The notes beneath the pieces are model-generated. The model made no database searches, was not told the origin of the DNA, and was given only the letters and a program-made list of their open reading frames with translations. DNA of 64,000 bases, taken from positions 9,817,001-9,881,000 of the forward strand of contig NC_083387.1 of the NCBI RefSeq assembly GCF_031755915.1, in the 5' to 3' direction. This DNA comes from Ziziphus jujuba. Lineage: Eukaryota; Streptophyta; Magnoliopsida; Rosales; Rhamnaceae. Positions 1-64,000 of the stretch are shown one piece after another. Every line of letters starts with the position of its first letter. Position 1 is the first letter of the stretch. The translations under genes were made by a program, and so were the position numbers.

Positions 1-1617
1 TTTTGGTATGATTTGATTTTAATGATTTCAAGAAAAATATTGATTTAAGTTTGGTGCTTTCAAATTATATAATTATGCCTTTGAAATATTATTTGATTGA
101 GTTTATGATTTGGAAAAAGTTATTTGTATATTGTTAATGATGGATTTATGCTGGAAATATTAAAGAAAAAATATGTGATTGCGAATTTGAAAAATGGTAT
201 GATTCCCACGGTGAGTTTGGAAAAAATTGTTATTTATAAATAATATGGTTATTTATTTTAGACGCACTCATACAGTACCAGTGTTCTATACTGTGTATGT
301 GGATGAGCGCGTAAGTTATAATGTCTCCCATGAGTTGCCATCGGACCGAGGGCAGGCAAGTTTGATATTGGCCATAAGCGACCCCTCCATGGCCGGGTTG
401 ACATTTTAAGCAGCGGCGCTCTCGGGAAGCCGAAGCGACCGTATGCGAGTTTCTCTCTTCAACCTCCCGCCGGACGATGCTCGGGACACTGGGTATCGTA
501 GGGCATCACTGATATATAGTATGGTGCGTCAAGTATTATTTTTCTGATATAAATTTCAAATCCTAAAGTTTTAAAATCGTATTTAAATTAAATGTATTTA
601 ATTTATTTTATCATCTATTTCCAATTAGTATTTTCTAAAATGTATTTATTCACATTTTATGTCACTTAATTTAAATCAATGTTTTTAAAATGCATCTTGC
701 CATATTTTTATTATATAGATTGATTGAATATTTCAAAATAAATTTTATAATATATTTTTACCACTTATTTTACATGATTGTTTGTAATTATTTAAATTAT
801 ATTTTTGACACTGTTTATTTTAGTTTATTAAATCAAATTTTACGAATTATATATTGAATTTCACTTTTATATTATATTTCTTTAATGCAAGTATTTTAAA
901 TTATTTTATTGTATTTTATTCTTATTTGGAATTTTAATTATTTATTAAATTAATTATTCTTTGATTTTTGGGGCATAAAAGATTGGGTTTTGAGAAAATT
1001 TTTCAAAAGGAGAACTTTTCCAACGAAGTGAATGATGAGGGTTTTGAGAGAAAATATTATTTTCAATTAATTATATTTATTCTTAATTATTCAAGTGTAC
1101 TATGACTATCATTGCTATTATAATTGTATATTAGATAGGGTCACTCACTGAAATGATTAGCATCTTATATTTCTTAAATCCATTCCCCTAGGTACAAAGT
1201 TTGGTAGACGTTCGTTCGAAGTGAGCTTGATTTTCGTTGCTGTCGTATTTCTAGGAGTTCTCTTCTTTTTCATTTATTTCTATTGTAATATTTCTTTCAT
1301 CCCTTGTTGTATAACTTTCATACTTAATTGTACCCTATGATGCTTTGTATACTGTATTGGATATATTTTATTAAATACTGCATTAGTTTCCTGTTTAATT
1401 TATGGAAGTGCTAATTATTGTGGAATTAAATTATAGTAAAGTGGAGGAATAAGGCGGTATATATATATAGAAGTATGTTTTCAGTGCAGGGAATTTATGG
1501 TAAGTCCAACACTTAGAGGAGGTTCTGCCGGATTTTCCATTGGAAGGTCTGGTAGGGTTTCCCTCCGATCAAGGCTTGTCTAGGGTTCCGGTGAGGGATC
1601 TTGGACGGGTCCTAACA
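1..1617 (+). repeat. Ty3/gypsy LTR, 3' part (5' LTR of an element entering from the left)
   Basis: This AT-rich stretch matches the 3' half of the long LTR family found throughout the window, for example the solo LTR at 21410-24517, nearly base for base over hundreds of bases. It ends in the family terminus CCTAACA at 1617 and is followed after two bases by a tRNA-iMet primer-binding site, so it is a 5' LTR. The 5' part lies outside the window. The small open frames inside it (227-409, 1540-1728) are chance frames. Confidence 0.85.
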
Positions 1618-1619
1618 GA

Positions 1620-1633
1620 TTGGTATCAGAGCA
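1620..1633 (+). other. primer-binding site (tRNA-iMet type)
   Basis: TTGGTATCAGAGC follows the LTR end CCTAACA after a two-base gap. TGGTATCAGAGC is complementary to the 3' end of plant initiator tRNA-Met, the usual primer of many Ty3/gypsy elements. The same motif occurs at 48305, after the other complete 5' LTR. Confidence 0.85.
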
Positions 1634-1758
1634 TAGATTCTTGTATTCCTAGAGGACTGTGCATTGCTGTACATCCCATCCGTAAATTTTTCCTTTTTGT
1701 AATCGGGTTTAAGTGTTTTTATCTCTAACCTCTTGTTTGTTTCTTCAAAATTTGCTAC

Positions 1759-3026
1759 GATGCGTAGGCAGGGTGCACGTAGTACTCGAGAAGGCTCGGC
1801 TGAGAGTTCCAGAAGCAGATTGAACCTTAGAAATATTATCTCTCAACTAGCTCGATCCTTAGGGAGTTCAAGCTCTAATAATCATTCCGTGGACTAGGCT
1901 CGATGATTGGGAGCCGTGAGTTTTAATGGGACCCAAGGTCTAGCTGCGGCTATGAATTGGCTATTTAATATGGAGAAAATCCTAGATGAAGAGATGCAGT
2001 TCCCCGACGAAGATATGGTTAGGATCTCCGGCTTTATGTTAGAAGGTGAAGGTAGTGTTGAATTGGGAGCGCCCTACTACTATGAGGGAAGTATGAAGTT
2101 TTCTGGGATTAGCAGAATACTACCATCATTTTATAGAAGGGTTTTCGAGAATTGCAGGACCACTTCACCACTTAACCCAAAAAGATGTTTAATTTAACTG
2201 GACGGATAGGTGTGAGCAAAGTTTTCAGGAATTGAAGTAAAGGTTGACATCCACACCTGTCTTAACTTTACCTAATGGGAATGAGGGTTTTGAAGTCTAT
2301 TGTGATGCATCTCATCAAGGTTTGGGTTGTGTGCTTATGCAGAATTAAAGGGTGGTAGCATATGCCTCATGGCAATTGAAGCAGCATGAGTAAAACTACC
2401 CTACACATGACTTAGAATTGGTGGCGTTAGTCTTTGCTCTAAAGAAGTGGAGACACTACTTGTATGGGGCCACATGCCAAATTTATACCGACCACAAAAG
2501 CCTCAAGTATATTTCACTCAGAAGAAATTAAATATGAGGCAAAGGAGATGGATGGAGTTGTTGAAGGATTATGATTGTGTGATTGATTATCACTCGGGCA
2601 AGGCAAATATAGTAGTAGAAGCTTTGAGTAGGAAGGCTACCAGATCTCTTGCCCATATTCAAGCCATCGAACTACCTCTTATGGTGGAGTTGAAGAAAAT
2701 GGGGGTGTTAATGCATATGCATCCTTCTAGAGTCCTTATGGCTAGTTTTCAGGTGTGACCGATGTTAGTGGATCGTATATTGGAGACTCAAATGGAAGAT
2801 CCTAAATTGAGAACAATTAAGAGCACGGTACAAGAAGGTCTTGACCCGAAGTTTTCCATAAGGAGGGATGGAGCCCTCGTGTATAAAGGAAGACTTTGCG
2901 TTCCTGATATCCCAGAACTCAAGAAGGAGATCTTAGAGGAGGCGCATAGCTTGATGTATACGATGCACCCTGGAAGTATCAAAATGTACCGAACACTTGT
3001 TAAGTATTATTGGTGGATGACATCCC
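1759..3026 (+). pseudogene. Ty3/gypsy gag-pol remnant (gag start fused to RT end, RNase H and integrase start)
   Basis: A degraded retrotransposon polyprotein. A gag-like start (MRRQGARSTREGS, from 1759) stops at about 1897. A gag fragment follows (FNGTQGLAAAMNWL at about 1920) and jumps directly into the end of reverse transcriptase (GFSRIAGPLHHLTQKD, about 2130), so most of gag, protease and RT is deleted. The RNase H region is clear: FEVYCDASHQGLGCVL at about 2290, [19 protein letters not shown] at about 2395, and [13 protein letters not shown] followed by [20 protein letters not shown] near 2550. The integrase N-terminal region reaches about 3026 (KYYWW) and breaks off. Several stops and frameshifts make it non-functional. 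Confidence 0.85.
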
Positions 3027-3657
3027 ATAGGATTACCATACAAATTTGCATGCTAACAAACAGATACAGTATAGAACACCAATACTATATAGTGCATCTA
3101 AAAACTATAAAATTTTATAATATTATAAATATCGAAATTTAATAAAATACAATCGACTTTGTATATTTTTAATAAATCCATAAAATTCTATATTTCCTTT
3201 TAAACTATTACATAACTCTAATGATTTTATAAAATTAATTTACTTCTACAATAATTTCAATTTCATAATTTTTTTAAATACACAAGTATATTTTTATACC
3301 CTAAAAATTATTATCCTTATTAAATTCTTAAAATTTATTTATGCAAAAATTATATTAAATCATGTAACATATAATTTAATTCTACATAAATACATTTTAT
3401 CATACAAAATAAATATAATATTGAATTCAACAATAAATAAACACAATTAATTTTTCCGAACCATATAATAAATATTATATAACAAATATATTTAAATCAT
3501 CTAAAATGACATAATAAAATTAAATAACAATTTTCTTTTTTAATTTTTCAAACATACGTAATACTTTCCAAAATGTTAAATAACTCAAACTATACATTCA
3601 CACACATACACATATGTACAACCTTCTTGCAAGTACGTACACATTCATATATACATA

Positions 3658-3659
3658 TT

Positions 3660-3699
<40 letters not shown>

Positions 3700-4273
3700 T
3701 ACATTTAAATATATACATAAAAACCTTTAACAACCATATTTTATCAAATACAAATATCCACACATATATTCACACACATACATAAGTACCCATATGTGTA
3801 CATATATATATATATATATATGTAACTCTTTTGACATATATATATATATATACATTCATATGGAAATTTTATGGTGAGGACGGTCCACATGAGAACCGCA
3901 GTATTAGTGACGATTTTTCATAGTATTAACGACGATTTTTTAGAAAATCGTCACTAATACTATGAAAAACTGTCACCAATATTGTGGTTTACATGAGGAC
4001 CGTCCGCACTATAGACGGACTGTACATTCATATACTCAAATATTTATATATATATATATATATATATATGCCCATACAAACACCCGCATGAGATATTGTC
4101 CATTTTGGGCCCCGTTCTCACGGGTTTAAAATGCATCTCAAGGGAAAAATATCCACACCCCCTTATAAGGTATATTTCGTTCCCTTTTCTAATCGATGTG
4201 GGATCTCACATCTACACACATGCTAAGAGAGTACCCACACATACTTATGCATATATATATATATATATATATG
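3658..4273. repeat. cluster of (AT)n microsatellites
   Basis: Runs of alternating AT occur at about 3662-3696, 3803-3852, 4045-4070 and 4250-4272, all inside the minus-strand LTR. They account for the short Ile/Tyr-rich open frames here. Confidence 0.9.
3872..4011. mobile_element. 140-bp palindromic MITE, copy 1
   Basis: The ends are inverted repeats (TGGTGAGGACGGTCC and its complement GGACCGTCCGCACTA), and the centre folds on itself around the GTGACGATTTTTCATAGTATTA block. TA flanks both sides (3870-3871 and 4012-4013), consistent with a TA target duplication as in Tc1/mariner-type MITEs. A second copy of exactly the same length lies at 55340-55479. No coding capacity. Confidence 0.8.
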
Positions 4274-4894
4274 CAGTAATATGCATTACAAATATATATG
4301 TGCATATTTGTACCAAATTATGTATATATATAATTTAATACAATTACCACATTAAATATCATATATGCTCAAAAATGTCAACTTTTCAAATACACATTTA
4401 TAATTCACAAATAAGGTATCAATGGAAAGCTAAAAAGACGAGAAACACGTTACTAACCTCCATTTAGCTTAACACCATCGGTGTTGGTCGCAAAACGACT
4501 GAGAAGTTTTAGCCAAATTTTCCTTCCATGTATCTCATAAACGGCTTGGAATTTAGATGAATGAAGGTTATTTTTTAGATCAGGGGGTCAAAAATTTGGG
4601 AGATGGACCAAGATTGTGGCCGGAAACTATCGAAAACCAACAAATAGGAGAACACCAGCCTCTGATTTTGGATGGTCGATTCCAATGCATTAGCCAGCCA
4701 AACGGCTACTTGACCACCCATGCCGCCCGGTCGTGGGTTTCCACACCCACCAGGACATGACACTGTCCGTGATTAAGGCACGGCCAATCTGGTCAACAGA
4801 GAGAGAGAGGAAGACAGAGAAATTATTTTCCTTCGGGGAGGAGGAGGGAGAGGGAAAAAGAAGAAAAAGAAAAAAGAAAAAGAAAAAGACAACG

Positions 4895-4898
<4 letters not shown>

Positions 4899-4932
<34 letters not shown>
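4899..4932. repeat. (GA)n microsatellite
   Basis: A near-perfect GA run inside the purine-rich part of the minus-strand LTR fragment, directly followed by a short AT run. Confidence 0.9.
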
Positions 4933-4936
<4 letters not shown>

Positions 4937-5007
4937 ATATATTTTTATTAATATTTTATTATTAATTTATGGTGACACATGGCATCATCGGTTGGTGACA
5001 TGTGGCA

Positions 5008-5555
5008 TGTAACACTCTGTCCCAAACTACAACGGAATTCTTGCACATTGACCGAGGTTGACCGTTGACCGAGTGGGTCACAAAATTGACTTTTTGTTCC
5101 GAGTGAAATTTCTAGTTGACCGTGGTACCGTAGCAAAGTACATGATGCCTCGAGTTTCTAGACTAGTAGCACATCCAAATCGGAGTTACCGTTTAAAAGT
5201 TATGGGCAAAATAAGTCAAGATCCAAACTGTTCAAAGGTGCCGGGAGTTGACTTTTTATGGTTGTAAAATACTCGTTGATACGATTTCATAGACTAGCGG
5301 CACGCTTAAATATGACATCTGGTTAAAAAGTTATGGACATGCAAAGTTTTCTGAATACCGTAATATTTTAATATATTTTGACTTGAGTAAACAGTGTGTG
5401 CCACGTGTCGTATTTTCAACCAATCCCGTGAGTGAACAGTGTCACCCACGGATGACTTTTATTCTGGCCAAAATGCGTGAGTCGAGGAGGAGAGAGATAA
5501 AAAGAGAAATAAAGAGAGAACCAATCGGCCACCGCCGCTTAGCCATTTTCCGGCG
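5008..5555 (+). repeat. Ty3/gypsy LTR, 5' part (plus strand)
   Basis: Starts with the family terminus TGTAACACTCTGTCCC at 5008 and runs through the conserved blocks 'GACCGAGGTTGACC', 'GTAGCACATCCAAATCGGAG' and the region ending in CCATTTTCCGGCG. It then stops abruptly at an inverted copy of the same family. The continuation of a plus-strand LTR is found at 7669. No gene. Confidence 0.8.
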
Positions 5556-7129
5556 TTTATAATTCATTGTCACAATTCCATCCCATACTTTCCATCAATT
5601 TCAATCCATCCATGAATGTAACAATAGTTAAAAATAAATATTACTTCAATTCCTCAAAATTCAAATATAATTGGATCTCACAATTCATCGATGGATAAAT
5701 ACATTTTTATTAAACATAAATAATTCCAAAATTTATTGTAACCACAATTTAATAAACTTAAATCCACAATTTCATAAAATAAAAATTTTCATAATTTACC
5801 AAAATCAATTTATATTTTACTGCACAATATACTATAATTTTATTCAATTGTGGCATCAAAATCCCCAAATATAATTTAGAAATAATTAATACATGAATAT
5901 AATTTCCAAACACATATTCAACATAAAATATATGAAATTTATCAATCCAAAATAGTTTTGAAGGTAGGTCACTCACCTCAAGCACGTGTATCAATCGAGA
6001 TCCTTTGCAGAATCAACTTCATTACCCACACGTGCACCGAATCAAAACTTGTGTGACGAAGATTACGAATCTGGTCTTACTTCCCGGATATCGGACCCGA
6101 GGTGGCTGAAATCTCGCCAGAAAGCTCTCAGATTTTAGACCTTCGATTCTCACAATCCGTTAAGAATTGAGAAAAATGGACACCAGATTTGAGTTCAGAA
6201 GGTCAGAATTAGTAGGAAAGGATGGGCGGTGCAACTAGAAACTCGCCGAAAAGTCGATTTCCAGATGAGACGCCGGGGTCACCAAAATATGCCACCGCCG
6301 GCGGGGCGTCTAGTGGCCACTAGCTGTGATTTTTGGTGGGAAGGTAGATCGGGGAATGGGTGACTCAATGGGACTGGCAATGAGGCAAACGGTGGCCAGA
6401 ATACGAAGAAATCTAGGTTTGAAGGAATCGATGCCCCCGCAGGAGAAAGTCTCGATCCGGGCACGTGGGCAGTCGGTTGGCCGTGATTTTTTGCTAGCCG
6501 GCCGGTTTTCAGGTGGGCTTCAAGTTGGGGTGGTGTGTGTATGGAAAGGGTGGCTGGAAAAAGGCTAAGCGGCGGTGGCCGGTTGGTTTCTCTCTCTAGC
6601 TCTCTCCTTCTCTCTCTCCTCCCCGACTCATGCGTTTTAGCCAGAATAAAAGCCACCCGTGGGAGACACTGTTCACTCACGTGATTGGCTAAAAATACGA
6701 CACGTGGCACATACTGTTCACTCAAGTCAAAATATATTAAAATATTACGGTATTCGAAAAACTTTGCACGTCCATAACTTTTTAACCAGATGTCCAATTT
6801 AAGCGTGCCGCTAGTCTATGAACTCGTATCAACGAATATTTCACAACCATACAAAAGTCAAAACAAAATTCTACAACCATAAAAAGTCAACTCGGGCACC
6901 TTTGAACAGTTTGGATCTCGACTTATTTTGCCCATAACTTTTAAACGGTAACTCCGATTTGGATGTGCTACTAGTCTACGAACTCGGGGCATCATGTACT
7001 TTGCTACGGTACCACGGTCAACTAAAAATTTCACCGGAAACAAAAAGTCAATTTTTTAACCCACTCTATCAACGGTCAACCTCGATCAACAAGCAAGAAT
7101 TCAAATGTAGTTTGGGACAGGGTGTTACA
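5556..7129 (-). repeat. Ty3/gypsy LTR (3' LTR of a minus-strand element), 3'-truncated
   Basis: On the minus strand this begins at 7129 with TGTAACACCCTGTCCC, next to a purine-rich polypurine tract (7130-7141), so it is the 3' LTR of the minus-strand element whose coding remnant is at 7130-7668. It stops at about 5556, well before the family's 3' terminus. The 172-codon frame at 6279-6797 is a chance reading across the LTR. Confidence 0.8.
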
Positions 7130-7668
7130 ACCTTCCATCCTTATAAGAATTTCATCCTCGAAATTCTGCACGTTACTGGAACAGGTAGGGATACTGATCA
7201 CGCATATGTGCCTCGGACTCCCACGTTGCTTCCTCGATTAAATGATTCCGCCATAATCATGAAGTAAAACATGGATCTCGGTCGGATACGATGGCGAGCG
7301 ATACTCTATGAAGACTCATAATACGTTGTACAAACAACTGGGCTAATATCTCGGGTGAGAAATGCTCTCGTACTGGTAAGAAATGTGCCGACTTGGTAAG
7401 ACGATCAATTATCACCCAAATACCATCGTATCTCCTAGGTGTAGGGGGAAGCTTGAACACAAAATCCATATTGAGTTCTTTCCACTTCCATGCGGGAATA
7501 GGTAAGGATTGGAGTAGCCCTGAAGGCTTCTGTCTTTCAACCTTTACTTGTTGGCAAATTAGGCATTTTGATACAAAATCTGCCACTTCCCTCACAGTAG
7601 TAGGGTGCTCCCAATTCAACACTGCCTTCACCTTATCAAGGTCCACATAGATACCTTCGGCTGACACC
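7130..7668 (-). pseudogene. Ty3/gypsy pol remnant: RT end fused to integrase core, plus 3' internal end
   Basis: The minus-strand frame contains a few codons of late reverse transcriptase (VKAVLNWEHPTTVREV) joined in frame to integrase (CLICQQVKVERQKPSGLL, then WKELNMDFVFKLPPT, IWVIIDRLTKSAHFLPV and IVSDRDPCFTS). In intact elements these regions are hundreds of codons apart, so this is an internal deletion; it falls where both sequences read VREVADF-like. The integrase is cut shortly after the second Asp. Positions 7130-7257 are the typical 3' internal end with the polypurine tract GATGGAAGGT. Not functional. Confidence 0.85.
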
Positions 7669-9935
7669 AGACGCGCCGCCGGCGGTGGCGGATTCCGATG
7701 ACCACGACGGCTCGTCGAGAAATCGCTTTTCCGGCGAGTTTCCAGTTGCACCGCCCATCCTTTCCCACTAATTTCGACCTTCTGAACCCAAATCCGGTGT
7801 CCATTTTCCTCAATTCTTAATAGATTGTGAGAATCGAGGATCTAAAATTCGAGAGCTTTCCAATGAGATTCCAGCCACCTCGGGTCTGATTTCCTGAAAA
7901 TAAAACCAGATTCGTAATCCTCGTTACATAAGCTTCGATTCGGTGCACGTGTGGATAGTGGAGTTGATCCTGCAGAGGATCTCGATTGATACACATGCTT
8001 GAGGTGAGTGACCCACCTTCAAAACTATTTTGGGTTGATAAATTTCATATATTTTATGTTGAATATGTGTTTGGAAATTATATTCATGTATTAATTATTT
8101 CTAAATTATATTTGGGGATTTTGATGCCGCAATTGAATAAAATTATAGTATACTGTGCATTAAAATATAAATTGATTTTGGTAAATTATGGAAATTTTTA
8201 TTTTATGAAATTGTGGATTTACGTTTATTAAATTGTGGTTGCAATAAATTTTGGAATTATTTATGTTTAATAAAAATGTATTTATCCATCGATAAATTGT
8301 GAGATCCAATTATATTTGAATTTTGAAGAATTGAAGTAATATTTATTTTTAATTATTGTTATATTCATGGATGGGTTGAAATTGATGGAAAATATGCGAT
8401 GGATTTGTGACAATGAATTATAAAGGAATTGTGGAAAAATTTACGGGTTTAATTGAATGGAATAAACCGATGGAATTTTTTCTTGGATTTGAAACTAGAT
8501 GGATTTTAAAATTTTTATGATGCACCACACACGTACCAATGTTCTGTATATGTGGATATGATTAGTGCGCACATGAATATAATTAGCGTGCAGGTGGGGT
8601 GTGAGTAGCGCGCAGATAATTTATGGGTTGTCCTGTGGTTGCCATTGGACCGAGGATCGGCAAGTTGATATCGGCCGTAGCCACCCCCTGCCATGGCCAG
8701 GACGCCTATTTGCAGTGGCGCGGTGGGACGCCACGCAACCATATGCCGGTTTCTCTCTTTAACCTCCTGTCTGGGAGTACCTCGGGACGCTGAATACCTT
8801 TGGCGCCACTGGTATATAGTGTATGCATTTAATGGTTTTCACGACCTGATTTTTAATAAAATGTATTTAATAGTGTTTCATTAATTATTGAATTTAAAGG
8901 TTACACAATTTTTATAAAAATGCTTTTACGAAATTATTATCCAAATTGTTTTGGTATTTTGAAATCCATTCTAATATATTATATTTTCTTTCATTTTATT
9001 ATATTCTTAACATTTATATCAAATGGGTGTTTTATTTTGATTAAATTATTCATTTATTTAATTGTTCAATTAATTGAGTTATTCTAATTATTTGATTATT
9101 TTCTGAATTGTTTAAATATGATTATCATGGATATCTTTGTATTATCTGTTGATGATACGTTATTATTTTTTTAGGATTGTTACACAAGTCATTTTCATTT
9201 CTATTATTATTCTCATTCTAATTTTGGATTCTTAATTTGTTGTGTTGTATTTGTAAATTATTCAGTTAATTATTTTTCTGAATCTTGGGCATAAAACATC
9301 GAATTTTGTGAAAACGTTTTAAAAATGGAACATTTCCAATTGAGTGACCATAAAGGTTTTGAGAGAAAAATTATTTTCAACCATTATTACTAAACCATTC
9401 ATGTATTTATTTATTTAATAATTATTTATTCATTTGCTTATTACTAAATTATTTGATTATTAGTAGTTACTAGACCGGATTGTTCACTGAGATTATTAGC
9501 ATCTTATGTTTTCAAATTTCGTTCCCTTAGACTCAGGTGGTAGACATTGTTCGATCAGGACGAGCTCGACAGTTTGATCGTTCCCGGAACTTTGAGAAGT
9601 CTTCTTTCCTTTGTTTCTTACTATGTAATTTTCTTTCTACTTTGTTATATAACTTTCGTACTTAATTGTATCTTATGATACTCTGTATACCATGGAATAT
9701 ATTTCTTTAATTATTATAATGATTCCCTGTTGTTATTTTGAAATGCTGAAATTTATGGTAATATTTTGTAGTAAAGTGGGAAGAATAAAATGGTGCATTT
9801 AGGAGTGTGTTTTCAGTGCAGGAAAAATTGTGGTAAGTCCAACCCTTAAGAGAGGTTCTGCCGGATTTTCCATTAGAGGGTCCGCTAGGGTTTCTCTGGA
9901 ATCAGAATTTGTCTAGGGTTCCGATGAGGGATCGT
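7669..9935 (+). repeat. Ty3/gypsy LTR, 3' part (plus strand)
   Basis: Begins at the CGCCGCCGGCGG block, runs through the same order of motifs as 21410-24517 and ends near 9935, a few bases short of the usual TCCTAACA terminus. With 5008-5555 it could be one LTR of about 2.8 kb interrupted by 5556-7668, although about 220 bp of LTR is missing at the join. Internal small frames (7986-8231, 8693-8884) are not genes. Confidence 0.75.
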
Positions 9936-10034
9936 CTGATATGGCACTCATTAATTGGTGCCACATTGCATCCATTAGGGACTTTTTTAGATATTTCACT
10001 CATCATAAAATCAGTCCTAGAAAAATTAAGCATG

Positions 10035-10405
10035 ATTGTACAGACCCGTAAATTTTTTTATTGTAGGTTCAAATTAAACGTGCCATAAGTCTATGGACTC
10101 GCATCGACGAACACTTTCACATGACATATTGGTCAACATCAAAATCTATATAAATAAAAAGTCAACTTTAGATTTATCAATCAGTCTAGATTGCATTTTG
10201 TTTTGGTCATAACTTTCTATTCTTAGTTTTGATTTCGATATACTACTAGTTTACGAACTCGTGTTAATGAGTACTTCACTATGGTATCTTGTAAATATGA
10301 AATTCCTCCCACAGTAAAAAATCAACTGTAGAACCCACTTGGTCAACCCAATCAAACTTGGTGAAAAATTCAAATTTGAGGCATTTTCTCGAGTTGGGCT
10401 TTACA
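10035..10405 (-). repeat. Ty3/gypsy LTR 5' end fragment, minus strand
   Basis: Read on the minus strand from 10405 it starts TGTAAAGCCC and continues with diverged versions of the family's 5' blocks (GTCAACCCAATC, ACGAACTCGTGTTAATGAGTAC, the AAAGTCAAC block). Only about 370 bp remain. Confidence 0.65.
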
Positions 10406-11017
10406 TAGAATAACAAAATGAGCCTTATTAAGATTAATAAATTTCATATATATTTGTAAATCTCAACACTTCAAACAATCTAAAATTGATAAGGAGATTT
10501 TGGAGTTTTGCCATTAAGTTGTTCTTAATGTGAGAATTTATATATATATATATATATATATATAAAAGCTCATATTAAGTCAACTTAATGATTTTAGTAT
10601 TAAGTCTTTTATAAGTCCTTGATTGCTTTAAGTATTGAAATTTAAAAATAAATAAATGGCTTATAAGGATTTAATTACATACTAAAATTTTATTTGAAAA
10701 AAGTGAATCATGTAGGAATTTGATGAAGAATAAATAATTTTTTAAATCTTAGCACTTGAATGTTGAAATCTCAGCTTTTGAAGGAATCCAATTGCTTATA
10801 AAGGAAGATCAAACACTAAAACCATCATGTTAACATGATATGAGCATGGTTTTATATATACACACATGGTGAGTTTCAGATTCAACAATTGTGAGCTTGT
10901 TTAATTTGACCAAATCTATTTTTTAAAATTAAATTTACAAAATTGGTCGCATAGATATTTAATATAATATTATTATATCAACATGGTAAAAGACTAAATA
11001 TATATATAATGAGATTC
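10406..11017. other. AT-rich stretch without gene
   Basis: No open frame or recognisable element. It holds an AT run at about 10541-10563 and sits between two LTR fragments, so it may be an old host flank. Confidence 0.6.
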
Positions 11018-13110
11018 TGTAACACCCCGACTTAAGAAAACATTTCGAATTTAGATTTCTACCAAGTTTTATCAAGATTGACCAAGGTTAACGAAGTGGG
11101 TTCCATGGTTGGTGTTTTATTGTGAGAGAAATTTTGCATTGATTGAGTTCCCATGGTGAAGAAGTGATTGTTGACATGAGTTTATAAATTAGTAGTACGG
11201 CAAAATCGGAGCTGTGATTAGAAAGTTATGGTCAAAACAAAATGCGATCCGAATTGATCGGTAAGTTCAAGGTTGGCTTTTTATTTGTATGAATTTTGAC
11301 TTTCACTTATGTACCATATGATAGTGTTCATTGATAAGAATTCGAAAACTAGCGGCACGCTTAATTTGGCTCTGTAGTTGAAAAATTATGGATCTATAAA
11401 CTAACGGCGACTAAGTCTCTAGCCGTTTGGCCAACAGCTGTGACTCGATCGGTGCTCCATCGCAGGTGATCGGTGACCTCCCATTCGCTAGCGTTTTGAC
11501 AGTTCTGACCACGAGTTGGGTTCGTCCCCCTGGTTTTTGAAAATGGCCTCTATTTGTCCAAATTCTTAATCGTTTAAGAGATATATTGAATTTTCAGCCA
11601 CCGACAACGAGATTGAGGTATTTGAGCTAAGTATATGTGATCTTTGTCTTACATACTTTCATTTGATATGGAGTTTACTAATTATGGTTATATATTTAAT
11701 ATTTCACCATTCTTTAGCTAATTTAGAAATTATTGTAAAAATTCGTCTATATTGAATTTTTTTCCAAGAAAAATTGTCACATGTACATTCACAATGGGTA
11801 ATAGAAGCTAATGGAATATTCAATTTCATAAAATTAGGTATAGTTAGGAGAAACCCTAAATTTCATATGATAGGCCAATTGGGAATTACTGTGTAGTCCG
11901 ACTCCTTTAGAGCCCAACATTAAAAACCTGAAGTAAGTGAGAGTGAGTTTTACGATATTTAGAGTATTCCAATATTATTGGAAAATATATGTGTTAATTG
12001 GGCAATATTTTTGCAGTATGTTATGTATTGGTGGGACTTGCAGCGAATCCTACAATAGAGCATGGACAAGATCATTAAAATGAGTGGTCCATTTTCAAAA
12101 TCTATTTTCGAATAGGTATAATTATTTATTTGAGTTGTATAAAATATTCCAAAATTTTTGTTTGTGCTTAAATTTCAATAAAATTATTATTTAATTTTAT
12201 TGTGCCAATCTATGCAGATTTAAACATATTGTTGCATAAGAATATTTTACGACTTAAAGAAATTATTGTGTTAAATTGATTATGCATGATAAAATATATC
12301 TATGTATGTAAATTTTGTGTAAATAATACTTATTGGAAATAATTAATTTAATAAGATCTTATGGATTTTAAGAACCCGGTTTAGGAAATTGAGGGACTTG
12401 TGCATTTAGATCTTTATGTTGAATTATGAATAAATTAATATTGTGCTTATCTGCTCACTTAATTAGGTAGTTAATTTAGATATTTATTCATCTATTTATT
12501 TATTTATTTATTGATTCATTTAATTTTTCATCCACTTATTTATTTGTTCACTTATTCATTAGTTTAAGATAATTAAATTACACTTTTAAAGGTATAATTA
12601 TAAGGAGTTGACACTTTTGGTAACTAAATATATACACACATAATTTATATATTTATTTTATATGTGGTTAGTAGTTTGTAGATGCACCATACAATACTGA
12701 TATTTTGTACTTTATTTGTGTTTAGCGGGCAAGTATGTATAGTTATCCTGTAGGATCTATGAGCATAAGAGTTGGTAAGTATTTTATACAGTTAGCATTA
12801 GTTGCCCCTTTTAATTGCATAAAAACTAGTTATTACATTATGGATTAGTGTATAGGTTATAGATATGGTCGTCCTTTGTAATATGTGGTGAGAGAGAATA
12901 GACAAGTATTTTGCTGTGATAGCATCAACCACTCTGTCCCTCGGCCGAAAGACGACCAGTTAAGTCATGGCAAGTTACTAGCATTCGGTGCCTTGGGATG
13001 CCAAAGTGACCAATTGCAAGTTTCTCTCTTTAACATCTCCATCAGAATAGTTCTTAAAATTTTGAGTACTATGTGAAACTACTGATATATCGTATGGTGT
13101 ATCAAGTGTC
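11018..13110 (+). repeat. Ty3/gypsy LTR fragment, diverged
   Basis: Starts TGTAACACCCCGACTTAAG at 11018 and keeps diverged LTR blocks: 'GACCAAGGTTAACGAAGTGGG', the 'CTAGCGGCACGC' block at 11350 and the 'TTTCTCTCTTTAAC' block near 13020. It is lost after about 13110 without reaching a 3' terminus. It is more diverged from the other copies than they are from each other, so probably older. The frame at 12885-13076 is chance. Confidence 0.7.
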
Positions 13111-14035
13111 TTTTTAGAGACTCCAAAGAAAGTTTTTAGAAAAGTTTTTCCTATGTATTAATTTCAAAAAGAATAATACATCTTTTTCTTCTCTATATTT
13201 GTGTTTTATCTTTCTTTATTTTCTACCAGAGGATTACAACAAGATCTTCATGATAAACAGAAACGCAAAAATCTGGTATAAATGACCACCAAAGCTTGTA
13301 AGAAGCAGAAATAGTATCTTAATATATGATTGTGTATGGTCAACGTTAGTGAGTCTTAAACTAATTCGATCTCATATTCAATTCCATTTTCCAAACACAT
13401 AGCAAGCCCATAGAAAGGGCTTACATATAGAATTCTCCACCTAGTTTATGCTTCTTCTTGTGCCATTAATAAACAAGAAGTCCTAGTTCAGTTTACTCAA
13501 CTTGACAAAAAGAAAAGCTCATCTAAACGCCAAGATGGGTATTAAAAGAGATTCCGTAATGAACAACATAAAAAGGGAAATTCTCGAAATACTAAAACAA
13601 GCCCATCATTTAAACTCCTGTTAAGGCATTTTTTGCCATTATTACTGGGAAAAGTTCAGAAACTAATAAGCGTGCATGTACACAGTATGAAGCTTTTTAA
13701 ATGATTGTTAACTTTCTTTTTTCAAATATCAAATCGGTAAGCAGAAAAAGTTTGATACGTCACTGGGATATATATATTGAATAATTCAAAAGACGATGCA
13801 CCCATGTAACCAACAATGATACATTAGTCATATATTAGAAACCAGCAATGGCACATTAGTCATATGTTAAACAATGAGTATGCAGCATCCATATTATCAT
13901 AATTAAAACAAACAAAACGAACAGGAATAGGCTGCATCATCTTGGAAAAAGATAGCAAAGCAACCAACTTTCAGCCTTTAAACCTTCTACTGTAGCAAGG
14001 AAATTATACAATATCAACCATAAAAGAGGACTCAC
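13111..14035. other. non-coding stretch, possible intron or 3' flank of kinase pseudogene
   Basis: No open frame, RNA gene or repeat recognised. It lies downstream (minus strand) of the casein kinase I exons and may be former intron or 3' flank. Confidence 0.5.
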
Positions 14036-14283
14036 CTGTAAGGAATATGTTGACGAGTTGAAGCATCTCTATATTTCTTAGCAAGACCAAAGTCCATGAT
14101 ATAAACCCATGAGGAAGCAGGTATCAAGGAATGCCTTGTAGAATGTGAAAGAAAATTCCAATTTTAAAATATTTTCCACATACCTGATTTGCACGCCTCC
14201 CTAAACCCATGAGGAAATTGTCTTGGCTCTGTATCTCGATGTAAGAATGATTTGGAATGGACAAACACCACTCGATTAATCAT
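14036..14283 (-). pseudogene. casein kinase I-like pseudogene (two exons)
   Basis: Two minus-strand exons encode the catalytic loop and activation segment of a plant casein kinase I. The first (about 14283 to 14184) reads MINRVVFVHSKSFLHRD, then after a one-base insertion NFLMGLGRRANQ, ending at a good donor (CAG|GTATG). The second (14106-14036) reads [17 protein letters not shown] then RQHIPYR, ending at CAG|GTGAG. Defects: the catalytic HRDIKPDN region reads HRDTEP and is frameshifted, and the acceptor before VYIMDF lacks AG (the flank reads CTCATGG). No other CK1 exons are visible. Phosphotransfer function is therefore excluded. Confidence 0.85.
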
Positions 14284-15481
14284 GATATAGAACCAAGAGA
14301 CACACATATGTTGGAATAATATGCATCCAGTAAACACAGTCCTACCATCGCAAGCATGAGAACAATGACGAAAAAGCACTTATGGTCTATAATTACTTCA
14401 ATACTTTTGTATTACAATTTCAACATAATCACATATAATACAGTTGCCATTATCTCTTTCGATGTTAAATAAACCTTCTTGGAAAATTGAACTGGTAAAA
14501 CTTACAATCACAGCAAAAAATCATTAAAATAAAAAGCACTTCTGGTCTCTAATATAACATGCACCACATCAGGCACTAAAATTAAAATGAAGATAATTCC
14601 TAGAAGATAGAATTAATATCTCAATAATTCAGAGACCAAGCAGTATTACTTTATCCATCTAGAATATCTAGGAAGGGACCTTCAAAACTAATAAAATTTG
14701 CATATGTCAAATCCAAGATCACATTCTTAACATAAGCATGAAAGGCAAACATTCAAACATGATAGTTTATGTTTCCAACTAAGATACAAGAAAAAGATAA
14801 ATAAAAATATAATATGAGCCTCACATACTAAGAAATCCAAATACCAGTTCCTTCTTGCCTAAAATGCTCCTTTTGTAGCAACATAAACATCAAACACACA
14901 ATGAGCATATAATTACGTTACCAAAAAATAAATAAATAAAAGTTACGAAGAAGCTACAATCTCAAAATTAAAAAAAATTAAAAATAAAAAAAATAAAAAT
15001 AAAAATGAAAATATAAGAGTGAGGATAGTTTAGCCATATGAACAAGAAGAGTGCCAACGGCATCAAAACGGCAAAGCCTTGTGAGTGATTTCACCATACA
15101 AGGACCTCCGATACTCCTCATTATCTTTCACACCCAAAATTTCCCATCCCATGCGCCTGGACCCAATTACCTCAGACTCCTTCGACACCAGAGCAGAAAA
15201 TAAATAAGTAAATAAACTACTTTGGACACTGAATAATCACCAAAGATCTTAGACATAAACACGCCAAGATAAATGAGCCTCTGCCCCTACGCAAACTCAG
15301 CATATGGAACCGAACAAATCAAAGCGAATTCGAATTCCAAAAAATCCAATTCCAAAACAAAACCAAAATCTAGCTAAAGTCAAAATTTTAAATCAAAATG
15401 GAAAACTCTGAGAAAAAAAGAAATAATAATTATAGAGAGAAAGAAAATAATAATAATAATAATAATAACAAAACAGCTAAC

Positions 15482-15679
15482 CAGATTACTATCGCAGCGA
15501 TCGGGATCCAAGCACTTGACAACGACAAATTCATTGGAAGGAAGATAGATTGCTCTGTAAACCGTAGGGCTGGCAACATATCCGGCCTTTTCAAGAAGCT
15601 TATAGTGCTCACAGTGTAAGCCTTGGAATTGCCTCACATCCTTCCCATACAGAGCTCTCGGCAGTAAACGAAGATCCAT
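15482..15679 (-). pseudogene. first exon of an OSR1/BLUS1-type Ser/Thr kinase, isolated
   Basis: The minus-strand frame starts MDLRLLPRALYGKD and contains HYKLLEKAGYVASPTVYRAI and YLPSNEFVVVKCLDPDRCDS, ending with a donor (NL|GTTAGC) at the position where plant SPS1/OSR1-related kinases usually have an intron. The glycine-rich loop, normally GxGxSATVYRA, is degraded (GYVASPTVYRA), while the ATP-binding Lys (VVVKCLD) is kept. No following exon is visible before the casein kinase fragment at 14283. Either an isolated exon or a decayed gene. The longer frames at 15609-15989 run through LTR-free upstream DNA and show no recognisable product. Confidence 0.7.
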
Positions 15680-15989
15680 AGAAAGAGGGAGAAGCGGGCC
15701 AGGGGGACAGAGATCGAGAGGCAGACGGGGAGTAAGAAACCAAGATTGGAAGCGAAGCAGGAGAGCGAGAGGGAGAGGGAGAGGGAGAGATTGAGAGGAG
15801 GTGCACTCCGAAGAGTGAAGTTGGCCACGAGGGGTAGGTGAAATGGGGACCTGGACTTGGAAAAGGTTTGGGGATTTTGGTATTGTTGGTGTTACTAAAC
15901 GACGTCGTTGGACTCAAACAAATGTTAATCATCGGCAACATGAAAAGTGTCGGTGACAACTTGTAAATCCTCGCCATGATGGAGTTCAA

Positions 15990-16801
15990 AAAATTGGGGG
16001 GATAATTGACACCAATACGTTTTGGGACTTTCTATGTCAAAAGCCCTGTGACAACAAAAAAGGCGCTATTAAATATACGGTTAAACCATGCTTGAAAATG
16101 TGAAATGCATTGTCACAGTCGCTGACCATTCATTGACAATTTTCTTTTCCTTTTTTTTTTTCTTGTTTTTTTTTTTTTTTTGTGTCAACTGAAAATTTAT
16201 AGGAATTGCTTAGATTTTTTGTTATGAAAGCTTTTCCACCTAATAACTACAACGATTGAAGTATAATTTGTTTAACATTTCATTTTTACATCAAAATATT
16301 TTAATTTTATTAAAATTTGGATTCACGTCTATGCATATATATAGATATATATATGATGCGGCATATCCAAGTTAAGAAATTATATTGATTAAATATATAT
16401 ATATATATATAACTAATTGATTTTCAAAAATTAATTAATACGACAAAGAACACCAAATATAATGTAAAATACTTTGCAATCATAAATTCCACCTTGTTGT
16501 TAAAATTCATACACTTGACAGTTAAGTTTCAAACATTCATATAAAATTGGAGAAGGATGCAGATATAAAACCAACCATAAAAATTTATTTAACTATGAAA
16601 TAGCATACATAGACAACAACAAGAATAACAGTACAAACATAGAAGATACATCATTCAAGGTCATAGACTAATACAATTTGCCATATAAAGGCATTCACAA
16701 ACTTCAAACTACAATCCGTTAATTTTTGTTATAACAATAAAGATCTTCTTGATAGGATTTTCTTTTGAAGTTTGATTTTACTTATCATCTGCTTATACAG
16801 T
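15990..16801. other. intergenic, AT-rich
   Basis: No gene seen. Poly-T at about 16148-16182 and short AT runs near 16330-16410. The last part is the 3' flank of the repeat-precursor gene. Confidence 0.6.
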
Positions 16802-16969
16802 TTATTGGTAAGTGGAAACACTTTTGGCAGCACCTTCTTCGTTAGCCTTAGAGTTTTGGTCACCATTTTGGTTCTCGCGGTATATGGGAATCGAAGATGA
16901 GGGAATCCAAGATGATGGATCGACAGACTCTCCATTTCGGTTCCCACGGTATATGGGAATCCAAGACTA
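16802..16969 (-). pseudogene. 3' extension of the precursor frame behind a single TAG
   Basis: The frame stops at TAG (16969-16967) where a parallel repeat has TTG (Pro-Leu-Ser-Trp), and then stays open for 54 more codons to TAA at 16804-16802. The extension carries two further cores, WIPIY and SSIPIY, with the 18-residue spacing kept for the first, then a hydrophilic tail ending EEGAAKSVSTYQ. One T-to-A change therefore explains the stop. The present product should be shorter than the ancestral one, or the stop may be read through, or it may be an assembly error. Confidence 0.75.
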
Positions 16970-17590
16970 TGGATTGACAGAGTGTCCATTTTGGTTACCA
17001 CAATATATGGGAATCCAAGACAATGGATAGGCAAAAAGGCCATATTGTTTTCCATTGTATATAGGGATAATGGATGACGGATTTACAAAAAGGCCATTTT
17101 TATTTCCGTGGTATAAGGGAATAATGGACAATGGGTTAACAAATTGGCCATTTTGGTTTCCATGATATATAGGGATAATGGATGATGGATCTACAGAAAG
17201 GCCATTTTTGTTTTGGTGGTATATGGGGATTATGGATGATAAATCTACTAAAAGGCTATTTTTGTTTCCGTCGTAGATGGGAATAATGGACGATGGGTCA
17301 ATAGATTGGCCATTTTGTATTCCATGGTATATGGGGATAATGGATGATGGATCTACTAAAATGCCCTTTTTTTGGTGGTATATGAGAATAATGGACGATG
17401 GATCACTAGATTGGCCATTTTGGTTCCCATGGTATATGGGAATAATGGATGATGGATCTACAGAAACGTCATTTTTGTTTCCATGGTATATGAGGATAAT
17501 GGACGATGGGTCAACAGATTGATCTTTGGCTACATCCTTCCCATTTTGGTTTCCATGGTATATAGGAATAATTGATGACGGATCAACAGA
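16880..17590 (-). repeat. 54-bp tandem repeat array encoding cyclopeptide cores
   Basis: Thirteen units of about 54 bp, one per core peptide, visible on the plus strand as repeated ATGGGGATAATGGATGATGG-like words. Two units are longer (24 and 23 codons between Tyr residues). Codons differ between units while the Pro-Ser-Ser, core and His-Gly-Asn-Gln-Asn-Gly amino acids persist, which indicates selection on the protein rather than very recent duplication. Confidence 0.85.
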
Positions 17591-17854
17591 AAGATCTTTG
17601 GCTACTTGCTCCAAGACAGTCTTCACATATTCAATAGGCTCTTTCCTTGCTATGACGATGCTTGACAATTGCAATAAAATATATAAGAGTAATGATCAAA
17701 GTAAACAAATCATTAATCTTTTTTCTCAATAAAATCAAAAGCATAATGTATCTGCACAAATCATATGTTTCCCACTTTATCATGCTATTTTCAAGGAATT
17801 TGATTTGTAGCACAAGAGAAATGCTTACCAGAATAAGTAATATGAGAAGGCCAT
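16967..17854 (-). CDS. secreted repeat precursor of Tyr-terminated cyclopeptides (probable split-burpitide precursor)
   Basis: Two exons. Exon 1 (17854-17829) starts in good context (TTCATGGCC) and ends at donor TCTG|GTAAGC; exon 2 begins at 17660 after GTCAAG. The 168-nt intron splits a Cys codon. The product of about 239 residues starts MAFSYYLFCIVIA, a short hydrophobic signal with likely cleavage after Ala13, then a charged leader (RKEPIEYVKTVLEQVAKDL). Eleven repeats follow with the consensus SVDPSS-IIPIY-HGNQNGQ. The Tyr residues lie at 43, 67, 85, 103, 120, 138, 156, 174, 192, 210 and 228, so the period is almost exactly 18 residues. Cores: IIPIY seven times, IILIY twice, IIPLY once, WIPIY once. 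Precursors of this type (signal, leader, multiple identical cores) feed BURP-domain peptide cyclases, which form a Tyr-ether macrocycle in the secretory pathway. The intact BURP gene about 23 kb away supports this. The gene model is by eye; the function is inferred. Confidence 0.75.
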
Positions 17855-17939
17855 GAAGAGAGGCAAATATGTATTTTCATCATTAATATCAACTTAAGAA
17901 AAACATCTATTAATCCTTTCCAAGTTGACTGGTATACTA

Positions 17940-17946
17940 ATTTATA
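17940..17946 (-). promoter_or_regulatory. probable TATA box of the precursor gene
   Basis: On the minus strand GATATAAATT lies about 86 bp before the ATG at 17854, a normal distance for a plant TATA box with a 5' leader of about 55 nt. This is position and motif only. Confidence 0.45.
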
Positions 17947-20099
17947 TCATGAAAATTTGTTTGTAGCCAGATCACATAGTACCATCAGAAAAAAGGGTTT
18001 AGTAACAAATTTTGGAGCTTTTAGTGATAAATATGTTTTCTTAGCCTAAAATCTTAGATAGAGACAAAAACATTTTTTTTGGTAACTTTATATATTCAAA
18101 TACATAACATGTATAAACAATCATAAGTGTTTACCAAAGAATAACATTTTGACTTGGCAAGTTGTAAAAGAAATGTTATTAATTACTTAAAATTAAAACT
18201 TAGTTGGGAATATTTTGTCATGTCATTATATTTTTCATTATAAATTAGAAGATATCATTCTAAAAAATCAAATCTATATTAACAATATAAATATGCTTAC
18301 CTATAAACTTTTTTGAAATAAAATTTGATAAAAATTAAAGGAGAATTACATAAAAAAAAATTCATTTCCTTTTTTTATAAATATTTTAAGAAGAACAAAA
18401 TTAAATGGAAACATACTTATAAAACTATCTATTTTTTATATTTCGAATCCACAGTTTATCAATTGAAACCAATTTACTTGAGAAATAAACTGTATATTTG
18501 AATGCTACTTGTTAATTTCATCAAATTTAAGGGGAAAAAACAATTGGAAGAATGACCAAATTGACACTTTCCCATGTGGGTGAATAATGAATTTTCAATT
18601 AATAATATTGGACTGGAGACAACCCAATCCGGACAGAGGTATCGCGTGCAGGATATGCTCACACTGACGGTTTCATATTTTGGAATAAATGGAACGTGAC
18701 TTTCACCATGCCAATTCCAGTGTGTCGCTCGGAAATCTATTGCCCTAAAAAAAATTAATTTTACAAAAATAAAATAAAGATAAAAGACTTTATGCCTTTG
18801 GGCACTCAAATCAAATCCCATGAATTTAAAATATATTTTAAGATTAAACATTCGCCATTTTCCTTTTCTTTCATATTCATATTAGTTTAAATATTAGAAA
18901 ACTTTTTTGAACTTCTTCTTTTTTTCTTTTTTTTTTCTTTTTTTATTATTTTTTCTCAGAAAATAATAACCACATATCTTTATCTTTTTGAATAGGATTG
19001 TTTCTTTGTTTTTCTTCATCCTTGTTTTTGTTTTCGCTTTCAGTTTTACTTGCCGATTGTGAAATCAATGGTTATTATTAATCATTTTATCGATAAAAAT
19101 TTAAAAAAAAAATAAATTTAATTTAATCATGTGTTGAAATATAGTTGAAATGTTTAAAAAATAAAAAAAAAAGGGACAAATTCAATAAAGCTCACACCTC
19201 CAGCATTTTGAGCAACCAAAGTGGCAATCAAATTAATTAGGAAGGAATTGAAAGCATTAGTTACTCCCAATTCACACCTCAATTGAAGTCAGCTAAAGTA
19301 TCGGTCACTTTGTTACATTTTCAGAAAAGTGATGCAAATCAAAATTTAACTTGAAATAAATAAATTCACGCACCATTAAAATAAGCTATAAAATTGATGA
19401 ATAGAAACCCCATTTTGCATAGAATCAACCACAGGAATCTATCTCAAAAAGACCATGAAATAGAACACCGACTATACTTCTTCATGAATTGAAATATCAA
19501 AAACCAAAACATATAACTCTTCATTTTAAAAAGTGTATTTTTCAAATTTAAGAATATCTTTAAAGATAAAAGTGAAATTTTATTAGATCTTTTAGCAAGA
19601 CTCTTTATTATTCTTTTTTATTTTAATGTAATCTATAAGCATAACTATACCATGAAATAAAGCAACAAACATATTTAAATTCCCACTAAGTGGAAGAGAA
19701 AATTTCATATAAAAAGTATCTTATTTTCTTTTCTATTTGAGTTTTTTTTTTTTTATATTCTTATTTTGAGAGTTTGAGAAATTGTGAGATGGAGAAAGTG
19801 AAACATTTATAATATCTCTAATAGTAAATGTGGATTACTATTTGTGGAACATAAAAATTGACACCATCAAAAATTTAGGTAACATGAATGTAGATTAAAT
19901 TATAAAATTATTTTCTAATGATAATATACAGAATGCTATTTATGGCTGTTAATTAATTATATATATTTCATCAATTTTTTTTTTCAAAAATTAACTTTTA
20001 AACAAAATTTTACAATATTTGATAGTCCTTCAAAAAGTAGAGGATCACTTTGACAATAATTTTTTTTTTCCTTACCACATCAGTTTGATAGTTGCTTAT
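17947..20099. other. AT-rich intergenic region and upstream flank of the precursor gene
   Basis: No supported gene. The 125-codon minus frame at 18474-18851 has no recognisable domain and low-complexity AT codons. Poly-T/poly-A tracts lie near 18900-18950. Regulatory elements of the precursor may be in the first few hundred bases. Confidence 0.55.
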
Positions 20100-21190
20100 T
20101 TTTTCAATGTGACAAAAAAAAAATTTAATAATAAACAGAATTTTTGAAGATGCTCTCATCATGAGATTGAATATGTGATGGACTTTGGTTTTTATACTAA
20201 CCCTTCTAAAATCCAATATAATCTATTATTTTATAAAATCCTTCTAAATCAATGATTTTTCATATATCATCAAATCTTATTAAAAAATCGTATTGAGTAT
20301 TTATAAAGTCTCTATAATCTAAATTAAATATATTTAGAATTTTGTGGATTCCATACAATTATAAATTAAATATTCTTTTAAAAGTGTTACAAGTTGAGGA
20401 AAAAAATATTAATGTATTAATTAAAATATGAACATTTTCATAATTTGTAACTAATTAATACTTTAATTGTTTTCAGGCAAAAAATTATCACTAAAAGATA
20501 TACCAAATTACCAAATAAAAGTATGAATTAAAATAACTATATCCATTAACATAATGAGATTGGTCCAGTGGTCACCACCGCTTTTTTTATAATTAGAACA
20601 TGTTGGTATTTAAAATAGTATTCCAAACATAATATTATGAAACCCTCACAGACTTCCACCTAAAAAATGATAAAGTGAATCCTTACAGACAAATAAACAA
20701 AAACTAACATAGAACTCACTTAATTTTTTTCATTTTGCTTTGATATGATCGAATTATTATTTTATTTTATCATAACTGTTATCTTTTTGAATAAATAAAC
20801 GCGCTTAATTGTTTGACATATCACCAATAATTTTTCCTCAATCATTACCAGAAGACAAATAATTCTGTTGTCTTCCTTTAACTGCTATTTATTTTATGTC
20901 AACATTTCCCAATTTTTATTTAATAAATCAAAACTTCCAAAATTGTAAATTATAAAAAAAAAAAAAAGGGACCCCTCCATATGTACATGTATGGTAAATT
21001 TCACATTATCGTGTCTTCTAAATTTATATCCTGAGATCTTAAAAACAGGTCTAGGACCCACAAAAGATTGTCTTTTCGTGCATGCGGCACCACAGAGGAA
21101 TTAAATGATTCACCAAAAACGACAAAAAAACTAAGGATGGCACCAGCTAATTTTTCTCTTTTTTTTGGCTAATATAATATTAAAGTATTT
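20100..21190 (+). repeat. 1-kb dispersed segment A, copy 1
   Basis: Aligns by eye over about 1 kb with 39500-40600: the ATGAGATTGAATATG start, 'CATAATGAGATTGGTCCAGTGGTCAC', the 'GACTTCCACCTA' block, 'TTTAACTGCTATTTATT' and 'CAAAAGATTGTCTTTTCG'. The other copy replaces the end of the BURP pseudogene. The last 60 bp also match 28507-28570. No coding capacity. Confidence 0.75.
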
Positions 21191-24100
21191 TTTATTCACC
21201 AAACACAACAAAAAACTAAAGATCGCACCATCTTACCACTTTTTAAAGAAAATTTAATTTCAATGCTTAAAAAAAATCATTACAAATTCATATAAAAGTA
21301 TTTTTTATTTTGTTAAAAACTAAATAAAAGTAAATTGCAAACTAGAAAAAAGAATGATAAAAATAATTGACCATTAAAAAATAATCATTATACATTGATA
21401 TGAATAATATGTAAATGGAATTTTTATACATTGATCGAGATTTACCGTTGATCGAAAGAGTCAAAATTTTAATTTTTTATTTTGGATGGAATTTTACATT
21501 GATCGAGATATCATTTCAAAGTAAGTATCGTTCCGAGTTCGTAAACCAGTAGCATATCGAAATCGGAGTTACCGTTTAAAAATTATGCGCAAGGTAAATT
21601 GCGGTCCAAGCTATCCAAAGGTACCAAATTTGACTTTTTATTTATATAGAATTTCGATTTAACTCTTGTATGGTTGTAAAGTACTCGTCGGTATAAGTCT
21701 ATAGACTAGCGGCACGCTCGATTTGAACATGTGGCTTGAAAGTTACGAACCTGCAAAGTTTTCTAAATACCGTGATATTTTAATATATTTTAACTTGAGT
21801 GAACAGTGTATGCCATGTGTCGTGTTCTCAACCAATCCCGTGTGTGAACAGTGTCACCCAGGGTGACTTTTATTTTGGCCAAAACACATGTGGGCCGGGG
21901 GGGAAGAGAGAGAAAGAGGAGAGAAGAGACCACCACCACCGGTAACCGCCGTCTGGTCATTTCCACCTACATGCGCCACCCCATCTTGACACCCAACTGA
22001 AAACCGATCGGCCAACCGACCGCCGACTCGCTCAGATCAAGATTTTTTCCGGCGGCGGCACCGATTGCTTCCAACCCAGATTTCTTCCTGATCCAGCCTC
22101 CGTTTGCCTCACCACCGGTCCCATCCGTTCACCCATCCTCCAATTTACATCTCCTCCAAAAATCACGACCAGTGGCCACCTAAAGCGCTGCTGGCTTATC
22201 GGGAAATCTACTTTCCGGCGAGTTCCCAATTGCACCGTCCATCCTTTCCCACTAGTTTCACCCCCCGAACCCAGATCTGAGGTTGATTTCCTCCAACTCG
22301 CGGTGGTTTGTGAGATCCGAGGATCCAAAACCCGATACTTTTCCGACGAGTTTCCGGTCACCTCAGGTTCGATCTCTGGAAAATGAGACCTGATTCGTAA
22401 TCCTTGTTTCACAAGCTTCGATTCGGTATATCACTCGTAAATTTTGGTTGTCATTTGTGTTCGCTCCCCGAGTACCCATTTGAGAGTTATCCGATTAAAA
22501 TATTAAAATAATTAGTTTTGTGTATTGTGGATATTTTAAGTGCACGTATGGGTAGTGGAGTTAATCCTGCAGAGGATCTCGATTGATACACGTGCTTAAG
22601 GTGAGTGACCCACCTTTAAAACTATTTTGGGGTGATTAATTATATTTATTTTGTCTTAATTTAATATTTAGAAAATATGCTCATGTGGTGGAATTTATTT
22701 ATAACTGTGGTAAATTGTATTATCAATTTTGATAATTTCTATATATATATATATATATACTTATTAATGCTAAATTAAAGTTTGGTTTATTAAGAAATTC
22801 TTGATTATTATTATTATTGTGATTTAATTGAATTTATTACACATGAGTAAGGTGTTTTCATTTAATTAATTGTACTTGGATTTTAATATTATTTTTGGGC
22901 ATGATTCGATTTTAAATATTTCAAAACAATATTGGTTTAAGTTTGGTGCTTTCAAATTATATAATTATGCCTTGAAATATTATTTGATTATTTTATGATT
23001 TGAGAAAAGTTATTTGTATGTTATTATTGATGGTTTTACGCGGGAGATATTAAAGAAAAAAATATGGGATTGTGAATTTGAAAAATACTATGATTCCCAC
23101 GGTGAGTTTTGAAAAAATTATTATTTTTTAAAAAATAATATGGTTATTTGTTTTAAATGCACTCATATAGTACTAGTGTTCTGTACTGTGTATGTAGATG
23201 ACCGCGCAAGTTATAATGTCTCCTGTGAGTTGCCATCGGACAGAGGGTAGGCAAGTTTGATATTGGCCATAAGCTGCCCCCCTCCATGGCCGAGTTGACG
23301 GGTTAAGCAGCGGCTATGTAGGAACGCCGAAGCGACCATATGCAAGTTTCTCTCTTTAATCTCCCGTCGGACGGTGCTCAGGACGCTGGATATCGTAGGG
23401 CATCACTGGTATATAGTGTGGTGCGTCAAGTATTATTTTTCTGATATAAATTTTAAATTCTAAAGTTTTAAAATCGTATTTAAATTAAATGTATTTAATT
23501 TGTTTTATCACCTATTTCCAATTAGTATTTTTCTAAAAGGTATTTATTCACATTTTATGTAACTTATTTTAAAACAATGTTTTTAAAATGCATCTTGCCA
23601 TAAAAATATTATATAGATTGGTTGAATATTTCAAAATAAATATTATAATATTTTTACCACTTACTGTACATGATTGTTTGTAATTATTTTAATTATGTTT
23701 TTGACACTGTTTATTTTGATTTATTAAATCAAATTTTACGAATTATATATTAAATTTCACTTTTATGTTATATTTCTTTAATGCAATTATTCTAAATTTA
23801 TTTTATTATATTTTATTCGTATTTGGATTATTTAAATTTTTATCAAATTAATTATTCCTTGATTTTTGAGCATAAAAGATTGGATTTTGTGAAAATGTTT
23901 TAAAAGGGGAACCTTTACAACGGAGTGAATGGTGAGGATTTTGAGAGAAAATATTATTTCCAATTAATTATTATTTATTTATTCTTAATTATTCAAGTGT
24001 ACTATGACTATTGTTGCTATTATAATTGTATATTAGATAGGGTCACTTACTGAGATGATTAGTATCTCATATTTTTAAATTTGTTCCCCTAGGTACAAGG

Positions 24101-25690
24101 ATTGGTAGACGTTCGTCCAGAGCGAGCTTGATCTTCGTTGCTGTCGTATTTCGAGGAGTTCTCTTTCTTTTCATTTATTTCTATTGTAATATTTCTTTCC
24201 ATCTTTTGTTGTATAACTTCCATACTTAATTGTACCCTATGATGCTCTGTATACTGTATTGGATATATTTCATTAAATACTGCATTAGTTCCCTGTTTAA
24301 TTTATAGAAGCGTTGTTTATTGTGTAATTAAATTGTAGTAAGATGAAGGAATAAGGCGGTATATATATAGAAGTGTGTTTTCAGTACAGGGAATTTGTGG
24401 TAAGTCCAACCCTTAGGGAAGGTTCTGCCGGATTTTCTGTCAGAAAGTCCAGTAGGATTTTTCTGGGATCAGAGCTTGTCTAGGGTTCCAGTGAAAAATA
24501 TTGGATGGATCCTAACAATATATCAATTGAACCTATCTTAGAAATCATATATAATTTATATGTGTATATGTACGTTGGTCCAGGTTGGTCCTTTGAGAAA
24601 AAGCAAAAACGATATCGACATTAGAAATAGCCTTAAACATGTCACCTTTAAGATGGATAATTCTATCATAAAGATACGAACCCCAAATTAAAAGTTCAGC
24701 AAGGGCATTATCATATAGTGAATAGCCACCAATGTTTTTATTTTTATTTTTATATGATTAAAGAAATGATTTTTGTTTGAACTATTTTTAGTACTTTGGA
24801 AAACAATGTAAATTCATAAAATATTCCTATTCATTTCAATATACTTCTCCTAAGTATCTCAAAATTTAAAATTTCAGTTCAAAATTCATACATGATATTA
24901 TATAGTTATAAATTGAAATTTATTGTAATAATTTTTTTAAAAAAATAAAAGCAGTTGACATTACAATATATTCATTACAAATTATAAAAACAAATGCAAA
25001 AAGTAAGGTTTTTGTTAGAATTTGATTAATCCATGAAAACTAACAAAAAATTAAAAAATTAAAAATAAAAAAATAAAAAATAAAAAAGGTAAAAAAGAAA
25101 AAAATGATGGTTTTTGAAAAAAAAATCTCCAAACGGGAGAAGAGCCGACGCTTTTAGAGAAAAACATCGGTTGTTGTATATGTTTTCAATGACGCTTTTT
25201 TAAAAAAGTATCACTAAAAACGTTTGTAATAGCCGGTGCTTTTCTGTAAAAGTGTTGGCTTTTCTCTCTTTTGGAGATAGTCTTTCATAAAACAGTCCGG
25301 ATTTCTTTGTTTTTATTTTTAATTTTTTTTTATTTTTTTGGGTAGTTTTCGCTATCACTTTGATTAATCAAATTCTAACAAGAACCTTACTTATTTTTTT
25401 GCGTTTGTTTTTATAATTTTTAATGAATTTATTGTAATGTCAACTACTTTTTTTTAAAAAAAAATTATTACAATAAATTTTAATTTATAACTATATAATA
25501 TCGTGTATGAAATTTGAATTGAAATTTTAAATTTTGAGCTATTTAGGAGAAGCATATTGACATGAATTTAAATATTTTATTAATTTACATTGTATTCAAA
25601 AGTACTAAAAATAGTTCAAACAAAATAAAAAAATACTCTTATATGAATTTGTAATTATTTTTTTAAAGGAATTTCTAGTTGCACTACCAT
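21191..25690. mobile_element. foldback (long inverted repeat) element, copy 1, interrupted by a solo LTR
   Basis: The left arm (21225-21409, resuming at 24518-25080) and the right arm (about 25290-25660) are inverted copies of each other, with a hairpin-rich centre at 25100-25290. The arms share the words CTCCTAAGTATCTCAAAATTTAAAATTTCAG and the complement. The left arm is split by the solo LTR 21410-24517. Alignment with the uninterrupted relative at 28638-30131 shows the pre-insertion arrangement. No transposase frame. Confidence 0.7.
21410..24517 (+). repeat. Ty3/gypsy solo LTR (3.1 kb)
   Basis: A single LTR from TGTAAATGG (21410; the first bases of the family terminus have diverged) to GGATCCTAACA (24517). 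No primer-binding site or internal region follows; host sequence resumes with AACCTATCTTAGAAATC, as in the empty site at 28970-28990. Flanking words (TAATA / ATATA) are compatible with a decayed 5-bp target duplication. The 126-codon minus frame at 22032-22412 is antisense LTR noise. Confidence 0.8.
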
Positions 25691-25699
25691 TTGGACTCT

Positions 25700-28506
25700 A
25701 TACAATTCCATTATTAATTTATATTTTTATCATCATTTAAAATTATTATTAAAAACATTTGTTAACTAGATCTATTTAAATAATTTATTTATACAGTCTC
25801 ATTCTTTCTCTCAAATAATGAATATAATAATTTAGAATGCACATAAATACAAATATTAATTTAGAACTCAATATATACATTGAAAAAATTTTAAAAATCC
25901 AATAATTAAATTTAGAATAAACATCACTAGATAAAATAAATAAAATCATAAATAAACTTGTATTAAAGAAATTTGGCATAAAACAAAAATAAACTCTGCA
26001 TATAAATTATAAAATTTATTGTTTAAATCAATGAAATAATCAAGGAAACATTTTAATAGATTTTAAATTTATATTTAAAATAGATAAACGAATACAATAA
26101 AATTCATGTTAAAATCTCAAAATTTAAATAAATAATATCAACATGGTAAAATAAAATTATAAAACACCAATTTAAAGTAATTAATAAAAACATGAATAAA
26201 TACATTTTAGAAAATACTAATTGTAAATAGGTGATAAAACAAGTTAAATATATTTAATTCAAATACGACTTTAAAACTTTAGGATTTAAAATTTATATCT
26301 GAAAAATAATACTTGACGCAACACACTATATACCAGTGATATCCTATGATACTTAGCGTCCCGAGCACCATATGGCGGGAGGTTAAAGAGAAAAACTTGC
26401 ATACGGTCGCTTCGGCATCCCGACAGCGCCACTGCTTAAATCGTCAACCTAGCCATGGAGGGGGGCGGCTTATGGTCAATATCAAACTTGTCTGTCCTCG
26501 GTCTAATGGCAACTCACGTGAGACATTATAACTTGCGCGCCCATCCACATACACAGTATAGAACACCAGTACTGTATGAGTACGTCTAAAACAAATAACC
26601 ATATTATTTTCAAAATAATAATTTTTTCCAAAACTCACCGTGGGAATCATACAAATTTTCAAATTCACATTCCCACATTTTTCTTTAATATCACTAGCAT
26701 AAATCCATCGATATAAATTCCATCAATTTCAAATCCATCAATGAAATCAACAATAATTTAAAATAAATATTCCTTCAATTTCTCAAATTTCAAAAGATAA
26801 TTAAATCACACGATAAACATAACAATTATAAAAAGAAATTGAAATCACAATTTCTTTTAATTTCCAAATATATTTTTGGCACCCAAACATATATTAAAAC
26901 AACATACATTGGCAATATAATTTAGATGGAAATTCTCTTAATATCAAATACATAAAACATATTTTTCAAATATCTAATTATAAAATATTCCAACAACAAA
27001 ATTTAATAATTATTAAATTAAACTTCAAATTTAAGAAAATCTTTAAAACCCAAAATTATTTATAATACACAAATAATTTAACTTCCTTTAATTTGGCATA
27101 AAATTTCAATTGGAAATTTACTAAACAATTAACACATGGAATAAAATTTCCAAATATATAATCAACACAAAGTATATACAATTTACCAACCCAAAATAAT
27201 TTTGAAGGTGGGTCACTCATCCTAAGCACGTGTATCAATCAAGATCCTTTGCAGGATCAACTCCACTACCCACACGTGCACCTAAAATACCCACAATACA
27301 CAAAACTAATTATTTTAATATTTTAATCTGGTAACTCCCAAATGGGTACCCGGGGAGCGAACACAAACGACAACCAAAATTTACGAGTAATATACCGAAT
27401 CGAAGCTTGTGAAACGAGGATTACGAATCTAGTCTTACTTTCTGGAGATCGGACCCATGGTGGCCAAAATCTTGTCGGAAAACTCTCGAATTTTAGGCCT
27501 TTGATTCTCATAATCCGTTAAGAATTGAGGAAAGTGGACACCGGATTTGGGTTCAGGGGGTCTGAATTAGTGGAAAAGGATGGGCAGTGCAATTGGAAAC
27601 TCGTCGGAAAGTCGATTTCCCGATGAGCTGCTGAGATCACCGGAACCTGTCACGGCCGGCGGCGCGTCCGATGGGCACTCTTCATGATTTTTGGTGGGAA
27701 GGTAGATCGGGGAATGGGTGACTCAAGGGGATTAGCGGTGAGGCAAACGGAGGCCGGATCAGGGAGAAATCTGGGTTTGAAGTAATCGGTGCGGCCGCAG
27801 GAAAAACCTTAGATCCGGGTGCGTCAGTGATCGGTTGGCCTTGATTTTTGGCTTGCAGGCCGATTTTCAGGTGGGCATTAGGGTGGAGTGGCGTGTGTAG
27901 GTTGAAAACGACCAGACGACGGTCAACGGTGGTGGTGGTCTCTCCTCTCTCTCTCTCTCTCTCTCTTTCTCCTTGCCTCTTTCTTTCTTTTCCCCCCCGG
28001 CCCACATGTGTTTTGGCCGAAATAAAAGCCACCCGTGGGTGATACTGTTCACTCATGGGATTGGTTTAAAACACGACATGTGGCACATACTGTTCACTCA
28101 AGTCAAAATATATTAAAATATCATGGTATTTGGAAAACTTTGTATGTCCATAACTTTCAAGCCACATGTACAAATCGAGCGTACCGCTAGTCTATGAACT
28201 CGTATCAAAGAATACTTCACAACCATGCATGAGTCAAAGCTCAATTTTGCACGAACAAAAAGTCAATTCCAACACCCTTTGGACAGTTTGGACCTCAACT
28301 TGTCTTGCTCGTAACTTTCAAACGGTAACTCCGTTTTTGATGTGCTACTAGTTTACGAACTCGGGATGATACATACTTTGAAATGATGCCTCGGTCAACA
28401 CAAAATTCCACCCGAAACAAAAGGTCAAAATCTTGACCCTCTTGGTCAATGGTCAACATCGGTCAACGTGCAAAAATTCCGACATACTTTGGGACAGGGT
28501 GTTACA
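25700..28506 (-). repeat. Ty3/gypsy LTR, minus strand, 3'-truncated
   Basis: From 28506 on the minus strand it starts TGTAACACCCTGTCCC and follows the family through the GGTGGGTCACTCA block (27209-27222) and the 'CTTTAACCTCCCGCCATATGG' block near 26370, then fades at about 25700 before the 3' terminus. No internal region adjoins its 5' end. Frames such as 27682-28056 are LTR readings, not genes. Confidence 0.75.
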
Positions 28507-28637
28507 GCACCAGCTAACTTTTCTCTATTTTTTTTGGGCTAATATAAGATTAAAGTATTTTGTTTTTCATTTTTTGTCAATAAACACACCTTCATAACTT
28601 TTTAAGATTATATTAGAGATCATGTATATATAAATAG
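28507..28637. other. short match to the end of segment A
   Basis: GCACCAGCTAACTTTTCTC followed by GGGCTAATATAAGATTAAAG matches 21138-21180 and 40530-40570. It is a third, short copy of the end of segment A, just before the second foldback element. Confidence 0.55.
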
Positions 28638-30131
28638 TATTTCTATTATTAGGTTCGACCTGATTAAAATAATATGGTCAAAAAATATGGAAATATGGAT
28701 AATCATTGAATTTCAAACTTATCATATGGATGATTCGGATGATAGACTAATTTACATGAGAACGCCTTTCCGCTCGCACCACCATACTACTTTTTAAAGA
28801 AAATTTAATTTTAATGCTTTGATAATGATTTGACATTTATATAAAAAAAATCATTACAAATTCATAAAAAAGTATTTTTTATTTTGTTAAAAACTAAATA
28901 AAAGTAAATTGCAAACTAGAAAAAAATGGCAAAAATAATCAACAATTAAAAAATAATCAGTATACATTGATATCTTAGAAATCATATATAATTTATATGT
29001 GCATATGTACGTTGATCCTTGGAGAATAAACAAAACGACATCGACATTAGAAATAGCCTCAAAAGTTCAGCAGGGGCATTATCATACAGTGAAAAGCCAC
29101 CATTTTTGTTTTTTTTTTTTTTAACATGATTAAATGATTTTTGTTTGAACTACATTTAGTATTTTGAAAAACAATGTAAATTCATAAAATATTTAATTTG
29201 ATTTCAATATGCTTCTCCTAAGTATCTCAAAATTTAAAATTTCAGTTCAAAATTCATACACAATATTATATAGTTAGAATTAAAATTTATGGTAATAATT
29301 TTAAAAAATAATAATAAAAGTAGTTGACATTACAATATGTTCATTAATGTTAGAATTTGATTAATCATGAAAATTATTAAAAAATAAAAAAACAAAAAGG
29401 GAAAAAGGCGACTATTTAAAAAAAAAACATCTTCAAAAAGAAGAAAAATCGCACTTTTATAAAAAAAGTATCTGCTGTTTTATAGGTTTTTAATGATACT
29501 TTTCAAAAAAGTATCAATAAAAATATTTATAATAGTGGATACTTTTATGTAAAACTATCGGTTTTTCTATTTTTTGATGACAGTTTTTTAAAAAATCATC
29601 TTTTTTTTTTTTTTTTTGGATAGTTTTCACTATCATTTTGCTTAATCAGATTCTAACAAAAACCTTACTTACTTTTTGCGTTTGTTTTTATAATTTTAGT
29701 GAATAAATTGTAATGTCAACTACTTTTATTTTTTTAAAAGAATTATTACCATAAATTTTAATTTATAACTATATAATATCGAGTATGAAATTTGAACTGA
29801 AATTTTAAATTTTGAGATACTTAAGGGAAGCTTATTGAAATGAATTTAAATTCTTTTCCAAAGTACTAAAAATAGTTCAAACAAAATAATAAATACTCGT
29901 ATATGAATTTGTAATGATTTTTTTTTATAAATGTCAAATCATTCTCAAAGCATGAAATTGAATTTACTTTAAAAGGTAGTATGGTGGTGCAAGCGGAAAG
30001 GTGTCCTGTTAACTATTTTTTACGTGAGTGAGTCTATCATTTGAATCGTCCGTGTGATAAATTTAAAATTCAATGGTTGATTATTATTTTATGTTTTTTG
30101 ACCATACCATTTGATCAGAACTGATAATAAA
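28638..30131. mobile_element. foldback element, copy 2 (uninterrupted, about 1.5 kb)
   Basis: The ends AGTATTTCTATTATTAGGTTC and, inverted, AGCATTTTTATTATCAGTTC are followed by long matching arms (GGTCAAAAAATATGG / CCATATTTTTTGACC type, and the GCACCACCATACTAC block at 28778 against its complement at 29975). Each arm is about 650 bp; the centre near 29400-29600 is a hairpin with the word AAAAAGTATC. No protein frame. It resembles non-autonomous long-TIR (Mutator-like) elements; the superfamily is uncertain. Confidence 0.65.
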
Positions 30132-30339
30132 AATGCTATATATATATATATATATATGTATACGATATGATTGGCAATTTTCCTTCAATTATTACTACAA
30201 GAGAAAGAATACTGCTTTTTTCCTTGTTGATAATAAACATACATGTTGTTTTCTTTTAAGTGCCACATATTTAATCCACATTTCCCTATTTTGTCATGTT
30301 TGTCAAGTTGGAACTGCCCTTTTTCTTGTTTTCTTGCTA

Positions 30340-30620
30340 CATAAACTCTGACGGTCCTTCATTTTTTTTTTTTTTTTTTTGGTTGTTTTCAATAAATTGT
30401 GACTCTTCTTTTTTGGTTAATAAATTTTGACTGGCCTTTTTTTTCTTATTTTGGTAAGTAACTAAGGTCTATGTTTTTTCTTTTTTTCTTTTTTTTTCTT
30501 TTTTTGTCAATAAATTGTGTCTGTCCTTTTTTCTTCTGTCTTTGGTGCATAAATTGTGTTAATAAATTTTGACTGTCCTTTCTTTCTTGTTTTGTGACTA
30601 AATTGTGACTGTACTTATAT
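30340..30620 (+). repeat. imperfect minisatellite
   Basis: Five or six degenerate repeats of the type AATAAATTGTGACTGTCC followed by a pyrimidine tract (near 30350, 30390, 30420, 30500, 30560 and 30600). T-rich and non-coding. Confidence 0.65.
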
Positions 30621-30787
30621 AAATATCCGCCTCCTGCCTAATTTGGGTATGCGAAATTTGAGTATTTTCTCTTAATATTTAAATCATAAATATGTTCGCT
30701 ATGCACGTAAATACGATAATATGTGGTACAAATGTCCCTGCATAATGCATGTTAATATTTTGTTCAATTTACTTTTGATCCGACATT

Positions 30788-32180
30788 GTAACTATATTCA
30801 TAAATATATATTAGCGTTAACTTTATTAAATCCACATATAATGTTATTATATAAAAATTTATCAAATCAACCCTCTTTTCTTTTCTTTTTTTTTTTTTTT
30901 TTTTGGGGGGAAATATAAGTTATATAAACAAAGAAAATCAAAACGGTTGCAAGAATCAAGAGGTACGTATCACATTATTTATATTTCATTTTTTTATACA
31001 GTAGTGTAATTAAGTATTTCTTTTCTAACAAAGAGCACAACTAATCTGAGAAAAAGTTTTAGCGGTTTCAACTCACATGCAATGGACCCACATGTGAGCG
31101 GAGTACTATAGGACCACTGTACAAAGTTTTTCTTATAGTTTAAAGTTTTACAAAATTTGAATTACAAATATATACCAAGAATACCAAGACTGGTAACATA
31201 GTAAAACGAAACTACTTAATTATTATATATGTGGATTCGAATATTATGGTTTGAGCCTTTGACAAGCTTTGCCATTATTTTTTATGGTTTCATGCCGCTA
31301 TGTTGTGTAATCAAACCTTTAGCCAAATACTTATAATACTATTAGAAGACATCCTTTTAATATATTAAAAAAATAATTATGGAGAAAATAATAATAATAA
31401 ATATATATATAAATAAAACGAATTTACTTATGTTTAACATTGTTTTAAACAATTCTAAATTGATATTTTTGTTAATTTCACAAATTCTCAGTTTGTAAGT
31501 AATTAGCAATCTTAATTAATCTTCAAAAGTGTTATATATATGGTTAATTTCACTTTAACCCCTTTAATTTTATATTTTTTTTCCCGAAATACATCTCTAT
31601 TTTAAAATATATATGTTGTAAAAAATAATTGACCAGTCATTAAATAAATAAAATTATAACTGTTACTTGTAAATGGGTTTGTTTGTATTATATTAAAAAG
31701 AGAAAAAGTTTTTTTTTTTTTTTATGGGATAGAAAAGAGAAAAGGTTTTAGAAATGTCATCTTGAGTAAAATGGATAAGTTAACCAATAATTTGGCTAAA
31801 TAAGGTGACAAAGTGAAACAAAAATAAAATCCAATGGAGACTATAGTAAAATTTTTCAAAAAAGGACTCAATATATATATGTATAATTTCTCTCATTGAG
31901 GCAGAATTATTATATGTGTATATATATATATATACACTAGCAAAGTCCTTAATTATTTGGTAAATTTATTTGATATCTTATGGTAAATAATAGAAATGAG
32001 CCGAGTCGAACTGAGTATTGGTAATTTTTAAACTTAGCTCTTATGATTTTAGGAGTGCCCAAGCTCAGCTCAGCTCAACGAATTCATGTAAAGCTTGAGT
32101 TTAAATCGGTTAAGCTCATTACATTATGTTAGAAACTTGAATATTCATGTTTAAAAATTTGAATATCTTAAGAACATGAT
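30788..32180 (+). repeat. 1.3-kb tandem duplication, copy 1
   Basis: Aligns with 32283-32325 plus 37245-38480. Shared landmarks: the 'TAAATATATATTAG' start, 'AGTGTAATTAA...TTTCTTTTCTAA' with a CACATGTGAG block, 'CGCTATGTTG', 'AATGGATAAGTTAACCAATAATT' and the 'GAGGCAGAATTATTA' block. Considerable divergence implies an old duplication. No gene. Confidence 0.7.
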
Positions 32181-32699
32181 TTTAGGAAGAGGATTCACAT
32201 GGCTCCATATGTACGTATGAGGTAGATTGCGACCCCTCCGTATGTACGTATAAGGTAGATTTCTCTTTTTATCTTGCTATTAAATTTATAAATATATATT
32301 AGTTTTAAATCTATTAAATTGACATCACTACGCGAAAATTGATATCTAGCGACGCTATGAAACAAACGCGTCTGAAAAAATAAAACCACAACTCTAAGGT
32401 TAACGCGTCAGTAAAAATTCAATAAATATACGACGCATCCCAAAACCGTGGATATCAAACGGTTACTAAAAATAACAACACGCGACACATCCGTTAAGAG
32501 TCGCTGAATATGCAGCTGAATAGAGTCGCCTTTAATCCTATGCATATATTTTGTCTGAATTGTATTGTTTAAATGCTAGACTCATGAAAAATGATTAACC
32601 ATCCACTTATCTATGTTTACATAATAGCAAAATTTAATTATACGAGGTTATTGTTCAATTATATAATTTTTCATGTACAGTTTATTCTTGCAAATCTCT

Positions 32700-34350
32700 T
32701 AAATAATATTCTTTTTTTTCTTTAAGATATTAGTAACAAGCGACGCACAAAAATCATTACGAGTCGCTTGTTCCCCTTTTATTTTTTATTTTTTAAATCA
32801 ACCTGATTTTCTTTAAAACTTTAAATAACCAGTGAAAATATTTAAGTAACATAACTGAACTGAATTTTTTTTTTTTTTTTAAATATAGGTAACAGGCGAC
32901 CCACAGTCTTCTTTATGTGTCGCCTGTTCTCTCTTTTTTTTTTGGGGGGTTCTTTTAATCAATCTAATGTTATTTCAACTTCAAATAACCAGTGAAAATA
33001 TTAAAGCAACATAATTGAGCTGGTTTTTTTTTTTTTTTTTAAGATATTGGTAACGGGCTATACACAAGCTTCATTGTGCATTGCCTATTTTCTTTTTTCT
33101 TTTTAATCAATTTAATTTTATTTCAACTTCAAATAATCAGTGAAAATATTTGAACAACATAACTGAGCTGATTTTTTTTTTTCCTTAAATATAGGTAACA
33201 GGCAACCCATAATCTTCTTTATGCGTTGCCTGTTCTCTTTTTTTTTTTTTTTTTATTCTTTTAATCAATCTAATTTTATTTCAAATACAAATAACTAGTG
33301 AAAATATTATAGCAACATAACTGAGTTTTTTTTTTTTTTTTTTTAAGTTTTGGTAACAAGCGACGCACAATGAGGTTATGTTGCTATAATATTTTCACTG
33401 GTTATTTGTAGTTGAAATAAAATTAGATTGACTAAAATAAGCAAAAAAAAAAAAAAAAAAAAAGAGAACATGCAACGCATGATGATGCCTATGCATCGAC
33501 TGTTACCAATATCTTAAAAAAAAAAAAAAAAAACCAACTCAGTTATGGTGCTCTAATATTTTCACTGGTTATTTGTAGTTGACATAAAATTAGATTAATT
33601 AAAAGAACAAAAAAAAGAAGAAGAAAGAAACAGGCGACGTATAATGAAGTCTATGCATCGCCTCTTACCAATATCATAAATATTGGTAACCAAAAAAAAA
33701 AAAAAAAAAACCAGCTTAGTTATATTGCTTAAATATTTTCACTGATTATTTGAAGTTAAAATAAAATTAAATTGATTAAAAAAAAAAAAAGATAACAAGC
33801 GACACGTAGTGATATTTGTGCATCGCCTGTTACCAATATCTTTAAAAAAAAAAAAAAATCAGCTCTTTTATGTTGCTAAAATATTTTCACTGTTTGTTTG
33901 AAGTTGAAAGAAAATCAGATTAATTAAAACAAAAAAAATATATATGAGAACAGGCAACGTGTAATGAAGGGTCTACATCGCTTGTTCATTTTATCTTAAA
34001 AAAATCAGCTCAAGTGTATTGCTTACATATTTTTACTGGTTATTTGAAGTTGAAAGAAACCAGATGGATTTTAAAAGTAAAAAATAAAATGCAACAGGCG
34101 ACGCATAACGAAGCGTCTACATTGCCTGTTCATATGATAAAAAAAATAATAATAAATAAAAGAAAAAATACCAGCTTAGTTTTGTTGTTTAAATATTTTC
34201 ACTAGTTATTTGAAGTTGTAAGAAAATCAGATTGATTAAAAAAAAAAAAAAAAAAAGGTACAGCCAACTCGAAATGAAACCGATGCATCACCTGTTTCCT
34301 TTAGAATTGGTCGCCTTAAATTATCTGGCAACCCATGTATCATTTAATGC
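32700..34350. repeat. CACTA left subterminal array with internal inversion
   Basis: Units of about 150-200 bp contain a poly-T or poly-A run, a GGTAACAGGCGAC...CGCCTGTT stem and the sentence AATAACCAGTGAAAATATT. Left of about 33360 the units read in one direction (poly-T, AACCAGTGAAAATATT). Right of it they read in the opposite direction (AATATTTTCACTGGTTATT, poly-A), so the array forms a large imperfect palindrome. Each unit also has its own hairpin. Confidence 0.75.
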
Positions 34351-35560
34351 GTCGCTTGTTATTTCAAAATAAAAAAAGAAAATTTAATCTATTATAAATT
34401 TTAAATTCAAATAAACTATCATTGATACCCAAAAACCTGAAAGTTCATCTCGTTGAACATACTTATGTTGAACAATTGGACTATAAGTCCTTGTTGCATT
34501 AGATCAATTTACAATTGGTATACCCTATCTCAAATTAGGTCGGGAGAGATGTGTTGTTGTGTTTCGTGTATACACATATACGTAAATAATTGAAAAGAGC
34601 ATTGATAAAGCTGTTTCCTATTTTTAGATCAATGGAATTGATGTTCATTGGAATGCTAGGTGAAAATATTTGTACATAAAATTTCAAAAAACTAATTAAA
34701 GCTTAAAAATAAATTTTAAATACTAGGGTATAAGGCGACTCTTTTAAATGCAATTGCATCACCTGTTTTTAAAATTTTGGAGATATAACAGGAACATTTA
34801 TGAGAGTTGCATATTTTGAAAACAAATGCAAATTTTAAACTCAAATAAAGTGCAAAATCCTATTTAAAGGGTGAACAAACATAAATAAAAGAACAGGCGA
34901 CATTATTTGAAGACAACGCATTATTGTTTCCTTTAGTTTGTTAAAAAAAAAAATACAATTTAAAAGACCTGCAAGTTTAAACAGAAAATAAACCGTAGTT
35001 TGAAATTTTTTTTTAAAGAATTAAAAAAAAAGAAATAGACGACTCTAAAAATGTTATTACGTCGCTTAATCCGTTGTCACGTCTAACATTTAGTGACACA
35101 GTTTATTTAAAAGGGTCTCTTGTTTTGCCATTTTCTTAAAATTATTGGTGCGTATTAAACTTTTACGAGGGCCTTTGAATACCATTTCTTTTCACAAAAT
35201 AGATGTTAGTACACTATCTAATAGATCTTAAAATTGGAAGCAATCTCAAAGAGACTTGAAGAGTGGGATATTTTGGGTTTAAGTTTCGATTTGCCTGCAT
35301 TGCTTTCTGGAAGCTTGATTTTTTTTTTTTTGTCACCTTCATGGTTAGCTTGGCTTTTTCTTTCTTTGTCTCCATAGTTTCGATGAGTTTCTTTTTTCTT
35401 TATGATTGGCAGTGACATGTGGTGGGTTGAGTTATTTTTTTTTAATTTTTTTTTTTCATTATAACCGAATGTTAGGTTCGCTGAGTTTTCTTAATCTTGC
35501 TTTTGTCGAGGTTCGCTGGGTTTTCTTAATCTTGCTTTTGTCGATAATTTGTTTGTGATA

Positions 35561-36090
35561 TTGTTTGACATTGTTCTGCTTAGATTGGTAGGGAAGTGGA
35601 TAACAAAAGATAGAACCTCAAACGATTTTGCTAAGGGGGTGAATGAATTTTTGAAATTTAGTATGGAGAATGCCAATGATTGTAATGCCATACGGTGTCC
35701 TTTCATGCGATGTGGGAATACGAAAATCCATACTATTAGGGGTATTAAAGTCCATATATATTGGAATGAGTTTGATGTCAACTATCGGCAATGGACTTGG
35801 CATGGTGAGTCATGTGCTGACAGTATGTTTATGAGATGGGGTTTACATGTGTTAATTTTAATAAAATTGGATATAAATCTGATCCATTCATCATGACTTC
35901 ACAAGTTCAACAAATATTTTATGTTGAAGATCAACTTGATTCGAGATGGTCTGTTGTTTTAATTCTACCACAACATTGTACTTTTGTTGAAGAATAATTG
36001 GTTGAAGAAGATGTTCTTGGTGATACTATGATGGCTCACAATCCATTTACCATACAATTGCCAAGTGTTGATGAAAATGATAATTAGGAT
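35561..36090 (+). pseudogene. CACTA transposase remnant (transposase-associated domain and C-terminal DUF4216-like piece)
   Basis: The frame from 35549 contains WITKDRTSNDFAKGVNEFL, then CPFMRCGNTKIHT and WTWHGES, the pattern of the N-terminal transposase-associated domain of plant En/Spm elements (zinc-binding Cys pattern, WxxHGE end). From about 35895 another frame reads QIFYVEDQLDSRWSVVL, typical of the C-terminal DUF4216 region, followed by acidic residues and stops. The central catalytic part (TNP2-type) is missing, so the element is non-autonomous. Confidence 0.75.
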
Positions 36091-36739
36091 GAATGTAAAA
36101 GTAGCTATATTCGTAATGACTGTGAGGGAATATGGATAAACAATATCTTCTAAATAAATCAGTACGTATGTCAATTAACTTATGTTTTAAGTAATATTTA
36201 TGACATTTATTATTATTCATTAAATTATTTTTTTGATCCATTTCATTATGTGTTTTCCACTTTTAATTAGGAGAAATGTGCTTCGTCAAATCTTAAGAAG
36301 GTAATATTCTACTAAATTATAAATTTAATAATGATTAATATTTTATTTATTTTGCATAAGTGTTAATAACTTTTTTAATTTTTCCATATGCAGTATGAGG
36401 GTATAATATCGTCAACAAGAGGACGTCAACTTCCATCTTAATGAGTAGGCATCCATCGAAGTTTAATTAATATTAAATTTGTTATGAAAAAATACAAAAG
36501 TTTATAAATTATGTAAAAGTATGTCAATGAGATAATATTTAATTTATTTGATAATTAATTTGTTATGCAAAAAAATTTATTTTAAATTTTTGTATTCTAA
36601 TTATTTTGGATGGAGCTAGTTTTAGTTTTTTTGTATTTTAATTATTTTTATATTTTTACTATTTTAATCACTTTTCACAAAATTAAAAAATATATAAAAT
36701 TAAAAGAAAAAAAATAGAAAAAGCGAAGCATTAATACAT

Positions 36740-37200
36740 AACAAAGTCGCCTAACATATTTGGCGACCTTTAATTTGCTATTTTTAGCGATTCATATATT
36801 TAGTGATGCTTTAAAAAAAATTGCTAATACATTTTTAGTGACAGTGTGGTAAAGCGTCGTTAAATAATGCATCGTTATAAGTAGATTGTTAGCATGCATC
36901 GCTAAAAACTCAATGATAGGCGACTCTTCTAGTGTGTCGCTAAAAACTCAAAGATAGATGACTCTTATGATACATCGCTAAAAATGCAAAGATAGACGAC
37001 TCTTATGGTGCGTCGCTAAAAATCTATCTGAGTCGCTAAAAACTCAAATCTAGGTGACTCTTATGATGCGTCGCTGAAAATTAATCTGAGTCGCTAAAAA
37101 CTCAAAAATAGGTGACTCTCATGATACATCGCTTATTGTTTTATGGCTTTAGCGATATGACGTTAAGCGATTCCGTGCGATACATCGTTATTTATTTTGT
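36740..37200. repeat. CACTA right subterminal array
   Basis: Seven or more short repeats of GTCGCTAAAAACTCAAA(G)ATAG and GGCGACTCTT/TGACTCTTATG alternate up to the right terminus. These are likely transposase-binding repeats, by analogy with En/Spm subterminal motifs. Confidence 0.75.
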
Positions 37201-37244
37201 GCGATGCATTTATTGCGTCATTTATCAATGCGATTCTAGTAGTG

Positions 37245-37877
37245 CATATAATATATTATATTAAGATTTATAGTTATCATCTTTCTTTCTTTTTTCTTTT
37301 TTTGGAAAATAGAAATTATCACATTGTCTACAATAGTGTAATTAATTTTTTCTTTTCTAATAAAGAGAGTACTAACTTGGTAAAAGTTATAGAGAATCCC
37401 ACATGTGAGTGGGGTGTCCTATAAACCATTTTTTTTTTTTTTTTTTAAGTTCAAAGCCTTACAAAATTTGAATTTTAGGTAACTACTGAAAATGATAACT
37501 TGGCAAAACTGAACAACTTAGTTATTATATTTATGGATTTAAGAGTTATGGTTTAAACCTTTAACAAGTTCTATTATTTTTTTTTTGATGATCTTATATC
37601 GCTATGTTGCATAATCAAATCTTTAATTAATACTATCAGTATATATCTTTAATATACTAACAAAAAAGTAATTGTAGATAAAATTATAATAATAAATAAA
37701 TAAAATGAAAATGAATTTACTAATGTTGAACATTGTTTTAAACAATTATATTATATTTTCCTTAATTTAGCAAATTCACATTTTGCAAGCAAATTAGCAA
37801 TGTTAATTAATCTTCAAAGCTGTTATATATATATATATATATATAAATATGGTAAATTTTACTTTAATCCTCTCTAT

Positions 37878-37908
<31 letters not shown>

Positions 37909-38480
37909 TTTCCAAAAATACATCTATGTTTTAAGAGATATATATGTTGTGAAAAACAATTGATTACTTAGTAAATAAATAAAGTTATATATGTTATTTG
38001 TAAATATGTTTGTTTGTATTATTAAGAGAAATTTTTTTTTTTTTTTGTAATAAAAAAGAGTAAAGGTTTAAGAAATGTCACTTCCAGTAAAATGGATAAG
38101 TTAACCAATAATTGACTAAGTGGGTTACTAGAGTGAAACAAAATAAAATCCAGTAGAGGCTATAGTAAAAATTTTCAAAATAAAACCCGATATTTATATA
38201 TGTAATTTATCTCATGAAGGCAGAATTATTATTACATATATGTATACTAGAAAAATGCTCATTCATTTAGTAAACTATTTTGACATCTTATATCAGAGGA
38301 TGTAAATGAGGTAAATCAAGTTGAGTATTGACATTTTCAAACTCAGTTAGCATGATTTTAAGAGTATTTATGCTCAACTTGTCTTGTTCATGAAAAATTC
38401 AAAATTAGATCTGCTCAAATTGTTACATTATAAAACTTTTAAAACTTAAAAATATTTATTTTCTTAAAATATTTTAACAT
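37245..38480 (+). repeat. 1.3-kb tandem duplication, copy 2 (right part)
   Basis: Continuation of copy 2 after the CACTA insertion, aligning with 30830-32180 (landmarks in copy 1). It includes AT runs at 37828-37850 and 37885-37910. No gene. Confidence 0.7.
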
Positions 38481-39105
38481 TAGTAGATAATAAATTTCAA
38501 TTATTCAATTAATTTTATTATAAAATTAATTTAGTTTTTAAAAAGTTTATAAATTTAAAATATAAAATATATCGTTTATTGATTATAAATACTCAATGTA
38601 TTTAAATTTATAATGTAATTTTCACATAATGCATATAAATAATAATTTTGAGTTGCTCAATGAGCTTAATTTATTACTTAAAATTGACTTACAAGCTTCA
38701 TTTTTTGTTCAAGTTCGGTTTGTTTTTTTTATGAGTCAAGATTTGAACAAGCTAAAGTCAAATTGAGCTTGAGCGAATCACAAGCTGCTCGAGCTTATTT
38801 ATAACCTTATATTATAGTAATATCAATATTTTATTAATATATCCCATTAATATATATATATATATATATTGGTATAGATTTAATTTAAAATAACCTTTCA
38901 CTTCAAATAAATAATATTTAAAAAAAAGGAAAGAAAAAAAAAAGAAGAGAGAGAGGGGAGAATAATATTTGACAATAGGCCCTTCTTTAAAAGTCCAATT
39001 TTTCTTATATATCCTCTTTGGCTCACTCCCTTATCTTGAGGAAAAAAAAAAAAAAAAAAAACAACACAAAGAGAAAGTGTGAGGATGGCGAAGAAAATTA
39101 GAAAA
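38481..39105. other. non-coding; last part is the promoter region of the BURP pseudogene
   Basis: AT-rich. From about 38890 it matches 40685-40840, the upstream flank of the intact BURP gene, including a TTATATATCCTCTTT box (39005-39020). The minus frame at 38898-39143 is antisense. Confidence 0.65.
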
Positions 39106-39499
39106 ATGGCAAAGAGATTTGCTTCTTGTGTTCTTCTCATCATGTACCTTTTTTTGTTGATGCTAATAATTTAAATTTCATTTTTATTAATATTTTCTTT
39201 TGAATAATTAGTATATATATATATATATATATTAAGATCTAATCACTTTAAAATATTTTCCATGTTGAATTAATTCAATTATGCAGTTGTGCAGTACTGG
39301 AAATGGCCACCCCCAGCACCACCACCACTATAGGACGGCGGTGATGATCATCTAGATGGGGCTAGAAGAGTAGGATTCTTCACTGTGTATGATCTCTATG
39401 TGGGAAAAGCAATGGGCATTCAGTTTTACACCAGAGACCCTTCTTCTTTACCTCAGTTTTTGTCCAAAGAAGCTGCCGATCGCATTCCATTTTCAGTAA
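39106..39499 (+). pseudogene. truncated BURP-domain gene copy
   Basis: A tandem copy of the BURP gene 1.7 kb downstream. Exon 1 (39106-39162, MAKRFASCVLLIMYLFLLM) is nearly identical, but the donor GT after ATG is changed to CT (39163). The acceptor at 39283-39286 (GCAG) is kept. Exon 2 loses one base near 39331, which brings a TAG into frame. The body (DLYVGKAMGIQFYTRDPSS, then SKEAADRIPFSV) matches up to about 39499, where homology ends abruptly and segment A begins. The region with all four CH pairs is absent, so it cannot be a cyclase. Confidence 0.9.
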
Positions 39500-40600
39500 C
39501 AATAGACAAAGTTATTGAAAATGTTTTTACCATGAGACTGAATATACGATGGCCTTTATGTTTAATACTAACATTTCTAAAATCTAATTTAGTGTATCAT
39601 TTTATAAAATATTTATAAATTAATAATTTTTTAAATACCGTTAAATCTTGGTAATTTATTAAAAATACTAATTGAACACTTATAAAGATTATATAATCTA
39701 AAGTAAATAGATATAAAGTTTTATAGATTTCATACAAATATAAATTGAATATTTTTATATTTTAAAACTTTTTTAAAAGTGTACAAATTAAGGAAAAGGT
39801 ATTAATGTATTAATCAAAATATGCACATTTTTCCTAATTTGTAACTAATTAAAACTTTAACTGTTTTGAGGCAAAAAATTATCACTGAAATATATCAAAA
39901 TTACCAAATAAAAATATGAATTAAAATAACTTATATCCATTAACATAATGAGATTGGTCTAGTGATCACGATCGCTCCTTTTAAATTATAATATGTTGGT
40001 ATCTAAAAACATAATCTTATGGGGACCCTCACAGACTGTCACCTAGAAAACGATAAAGGGGATCCTGACAGACAAATAAACAAAACACATGGCACTCACT
40101 AACTTTTTATATTTTGCTACGACATGATTGAAGTATTATTTTATTTTTTTGTTATTGTTATCTTTTTGAATAAATAGACGTGCTTAAATGTTTGACATGT
40201 CATCGATAAGTTTCCCTCAATCATTACTACAAGACAAGACAATCCTGTTGTTTTCCTTTAACTGCTATTTATTGGATGTTTACATTTCTCAATTTTTATA
40301 TAATAAATTAAAACTTCCAAAATTGCAAATAAGAAAAAAGGTCCCCTCCATGTGTACATATATGGTAAGTTTTACTTTTGCTGTGTCTTCTGAATTTATA
40401 TCCTGAAATCTTGGGATTCCAATCACGACCCCTCGTTCTAAAAACAGGACAGACAAAAGATTGTGTTTTCGGTGCAAATGGCACTGTAGGGGAACTTAAT
40501 GCTTCACCAAACACAACAAAAGATTGTGTTTAACTTTTCTCTTTTTTGGGCTAGTATAAGATTAAGAATTTTTTTTCATGTTTTGTCAATAAACAATGTT
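39500..40600 (+). repeat. 1-kb dispersed segment A, copy 2
   Basis: Matches 20100-21190 (see that entry) and directly replaces the rest of the BURP pseudogene's exon 2. Non-coding; the frame at 40188-40406 is not a recognisable protein. Confidence 0.75.
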
Positions 40601-40763
40601 GGGCCTAAAATATGAGATAAGCTCCGTTTACGAATTAATTCGAGTGAGCTAAAATTAAGCCGATAAGAGCTGCTGGAATCTTTCACTTTAAATAAATAAA
40701 CTTAAAAAAAAAAGAGGGGAAAAATACTTGACAACAGCCCTTCTCTAAAAGTCTAATTTTTCT

Positions 40764-40770
40764 TATATAT
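40764..40770 (+). promoter_or_regulatory. probable TATA box of the BURP gene
   Basis: CTTATATATCC lies about 75 bp before the ATG at 40842 and is conserved at the same place before the pseudogene (39006-39012). Confidence 0.5.
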
Positions 40771-40841
40771 CCTCTTTCACACACTCCCTTATTTAGAAAA
40801 ACCAGAGAGAAAGTGTGAGGACGGCGAAGAAAATTAGAAAA

Positions 40842-41814
40842 ATGGCAAAGGGATTTGCTTCTTGTGTTCTTCTCATCATGTACCTTTCCTTGTTGATGGT
40901 AATAATTTAGATTTCATTTTAACTAATATTTTCTTTTGAATATAATTAGTATATAGGTGTGTGTGTGCATATATATATATATATATTTTTTTTTTTTTCT
41001 TTTTTTCTTTTAAGATCTAATCAATTTACGATATTTTCCATGTTGAATTAATTCGATTATGCAGTTATGCAGTACTGGAAATGGTCATCCCCAGCACCAC
41101 CACCACCAGCAGGACGGCGGTGATGATCCTCTGTATATGGCTAGAAGAGTAGGATTCTTCACTGTGGATGATCTCTACGTGGGAAAAGCAGTGGGCATTC
41201 AGTTTTACACCAGAGACCCTTCTTCTTTACCTCCGTTTCTGTCCAAAGAAGTTGCGGATCGCATTCCATTTTCAGTAAAAGAACTTCCGCTTATTCTTCA
41301 ACTCTTTGGGATGGCTCCAGGATCTCCAGAGGCCCAGTTAGCTGAGAGGACCCTGAGAACCTGCTCAGAGGAACCCATAAAGGGGGAGCAAAAGACTTGT
41401 GCAACTTCCGTAGAATCCTTCATCGAATTCGCGAGCTCTATGTTAGGCGGAGGACAATACGGGGTCGATTTCAGAGCTATAAAAACTACCCATTTGGGAA
41501 AACCAGTCAGCGTTTATCAGAACTACACTTTTCTCGACATCAAAGAGGTGCATAGCCCGATAATGGTGGCCTGCCATGTTATGGACTACCCTTATATAGT
41601 ATATATGTGCCACAGCCAAACCAGTAGGGTGTACCAGATCAAGATCGTTGGTCAAGAGGTCGGAGATGCACTTAATGCTATTGCGGTTTGTCACATTGAT
41701 ACATCTCAATGGGCACCCGATCACGTTTCTTTCAAACTCCTCGGCGTCAAGCCTGGAACAGTTTCGATTTGCCATTTCTTCGGCCCTCATAACCCTGTTT
41801 GGGTTAAAAATTAA
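40842..41814 (+). CDS. secreted BURP-domain protein, probable peptide cyclase
   Basis: Two exons: 40842-40898 and 41065-41814, with a 166-nt GT-AG intron in phase 0. The 268-residue product has a hydrophobic signal peptide (MAKGFASCVLLIMYLSLLML), a short His-rich linker (residues 27-35, HPQHHHHQQ), and a complete BURP domain from FF at 50-51. Family hallmarks seen: TLRTC...KTCATSVESF (conserved Cys pair) and four Cys-His pairs at 189/190, 201/202, 228/229 and 255/256 with spacings X10, X25, X25. The end is GPHNPVWVKN. BURP cyclases bind copper through these His/Cys residues and oxidatively cross-link a Tyr or Trp side chain of a peptide in the secretory pathway. Self-modifying BURP proteins carry cores before or in the domain. 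This one has no such region, so it should act on a separate substrate, for which the repeat precursor at 16967-17854 is the obvious candidate. A structural, non-enzymatic BURP role (RD22/USP-like) remains possible. Confidence 0.88.
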
Positions 41815-42450
41815 CGATAATGTGTACTTTGTTTGTTTGTTTGTGTATTAGGTTTATGCATGCATCTAGTCGGGTACTCCCTTTGTTGTAGTGTTTAAAA
41901 TCGTCATTAATAATGTTATCTAATTAAGTCCACGGAAAAATTTTAAATAAAAAAGAAAAATGCTTGGTCTATGTGCTTTCTCTGTATTATTTATGCCTAC
42001 TATAACGAATAATGACAGTGAAAGGTTTCGAGTCTGAACGTAGCACTTGGCTCTTGACTTGCCAAAGAACATAGAGCTGATTGTGTGCGTCGTCGACGTC
42101 CATCAAGTAATGTTTAATGTAATGTTCAAATCAATAAAATATGCATTATTAGTAAGTATTGCAGATTTGTTACAGGGTGTGTATATATATCTATTTTTTT
42201 TCTTTTTTTATTTATATATAAAATATGCAAGCAAAGTTCTCAACTGTTTTGTTCTTCTAGTAAAAATGTACAATGTTCGAGATATAAAATAATCCCCAGG
42301 GAACATTCGAGTAACAATCTCATTGGTTTTACCAAATATTACCCTAAAAGAGGACAACACTTTGGCCGACTAGAAGACAACAAGAATCATTTGTGTTTCT
42401 TAAAAGTTTGACATGACTGGAAGAGGAGTCACGTGGCTCGGTTTTCATTA
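41815..42450 (+). other. BURP gene 3' flank with block conserved at 56640-57330
   Basis: Contains probable poly(A) signals (AATAAA near 41945 and 42132) and a block shared with 56640-57330. The shared block includes GGTTTCGAGTCTG, CTTGCCAAAGAACATAGAGC, AGCTGATTGTGTGCGT and, further on, GGAGTCACGTGGCTCGG. One frame in both copies encodes DLPKNIELIVCV; I do not recognise it, and in this copy the frame upstream has stops. Confidence 0.6.
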
Positions 42451-43882
42451 TTATTTCCTTGGCACTAATCGCTCTTAAAAGTTTTCAGCCACCCTGTGAC
42501 CAAAACTAGTTGTCTGTGACTAAAACTACCTGTAGCTAAAAGCTGTTTGTAATTGCTGGAATTACTTTAACCACACAATATTTAGTGGCAACAATACCGC
42601 TGCTGATGCTCTTTTTTTTTTTATTCTTTTTCTTTTTTTATTTTATTTTATTTATTTATTTATTTTAGTGTTGGTTATAGTCTATTATCAATTATCACGT
42701 TTTCTTGATCTGTTTTCATGTCAATCTATTTGAAATTTTTTTTAAAAGAAATAATAATAATAATAAACGTAATGACATAAATTCTACTTTTAGTTTAAAG
42801 TTATTTCATAATTTTTTTTTTTAAATTGCATATATTCTTGTTATAGTTTTAATTTTCTTTTAACATATTTTATTTTTCTCTATTAAGCTTTAAAGTATGG
42901 TGATCAATACTATAATGACAAAAATACATTTAATGCAAAATATTAAAGTAAAAATATAAAGGAAGTTTGTGTAAATTATCTTAAATTAACATATACAAAT
43001 AAACAAATTTTTAAAATAAACAAATGCAAATATCATTTTGTCAAAGAGTAGCGTTTTTTTTTTTTTTTTAATAAACAAAGAAACAGGGACATGCAAGCCC
43101 AGGAGGACCATGACCCTCACACCTCAAATTCTTGTTATCATTTATATATTCATAATTTTTATTAATAATAAAAATAATAAGAAAAACAAGGTATTAGGCC
43201 CCTCAAAGTAACTATTAAATTAATTTCAAATAGAACATATAAAAATTATTTTGAGTAATTATAGTTTACAATTCAAAAGTAAATTGAATTTAATTTTCAT
43301 CTTAATAATCAACTAATAATATTTTATTTTTTTCTTTTTGAATGGAATAATATTTTATACATTTCTTTATCAATAATGGAGTTATCAAAATATTTATTAA
43401 ATTTATTTACCATGATGTGATAGATGATATGGTAATATTTAATTGGTGTATTTTTTTTAATTGATTTATTTATTTAAGTATAACAATCATACATTTGGGG
43501 TTCTTTGTTCACAATTATGCAATTGAAATTTTTTTATAATTAATTGGTTTATTTTTTTAATTGGCTTATTTATTTAAGTATAACAACCACACATGGTTTT
43601 TTGTTCACAACCATGCAATTGGAATTTTTTTGTTCAAAAGTTCCCAAGAGATCCCATGAGATTATATATCCTTAAACTATTCTCGTCTAAGCACACTTAA
43701 CTTTAGAATTTTTTTGAACCCTAAAGCCAATCGTTTTGAAAATGTTTTGATGTTATGAGATTGACGACCTTTACATATAAACCATTCTCCATTCATAACC
43801 AGACGATATGAAATTGGACACCAAATAATTTGCCAGTGTCTTTTACCCCTATCCATATTGGTCATTACAATTCACACCTTTA
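42451..43882. other. intergenic, AT-rich, no gene
   Basis: Only low-complexity tracts (poly-T near 42611 and 43056) and a short direct repeat of TTTATTTAAGTATAACAA (43472 and 43570). Nothing coding is supported. Confidence 0.6.
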
Positions 43883-46374
43883 TGTAACACCTCGTCCCGA
43901 AGTACGCTGGAATTTTCTTATGTTGACTAAAGTTAACTAAGTTTGATCATCGTTGGCCGAGAAGGGTCAAACTTTGAATTTTTGACTCGGCAAGAATTCT
44001 AGGTTGATCGAGGCACCATTATGAATTACGCATCGACACAAGTCCGTAGACTAGTAACACGTAAAAAATGGAGCTACGGTTTGAAAGTTATGAGCAAAAC
44101 AAGTTGATGTCTGAACTGTCTGATGTGATTCCGCCTGAGCCCGCTCAACCGATAACTCGCTGGGGTGCTGACTCGACACGGATGAAGACTAGACCAATCA
44201 CAAGAGCTCAAATTAAGAGATTTAAGGACAACCTGGGAGTATTTATACAGGGGGTAATCAATCTCAACAGAGCTTGTCCATACTTGAAGATACAAAGCCT
44301 ATTCTAAGCATCCAAGTGGTGGAAGCCGATATGGACCCGGGTGACGGTTTTGGTACATTTTTGGAGTCCGAGAAGCATGAAATGGTTCCAATGCTTTATG
44401 GGTTAAATACATATGCCTAAGAGGTCATGGAATCAAGTTAAAGAAGCCTCAAATGCAATCAAAAAGGGCTTGTACGGACAGCATCAACAATTTGGCCGAA
44501 TTTGCTGTATTGCTTACTGGCTTTACTGTATTTTACTGTATTAGCTTTTTCTTATTTTTCCAAGCATGGGCAACATGAGGGACTTCATATTCAGCTTATT
44601 TGGCATCCTAAAAAGAATCTAGAAGCTGATTTGAAGCTCAAAGAGGTCAAAGATTGATCAAAGTCAACTTGATCAAAAAGGCTAGCATTTTTAGTTTCCT
44701 AATTTGTTTTTACTTTTTGTTTTAAGAAACTACCATTACTTTTTGGCTTTTATTTATTTATTTTCTGGAAAAATAACTTTAGGAAGGTTTTTATTTTATT
44801 CTTTCCATTGTAAATTAATTAATTCCTAATTTAATATAAAGGAATTAATTAATCAAACTTAGATTAGGAAAGGAAGTATAGTTTCAGCCAACTAGGTTTC
44901 TTTATGTGTGGTGGCTGGTTTTCTTTATGTTCTAGGGTTTTATTTCGTGGTTTTGTAGTCTATTTAAAAGCTTAGTTATCAATAAGAATTAACTTTTGAT
45001 TTGATTAAGAAAATACTTGTGAGATTAATTATCTCTTTGTTCTTTGAGAACACCTAAAACACCATTAGAGAATTGGTTGTTTTAGCTTGACTTATCAATA
45101 GGTTTTCCATCCCCTATTGTGGCGTCTACATTATACCAAGGTTTCTAACCACAGGTTGGTTATGGGTTGAGGTCAATTCCATTAGAACTTGAACTTAATT
45201 AAGATCCAAGCTAATATAATACGAGTTTAGGAGCAGGTCGTCCTAGGTTCGTATCACTGTCCGAGGGTACCGAAGTTGACTTTTTATTTTTGTGAAATTG
45301 AGTTTTGACTCATATATAGTTGTGAAGTACTCGTCGATACGAGTTTGTAAACTAGCTGCATGCCCAATTCGAACATGTGATTTTAAAGTTATGGACCTGT
45401 AAAGTTTTTCAAATACCGTATTATTTTAATATTATTTTTAAACGTGTGAACAATATATGCCACGTGTAACTTAGTTTATGGTGCCGTGTGTCACAATGAG
45501 AAAATGCCACTTGTCAGCCACAAGTAAATGTTATATTATATTATATTATTTTTGTTATTATTTTATATATTATATTATTATGATAAAATTTTATTATTTT
45601 AATATTATTTATTTATTTATTTTCAATTCTCTTTTTTTTTCTTTTTCTTTTTCTTTTTTTTATTTTTCTTTCTTTCCCCATGTGGGAAAAACAACATGGG
45701 GGCCCCTCCTTCTCTCTTCTTCTTCTTTTCTTCTTATTTCTTCTTCCTTCTTCTTCCTCCCGTCGGTCTCTCCTTGCTACATCTCTTCCGGCCGTCGGAC
45801 GGCGACATGGGCCGGACAGGTAGAAAACTAGTGGAAAAACTGGCCAGTAACCGAAAGGACAAGGTCGAACGTCGCGGACGCACCCGGATCGGGCCTCCAT
45901 CGTCGGCGACGGAAAGTTGGTTTTTCGGCGATCCGGCTATCACCCGGCCAAATTGATACTCCTTTCTACTATTTTTGAACCCTTTGAGCTCAATTTTGAG
46001 GTCCTTTCAGCTCAATTTCTTGTTATTTGAGAGATATGAGATGTTGAACTTTGACCAAAACTTTCCGTCCATTTTCTGATCACCACCGGTCGATTTGAGC
46101 CTAACGGAAGTTGGTAACGTATTTCTCGCCTCTTTAGCTTTCTATTGGTATCTCATTTGCAAATTATGATAGAGTATTTTGAAAGATACCATTTTTGAAT
46201 AAAATATTATTATTTTAATAGGATAGTCTAAAAAATGTCTATTTAATATTTAAATAATTATTATTTATATTGTAGATGTCAAATTGTGTTGAATTGAATA
46301 AATGTGGTTTGAACCATATTTAGTATGAATTGATTTGGAGGTTGAGGAATTAATTATATTAAATTACTGGGATA

Positions 46375-46416
<42 letters not shown>

Positions 46417-48303
46417 TTGATTATTTAATTATTTATGAAATTGAATTGTTGTGAAAGAGATCAATTTTATGAGATTATGGTTTAATATTTACTAAATCTA
46501 TTGTTGATTTAAATGTTGAGATTTTAATATGTAAATAATGCATTATGTGATTTAAATTCCGTATGAATTTTTATGCATCTTTTATTATTAATTTGGCGTA
46601 AATCAATTTTTATGGATTTGAAGGAAATATTTAATTAAAAGATATTTAAAATGTATTTATGTGTTTAATAATTATGTATGCTAGGACTTGGTATTATGGT
46701 GATAGGAATTGAAATATTTAATCTGATGTATTTGATGATGGATTACAAGAGAGCATGAAAATTTATGAAATTGGTAAGGGTGTACGATTTGATTATATTT
46801 TATCAAAATTCTATATTTTATAATATTATAAAATATTTTTATCGGTTTTCTATGCACCATACATGTACCGGTATTCTGTAGTTGTAGATGTGATTAGCGC
46901 GCAGGTGGATGTAGATGTGATTAGCGCCAGGTTGTAATATCTCCTGTGAGTTGCCATCGAACCGAGGGCAGGCAAGTTTGATATTGGCCATAGCCGCCCC
47001 CCTCTATGGCCAGGATGACGGTTTAAGCAACGGTGCGGTGGGATGCCATGCGATCGTATGCCGGTTTCTCTCTTTAACCTCTTCGTCAGATGGTGCTTTG
47101 GGACGCTGGGCACTGTAGGACACAACTAGTATATAGTGTGTGCATCAAGTATTTTTTGTATATATATATATATTATATTTGTATGGATCACACCGTATGG
47201 GGACAGCGATCCGATGTGGTCCATGAAGAGCTAGCCTTGTAACTATGTTGCCTACGAGTTCAAGGGATTGGACGGCCAATCTAGGCAACCATTCCGGACT
47301 GTATTGGTAGCAGGGTGCCGGCGACAGCTGGAAGCATGGATTGCACAGTATGTTGGAGGGTATCATTTGTACCCCTGATACGAGTACATATTTCATAATA
47401 CATTTTGAATTTAAAATATTATTTGACCTTGTACTATTCTATCTATTCATAATCTGATTTTCTAACATTATATTTAATTGTTTTTATTGTCATTACTATT
47501 ATTAATATTATTCTCGTTATTAATAGAACAATTATTATTTATTAGAATTATGTTTACAATTATTTTCATTATTACTAATATTATCATCGTCATCATCATC
47601 ATCATGATTATTATTGTTATTATTATTATTGTCATTATTTATTTTTATTTTATTATTATTATCGTGATTTTCATACTGTAGCGTTGAACAAGTATCACAA
47701 CCAACGGATGAGAAATATGGCCATCGGGCAAGTATGATAGTCCTTGGGCAAGTGACAGCCATCGAGCAAGTATGACAGCCCTTGGACATGTGTGGTTATA
47801 TGATAGCTTTTGGGCATGTGGGATGACGGTTGATAGCCTTGGGTGAGTTATATTAATATCATTATTAGCATTAAATGGTTGATATTATTATTATTGTTGA
47901 TATAGCGGTTAATTTATCTTTCTTTCTATATTACACATTGGTATATTTTTAAAACGATGTGAAATGTATTTGAGATTTGAAGCACTAAGTGGGTGGTGTG
48001 GGCGGTCATGAACCTATGATGGTATATTTGGTTGCTTAGTAAATTATTTCCGTTGTATATATATATATATATATTATACCTAATTTGTTATCGAAGTGCT
48101 ACCATTTTTGGAATTTATTTGTAGTAAGGTGAGAGGGATAAGGTGGTAGTATATAGGAGTGCATTTTCATACAGGTAAATTTTGGGCATGTTTTACCCTT
48201 AGAGGAGATGCTGCCAGATTTTCCATAGGAGGGTTTGGTAGAGTCTCCCTGGAATTAGGATTTGTCTAGGGTTCCAGGAAGGGATTCTGGACAAGTCTTG
48301 ACA
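43883..48303 (+). repeat. 5' LTR (contains an inserted element)
   Basis: Starts TGTAACACCTCGTCCC and ends TCTTGACA, directly before the PBS. It is interrupted at 44121-45256. Contains (AT)n(GT)n at about 46375-46420 and an ATT/ATC-rich stretch at 47475-47680. The frames 45478-45831, 45613-45900 and 47478-47681 are low-complexity readings. Confidence 0.85.
44121..45256 (+). mobile_element. 1,136-bp insertion with TG...CA ends, probable solo LTR of another family
   Basis: Comparison with the 3' LTR shows an extra 1.14 kb here. It starts TGATGTGATTCC, ends GGTTCGTATCA, and is flanked by perfect 5-bp target duplications CTGTC (44116-44120 and 45257-45261). That is the signature of an LTR-retrotransposon insertion reduced to one LTR. 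A frame near its start reads RPITRAQIKRFKDNL, resembling a stretch common in Ty3 polyprotein remnants, so the sequence may carry some coding-derived DNA. No internal region or PBS is visible. Confidence 0.8.
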
Positions 48304-48304
48304 G

Positions 48305-48318
48305 TTGGTATCAGAGCT
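48305..48318 (+). other. primer-binding site (tRNA-iMet type)
   Basis: TTGGTATCAGAGCT directly follows the 5' LTR end (TTGACA plus one base). Same type as at 1620. Confidence 0.85.
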
Positions 48319-48459
48319 CTAGGTTCCGTTACCCCTGAGAGTTTCAGGATATGATGTGGTGGCACACCTCAAATGGTTAGTCAGCACCATATGCTCATGG
48401 TCGGTGAGGGGATGTAATGATCGAGTAGATGGTGAAGGGTTGTAAGATGTACTCATAGT

Positions 48460-48955
48460 GAGAGACTTCGAGTGTGTTTTTCGACAAGTTACTTGGCTAC
48501 TGTCAAAAAGAGAGATTGTCTTCGCCACCAAATTAACTTCGAACACCGACCTATTTCCTTACGACCATACTATATGGCTCTATCGATGTTAAGGGAGTTA
48601 AAGGATCAATTGCATAATTTGGTAAATAAGGTTTCGCTAGACCAGGCTTATCATTGTGAAAGGCACCTGTTTTGTTGTGGGGAAAAAGGATGATTGTCTG
48701 AGGTTGTGTATCGACTACCAACGAATTAACAAGATGACCACCCGTAATCGATGCCAGTTGTTGAGTATGAATGTGTGTCGATCACCCCCAAGGTATCAAG
48801 GTATCTCCAAGATTGACTTAAGGATTAAGTATCATTAATCGAGAATTTAAGGGTCAGATATCGTTGAGTTCAAATAGGGCGATCTTAAAGGAAGCGACAT
48901 GGGAGCCCGTGGCGTAGATCCGTGACCAATATTCTTATACGTTCGAGCGACATAG
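48460..48955 (+). pseudogene. Ty3/gypsy pol remnant (RT N-terminal part, 3' end)
   Basis: Readable in shifting frames: ISLRPYYMALSMLRELKDQL at about 48563, FVVGKKDDCLRLCIDYQRIN at about 48670, then SKIDLR at about 48810. These are the start of the reverse transcriptase palm. The YXDD region, RNase H and integrase are missing. The final stretch (KEATWEPVA...IRDQYSYTF, 48886-48945) corresponds to the C-terminal end after the chromodomain in Tekay/Del-like elements. Stops and frameshifts throughout. Confidence 0.75.
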
Positions 48956-48980
48956 GAAATTTCGAGGATGAAATTTTTGT

Positions 48981-48993
48981 AAGGGGGGAAGGT
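48981..48993 (+). other. polypurine tract
   Basis: AAGGGGGGAAGGT immediately precedes the 3' LTR start TGTAACACC, the expected plus-strand priming site. Confidence 0.8.
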
Positions 48994-51900
48994 TGTAACA
49001 CCCTATCCCGAAGTATGTTGGAATTTTCTCATGTTGACCAAGGTTGACTGGGTTTGACCGTCGTTGACCGAGAAAGTCAAACTTTGACTTTTTGACTCGG
49101 CAAGAATTCTAGGTTGATCAAGGCACCATTATGAAGTACACATCGACACGAGTCCGTAGACTAGTAGCACATAAAAAATGGAGCTACGGTTTGAAAGTTA
49201 TGAACAAAACAAATTCATGTCCAAACTGTCCAAGGGTGCTCGAGTTGACTTTTTATTTTTGTGAAATTGAGTTTTGACTCATACATGGTTGTGAAGCACT
49301 CATCCATATGAGTTTGTAAACTAGCGGCACGTCCGATTCGGACATGTGGTTTTAAAGTTATGGATCTGCAAAGTTTTTCAAATATCGTATTATTTTAATA
49401 TTATTTTTAAACATATGAACAGTATATGCCACTTGTAACTTAGTTAATGGTGCCGTGTATCACAATGAGAAAATGCCATCTGTCAGCCACAAGTAAATGT
49501 AATATTATATTATATTATTTTTGTTATTATTTTATATATTATATTATTATGATAAAATTTTATTATTTTAATATTATTTATTTATTTATTCTCAATTCTC
49601 TTTTTTTTTCTTTTTCTTTATTTTTCTTTCTTTTCCCACATGAGAAAAACACCACGGGGGCCCCTCCTCTCTTCTTCTTTTCTTCTTCTTCTTTCTTCTT
49701 CATTCTTCTTCCTCCCGTCGGTCTCTCCTTGCTACATCTCTTCCGGCCGTCGGACAAGTAGAAATCCGATGGAAAACCCGGCCGGTAACCGGAAGGACAA
49801 GGCCAAATGTCGCCGGACGCACTCAGATAGGGCCTCCATTGTCAGCGACGGCAAGTTGGTTTTCCGGTGATCCGACCATCACCGGGCCAAATTGATACTC
49901 CTTTCTACTATTTTCAGACCCTTTGAGCTCAATTTTGAGGTCCATTCAGCTCAATTCCTTGTTGTTTGAGAGATTTGGGATGTTGAACTTTGACCGAAAT
50001 TTTATGTCCATTTTCCGATCACCGCTGGTCGATTTGAGCCTAACGGAAGTTGGTAACGTATTTCTCGCCTCTTTAGCTTTCTATTGTATCTCATTTGCAA
50101 ATTATAATAGAGTATTTTGAAAGATGCCATTTTTGAATAAAATATTATTATTTTAATAAGATAGTCTGAAAAATGTCTATTTAATATTTAAATAATTATT
50201 ATTTATATTGTAGATGTCAAATTGTGCTGAATTGAATAAATGTGGTTTGAACCATATTTAGTATGAATTGATTTGTAGCTTGAGGAATTAATTATATTAA
50301 ATTACTGGGATAATATATATATATATATATATACATATATGTGTGTGTGTGTTTGATTATTTAATTATTTATGAAATTGAATTGTTGTGAAAGAGATCAA
50401 TTTTATGAGACTATGGTTTAATATTTACTAAATCTATTGTTGATTTAAATGTTGAGATTTTAATATGTAAATAATGCATTATGTGATTTAAATTCCATAT
50501 GAATTTTTATGCATCTTTTATTATTAATTTGGTGTAAATCAATTTTTATGGATTTGAAGGAAATATTTAATTAAAAAATATTTAAAATGTATTTATGTGT
50601 TTAATAATTATGTATGATAGGACTTGGTATTATGGTGATAGGAATTGAAATATTTAATCTGATGTATTTGATGATTGATTACAAGAGAGCATGAAATTTT
50701 ATGAAACTAGTAAGGGTGTACGATTTGATTATATTTTATCAAAATTCTATATTTTATAATATTATAAAATATTTTTATCGGTTTTCGATGCACCATACAC
50801 ATATCGGTGCTCTGCAGTTGTAGATGTGATTAGCACGCAGGTGGATATGGATGTAATTAGCCTGCAGGTTGTAATGTCTCTCGTGAGTTGCCATTGGACC
50901 GAGGGCAGACAAGTTTGATATTGGCCATAGCCGCCCCTCTCCATGGCCGAGATGACGGTTTAAGCAGCGGTGCGGTGGGACGCAATGCGCCTGTATGCCA
51001 GTTTCTCTCTTTAACCTTCTCGTCAGACGGTGCTTTGGGATGCTGGGCACCGTAGGACACAACTGGTATATAGTATGTGCATCAAGTATCTTTTGTGTAT
51101 ATATATATATATATGTTTTATATTTGTATGGATCACATCGTACGGGGACAGCGATCCGATGTTGTCCATGAAGAGCTAGCCTCGTAACTATGTTGCCAAT
51201 AAGTTCAGGGGATTGGATGGCCAATCTAGGCAATCATTTCGGACTATATTGATAGCAATGTGCCAGCGACAGCTGGAAGCATGGATTGCACAGCATGTTG
51301 GAGGATATCATTTGTACCCCTGATACGAGTACATATTTCATAATACATTTTGAATTTAAAATATTATTTGACCTTGTATTATTCTATCTATTCATAATCT
51401 GATTTTCTAACATTATACTTAATTGCTTTTATTGTCATTACTATTATTAATATTATTCTCATTATTGTCATTACTATTATTAATATTATTCTCATTATTA
51501 ATAGTACAATTATTATTTATCAGAATTATGTTTACAATTATTTTCATTATTACTAATATTATCATCATCATCATCATCATGATTATTATTATTATTATTA
51601 TTGTCATTATTTATTTTTATTTTATTATTATTATCGTGATTTTCATATTATAGCGTTGAACAAGTATCACAACCAACGAATGAGAAATATGGCCATCAGG
51701 CCAGTATGATAGTCCTTGGGCTAGTGACAGTCATCGGGCAAGTATGACAGCCTTTGGACAGATGTGGTTATATGATAGCCTTTGGGCATATGGGATGACT
51801 GTTGATAGCCTCGGACGAGTTATATTAATATCATTATTAGCATTAAATGGTTGGTATTATTATTATTGTTGATATAGTGGTTAATTTATCTATTTTTCTA

Positions 51901-52278
51901 TATTACACATTGGTATATTTTTAAAACGATGTGAAATGTATTTGAGATTTGCAGCACTAAGTGGGTGGTGTGGGCGGTCATGAACCTATGATGGTATATT
52001 TTGGTTGCTTACTTAGTAAATTATTTCCGTTGTATATATGTATATATTTTATATCTAATTTGTTATCGAAGTGCTGCCATTTGTGGAATTTATTTGTAGT
52101 AAGGTGAGAGGGATAAGGTGGCAGTATATAGGAGTGCATTTTCATACAGGTAAATTTTGGGCATGTTTTACTCTTAGAGGAGATGCTGCCAGATTTTCCA
52201 TAAGAAGGTTCGATAGGATTTCCCTGGAATCAGTATTTATCTAGGATTCTAGAAAGGAATTCTGGACGGATCCTGACA
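48994..52278 (+). repeat. 3' LTR, 3,285 bp
   Basis: Runs from TGTAACACCCTATCCC to GGATCCTGACA, the uninterrupted partner of the LTR at 43883-48303. Differences visible are scattered substitutions, microsatellite length changes and a 27-bp-class duplication at 51440-51490 (ATTACTATTATTAATATTATT repeated). Confidence 0.85.
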
Positions 52279-53570
52279 CTTAGATTTAACGTCATTGCTG
52301 ACACATTTCTAATGGGGTACATAAATCGTCACCTCTTCTTGACAATTGTTGTTGAATTATGCTATTTATTTAGGTAAAATTATGTTCATAATTATGATCA
52401 GATAAGAAGAATATAGACTATTCTCTTTTTTAGTAATGCGTACTCAATTATTTTGGTTGGAAAATGGTGGGTATGTAAAATTATATACCCTCCTCACAAT
52501 TCTTGCTTAATTTATAGATATTTTCTGTCTTCACATTATCACCTTTATTCAAGGTTGTGTCATTACCAAGAAAAATATATATATCCGAGTCTGTGTCAAT
52601 TATATGCTAACTAGGCACAATAATCTTGGTGATTATAATCAGATATGAAGAATCTACATTATTATTTTTTCATGTGTACATAGAACGTCATTTAGCTTAA
52701 TTTACATTTTAGCAAGTAGGAAATGTGGCTTTTTATGTTTTGTGACCACTCTGTTGAAAATTGAAATTATATTAAATGTTTTATTGATCCCATGTTTTTA
52801 TTGTGTCGATTTTCTTTTTCTTTTTGAAATTTCGATAACATCCCCTTCTCTATCATATCTTGCTTCAGGATACTATCTGTCGCTAGTATTCAAGGCCGTC
52901 ACATCTTATTAAATACGAATGTATAATTATATTATTTTTTATAAGTGGCGTGTAATTATATATTATCTCAGGATTGGGCATTACCATTTACCATTATATT
53001 TCATTTTTTGAAGCATCTTAACTACTAAATCATACTTTTTCTATTGTTCTTTTGGTTAGAAAATGGTGGATATATAAAACTATAAAAATATATTATTTAT
53101 CATTGATAAATATTATCAATAAAATTTATATATAAAATAATAATTTAAATAATTATTAATAAATTATATATCCTCCTCGCAATTCTTGCTCAATTTATAG
53201 ATATTTTCTATCTTGACATTATCACCTTTATTCAAGGTTGTGTCATTACCAAGGGGAAAAAGAAAAAAAAAAAAATATCCGTGGTTGTGTCAATTATGCT
53301 AAATTAGGTACAATAATCTTCATGATTATGATATATAAGAAGAATCTACATTATTATTATTATTATTACTATTATTATTATTTACATGTATATAGAAACA
53401 TCATTTAGCTAGCTGGCATGCAGAAGGGCCGGGACAATTTTGTCTCCACCAGGCCCCCAAACCCCATTATAATTTTATCGCCCTTTCGAATCGAGCTTTC
53501 TTTTTGTTAATTGTACATTTTCCAACGTGAGTTGCATCCACCGATCATGTTTGTGGTGCATGCCTTTTGA
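52279..53570 (+). other. intergenic; contains a 140-bp direct repeat
   Basis: A block including ATATTTTCTGTCTTCACATT, ATCACCTTTATTCAAGGTTG and ATCTACATTATTAT occurs at about 52510-52660 and again at 53195-53355, with moderate divergence. No gene seen. Confidence 0.6.
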
Positions 53571-54189
53571 ATATTTATATATATATATATATATATATAT
53601 ACTTTTGAATATACAACCTGATAGGAATGGATCCAATCAAAAAAGGTGGAAAAAATTATAGCCATTGTATTTAAATTCAAGACACAGATGGTTCAGATTT
53701 AAAATTTTCTCATGTGACAAAAATTATCAAAATTTCCTTTCCACTTGACACCACGGCTCCCGCTCGACAATAATTAAAAGACTTTTGGTAGCAAGAACCA
53801 AAAAAAAAAAAAAATTGAATAACAAGGTTCATTTCTTGCTGTTGGCAGCAAGAACACCACTGAATTCAACCTCCCCCAATCTTCATGTGAAGTTGTCAAG
53901 GAATCATCTCCAGGTTCCACCATATTCACAAGCTTTGTTTCCTCCTCTAGACTAAAGTACTATGCTTTTATGCATAGTTTGGAAATGTTAGGCACACATG
54001 AAGAAATGTATTAGGCTTGAATTCAACAAGTTTGGCCACAGATTAGGAGGGTGGGCATTTTTAAGTCTTATTCCTTCTCTTTCTTTCTCATTCTTTCTTC
54101 ACCTCCATATCTTCCTCACGTCTCCAAATATTCTAAAAGTTTTTTTTTTTCCCATCACTTATGGATGATTAAAATAATTCTCTAGCTTA

Positions 54190-54410
54190 CAACCCAATTT
54201 TTAAAATAAAAAAAAAATTTAAAATATGTTTTTAGCGATGATTTTTGAAAAACCGTCTCCAAAAGGAAAAAAAGTTGACGCTTTTCTATAAAAACGTCGG
54301 CTATTATATAAGTTTTTAGTGACGCTTTTTAAAAAAGCAAATGCTTTTACAGAAAAGTGTCGGCTTTTCTTCCTTTTGGAAACAGATTTTCAAAAAACCG
54401 TCACTAAAAC
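54190..54410. repeat. palindromic block related to the foldback centre
   Basis: The words TTTTTGAAAAACCGTCTCC and, inverted, GGAAACAGATTTTCAAAAA flank a nested hairpin with GACGCTTTT/AAAAGCAAATGC words. The same layout is seen in the centre of the foldback elements at 25100-25290 and 29410-29600, so all three may share a MITE module. Confidence 0.6.
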
Positions 54411-54458
54411 CATTTTTTTTTTAATTATTATTATTATTTTTTTTAGAGAATATGGAAT

Positions 54459-54810
54459 TTGGAAACTTGGGTTGCTGTAAATTTCCCATTTCCCCGAACC
54501 AAAAACTATGCAATTTCCGGATGTGGGTTAGCTCGATTCTTGGGTTTTTATTATCATATGAAAAATGAGAAGTTTCTTTGTTTGTGTTATGGGGAATATT
54601 GCTATTCAGCTTTTGGTTTTGGCTTTGAAGATGTGAAACAAGTGAGTCCTTGTGGTTGAAAGTACATACATGATACGGTGGGTCCTGTTGTTGCCACTAG
54701 ACCTCCAACTAATCTCCTTGAGGACATGAAGTTATTGAAAGAAATGCAGGATCAGTCTGGTTTGTCCCCTTCATATCAAACTTGCGCGTTTTATAGTTAT
54801 TTTTAAAAAA
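54459..54810 (+). pseudogene. unrecognised gene fragment inside the inverted-repeat element
   Basis: A 66-codon frame (METWVAVNFPFPRTKNYAIS..., with FLCLCYGEYCYSAFGF) ends at TGA. The same frame then stays open (IHDTVGPVVATRPPTNLLED, MKLLKEMQDQSG) to about 54800. Composition is far less AT-rich than its surroundings and looks exonic. I do not recognise the family. It could be a captured exon with one stop, or chance. Confidence 0.35.
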
Positions 54811-55339
54811 AGAAAGTTTTGCTTTTTGATATGCTTTTCAAATCCCAGTTGGTACCGCTTTGCTTGGTGCCTGATTAAAGGTTGAACTATTGAACTTGTA
54901 GGCTAACTGAGTTATAAGCACTTTAATGGAATAAGATAGATCACCTAGCATTTAAATTTTCTAATGCTTTTTCATTATTGCATTGCCTCTCATTGAGTTT
55001 GAATTCTGTGGTGTTCTTGCTGCCAACACCAAGAAATGAACCTTCCTGTTCTCCTTTTTTTTTTTTTTTTTTGGTTGGGTTCTTGCTACCAAAAGTGTTT
55101 CAATTACTGCTGAGCATGAGCCATGGTGTTGAGCGAGAAGTGAATTTTGGCAATTTTTTGCACATGAGGGAATTTCAAATCTAAGCTGTCCATGCATTGC
55201 AATTTAAATCCAGTGGTCATAATTTTCCCACGTTTTTGGACCAAGTTCATTCCCATCAAATCCGACCTGACCATAGAAAAACTCTATACATACATATACA
55301 AAAATATATATATATGTATACATATATACAATCTGTTTA

Positions 55340-55479
55340 TGGTGCGGACGGTCCTCATACGGACCACAGTATTGGTGACGGCTTTTCATAGTATTGGTAA
55401 CGATTTTCTAAGAAACCATCGTTAATACTATGAAAAACCGTCATTAATACTACGGTCCTTATGCGGACCGTCCTCACCA
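55340..55479. mobile_element. 140-bp palindromic MITE, copy 2
   Basis: Same length, ends (TGGTGCGGACGGTCC / GGACCGTCCTCACCA) and TA flanks (55338-55339, 55480-55481) as copy 1 at 3872-4011. Both copies sit among AT microsatellites. Confidence 0.8.
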
Positions 55480-55481
55480 TA

Positions 55482-56045
55482 AAATTTTCGTATATATATA
55501 TATATATATATTTTTAGAATTTTAGAATTTTTTATATTTAGAAATTTAATTTTGACCTTCGGTTTTTTCAAGGGGTGAAGCTATATTGTGGCTTAAGGCC
55601 TCCACCCTTTGCAATTGTTTTAATATTTTTGTTAATTTCAACTTTTTTTTTAATTAACTTACCTTATGTGGCCTCCCAAAATGAAATTGATTTCCTTTTT
55701 TTTTTTTATTCATTTTTTAATGTTAAATTTCTTTTTTTGATCTCTATTTTATAATATTTTGCATATTTGTTATAATGATAAATTTATTTTACTAAGATTA
55801 CATTTATTATTTTTCTATATGTATGTCTCAATTATGTTGTTAATTTAAGATTTACTTTAAAGAAGTAGAATTGTTTTGTTTACAAATCTACTAACTTAAC
55901 ATAAACAGATCTATTAATATTCTACGACCTAAAATAAGGGCTTGTTTAATAAACATGATATAACGTAATTGAGATTAGAACTAGGTAAATGACTAGGATG
56001 GGACGGGATAAGAATTGATACAATTTTATGTTTGGGAGGGGGTCA
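55482..56045. other. AT-rich intergenic stretch
   Basis: Contains an AT run at 55491-55510 and poly-T tracts. Nothing coding. Confidence 0.6.
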
Positions 56046-56049
56046 AAGT

Positions 56050-56240
56050 AAAAAGCAAAGTGTAGGTGCTGAGGCAGAGTAAAAAGCTATGGCCCATACT
56101 GTTTGTGAATTATTATGGCTTAAATCTTTGTTGCAGGAATTGAAAGTTTTGGTTGACGAGCCCATGCAGTTATATTGTGAAAATCGGGCCGCTTCTCATA
56201 TTGCCAGCAATCCGGTCTTTCATGAGCGGACCATAAGTTA
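56050..56240 (+). pseudogene. Ty1/copia RNase H remnant
   Basis: The plus-strand frame reads AMAHTVCELLWLKSLLQELK then VLVDEPMQLYCENRAASHIA and SNPVFHERTI, the typical end of a copia RNase H domain. The catalytic D of YCDN is E here, and a stop precedes KAMAHTV. No LTR or other pol part is seen nearby. Confidence 0.85.
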
Positions 56241-56639
56241 TTACATAATTTATTGATTTTCGCATGAAACAAAAAGGTTTAAATTACATAAATTCGATAT
56301 GAATAAAGAAATAGATAAGTCCTTTTGTCTAATTATTTTTTGAAAATTTTTATCTAATTAATTTATAAAATCATTAATATTAAATTGAAAATATAGCACA
56401 TATTATTCTAGACATCCATAGAAATAGAAAAGAATGGAAAAACAAAAAATAAAAATAAAAATAAAAATAAAAATAAATAAATAACTAAAAAGCCAAATTT
56501 TTTTTTTAAAAAAAAGGAAATTGAAAGATAAGAAGAAGAAAAAGTGAAATTAAATTTAAATTTAAATTTTTTTTTTATCCTTGTTCTTGATGCATATGGA
56601 TTTCATAATTTTAAATTTAAAAATAGTATTTTTTTTTTT

Positions 56640-57330
56640 TAATTAAGTGCATGTAATCCCTTTGTTGTAGTATTTAAACAGTCCTTAATAATGTTTTCTA
56701 CATAAATCCTTGGAAAAAAAAAATGCGTGGTCTATATGTTCTGTGTGAATATATATACATGCCTACTATATAATGAATGATGACACTGGAAGGTTTCGAG
56801 TCTGGACGAAGCATGAGGATCTCGACTTGCCAAAGAATATAGAGCTGATTGTGTGTGTCTTCGGACCTCCATCTGTACGAGTAATGTTTAATATAATGTG
56901 CAAATCAATATAAGAAGATGCATAATTACTAAAATAATAATAATAACAATTAATAATTAATACGTATTCTCGACCACAAGAAAAGGGCAAATGGCAAAAA
57001 AAAACCGTAAGAAAACAGCGCTGTGTGCGAAGGCAACAGAACCATCTGTGACCCAATTCATTGAAAAAGATAGCGTGAATCCGGGATGACGTGATTCCTG
57101 TTAACATTATTACATGGAGCAGGATCATGTGGTCTGGGTGCGTGTCAGTTTTTTAGCACCATTCATTCATTTCATTCGACCTGTTTTCAAAAGTGTTATT
57201 TATTAATTTTTCTGTGGAGGTACATATTTTTAAAAGGATATGATTGGGGTCGGCCGGAGGAGTCACGTGGCTCGGGTCTATTATTAATGATCATGTTTCT
57301 TTCGAATACGTTTTCCTTATAATAACAAAT
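56640..57330 (+). other. relic of BURP-gene 3' flank (third copy)
   Basis: Aligns with 41880-42450: CCCTTTGTTGTAGT, ATAATGTTTTCTA..., GGAAGGTTTCGAGTCTGGAC, CTTGCCAAAGAATATAGAGC, AGTAATGTTTAATATAATGT and GGAGTCACGTGGCTCGG. In this copy one frame is open as RFRVWTKHEDLDLPKNIELI then VCVFGPPS. No BURP domain precedes it. The minus frame at 56766-57128 is antisense. Confidence 0.6.
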
Positions 57331-57469
57331 TTTAAAAATCAATGTGTATATGGAAAAAACTTGAAAGTAGAGGGAAATTAGAGGGGCTTATGTAAGAAAT
57401 TTTATGGATCTAAATATAAATAATAAATTTTATAAATTATAAATTATTAACTTCTAAATGCAGCCATTG

Positions 57470-57899
57470 ATAAATTAGATTTTTAATTCTACAAAATAGA
57501 AACAACGTAAAGTAGTGCCTATGGACACACTACTCTCAAACCACTCTCAGATTTCTGAAAATCCTAATCTCTAAATACTGTATGGTATTATTCATGTCTG
57601 CTTACCCTAGACCCTTTAAATAGTCTCTGCAAGTCAGACTTATCCATTAATTTTGACACACATAAAATAATAATAATTTAATAATATAATTATACTAGGA
57701 AAAATATAGATAAGTCAATGGGCTTATAAAGAGAGTTGGTCCTCCAGTCCAATGGGCCAACTGAAGTTTTATAGAGAGTGTGTGATCAAGGGCCCTACTA
57801 CAAAATAATAAAATAAGTCAGTCCCATTAATGGCATAAATAGGTCCTGTAAATGAGTAATTGATTATGCCAAGTCCACAAATATTAATTTAATTCAACA
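57470..57899 (-). repeat. 3' LTR of the copia element (about 0.43 kb)
   Basis: On the minus strand it starts TGTTGAATTAAATTAATATT at 57899 right after the polypurine-like AAGTGGGAGAA, the common start of many plant copia LTRs. The far end is estimated at about 57470 (...TTTATCA); it cannot be fixed because the other LTR is outside the window. Confidence 0.65.
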
Positions 57900-58444
57900 T
57901 TCTCCCACTTGGACTGCATAATCATCATCATATAAAATCCAAACTCACTTACTATAGAATCTCCAGAACCATAATGCCATTTCATCCAAATATATAGTAT
58001 ACCGACAGGGCACAACAATATACTAAACTAGGCAGTAGAGATTCTCTCAGTAAATCTCCCAAAACATTATACCATTTCAACCGAGTACTTTGCATGCCAT
58101 AAACTCAGTCTAGGTAGTAGAGATTTACCTAACCATGTGCAATCCCCCAACACACAAAACCATTTCATTCAAACACATTGCGTATCGACAGGATACAACA
58201 ATATACCCAAACTAGGTAGTAGGGATTCACCATGGCACCTGTGGATCAACATACACATATACATAAACTAATAGTCTCAACAGGCCTGTAAATACAAGGA
58301 GCAATAATATGTGTAATAAATCATCTCATAAATAAATAATGATCCACATACATCAATGTATTAAAATATTCAAAGAAATAAATAATACTCAATATGGATA
58401 TTACTGCAGAAATTATAACAAACTCCCACTGACCCACAGCGGTC
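57900..58444 (-). other. copia 3' untranslated internal region with tandem repeats and polypurine tract
   Basis: Between the RNase H stop and the LTR. The polypurine tract AAGTGGGAGAA is at 57900-57911, and a second PPT-like GTGGGAGTTT lies at about 58425. In between, three diverged repeats of the type GACAGG.TACAACAATATAC followed by AACTAGGTAGTAG.GATTC occur near 57995, 58095 and 58185. Confidence 0.65.
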
Positions 58445-60374
58445 TCAGCTGTCTAACAATCCCATACGGGACACATGCTCCTCAAATATGCTTACCGGTA
58501 AAGCCTTGGTCAGTGGATCTGCCACCATGCTATAAGTTAGCATGTGAACAACAGTAATTAGGCCCTCTTCAACTTTCTCTTTTATCACAAAATATTTCAC
58601 ATTAATGTACTTCGTACCAGGAGTACCTTTTAAATTATTGGAGAAAGACACCGCTGCAGTATTATCACAATACATCATAATAGGCCTCTCAATGGAGTCA
58701 ACTACTCCTAAATCATGGGTAAAATTCCGTAGCCAAACTGCATGACGGGTAGCCTCATAACACGCCACATATTCTGCCTCCATAGTCGAGGATGCTGTCA
58801 CTGACTGCTTGGCACTCCGCCAAGACACAGCACCTCCTGCCATGATAAATAAATATATAACCAGTGGTAGATTTCTTATCATCCACACAACTTTTATAGT
58901 CTGCATCACTATAACCCACTACTTCAAGAGAGTTAGTGTGATGATATGTCAACATATGATCTTTAGTACCCTGAAGATACCTGAAGACCTTTTAACTGCT
59001 TGGTAATGAATTGGACCGGGATTGCTCATAAATCTACCAAGCACACCCACAGCAAAAGCTATATCGGGCCGTGTATAAATTTGAGCATACATCAAACTAC
59101 CCACTGCTGAAGAATAGCGAACATTTTTCATTGCCATCCTTTCTCTATCATTCTTGGGACACTGATCCTTAGAAAACTTTTCACTTTTCGTAACCGATAC
59201 ACTTCCAGAAGAACAATTATGCATATCAAATCTCTTAAGAATTCTATCAATATAAGCTCTCTGAGACAATTGCAACACATAATTAGTCCTATCTCGAACA
59301 ATCTTAATGCCCAAAACAAAAGAAGCCTCACCAAGATCTTTCATATCAAAATGGTTGCACAACATCTGCTTTGTCTCAGCTAATAAGTCAGTATCATTAG
59401 TAGCCAAAAGTATGTCATCAACATACAACACTAGAAATATAAAACTGCTCCCACTGACCTTCATATATATGCATCTATCAACAATATTCTCCTTAAAGCC
59501 ATTTTGGGTGACAACCTCATCAAACTTAAGATACCATTGTCTTGAAGCTTGCTTAAGACCATAAATAGATTTCTTAAGCTTACAAACCAAGTTACCATTC
59601 CCTATTTGTTGGAAACCAACTGGTTGAACCATATATACATCCTCATATAAATCACCATTCAGAAAAGTAGTTCTGACATCCATCTGATGCAATTCCAGGT
59701 CATAATGCGCCACAATCGACATAATGATTCTAAAAGAATCCTTTGTGGATACAGGAGAGAAAGTCTCTGTATAATCAATTCCTTCTTTCTAGCTAACCCC
59801 TTTAGCTACAAGTATAGCCTTATATCTTTCCACTTGCCCATTGGAGTCCTTTTTAGTCTTAAAGATCCATTTGCACCCAATAGGCTTGCTACCCTCTAGT
59901 AACTCAACAAAATCCCAAACTCCATTTGATGCCATGGATTTCATTTCATCTTCCATTGCATCCAACCAAAAATTTGAATTTGAACTGCTTATGGCCTCCT
60001 CATAAGTGACTCGATCTGAATCATCACTTATGCCAAACTCATGCTCCTGCAAGTAAATCTCATGGTCATCAGGAATAGCTGATCTCCTAATCCTTTGTGA
60101 CCTCCTCAAAGGTACATCAGCATCTGCAATAGCTGGAATATCCTGCTCTTCAACAATGAGTTCATTCTGACCAACTACTGGTTCATCAACTACTGGATCA
60201 ACAATATCTCTATCAAGAACAATTATACTGGGAATGAAAACACTTTCTTCTCTAAATTGAGGCACCCTTGTTCCATTATTATTATCAAATCCAAAATCAT
60301 CTTCAAAATAAATGGCCCTATCTGATTCCACGATCCCGATGGTGTAAGAAGGACAAAAGAATTTTGAACCCCTA
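58445..60374 (-). pseudogene. Ty1/copia pol, RT and RNase H part
   Basis: Minus-strand reading order: integrase-RT linker with acidic stretches and a PLRRSQRIRR motif (about 60110-60060), RT start (WLDAMEDEMKSMASNGVWDF, KWIFKTK), palm with YVDD (about 59425-59414) and LGIKIV, then RNase H (SWRSAKQSVTASSTMEAEYV, CDNTAAV, HMLTYSMVADPLTKALP). Defects: a TAG at 59791-59789 where relatives have Gln (AKGVS*KEG), a frameshift after SSGIFRVLK near 58960 and another near 58850. The upstream continuation is at 63412-64000 beyond the inserted LTR. Confidence 0.9.
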
Positions 60375-63300
60375 TGTCAGGACCCGTCCAGAATTCCTTC
60401 CCCGGAACCCTAGACAAGCCCTGATCCCAGGGAAACCCTACTGGACCCTCCAATGGAAAATCCGACAGAGCCTCCCCTAAGGGATTTACTTACCACAAAT
60501 TACCTGCACTGAAAACACACTTCTAAAAATATCCCCTTATTCCTCCCACGATACTACAAATTGATTCCACAAATTGCAGCACTTCAAAAATAAAACAAAA
60601 GCAGCAACTCAGTGCATAAAGAACAACTACACGTCCAATACAGTATACAGAGCATTATACAGATACATGTAGAATTTATAAAAATAACAGATAAGGAAGC
60701 AATACAAGTTCAAGAGGAAAAAGGGAAGAAAAACTGCTTGAACCTTCGGCAACGAACTGAGACGTTGGGTTCGCCCCGGACAATCAACGTCTCCAACCTG
60801 GACCTAGGGGAACGGAATTTAAGAGTGTGAGATGCTAACCATCTCAGTGAGTGACCCTATCTACTATACAATATAATACCACGGTAATACAGTAGATAGA
60901 TAATAATTAATTGGAAAATAATAATTTCTCTCAAAACCCTTACAATTCTCTCAGTTGGAAAAGTTCCCCTTTTAAAACATTTTCACAAAACCCTTGTACA
61001 TACTTCCCAAAAACCAAGGAACCAAACAAATTAATAAACAACAAATAAACAAATAAATACCCCAAATATAAATAAACTGCAATAAATTATAATAAATAAT
61101 TTTAGAACACCTTTGGGGTTTAAAATATTATTTGCAATTTACACCGACGCACCACACCATATACCGATGATGCCTTCCGATACCCAGCGTCCTGAGCACC
61201 GACTAGCGGGGGGGTTAAAGAGAGAAACCTGCAACGGTCACTTCGGCGTCCCGACAGTACCGCTGCTAAAACCATCAACCCGGCCAAGGAGGGGGGCGGC
61301 TGTGCACAACAATAACCTTGCCTGCCCACGGTCCAATGGCAACTCACGGGTGAAGTAATAACCGCACGCTAAACCACATAATAACCGCGTGCTACCACGT
61401 GTCCATACACCATACACCAAAACACCAATACTGTATGAGTGCGTCTAAAAATAAACATTAACAACCAACCGTACCGTTTTCCAAAATTACCGTGGGAAAT
61501 ACATTAAATTCTCACACTTACCATCCCACATATTTTTATTTAACAACCCGGTACGAAACATTGATAACCAACAAACCACGATTTCCTCGAAGTACGAGAT
61601 GCAACCATAAAAATACCGCGGGCATAATTTATAAAATTTAAACAAATATTTTCGTAAAATATTTAACACAATTATGCCCGAAAAATATTACTTAAAATCA
61701 CGTACAATTAATACCGAAACATACTTTGCTCATGCATAATAAATAAATAAAACCACAATAAAACCATAATTAAATCATACCACATGAGTCTAATTTAAAT
61801 ACCAATTAAACATAATTAATTGCCCAAAAATGATATAAAATCCAGACGCAATTAATTACTGAAAATACTTGCTCATGTGTAACAAATACCATTTAATCAC
61901 AATAAAATAATAATCGGGAATTTCTTAATGACCCCAAAATTTCATTTAGCACCAATGGGTAAATATATATATAAAATAATATTTTTCCCGATTGTATTTA
62001 AAATACGCCACATGAGCACAATTTACAGATATCCAATTAATACCACATAAATGCAATTAATTACCCCAAAAATATTTTTAAAGGTGGGTCACTCACCTGG
62101 AGCACGCAATTAACCCATGATCCACTACGGGATCAATTCCATGACTCACCAGTGCTCCTAGAACAAAATTCACAGACAGTCAAATAAATTAATATTTTAA
62201 TCGGATAAATAATACCCGGTACCGGGGGGGTCAAACACAAACTTTAACCAAAATAGGCGAATGATATACCGAATCGAAGCTCGTGGAACGAGGATCACAA
62301 ATCCGGTCTCCATCGACCCCAATTCCGCATGAGGTGGCCGAAATTTGGTCGGGAAGCTTCGACCGGTTTTGATCTTGAGGGATCTTTCAAAGGTGGGGAT
62401 TTTGGGCAATGTAACCCCGGAAATGGACTCAGAGGGGTCGAAAATAGTGGGATAGAGGTATGGGATGGGCTGGTTTGGTCGGAAACGGCGAGAATCGCCG
62501 GAAAAATTTCACCTCGCCGCCGCGACTTCGCCAGCCCGATCTGGGCGCGTCCGGCGGCGGCTGGCCGGAAATTTGGTGGCCGAGGTCGCGAGGTGGTGGG
62601 CTTGGATGGTGGCCGGCGCGTGAGGACTATGGGTGGCCGGAAAAAGTGCAGCAAGGAGAGAGAGAGGGACGGCCGGTGGGAGAAAAAAAAACAACTGTGC
62701 GTGTGTGTGTGTTTTGGTGCTCGGGGAAGAAGAAGGAAAAAAAAGGAAAAAAGAAAAGAAAAAGAAAAAAATAAAGAAATGGTGTTTTCCCACGTGGGGA
62801 AAAGAAGAAAAAGAAAAAGAAAAAGAAAAGAAAATAAAAAGAAATGGTTTTAAAATTAATTAAATAATATTAATAATAATATTATTATTTAAAATAATAA
62901 TAAAAATAATTTGATTTTTAAACATGGTTGACATGTGGCATTTCACCATGGTGACACATGATCACCTTCATTAAGCCACACGTGGTACCTCGTTACGCGT
63001 TTAAAAATAATATTAAAATAATACAGTATTTGAAAAACTCTACAGGTCCGTAACTTTCAAACCACATGTCCAAATCGGACGTGCCGCTAGTCTACGGACT
63101 CGTATCGACGAGCACTTCACAACCATGCATGAGTCAAAGCTCAACCTTGCATGAATAAAAAGTCAACTCCGGCACCCCTTGGACAGTTTGGACCTCAACT
63201 TGTTTTGCTCATAACTTTCAAACCGTAGCTCCGTTTTCAACGTGCTACCAGTCTACGAACTCGTGCCAATGTGTACTTCGTAACGGTACCTCAGTCAACC

Positions 63301-63411
63301 TAGAATTCCAATCGGGTCAAAAAGTCAACTTTTGACCCCTTGGTCAACGGTCACCGGTCAACCTCGGTTAACGTGCTAAAATTTCGACATGGTTTGGGAC
63401 GGGTTGTTACA
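60375..63411 (-). repeat. Ty3/gypsy solo LTR inserted in the copia element (3,037 bp)
   Basis: On the minus strand it starts TGTAACAACCCGTCCC at 63411 and ends GGACGGGTCCTGACA at 60375. It is flanked by perfect 5-bp target duplications CCCTA (60370-60374 and 63412-63416). Complete LTR, no internal region: a solo LTR produced by LTR-LTR recombination. It belongs to the same long-LTR family as the others in the window. Frames at 62295-62863 are readings of its GC-richer centre, not genes. Confidence 0.92.
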
Positions 63412-64000
63412 CCCTAGATCCTATACAATAGCCAACAAAATATCCACTAATGGTTTTAGGATCCAACTTCTTAATTTGGGGATTATAAATCTTTACTTCA
63501 GCTTTGCAACCCCATATTCGAAAATGATGCAAATTAGGCTTTCTCCCTGACCACAACTCAAAAGGAGTCTTAGGAACAGATTTACTTGGAACTTGATTCA
63601 AAATATAAGCAGCTGTCCTTAAAGTCTCTCCCCACAAATAATCTGGCAACCTAGAATTTGCCAACATAGACCGCACCATATCCAACAAAGTTCTATTCCT
63701 TCTCTCAGCTATGCCATTTTGCTGAGGTGTACCAAGTATCGTATATTGCGTATCAATGCGACACTCACGCAAATAAATAGCAAAAAGCCCTGGGTTCCTT
63801 CCAGTCTCATCATATCTACTATAAAACTCACCACCTCTATCAGACCTTACAGCTTTTATTTTCTTATTCTTTTGAAGCTCCATCTTTACCTTAAACTCTT
63901 TAAAGGCAACTAAAGAATCTGACTTCTCACGAATAAGCTCAACATGTCCATAACGAGAGTAATCATCAATGAAGGTAATAAAATATTTATAACCACCCAA
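63412..64000 (-). pseudogene. Ty1/copia integrase part (continues beyond window)
   Basis: Open minus-strand frame entering at the right edge: integrase core with Asp motifs ([29 protein letters not shown]), the third catalytic residue in [20 protein letters not shown], and the C-terminal [26 protein letters not shown]. It has no internal stop, but is cut off from the RT part by the solo LTR. The gag and protease parts lie outside the window. Confidence 0.92.

Follow-up and report, generated by a model that had tools for sequence, protein, structure and literature searches.

In Ziziphus jujuba 'Dongzao', ZjuBURP and ZjuPrec-FPIY form a linked pair on chromosome 9 that leads to lotusine A, according to the available portion of PMC12871766. 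The same portion reports that ZjuPrec carries 11 FPIY and 3 FLIY predicted cores, a 5-core version of which was proven in N. benthamiana, that ZjuBURP makes cyFPIY and also acts on an FIPFY precursor from another chromosome, and that ZjuDC and ZjuNMT lie on other jujube chromosomes. In the accessible part of PMC12186524, CamA1 of Ceanothus americanus is cyclized by CamB1 in vitro, the recognition segments read KDFSVDPSGN... in CamA1 and KDISVDPSGN... in CamA2, and a Phe to Ala change at the pocket position abolished the activity of ArbB2. As the enzyme chemistry and gene arrangement are already described, a further locus of this kind offers the specialist modest surprise.

Here, we analyzed a window of 64,000 nucleotides from Z. 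jujuba, in which a repeat precursor array and a BURP gene lie approximately 23 kb apart in divergent orientation (Table 1). The BURP gene and the repeat precursor gene are both real. Judged from sequence, assignment of the locus to the split cyclopeptide-alkaloid burpitides of Rhamnaceae type is well supported; this class, proposed in the first-pass annotation, held on the basis of the cyclase, the CamA-like recognition segment of repeat unit 1, and the pair ZjuBURP/ZjuPrec-FPIY as given in the available portion of PMC12871766. The locus is a further member of an already described pair type, and its precursor is probably partly decayed.

Table 1. Coordinates of the precursor, the BURP gene, and the BURP duplicate within the window
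Feature	Position	Strand	Details
Post-stop continuation of the array	16802..16966	-	Units WIPIY and SIPIY, tail ...KANEEGAAKSVSTYQ, TAA end
In-frame TAG stop	16967..16969	-	Inside repeat unit 12
Precursor exon-2 open frame	16970..17668	-	LSSIVIA-RKEPIEYVKTVLEQVAKD leader, then 11 repeat units
Precursor intron keeping frame with the hydrophobic N-terminus	17661..17828	-	168 nt; acceptor AAG
Precursor exon-1 region	17829..17883	-	Donor GTAAGC at 17828
Dead BURP duplicate	38952..39499	+	Promoter-side sequence, exon 1 (39106-39162), and first part of exon 2
Stand-alone BURP-domain gene	40842..41814	+	Presumed split burpitide cyclase; 268 aa; intact
BURP gene exon 1	40842-40898	+	57 nt; signal peptide MAKGFASCVLLIMYLSLLM
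BURP gene intron	40899-41064	+	166 nt; GT...AG
BURP gene exon 2	41065-41814	+	

The earlier description of a secreted stand-alone BURP protein with four CH pairs and no core of its own was borne out by a regular expression, Pfam, and a by-eye reading. The four CH pairs span residues 189-256 as CHx10CHx25CHx25CH, in keeping with the CHX10CHX25-27CHX25-26CH pattern, and the protein matches the Pfam BURP family (PF03181) with E=1.6e-66 and 224 bits (cut-off 27). It is built of a signal peptide, a His-containing linker of ~30 residues, and the BURP domain; between signal peptide and domain, the by-eye reading found neither a core-like motif nor a Tyr- or Trp-ended repeat. The predicted model adopts the fold of the peanut cyclase 8sy2/8sy3, and all four CH pairs align with those of the copper cyclase 8sy2. 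The nearest relatives are Z. jujuba proteins with 95% and 85% identity; P0001 differs at 14 positions, none of them inside the CH pairs. The BURP protein is presumed to be a peptide cyclase. Indirect hints that it may belong to the BNM2-like BURP subfamily, that of ZjuBURP, are an identity of 47-48% to proteins named BNM2A-like and a length equal to that of ZjBNM3-5 (268 aa). The dead cyclase duplicate noted upstream of the gene was likewise confirmed: it shares 82% DNA identity with 40713-41278, its donor GT reads CT, exon 2 has a 1-nt deletion, and alignment and translation show that it ends before all CH pairs.

The array is composed of tandem 54-nt (18-residue) repeats, with Tandem Repeats Finder scores of 481 for period 54 and 570 for period 162. 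It holds 13 Tyr-ended hydrophobic units in total, on both sides of the stop: seven IIPIY, two IILIY, one IIPLY, and one WIPIY before it, and the remaining two after it. The 18-residue units with Tyr-ended hydrophobic cores were found as proposed, in a mixed set. Tyr and Ser(-2) are conserved in 13/13 units and Pro(-4) in 12/13. For units 1-11, pN/pS is 0.10 in the 4-residue core, 0.38 in the tail, and 0.51 in the recognition segment; for units 9-13, the 4-residue core again gives 0.10, and the 5-residue core rises to 0.47 via Trp/Ser at the extra position. Since the 4-residue core is constrained as strongly toward the array end, any decay would be recent. These patterns indicate that selection for I-[P/L]-[I/L]-Y cores acted on the array for a long time. 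The core may have 4 residues, IPIY, instead of IIPIY. At the pocket position, the 11 pre-stop units carry Leu/Val/Ile (7) or Gln (4). The charged KD flank occurs in units 1 and 2 only, and the recognition segment of unit 1 reads KDLSVDPSS...YHG.

Relatives of the precursor were sought by several routes. Within the window, tblastn detected no second array. Among 8000 candidates scored against the exon-2 protein up to the stop, none reached E<=0.001, and among 75 candidates for the N-terminal region 1-66, none reached E<=10. PF10950 (DUF2775 / organ-specific ST/SST) gave no match up to a maximum E of 10, a range in which few matches above 0.1 survive HMMER's filters, either with the array ORF or with the array fused to its signal-like N-terminus. 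A sub-threshold match of the array ORF to DUF6832 had E=0.0027. Proteins of the SST family, which serves here as an analogy, start with R and have a YW pair; the precursor has the R, and its pair reads YV. The jujube precursor may lack a protein annotation, as the legend of Fig. 2 in the available portion of PMC12871766 spells out 'ncRNA' as an abbreviation.

Several apparent lesions disturb the precursor. The TAG sits at the Ser(-3) column, where the other 12 units have TCA (7), TCG (3), or TTG (2), and because of it the array ORF ends after 11 units. The boundary first set for the precursor at 16802 corresponds to a TAA two units past this TAG and would need read-through. In the exon-1 region, the first two ATGs (17883 and 17880) open the frame MMKIHICLSSWPSHITYS, which does not match that of the longer signal-like reading, KYIFASLHGLLILLIL; among random 16-codon pieces of the AT-rich window that stay open, ~3% (2168/74241) contain a hydrophobic stretch like the latter. 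TTGCAA is found at 17669-17674, where the in-phase TTGCAG acceptor would lie (AA in place of AG), with the expected exon 1 and acceptor derived from phase and the BURP intron position, not from an intact relative. We enumerated the combinations of ATG, GT, and AG for the intron. This returned no canonical start/signal/splice route and a single short rescue reading, the N-terminus of which is hydrophobic: from the third ATG, at 17854 (MAFSYYLF frame), the 168-nt intron leaves a 26-nt exon 1 and joins MAFSYYLFC to IVIA-RKEP. A further acceptor that keeps the frame, TAG, has its end at 17650. The two genes resemble each other in intron place, as the first-pass annotation had stated, but they are not both intact; exon 1 of the precursor is not clean. 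Collectively, the TAG, the out-of-frame signal-like exon 1, and the acceptor AA make the function of the precursor doubtful on sequence grounds. The in-frame spliced N-terminus MAFSYYLFCIVIA-R has 13 residues, is hydrophobic, and has Ala at -1; this reading, together with the 11 units ahead of the stop, speaks against impairment and makes a working precursor possible.

We favor, with moderate confidence, a split cyclopeptide-alkaloid burpitide locus in which the cyclase is intact, the precursor was once selected, and the local precursor is now probably impaired. By analogy with characterized relatives, the BURP protein would bind copper via its four His and dock the recognition segment of each repeat. 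The Tyr phenol oxygen would be joined oxidatively to the beta-carbon of the second residue ahead of Tyr (Pro, sometimes Leu) to yield 14-membered rings. Proteases would then release the cores, whose decarboxylation and N-methylation would fall to unlinked enzymes. With a premature TAG, a disturbed start/signal frame, and a lost in-phase acceptor, the local precursor is probably impaired, so that the cyclase would most likely now serve other precursors in trans. It may act on precursors elsewhere, as ZjuBURP does in the available portion of PMC12871766; alternatively, the precursor might persist only in shortened form, with 11 cores and weak expression.

Three other explanations were weighed. 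It is rather unlikely that the cassette works fully, from the ATG at 17854 through the 168-nt intron and the 13-residue signal to 11 cores ending at the TAG, with the linked cyclase yielding (I)IPIY/(I)ILIY alkaloids. The in-frame splice from the GTAAGC donor agrees with this, as do an N-terminus whose 8-residue hydrophobic mean is 2.85 against 2.90 in the BURP signal peptide (10-residue mean, 2.17 against 2.75), the 11 complete units ahead of the stop, the strong core constraint, and the intact linked cyclase. However, exon 1 has only 26 nt, compared with typical first exons of 45-60 bp in SST genes (a family whose Pfam model gave no match to the precursor), the signal lacks a charged n-region, two upstream ATGs stand in a different frame, the acceptor is AAG, a TAG lies within the array, and 4 of the 11 units carry Gln at the pocket position, at which a Phe to Ala change left ArbB2 inactive (accessible part of PMC12186524). 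If the lesions were instead assembly artefacts (one base in an A run and two substitutions), the true precursor would be canonical and intact. One lesion does fall in a short A run, and the 4-residue core is evenly constrained from one array end to the other, but three separate lesions of different kinds in the precursor, against 0 in the BURP gene 23 kb off, render this improbable. We regard as very improbable a BURP protein of other function that is near the array by chance. The linkage is loose, over 23 kb of repeat-rich DNA, the closest named relative is annotated only as 'BURP domain protein USPL1', and six BURP genes with BNM names are clustered in jujube; nevertheless, all four CH pairs are kept, a jujube BURP protein is 95% identical, ZjuBURP and its precursor are linked in jujube (available portion of PMC12871766), and the same layout is seen at the arb locus of coffee (accessible part of PMC12186524).

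The proposal that the locus makes Ile-Ile-(3-oxyPro)-Ile-styrylamine cyclopeptides was not established, given the stop, the disturbed start/signal/splice region, the perhaps 4-residue core, and the Gln at the pocket position. Moreover, no Pfam family of 2OG decarboxylases or N-methyltransferases was found in the scanned ORFs, which were 10 and 98 of the window's ORFs, 187 of which (>=62 aa) passed the complexity filter; their absence would say little, because ZjuDC and ZjuNMT lie on other chromosomes in the available portion of PMC12871766. These scans returned transposon domains, BURP, two weak matches under their cut-offs (DUF6832 in the array and, in an ORF for reverse transcriptase, DGKI), and a single match to MARVEL that was absent from the 10 rescanned ORFs; Rfam gave no match at gathering thresholds. 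Calculated [M+H]+ values are 503.2864 for cyIPIY and 616.3705 for cyIIPIY, and 485.312 for N,N-dimethyl-decarboxy-cyIPIY and 598.396 for the IIPIY form, which are concrete values for product detection. An equation of WIPIY with amphibine E was rejected: although the two agree in calculated mass (671.3915), PMC12299143 gives a fragment of m/z 114 that, in our reading, fits an N,N-dimethyl-Ile terminus and not Trp. A literature search for 'IIPIY' had no match, and 'IPIY' as a whole word returned only papers unrelated by title. Jujube precursors were reportedly first listed in a 2023 Angewandte paper on split burpitides; the literature searched, which did not include that paper, contained no mention of the I(I)PIY core set.

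Tentatively, the Ile-type cores (IPIY/ILIY/IPLY, preceded by Ile or Trp) at a lotusine-type locus might be the source of undescribed Ile-headed 14-membered alkaloids, or mark a recent chemotype loss in which a trans-acting cyclase was kept. In the case of recent loss, the locus would record alkaloid chemotype turnover in action. If the precursor is truly broken, it would be an example from nature in which a split RiPP system keeps an intact cyclase but loses its local substrate, would fit the action of ZjuBURP on an unlinked precursor reported in the available portion of PMC12871766, and would warn against taking genome co-localization as proof of product. The locus brings a Ziziphus core set of its own to this class, for which a January 2026 preprint reported the first full classical pathway.

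Compared with peanut AhyBURP (PDB 8sy2/8sy3), which is fused, autocatalytic, and USP-type, the BURP protein has 30-32% identity by structural alignment. The coffee and Ceanothus systems are those of PMC12186524. The locus resembles ArbB2/ArbA2 of Coffea arabica (arabipeptin A) in its split pair and in a Ser shortly before the core; the pocket Pro at H+5 of the first CH corresponds to that of ArbB2 (His237/Pro242), the pocket residue is 11 residues from Tyr as in ArbA2 (hand count on printed sequences), and at the arb locus, too, there is a truncated BURP copy, ArbB1, that lacks the CH motifs. In contrast, ArbA2 has an FLWGY core and a 17-membered ring and belongs to another plant family. DLSVDPSSI-IPIY-HG of unit 1 aligns without gaps with DFSVDPSGN-ILLY-HG of CamA1, and KD-L-SVDPS-SI of the same unit pairs ungapped with the KD-[F/I]-SVDPS-GN segment of CamA1/CamA2. 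The Cam cores are ILLY, ILWY, and FFFY, and the pocket residue is Phe/Ile in Cam, in line with the hydrophobic residue of characterized relatives, whereas 7/11 pre-stop units here have Leu/Val/Ile and 4/11 have Gln. The comparison with ZjuBURP (PV929269) follows its published description in the available portion of PMC12871766, not sequence identity. Unlike ZjuPrec-FPIY, the precursor here has (I)IPIY/(I)ILIY/(I)IPLY/WIPIY cores, and its gene has a stop and start/splice defects. As in ZjuBURP/ZjuPrec-FPIY, a stand-alone BURP protein is linked to a repeat precursor with -[P/L]IY cores, and the Pro/Leu alternatives at the cross-linked residue have their counterpart in the FPIY/FLIY cores of ZjuPrec.

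The window contains a real split burpitide locus that is ordinary in kind, and its sequence indicates that the precursor is probably defective in this genome copy. As the first-pass annotation had proposed, the precursor is a repeat protein with Tyr-ended hydrophobic units, mostly 18 residues long; however, its frame is interrupted by a TAG after unit 11. The minus-strand frame from 17668 begins with LSSIVIARKEPIEYVKTVLEQVAKD and continues into units, which were identified by the pattern [IW][PL][IL]Y. Thirteen units match, 11 before the TAG and two after it. The cores of the former are IIPIY (seven), IILIY (two), IIPLY (one) and WIPIY (one), and those of the latter are WIPIY and SIPIY, followed by a TAA. 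Across the 13 units, the core columns hold Tyr (13), Ile at position 0 (13), Pro (11) or Leu (2), and Ile (12) or Leu (1); because the units were chosen by the core pattern, the information in these columns is limited to synonymous changes and to residues that the pattern allows to vary. Before the core, Ser(-2) occurs in 13 units, Pro(-4) in 12, and position -1 is Ile in 10, Trp in two and Ser in one. Pairwise pN/pS among units 1–11 was calculated by segment: 4-residue core, 0.10; 5-residue core, 0.18; DPSS, 0.23; tail, 0.38; all 18 codons, 0.39; whole recognition part, 0.51. These values are descriptive because repeat pairs are non-independent and sequence exchange between repeats is possible. 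The pattern is that of a core peptide that would have been under selection through the lifetime of the array. Beside the precursor, the ORF stretch GKDVRQFQGLHCEHYKLLEKAGYVASPTVYRAIYLPSNEFVVVKCLDPDRCDSNL looks like a gene fragment, similar to the beginning of a plant STE20/OSR1-like kinase.

To describe the precursor start, ATG/GT/AG combinations were enumerated, with output restricted to joins without a stop, introns of at least 70 nt and donors whose third base is A or G. The sole donor among the four strong forms searched is GTAAGC at 17828. From ATG 17854, it reaches an AAG acceptor ending at 17661 and joins MAFSYYLFC to IVIA-RKEP in frame, evidently the earlier model of a signal-peptide exon and a 168-nt intron; the first exon of this route is 26 nt long. 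A second AAG acceptor, which ends at 17646, gives MAFSYYLFW in frame from ATG 17854, and ATG 17883 or 17880 with a TAG acceptor ending at 17650 gives MMKIHICLSSWPSHITYSAR in frame, a non-hydrophobic N-terminus (best 10-residue mean 1.04). Of the weaker donors, GTGCTA at 17813 yields a longer version of this non-signal-like N-terminus, and GTGATC at 17975 yields N-termini of 1–6 residues. A signal-peptide-like frame, KYIFASLHGLLILLIL, lies immediately after an ATG, yet is shifted one base from the ATG frame; it would join LSSIVIA-RKEP in phase 0 had TTGCAA (17669–17674) an acceptor AG at its end. Its position, its phase and a phase-0 intron at the matching place in the BURP gene agree with a putative former signal exon, while a chance origin is possible because, of 200000 random 16-codon pieces drawn, 74241 were open, and 2168 of these are at least as hydrophobic. 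SST genes (PF10950), considered possible cyclopeptide precursors, typically have first exons of 45–60 bp and introns mostly of 70–200 bp, and 85.6% of their proteins have a mature start R with a YW pair (PMC11991032). The disturbed KYIFASLHGLLILLIL reading is alike in exon length (51–54 nt) and in the R after the signal, with the pair YV, whereas the route from ATG 17854 does not fit this layout; the comparison is an analogy only, since the PF10950 profile has no match in the array.

The predicted dead cyclase duplicate is borne out. It matches the BURP gene region at 82% and retains exon 1 and the promoter side, but its donor GT is CT, exon 2 lacks one base, and the match breaks off ahead of the CH motifs, at the start of a dispersed 1.1-kb repeat. 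The intact BURP protein has 95% identity over its full length to a Z. jujuba 'BURP domain protein USPL1' and 85% identity, at 92% coverage, to the Z. jujuba var. spinosa protein FEM48_Zijuj09G0108000, which points to Ziziphus or a genus very near it as the source of the window. In the var. spinosa relative, which lies outside the window, the first CH pair is replaced by FH and the gene model has no signal exon; judged by sequence, it is perhaps another BURP copy in decay. The window may lie in the counterpart of a jujube cluster, because one assembly has six BNM-named BURP genes in ~0.5 Mb, three of them of 268 aa (PMC9541082, Table 1). The window is AT-rich (31.8% GC), with many repeats and transposon fragments.

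Features of the window
Feature	Position	Strand	Remark
Retroelement fragment	2759–3139	+	Integrase_H2C2, 9.5e-08
Retroelement-like ORF (by eye)	7257–7841	-	No Pfam match
ORF stretch beside precursor	15383–15913	-	No Pfam match
Precursor TAA	16802–16804	-	
Precursor in-frame TAG	16967–16969	-	
Dispersed 1.1-kb repeat	39497–40578; 20126–21198		77% identical; adjoins break point of dead duplicate
Tandem and inverted repeats, densely mixed	32709–34303		Units ~146–167 bp
DNA-transposon fragment, transposase-associated domain	35495–35893	+	PF13963, 4.8e-17
Dead BURP duplicate	38952–39499		Matches 40713–41278; exon 1, 39106–39162
280-bp repeat	41874–42155; 56653–56932		76% identical; first copy adjoins BURP gene downstream
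Direct duplication, 3.1 kb	45256–48306; 49225–52281		90% identical; no gene identified within
Ty1/copia-type fragments, several separate open frames	58448–60376; 63410–64000	-	RVT_2, integrase, SH3_retrovirus

With regard to core length, the Ceanothus cyclase CamB1 cyclises CamA1 (...KDFSVDPSGN-ILLY-HG) and CamA2 (...KDISVDPSGN-ILWY-HG) peptides in vitro (PMC12186524). Unit 1, KDLSVDPSSI-IPIY-HG, has the same K-to-Y length, and this analogy therefore favours a 4-residue IPIY core, toward which the I/W/S variation at the extra position also leans. A 5-residue core such as IIPIY has a precedent in jujube, where the core of jubanine K is FIPFY (PMC12871766). The pocket residue is Phe in coffee ArbA2 and in CamA1 and Ile in CamA2, and changing the pocket Phe to Ala abolishes ArbB2 activity (PMC12186524); the 11 units before the TAG have Leu (5), Gln (4), Val (1) or Ile (1) there. 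'IIPIY' was not found in the searchable literature, which excludes the 2023 paper first listing jujube precursors, and the Ile-type core set is possibly unreported. Z. mauritiana alkaloids include amphibine D and E with an m/z 344 fragment (PMC12299143), which in our own reading is compatible with a Pro-Ile-styrylamine ring; '485.31' and '598.39' are absent from the main text of that paper.

The split class and its arrangement have already been described (PMC11253845, PMC11250218, PMC12871766, PMC12186524). In jujube, ZjuBURP with a 5-core version of its linked precursor, which has 11 FPIY and three FLIY predicted cores, gives cyFPIY in N. benthamiana, cross-linked from Tyr-O to the Pro-beta-carbon; ZjuDC and ZjuNMT, encoded on other chromosomes, complete lotusine A (PMC12871766). 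Our mass arithmetic gives 537.2708 for cyFPIY against the published 537.271. By analogy, the BURP protein of the window would perform the same chemistry as ZjuBURP. The local Ile-type precursor would once have supplied substrates and is now probably impaired, and the cyclase may persist to serve other precursors; ZjuBURP also acts on a FIPFY precursor from chromosome 4 (PMC12871766). As with the dead duplicate here, a BURP copy at the coffee arb locus is truncated and lacks CH motifs (PMC12186524).
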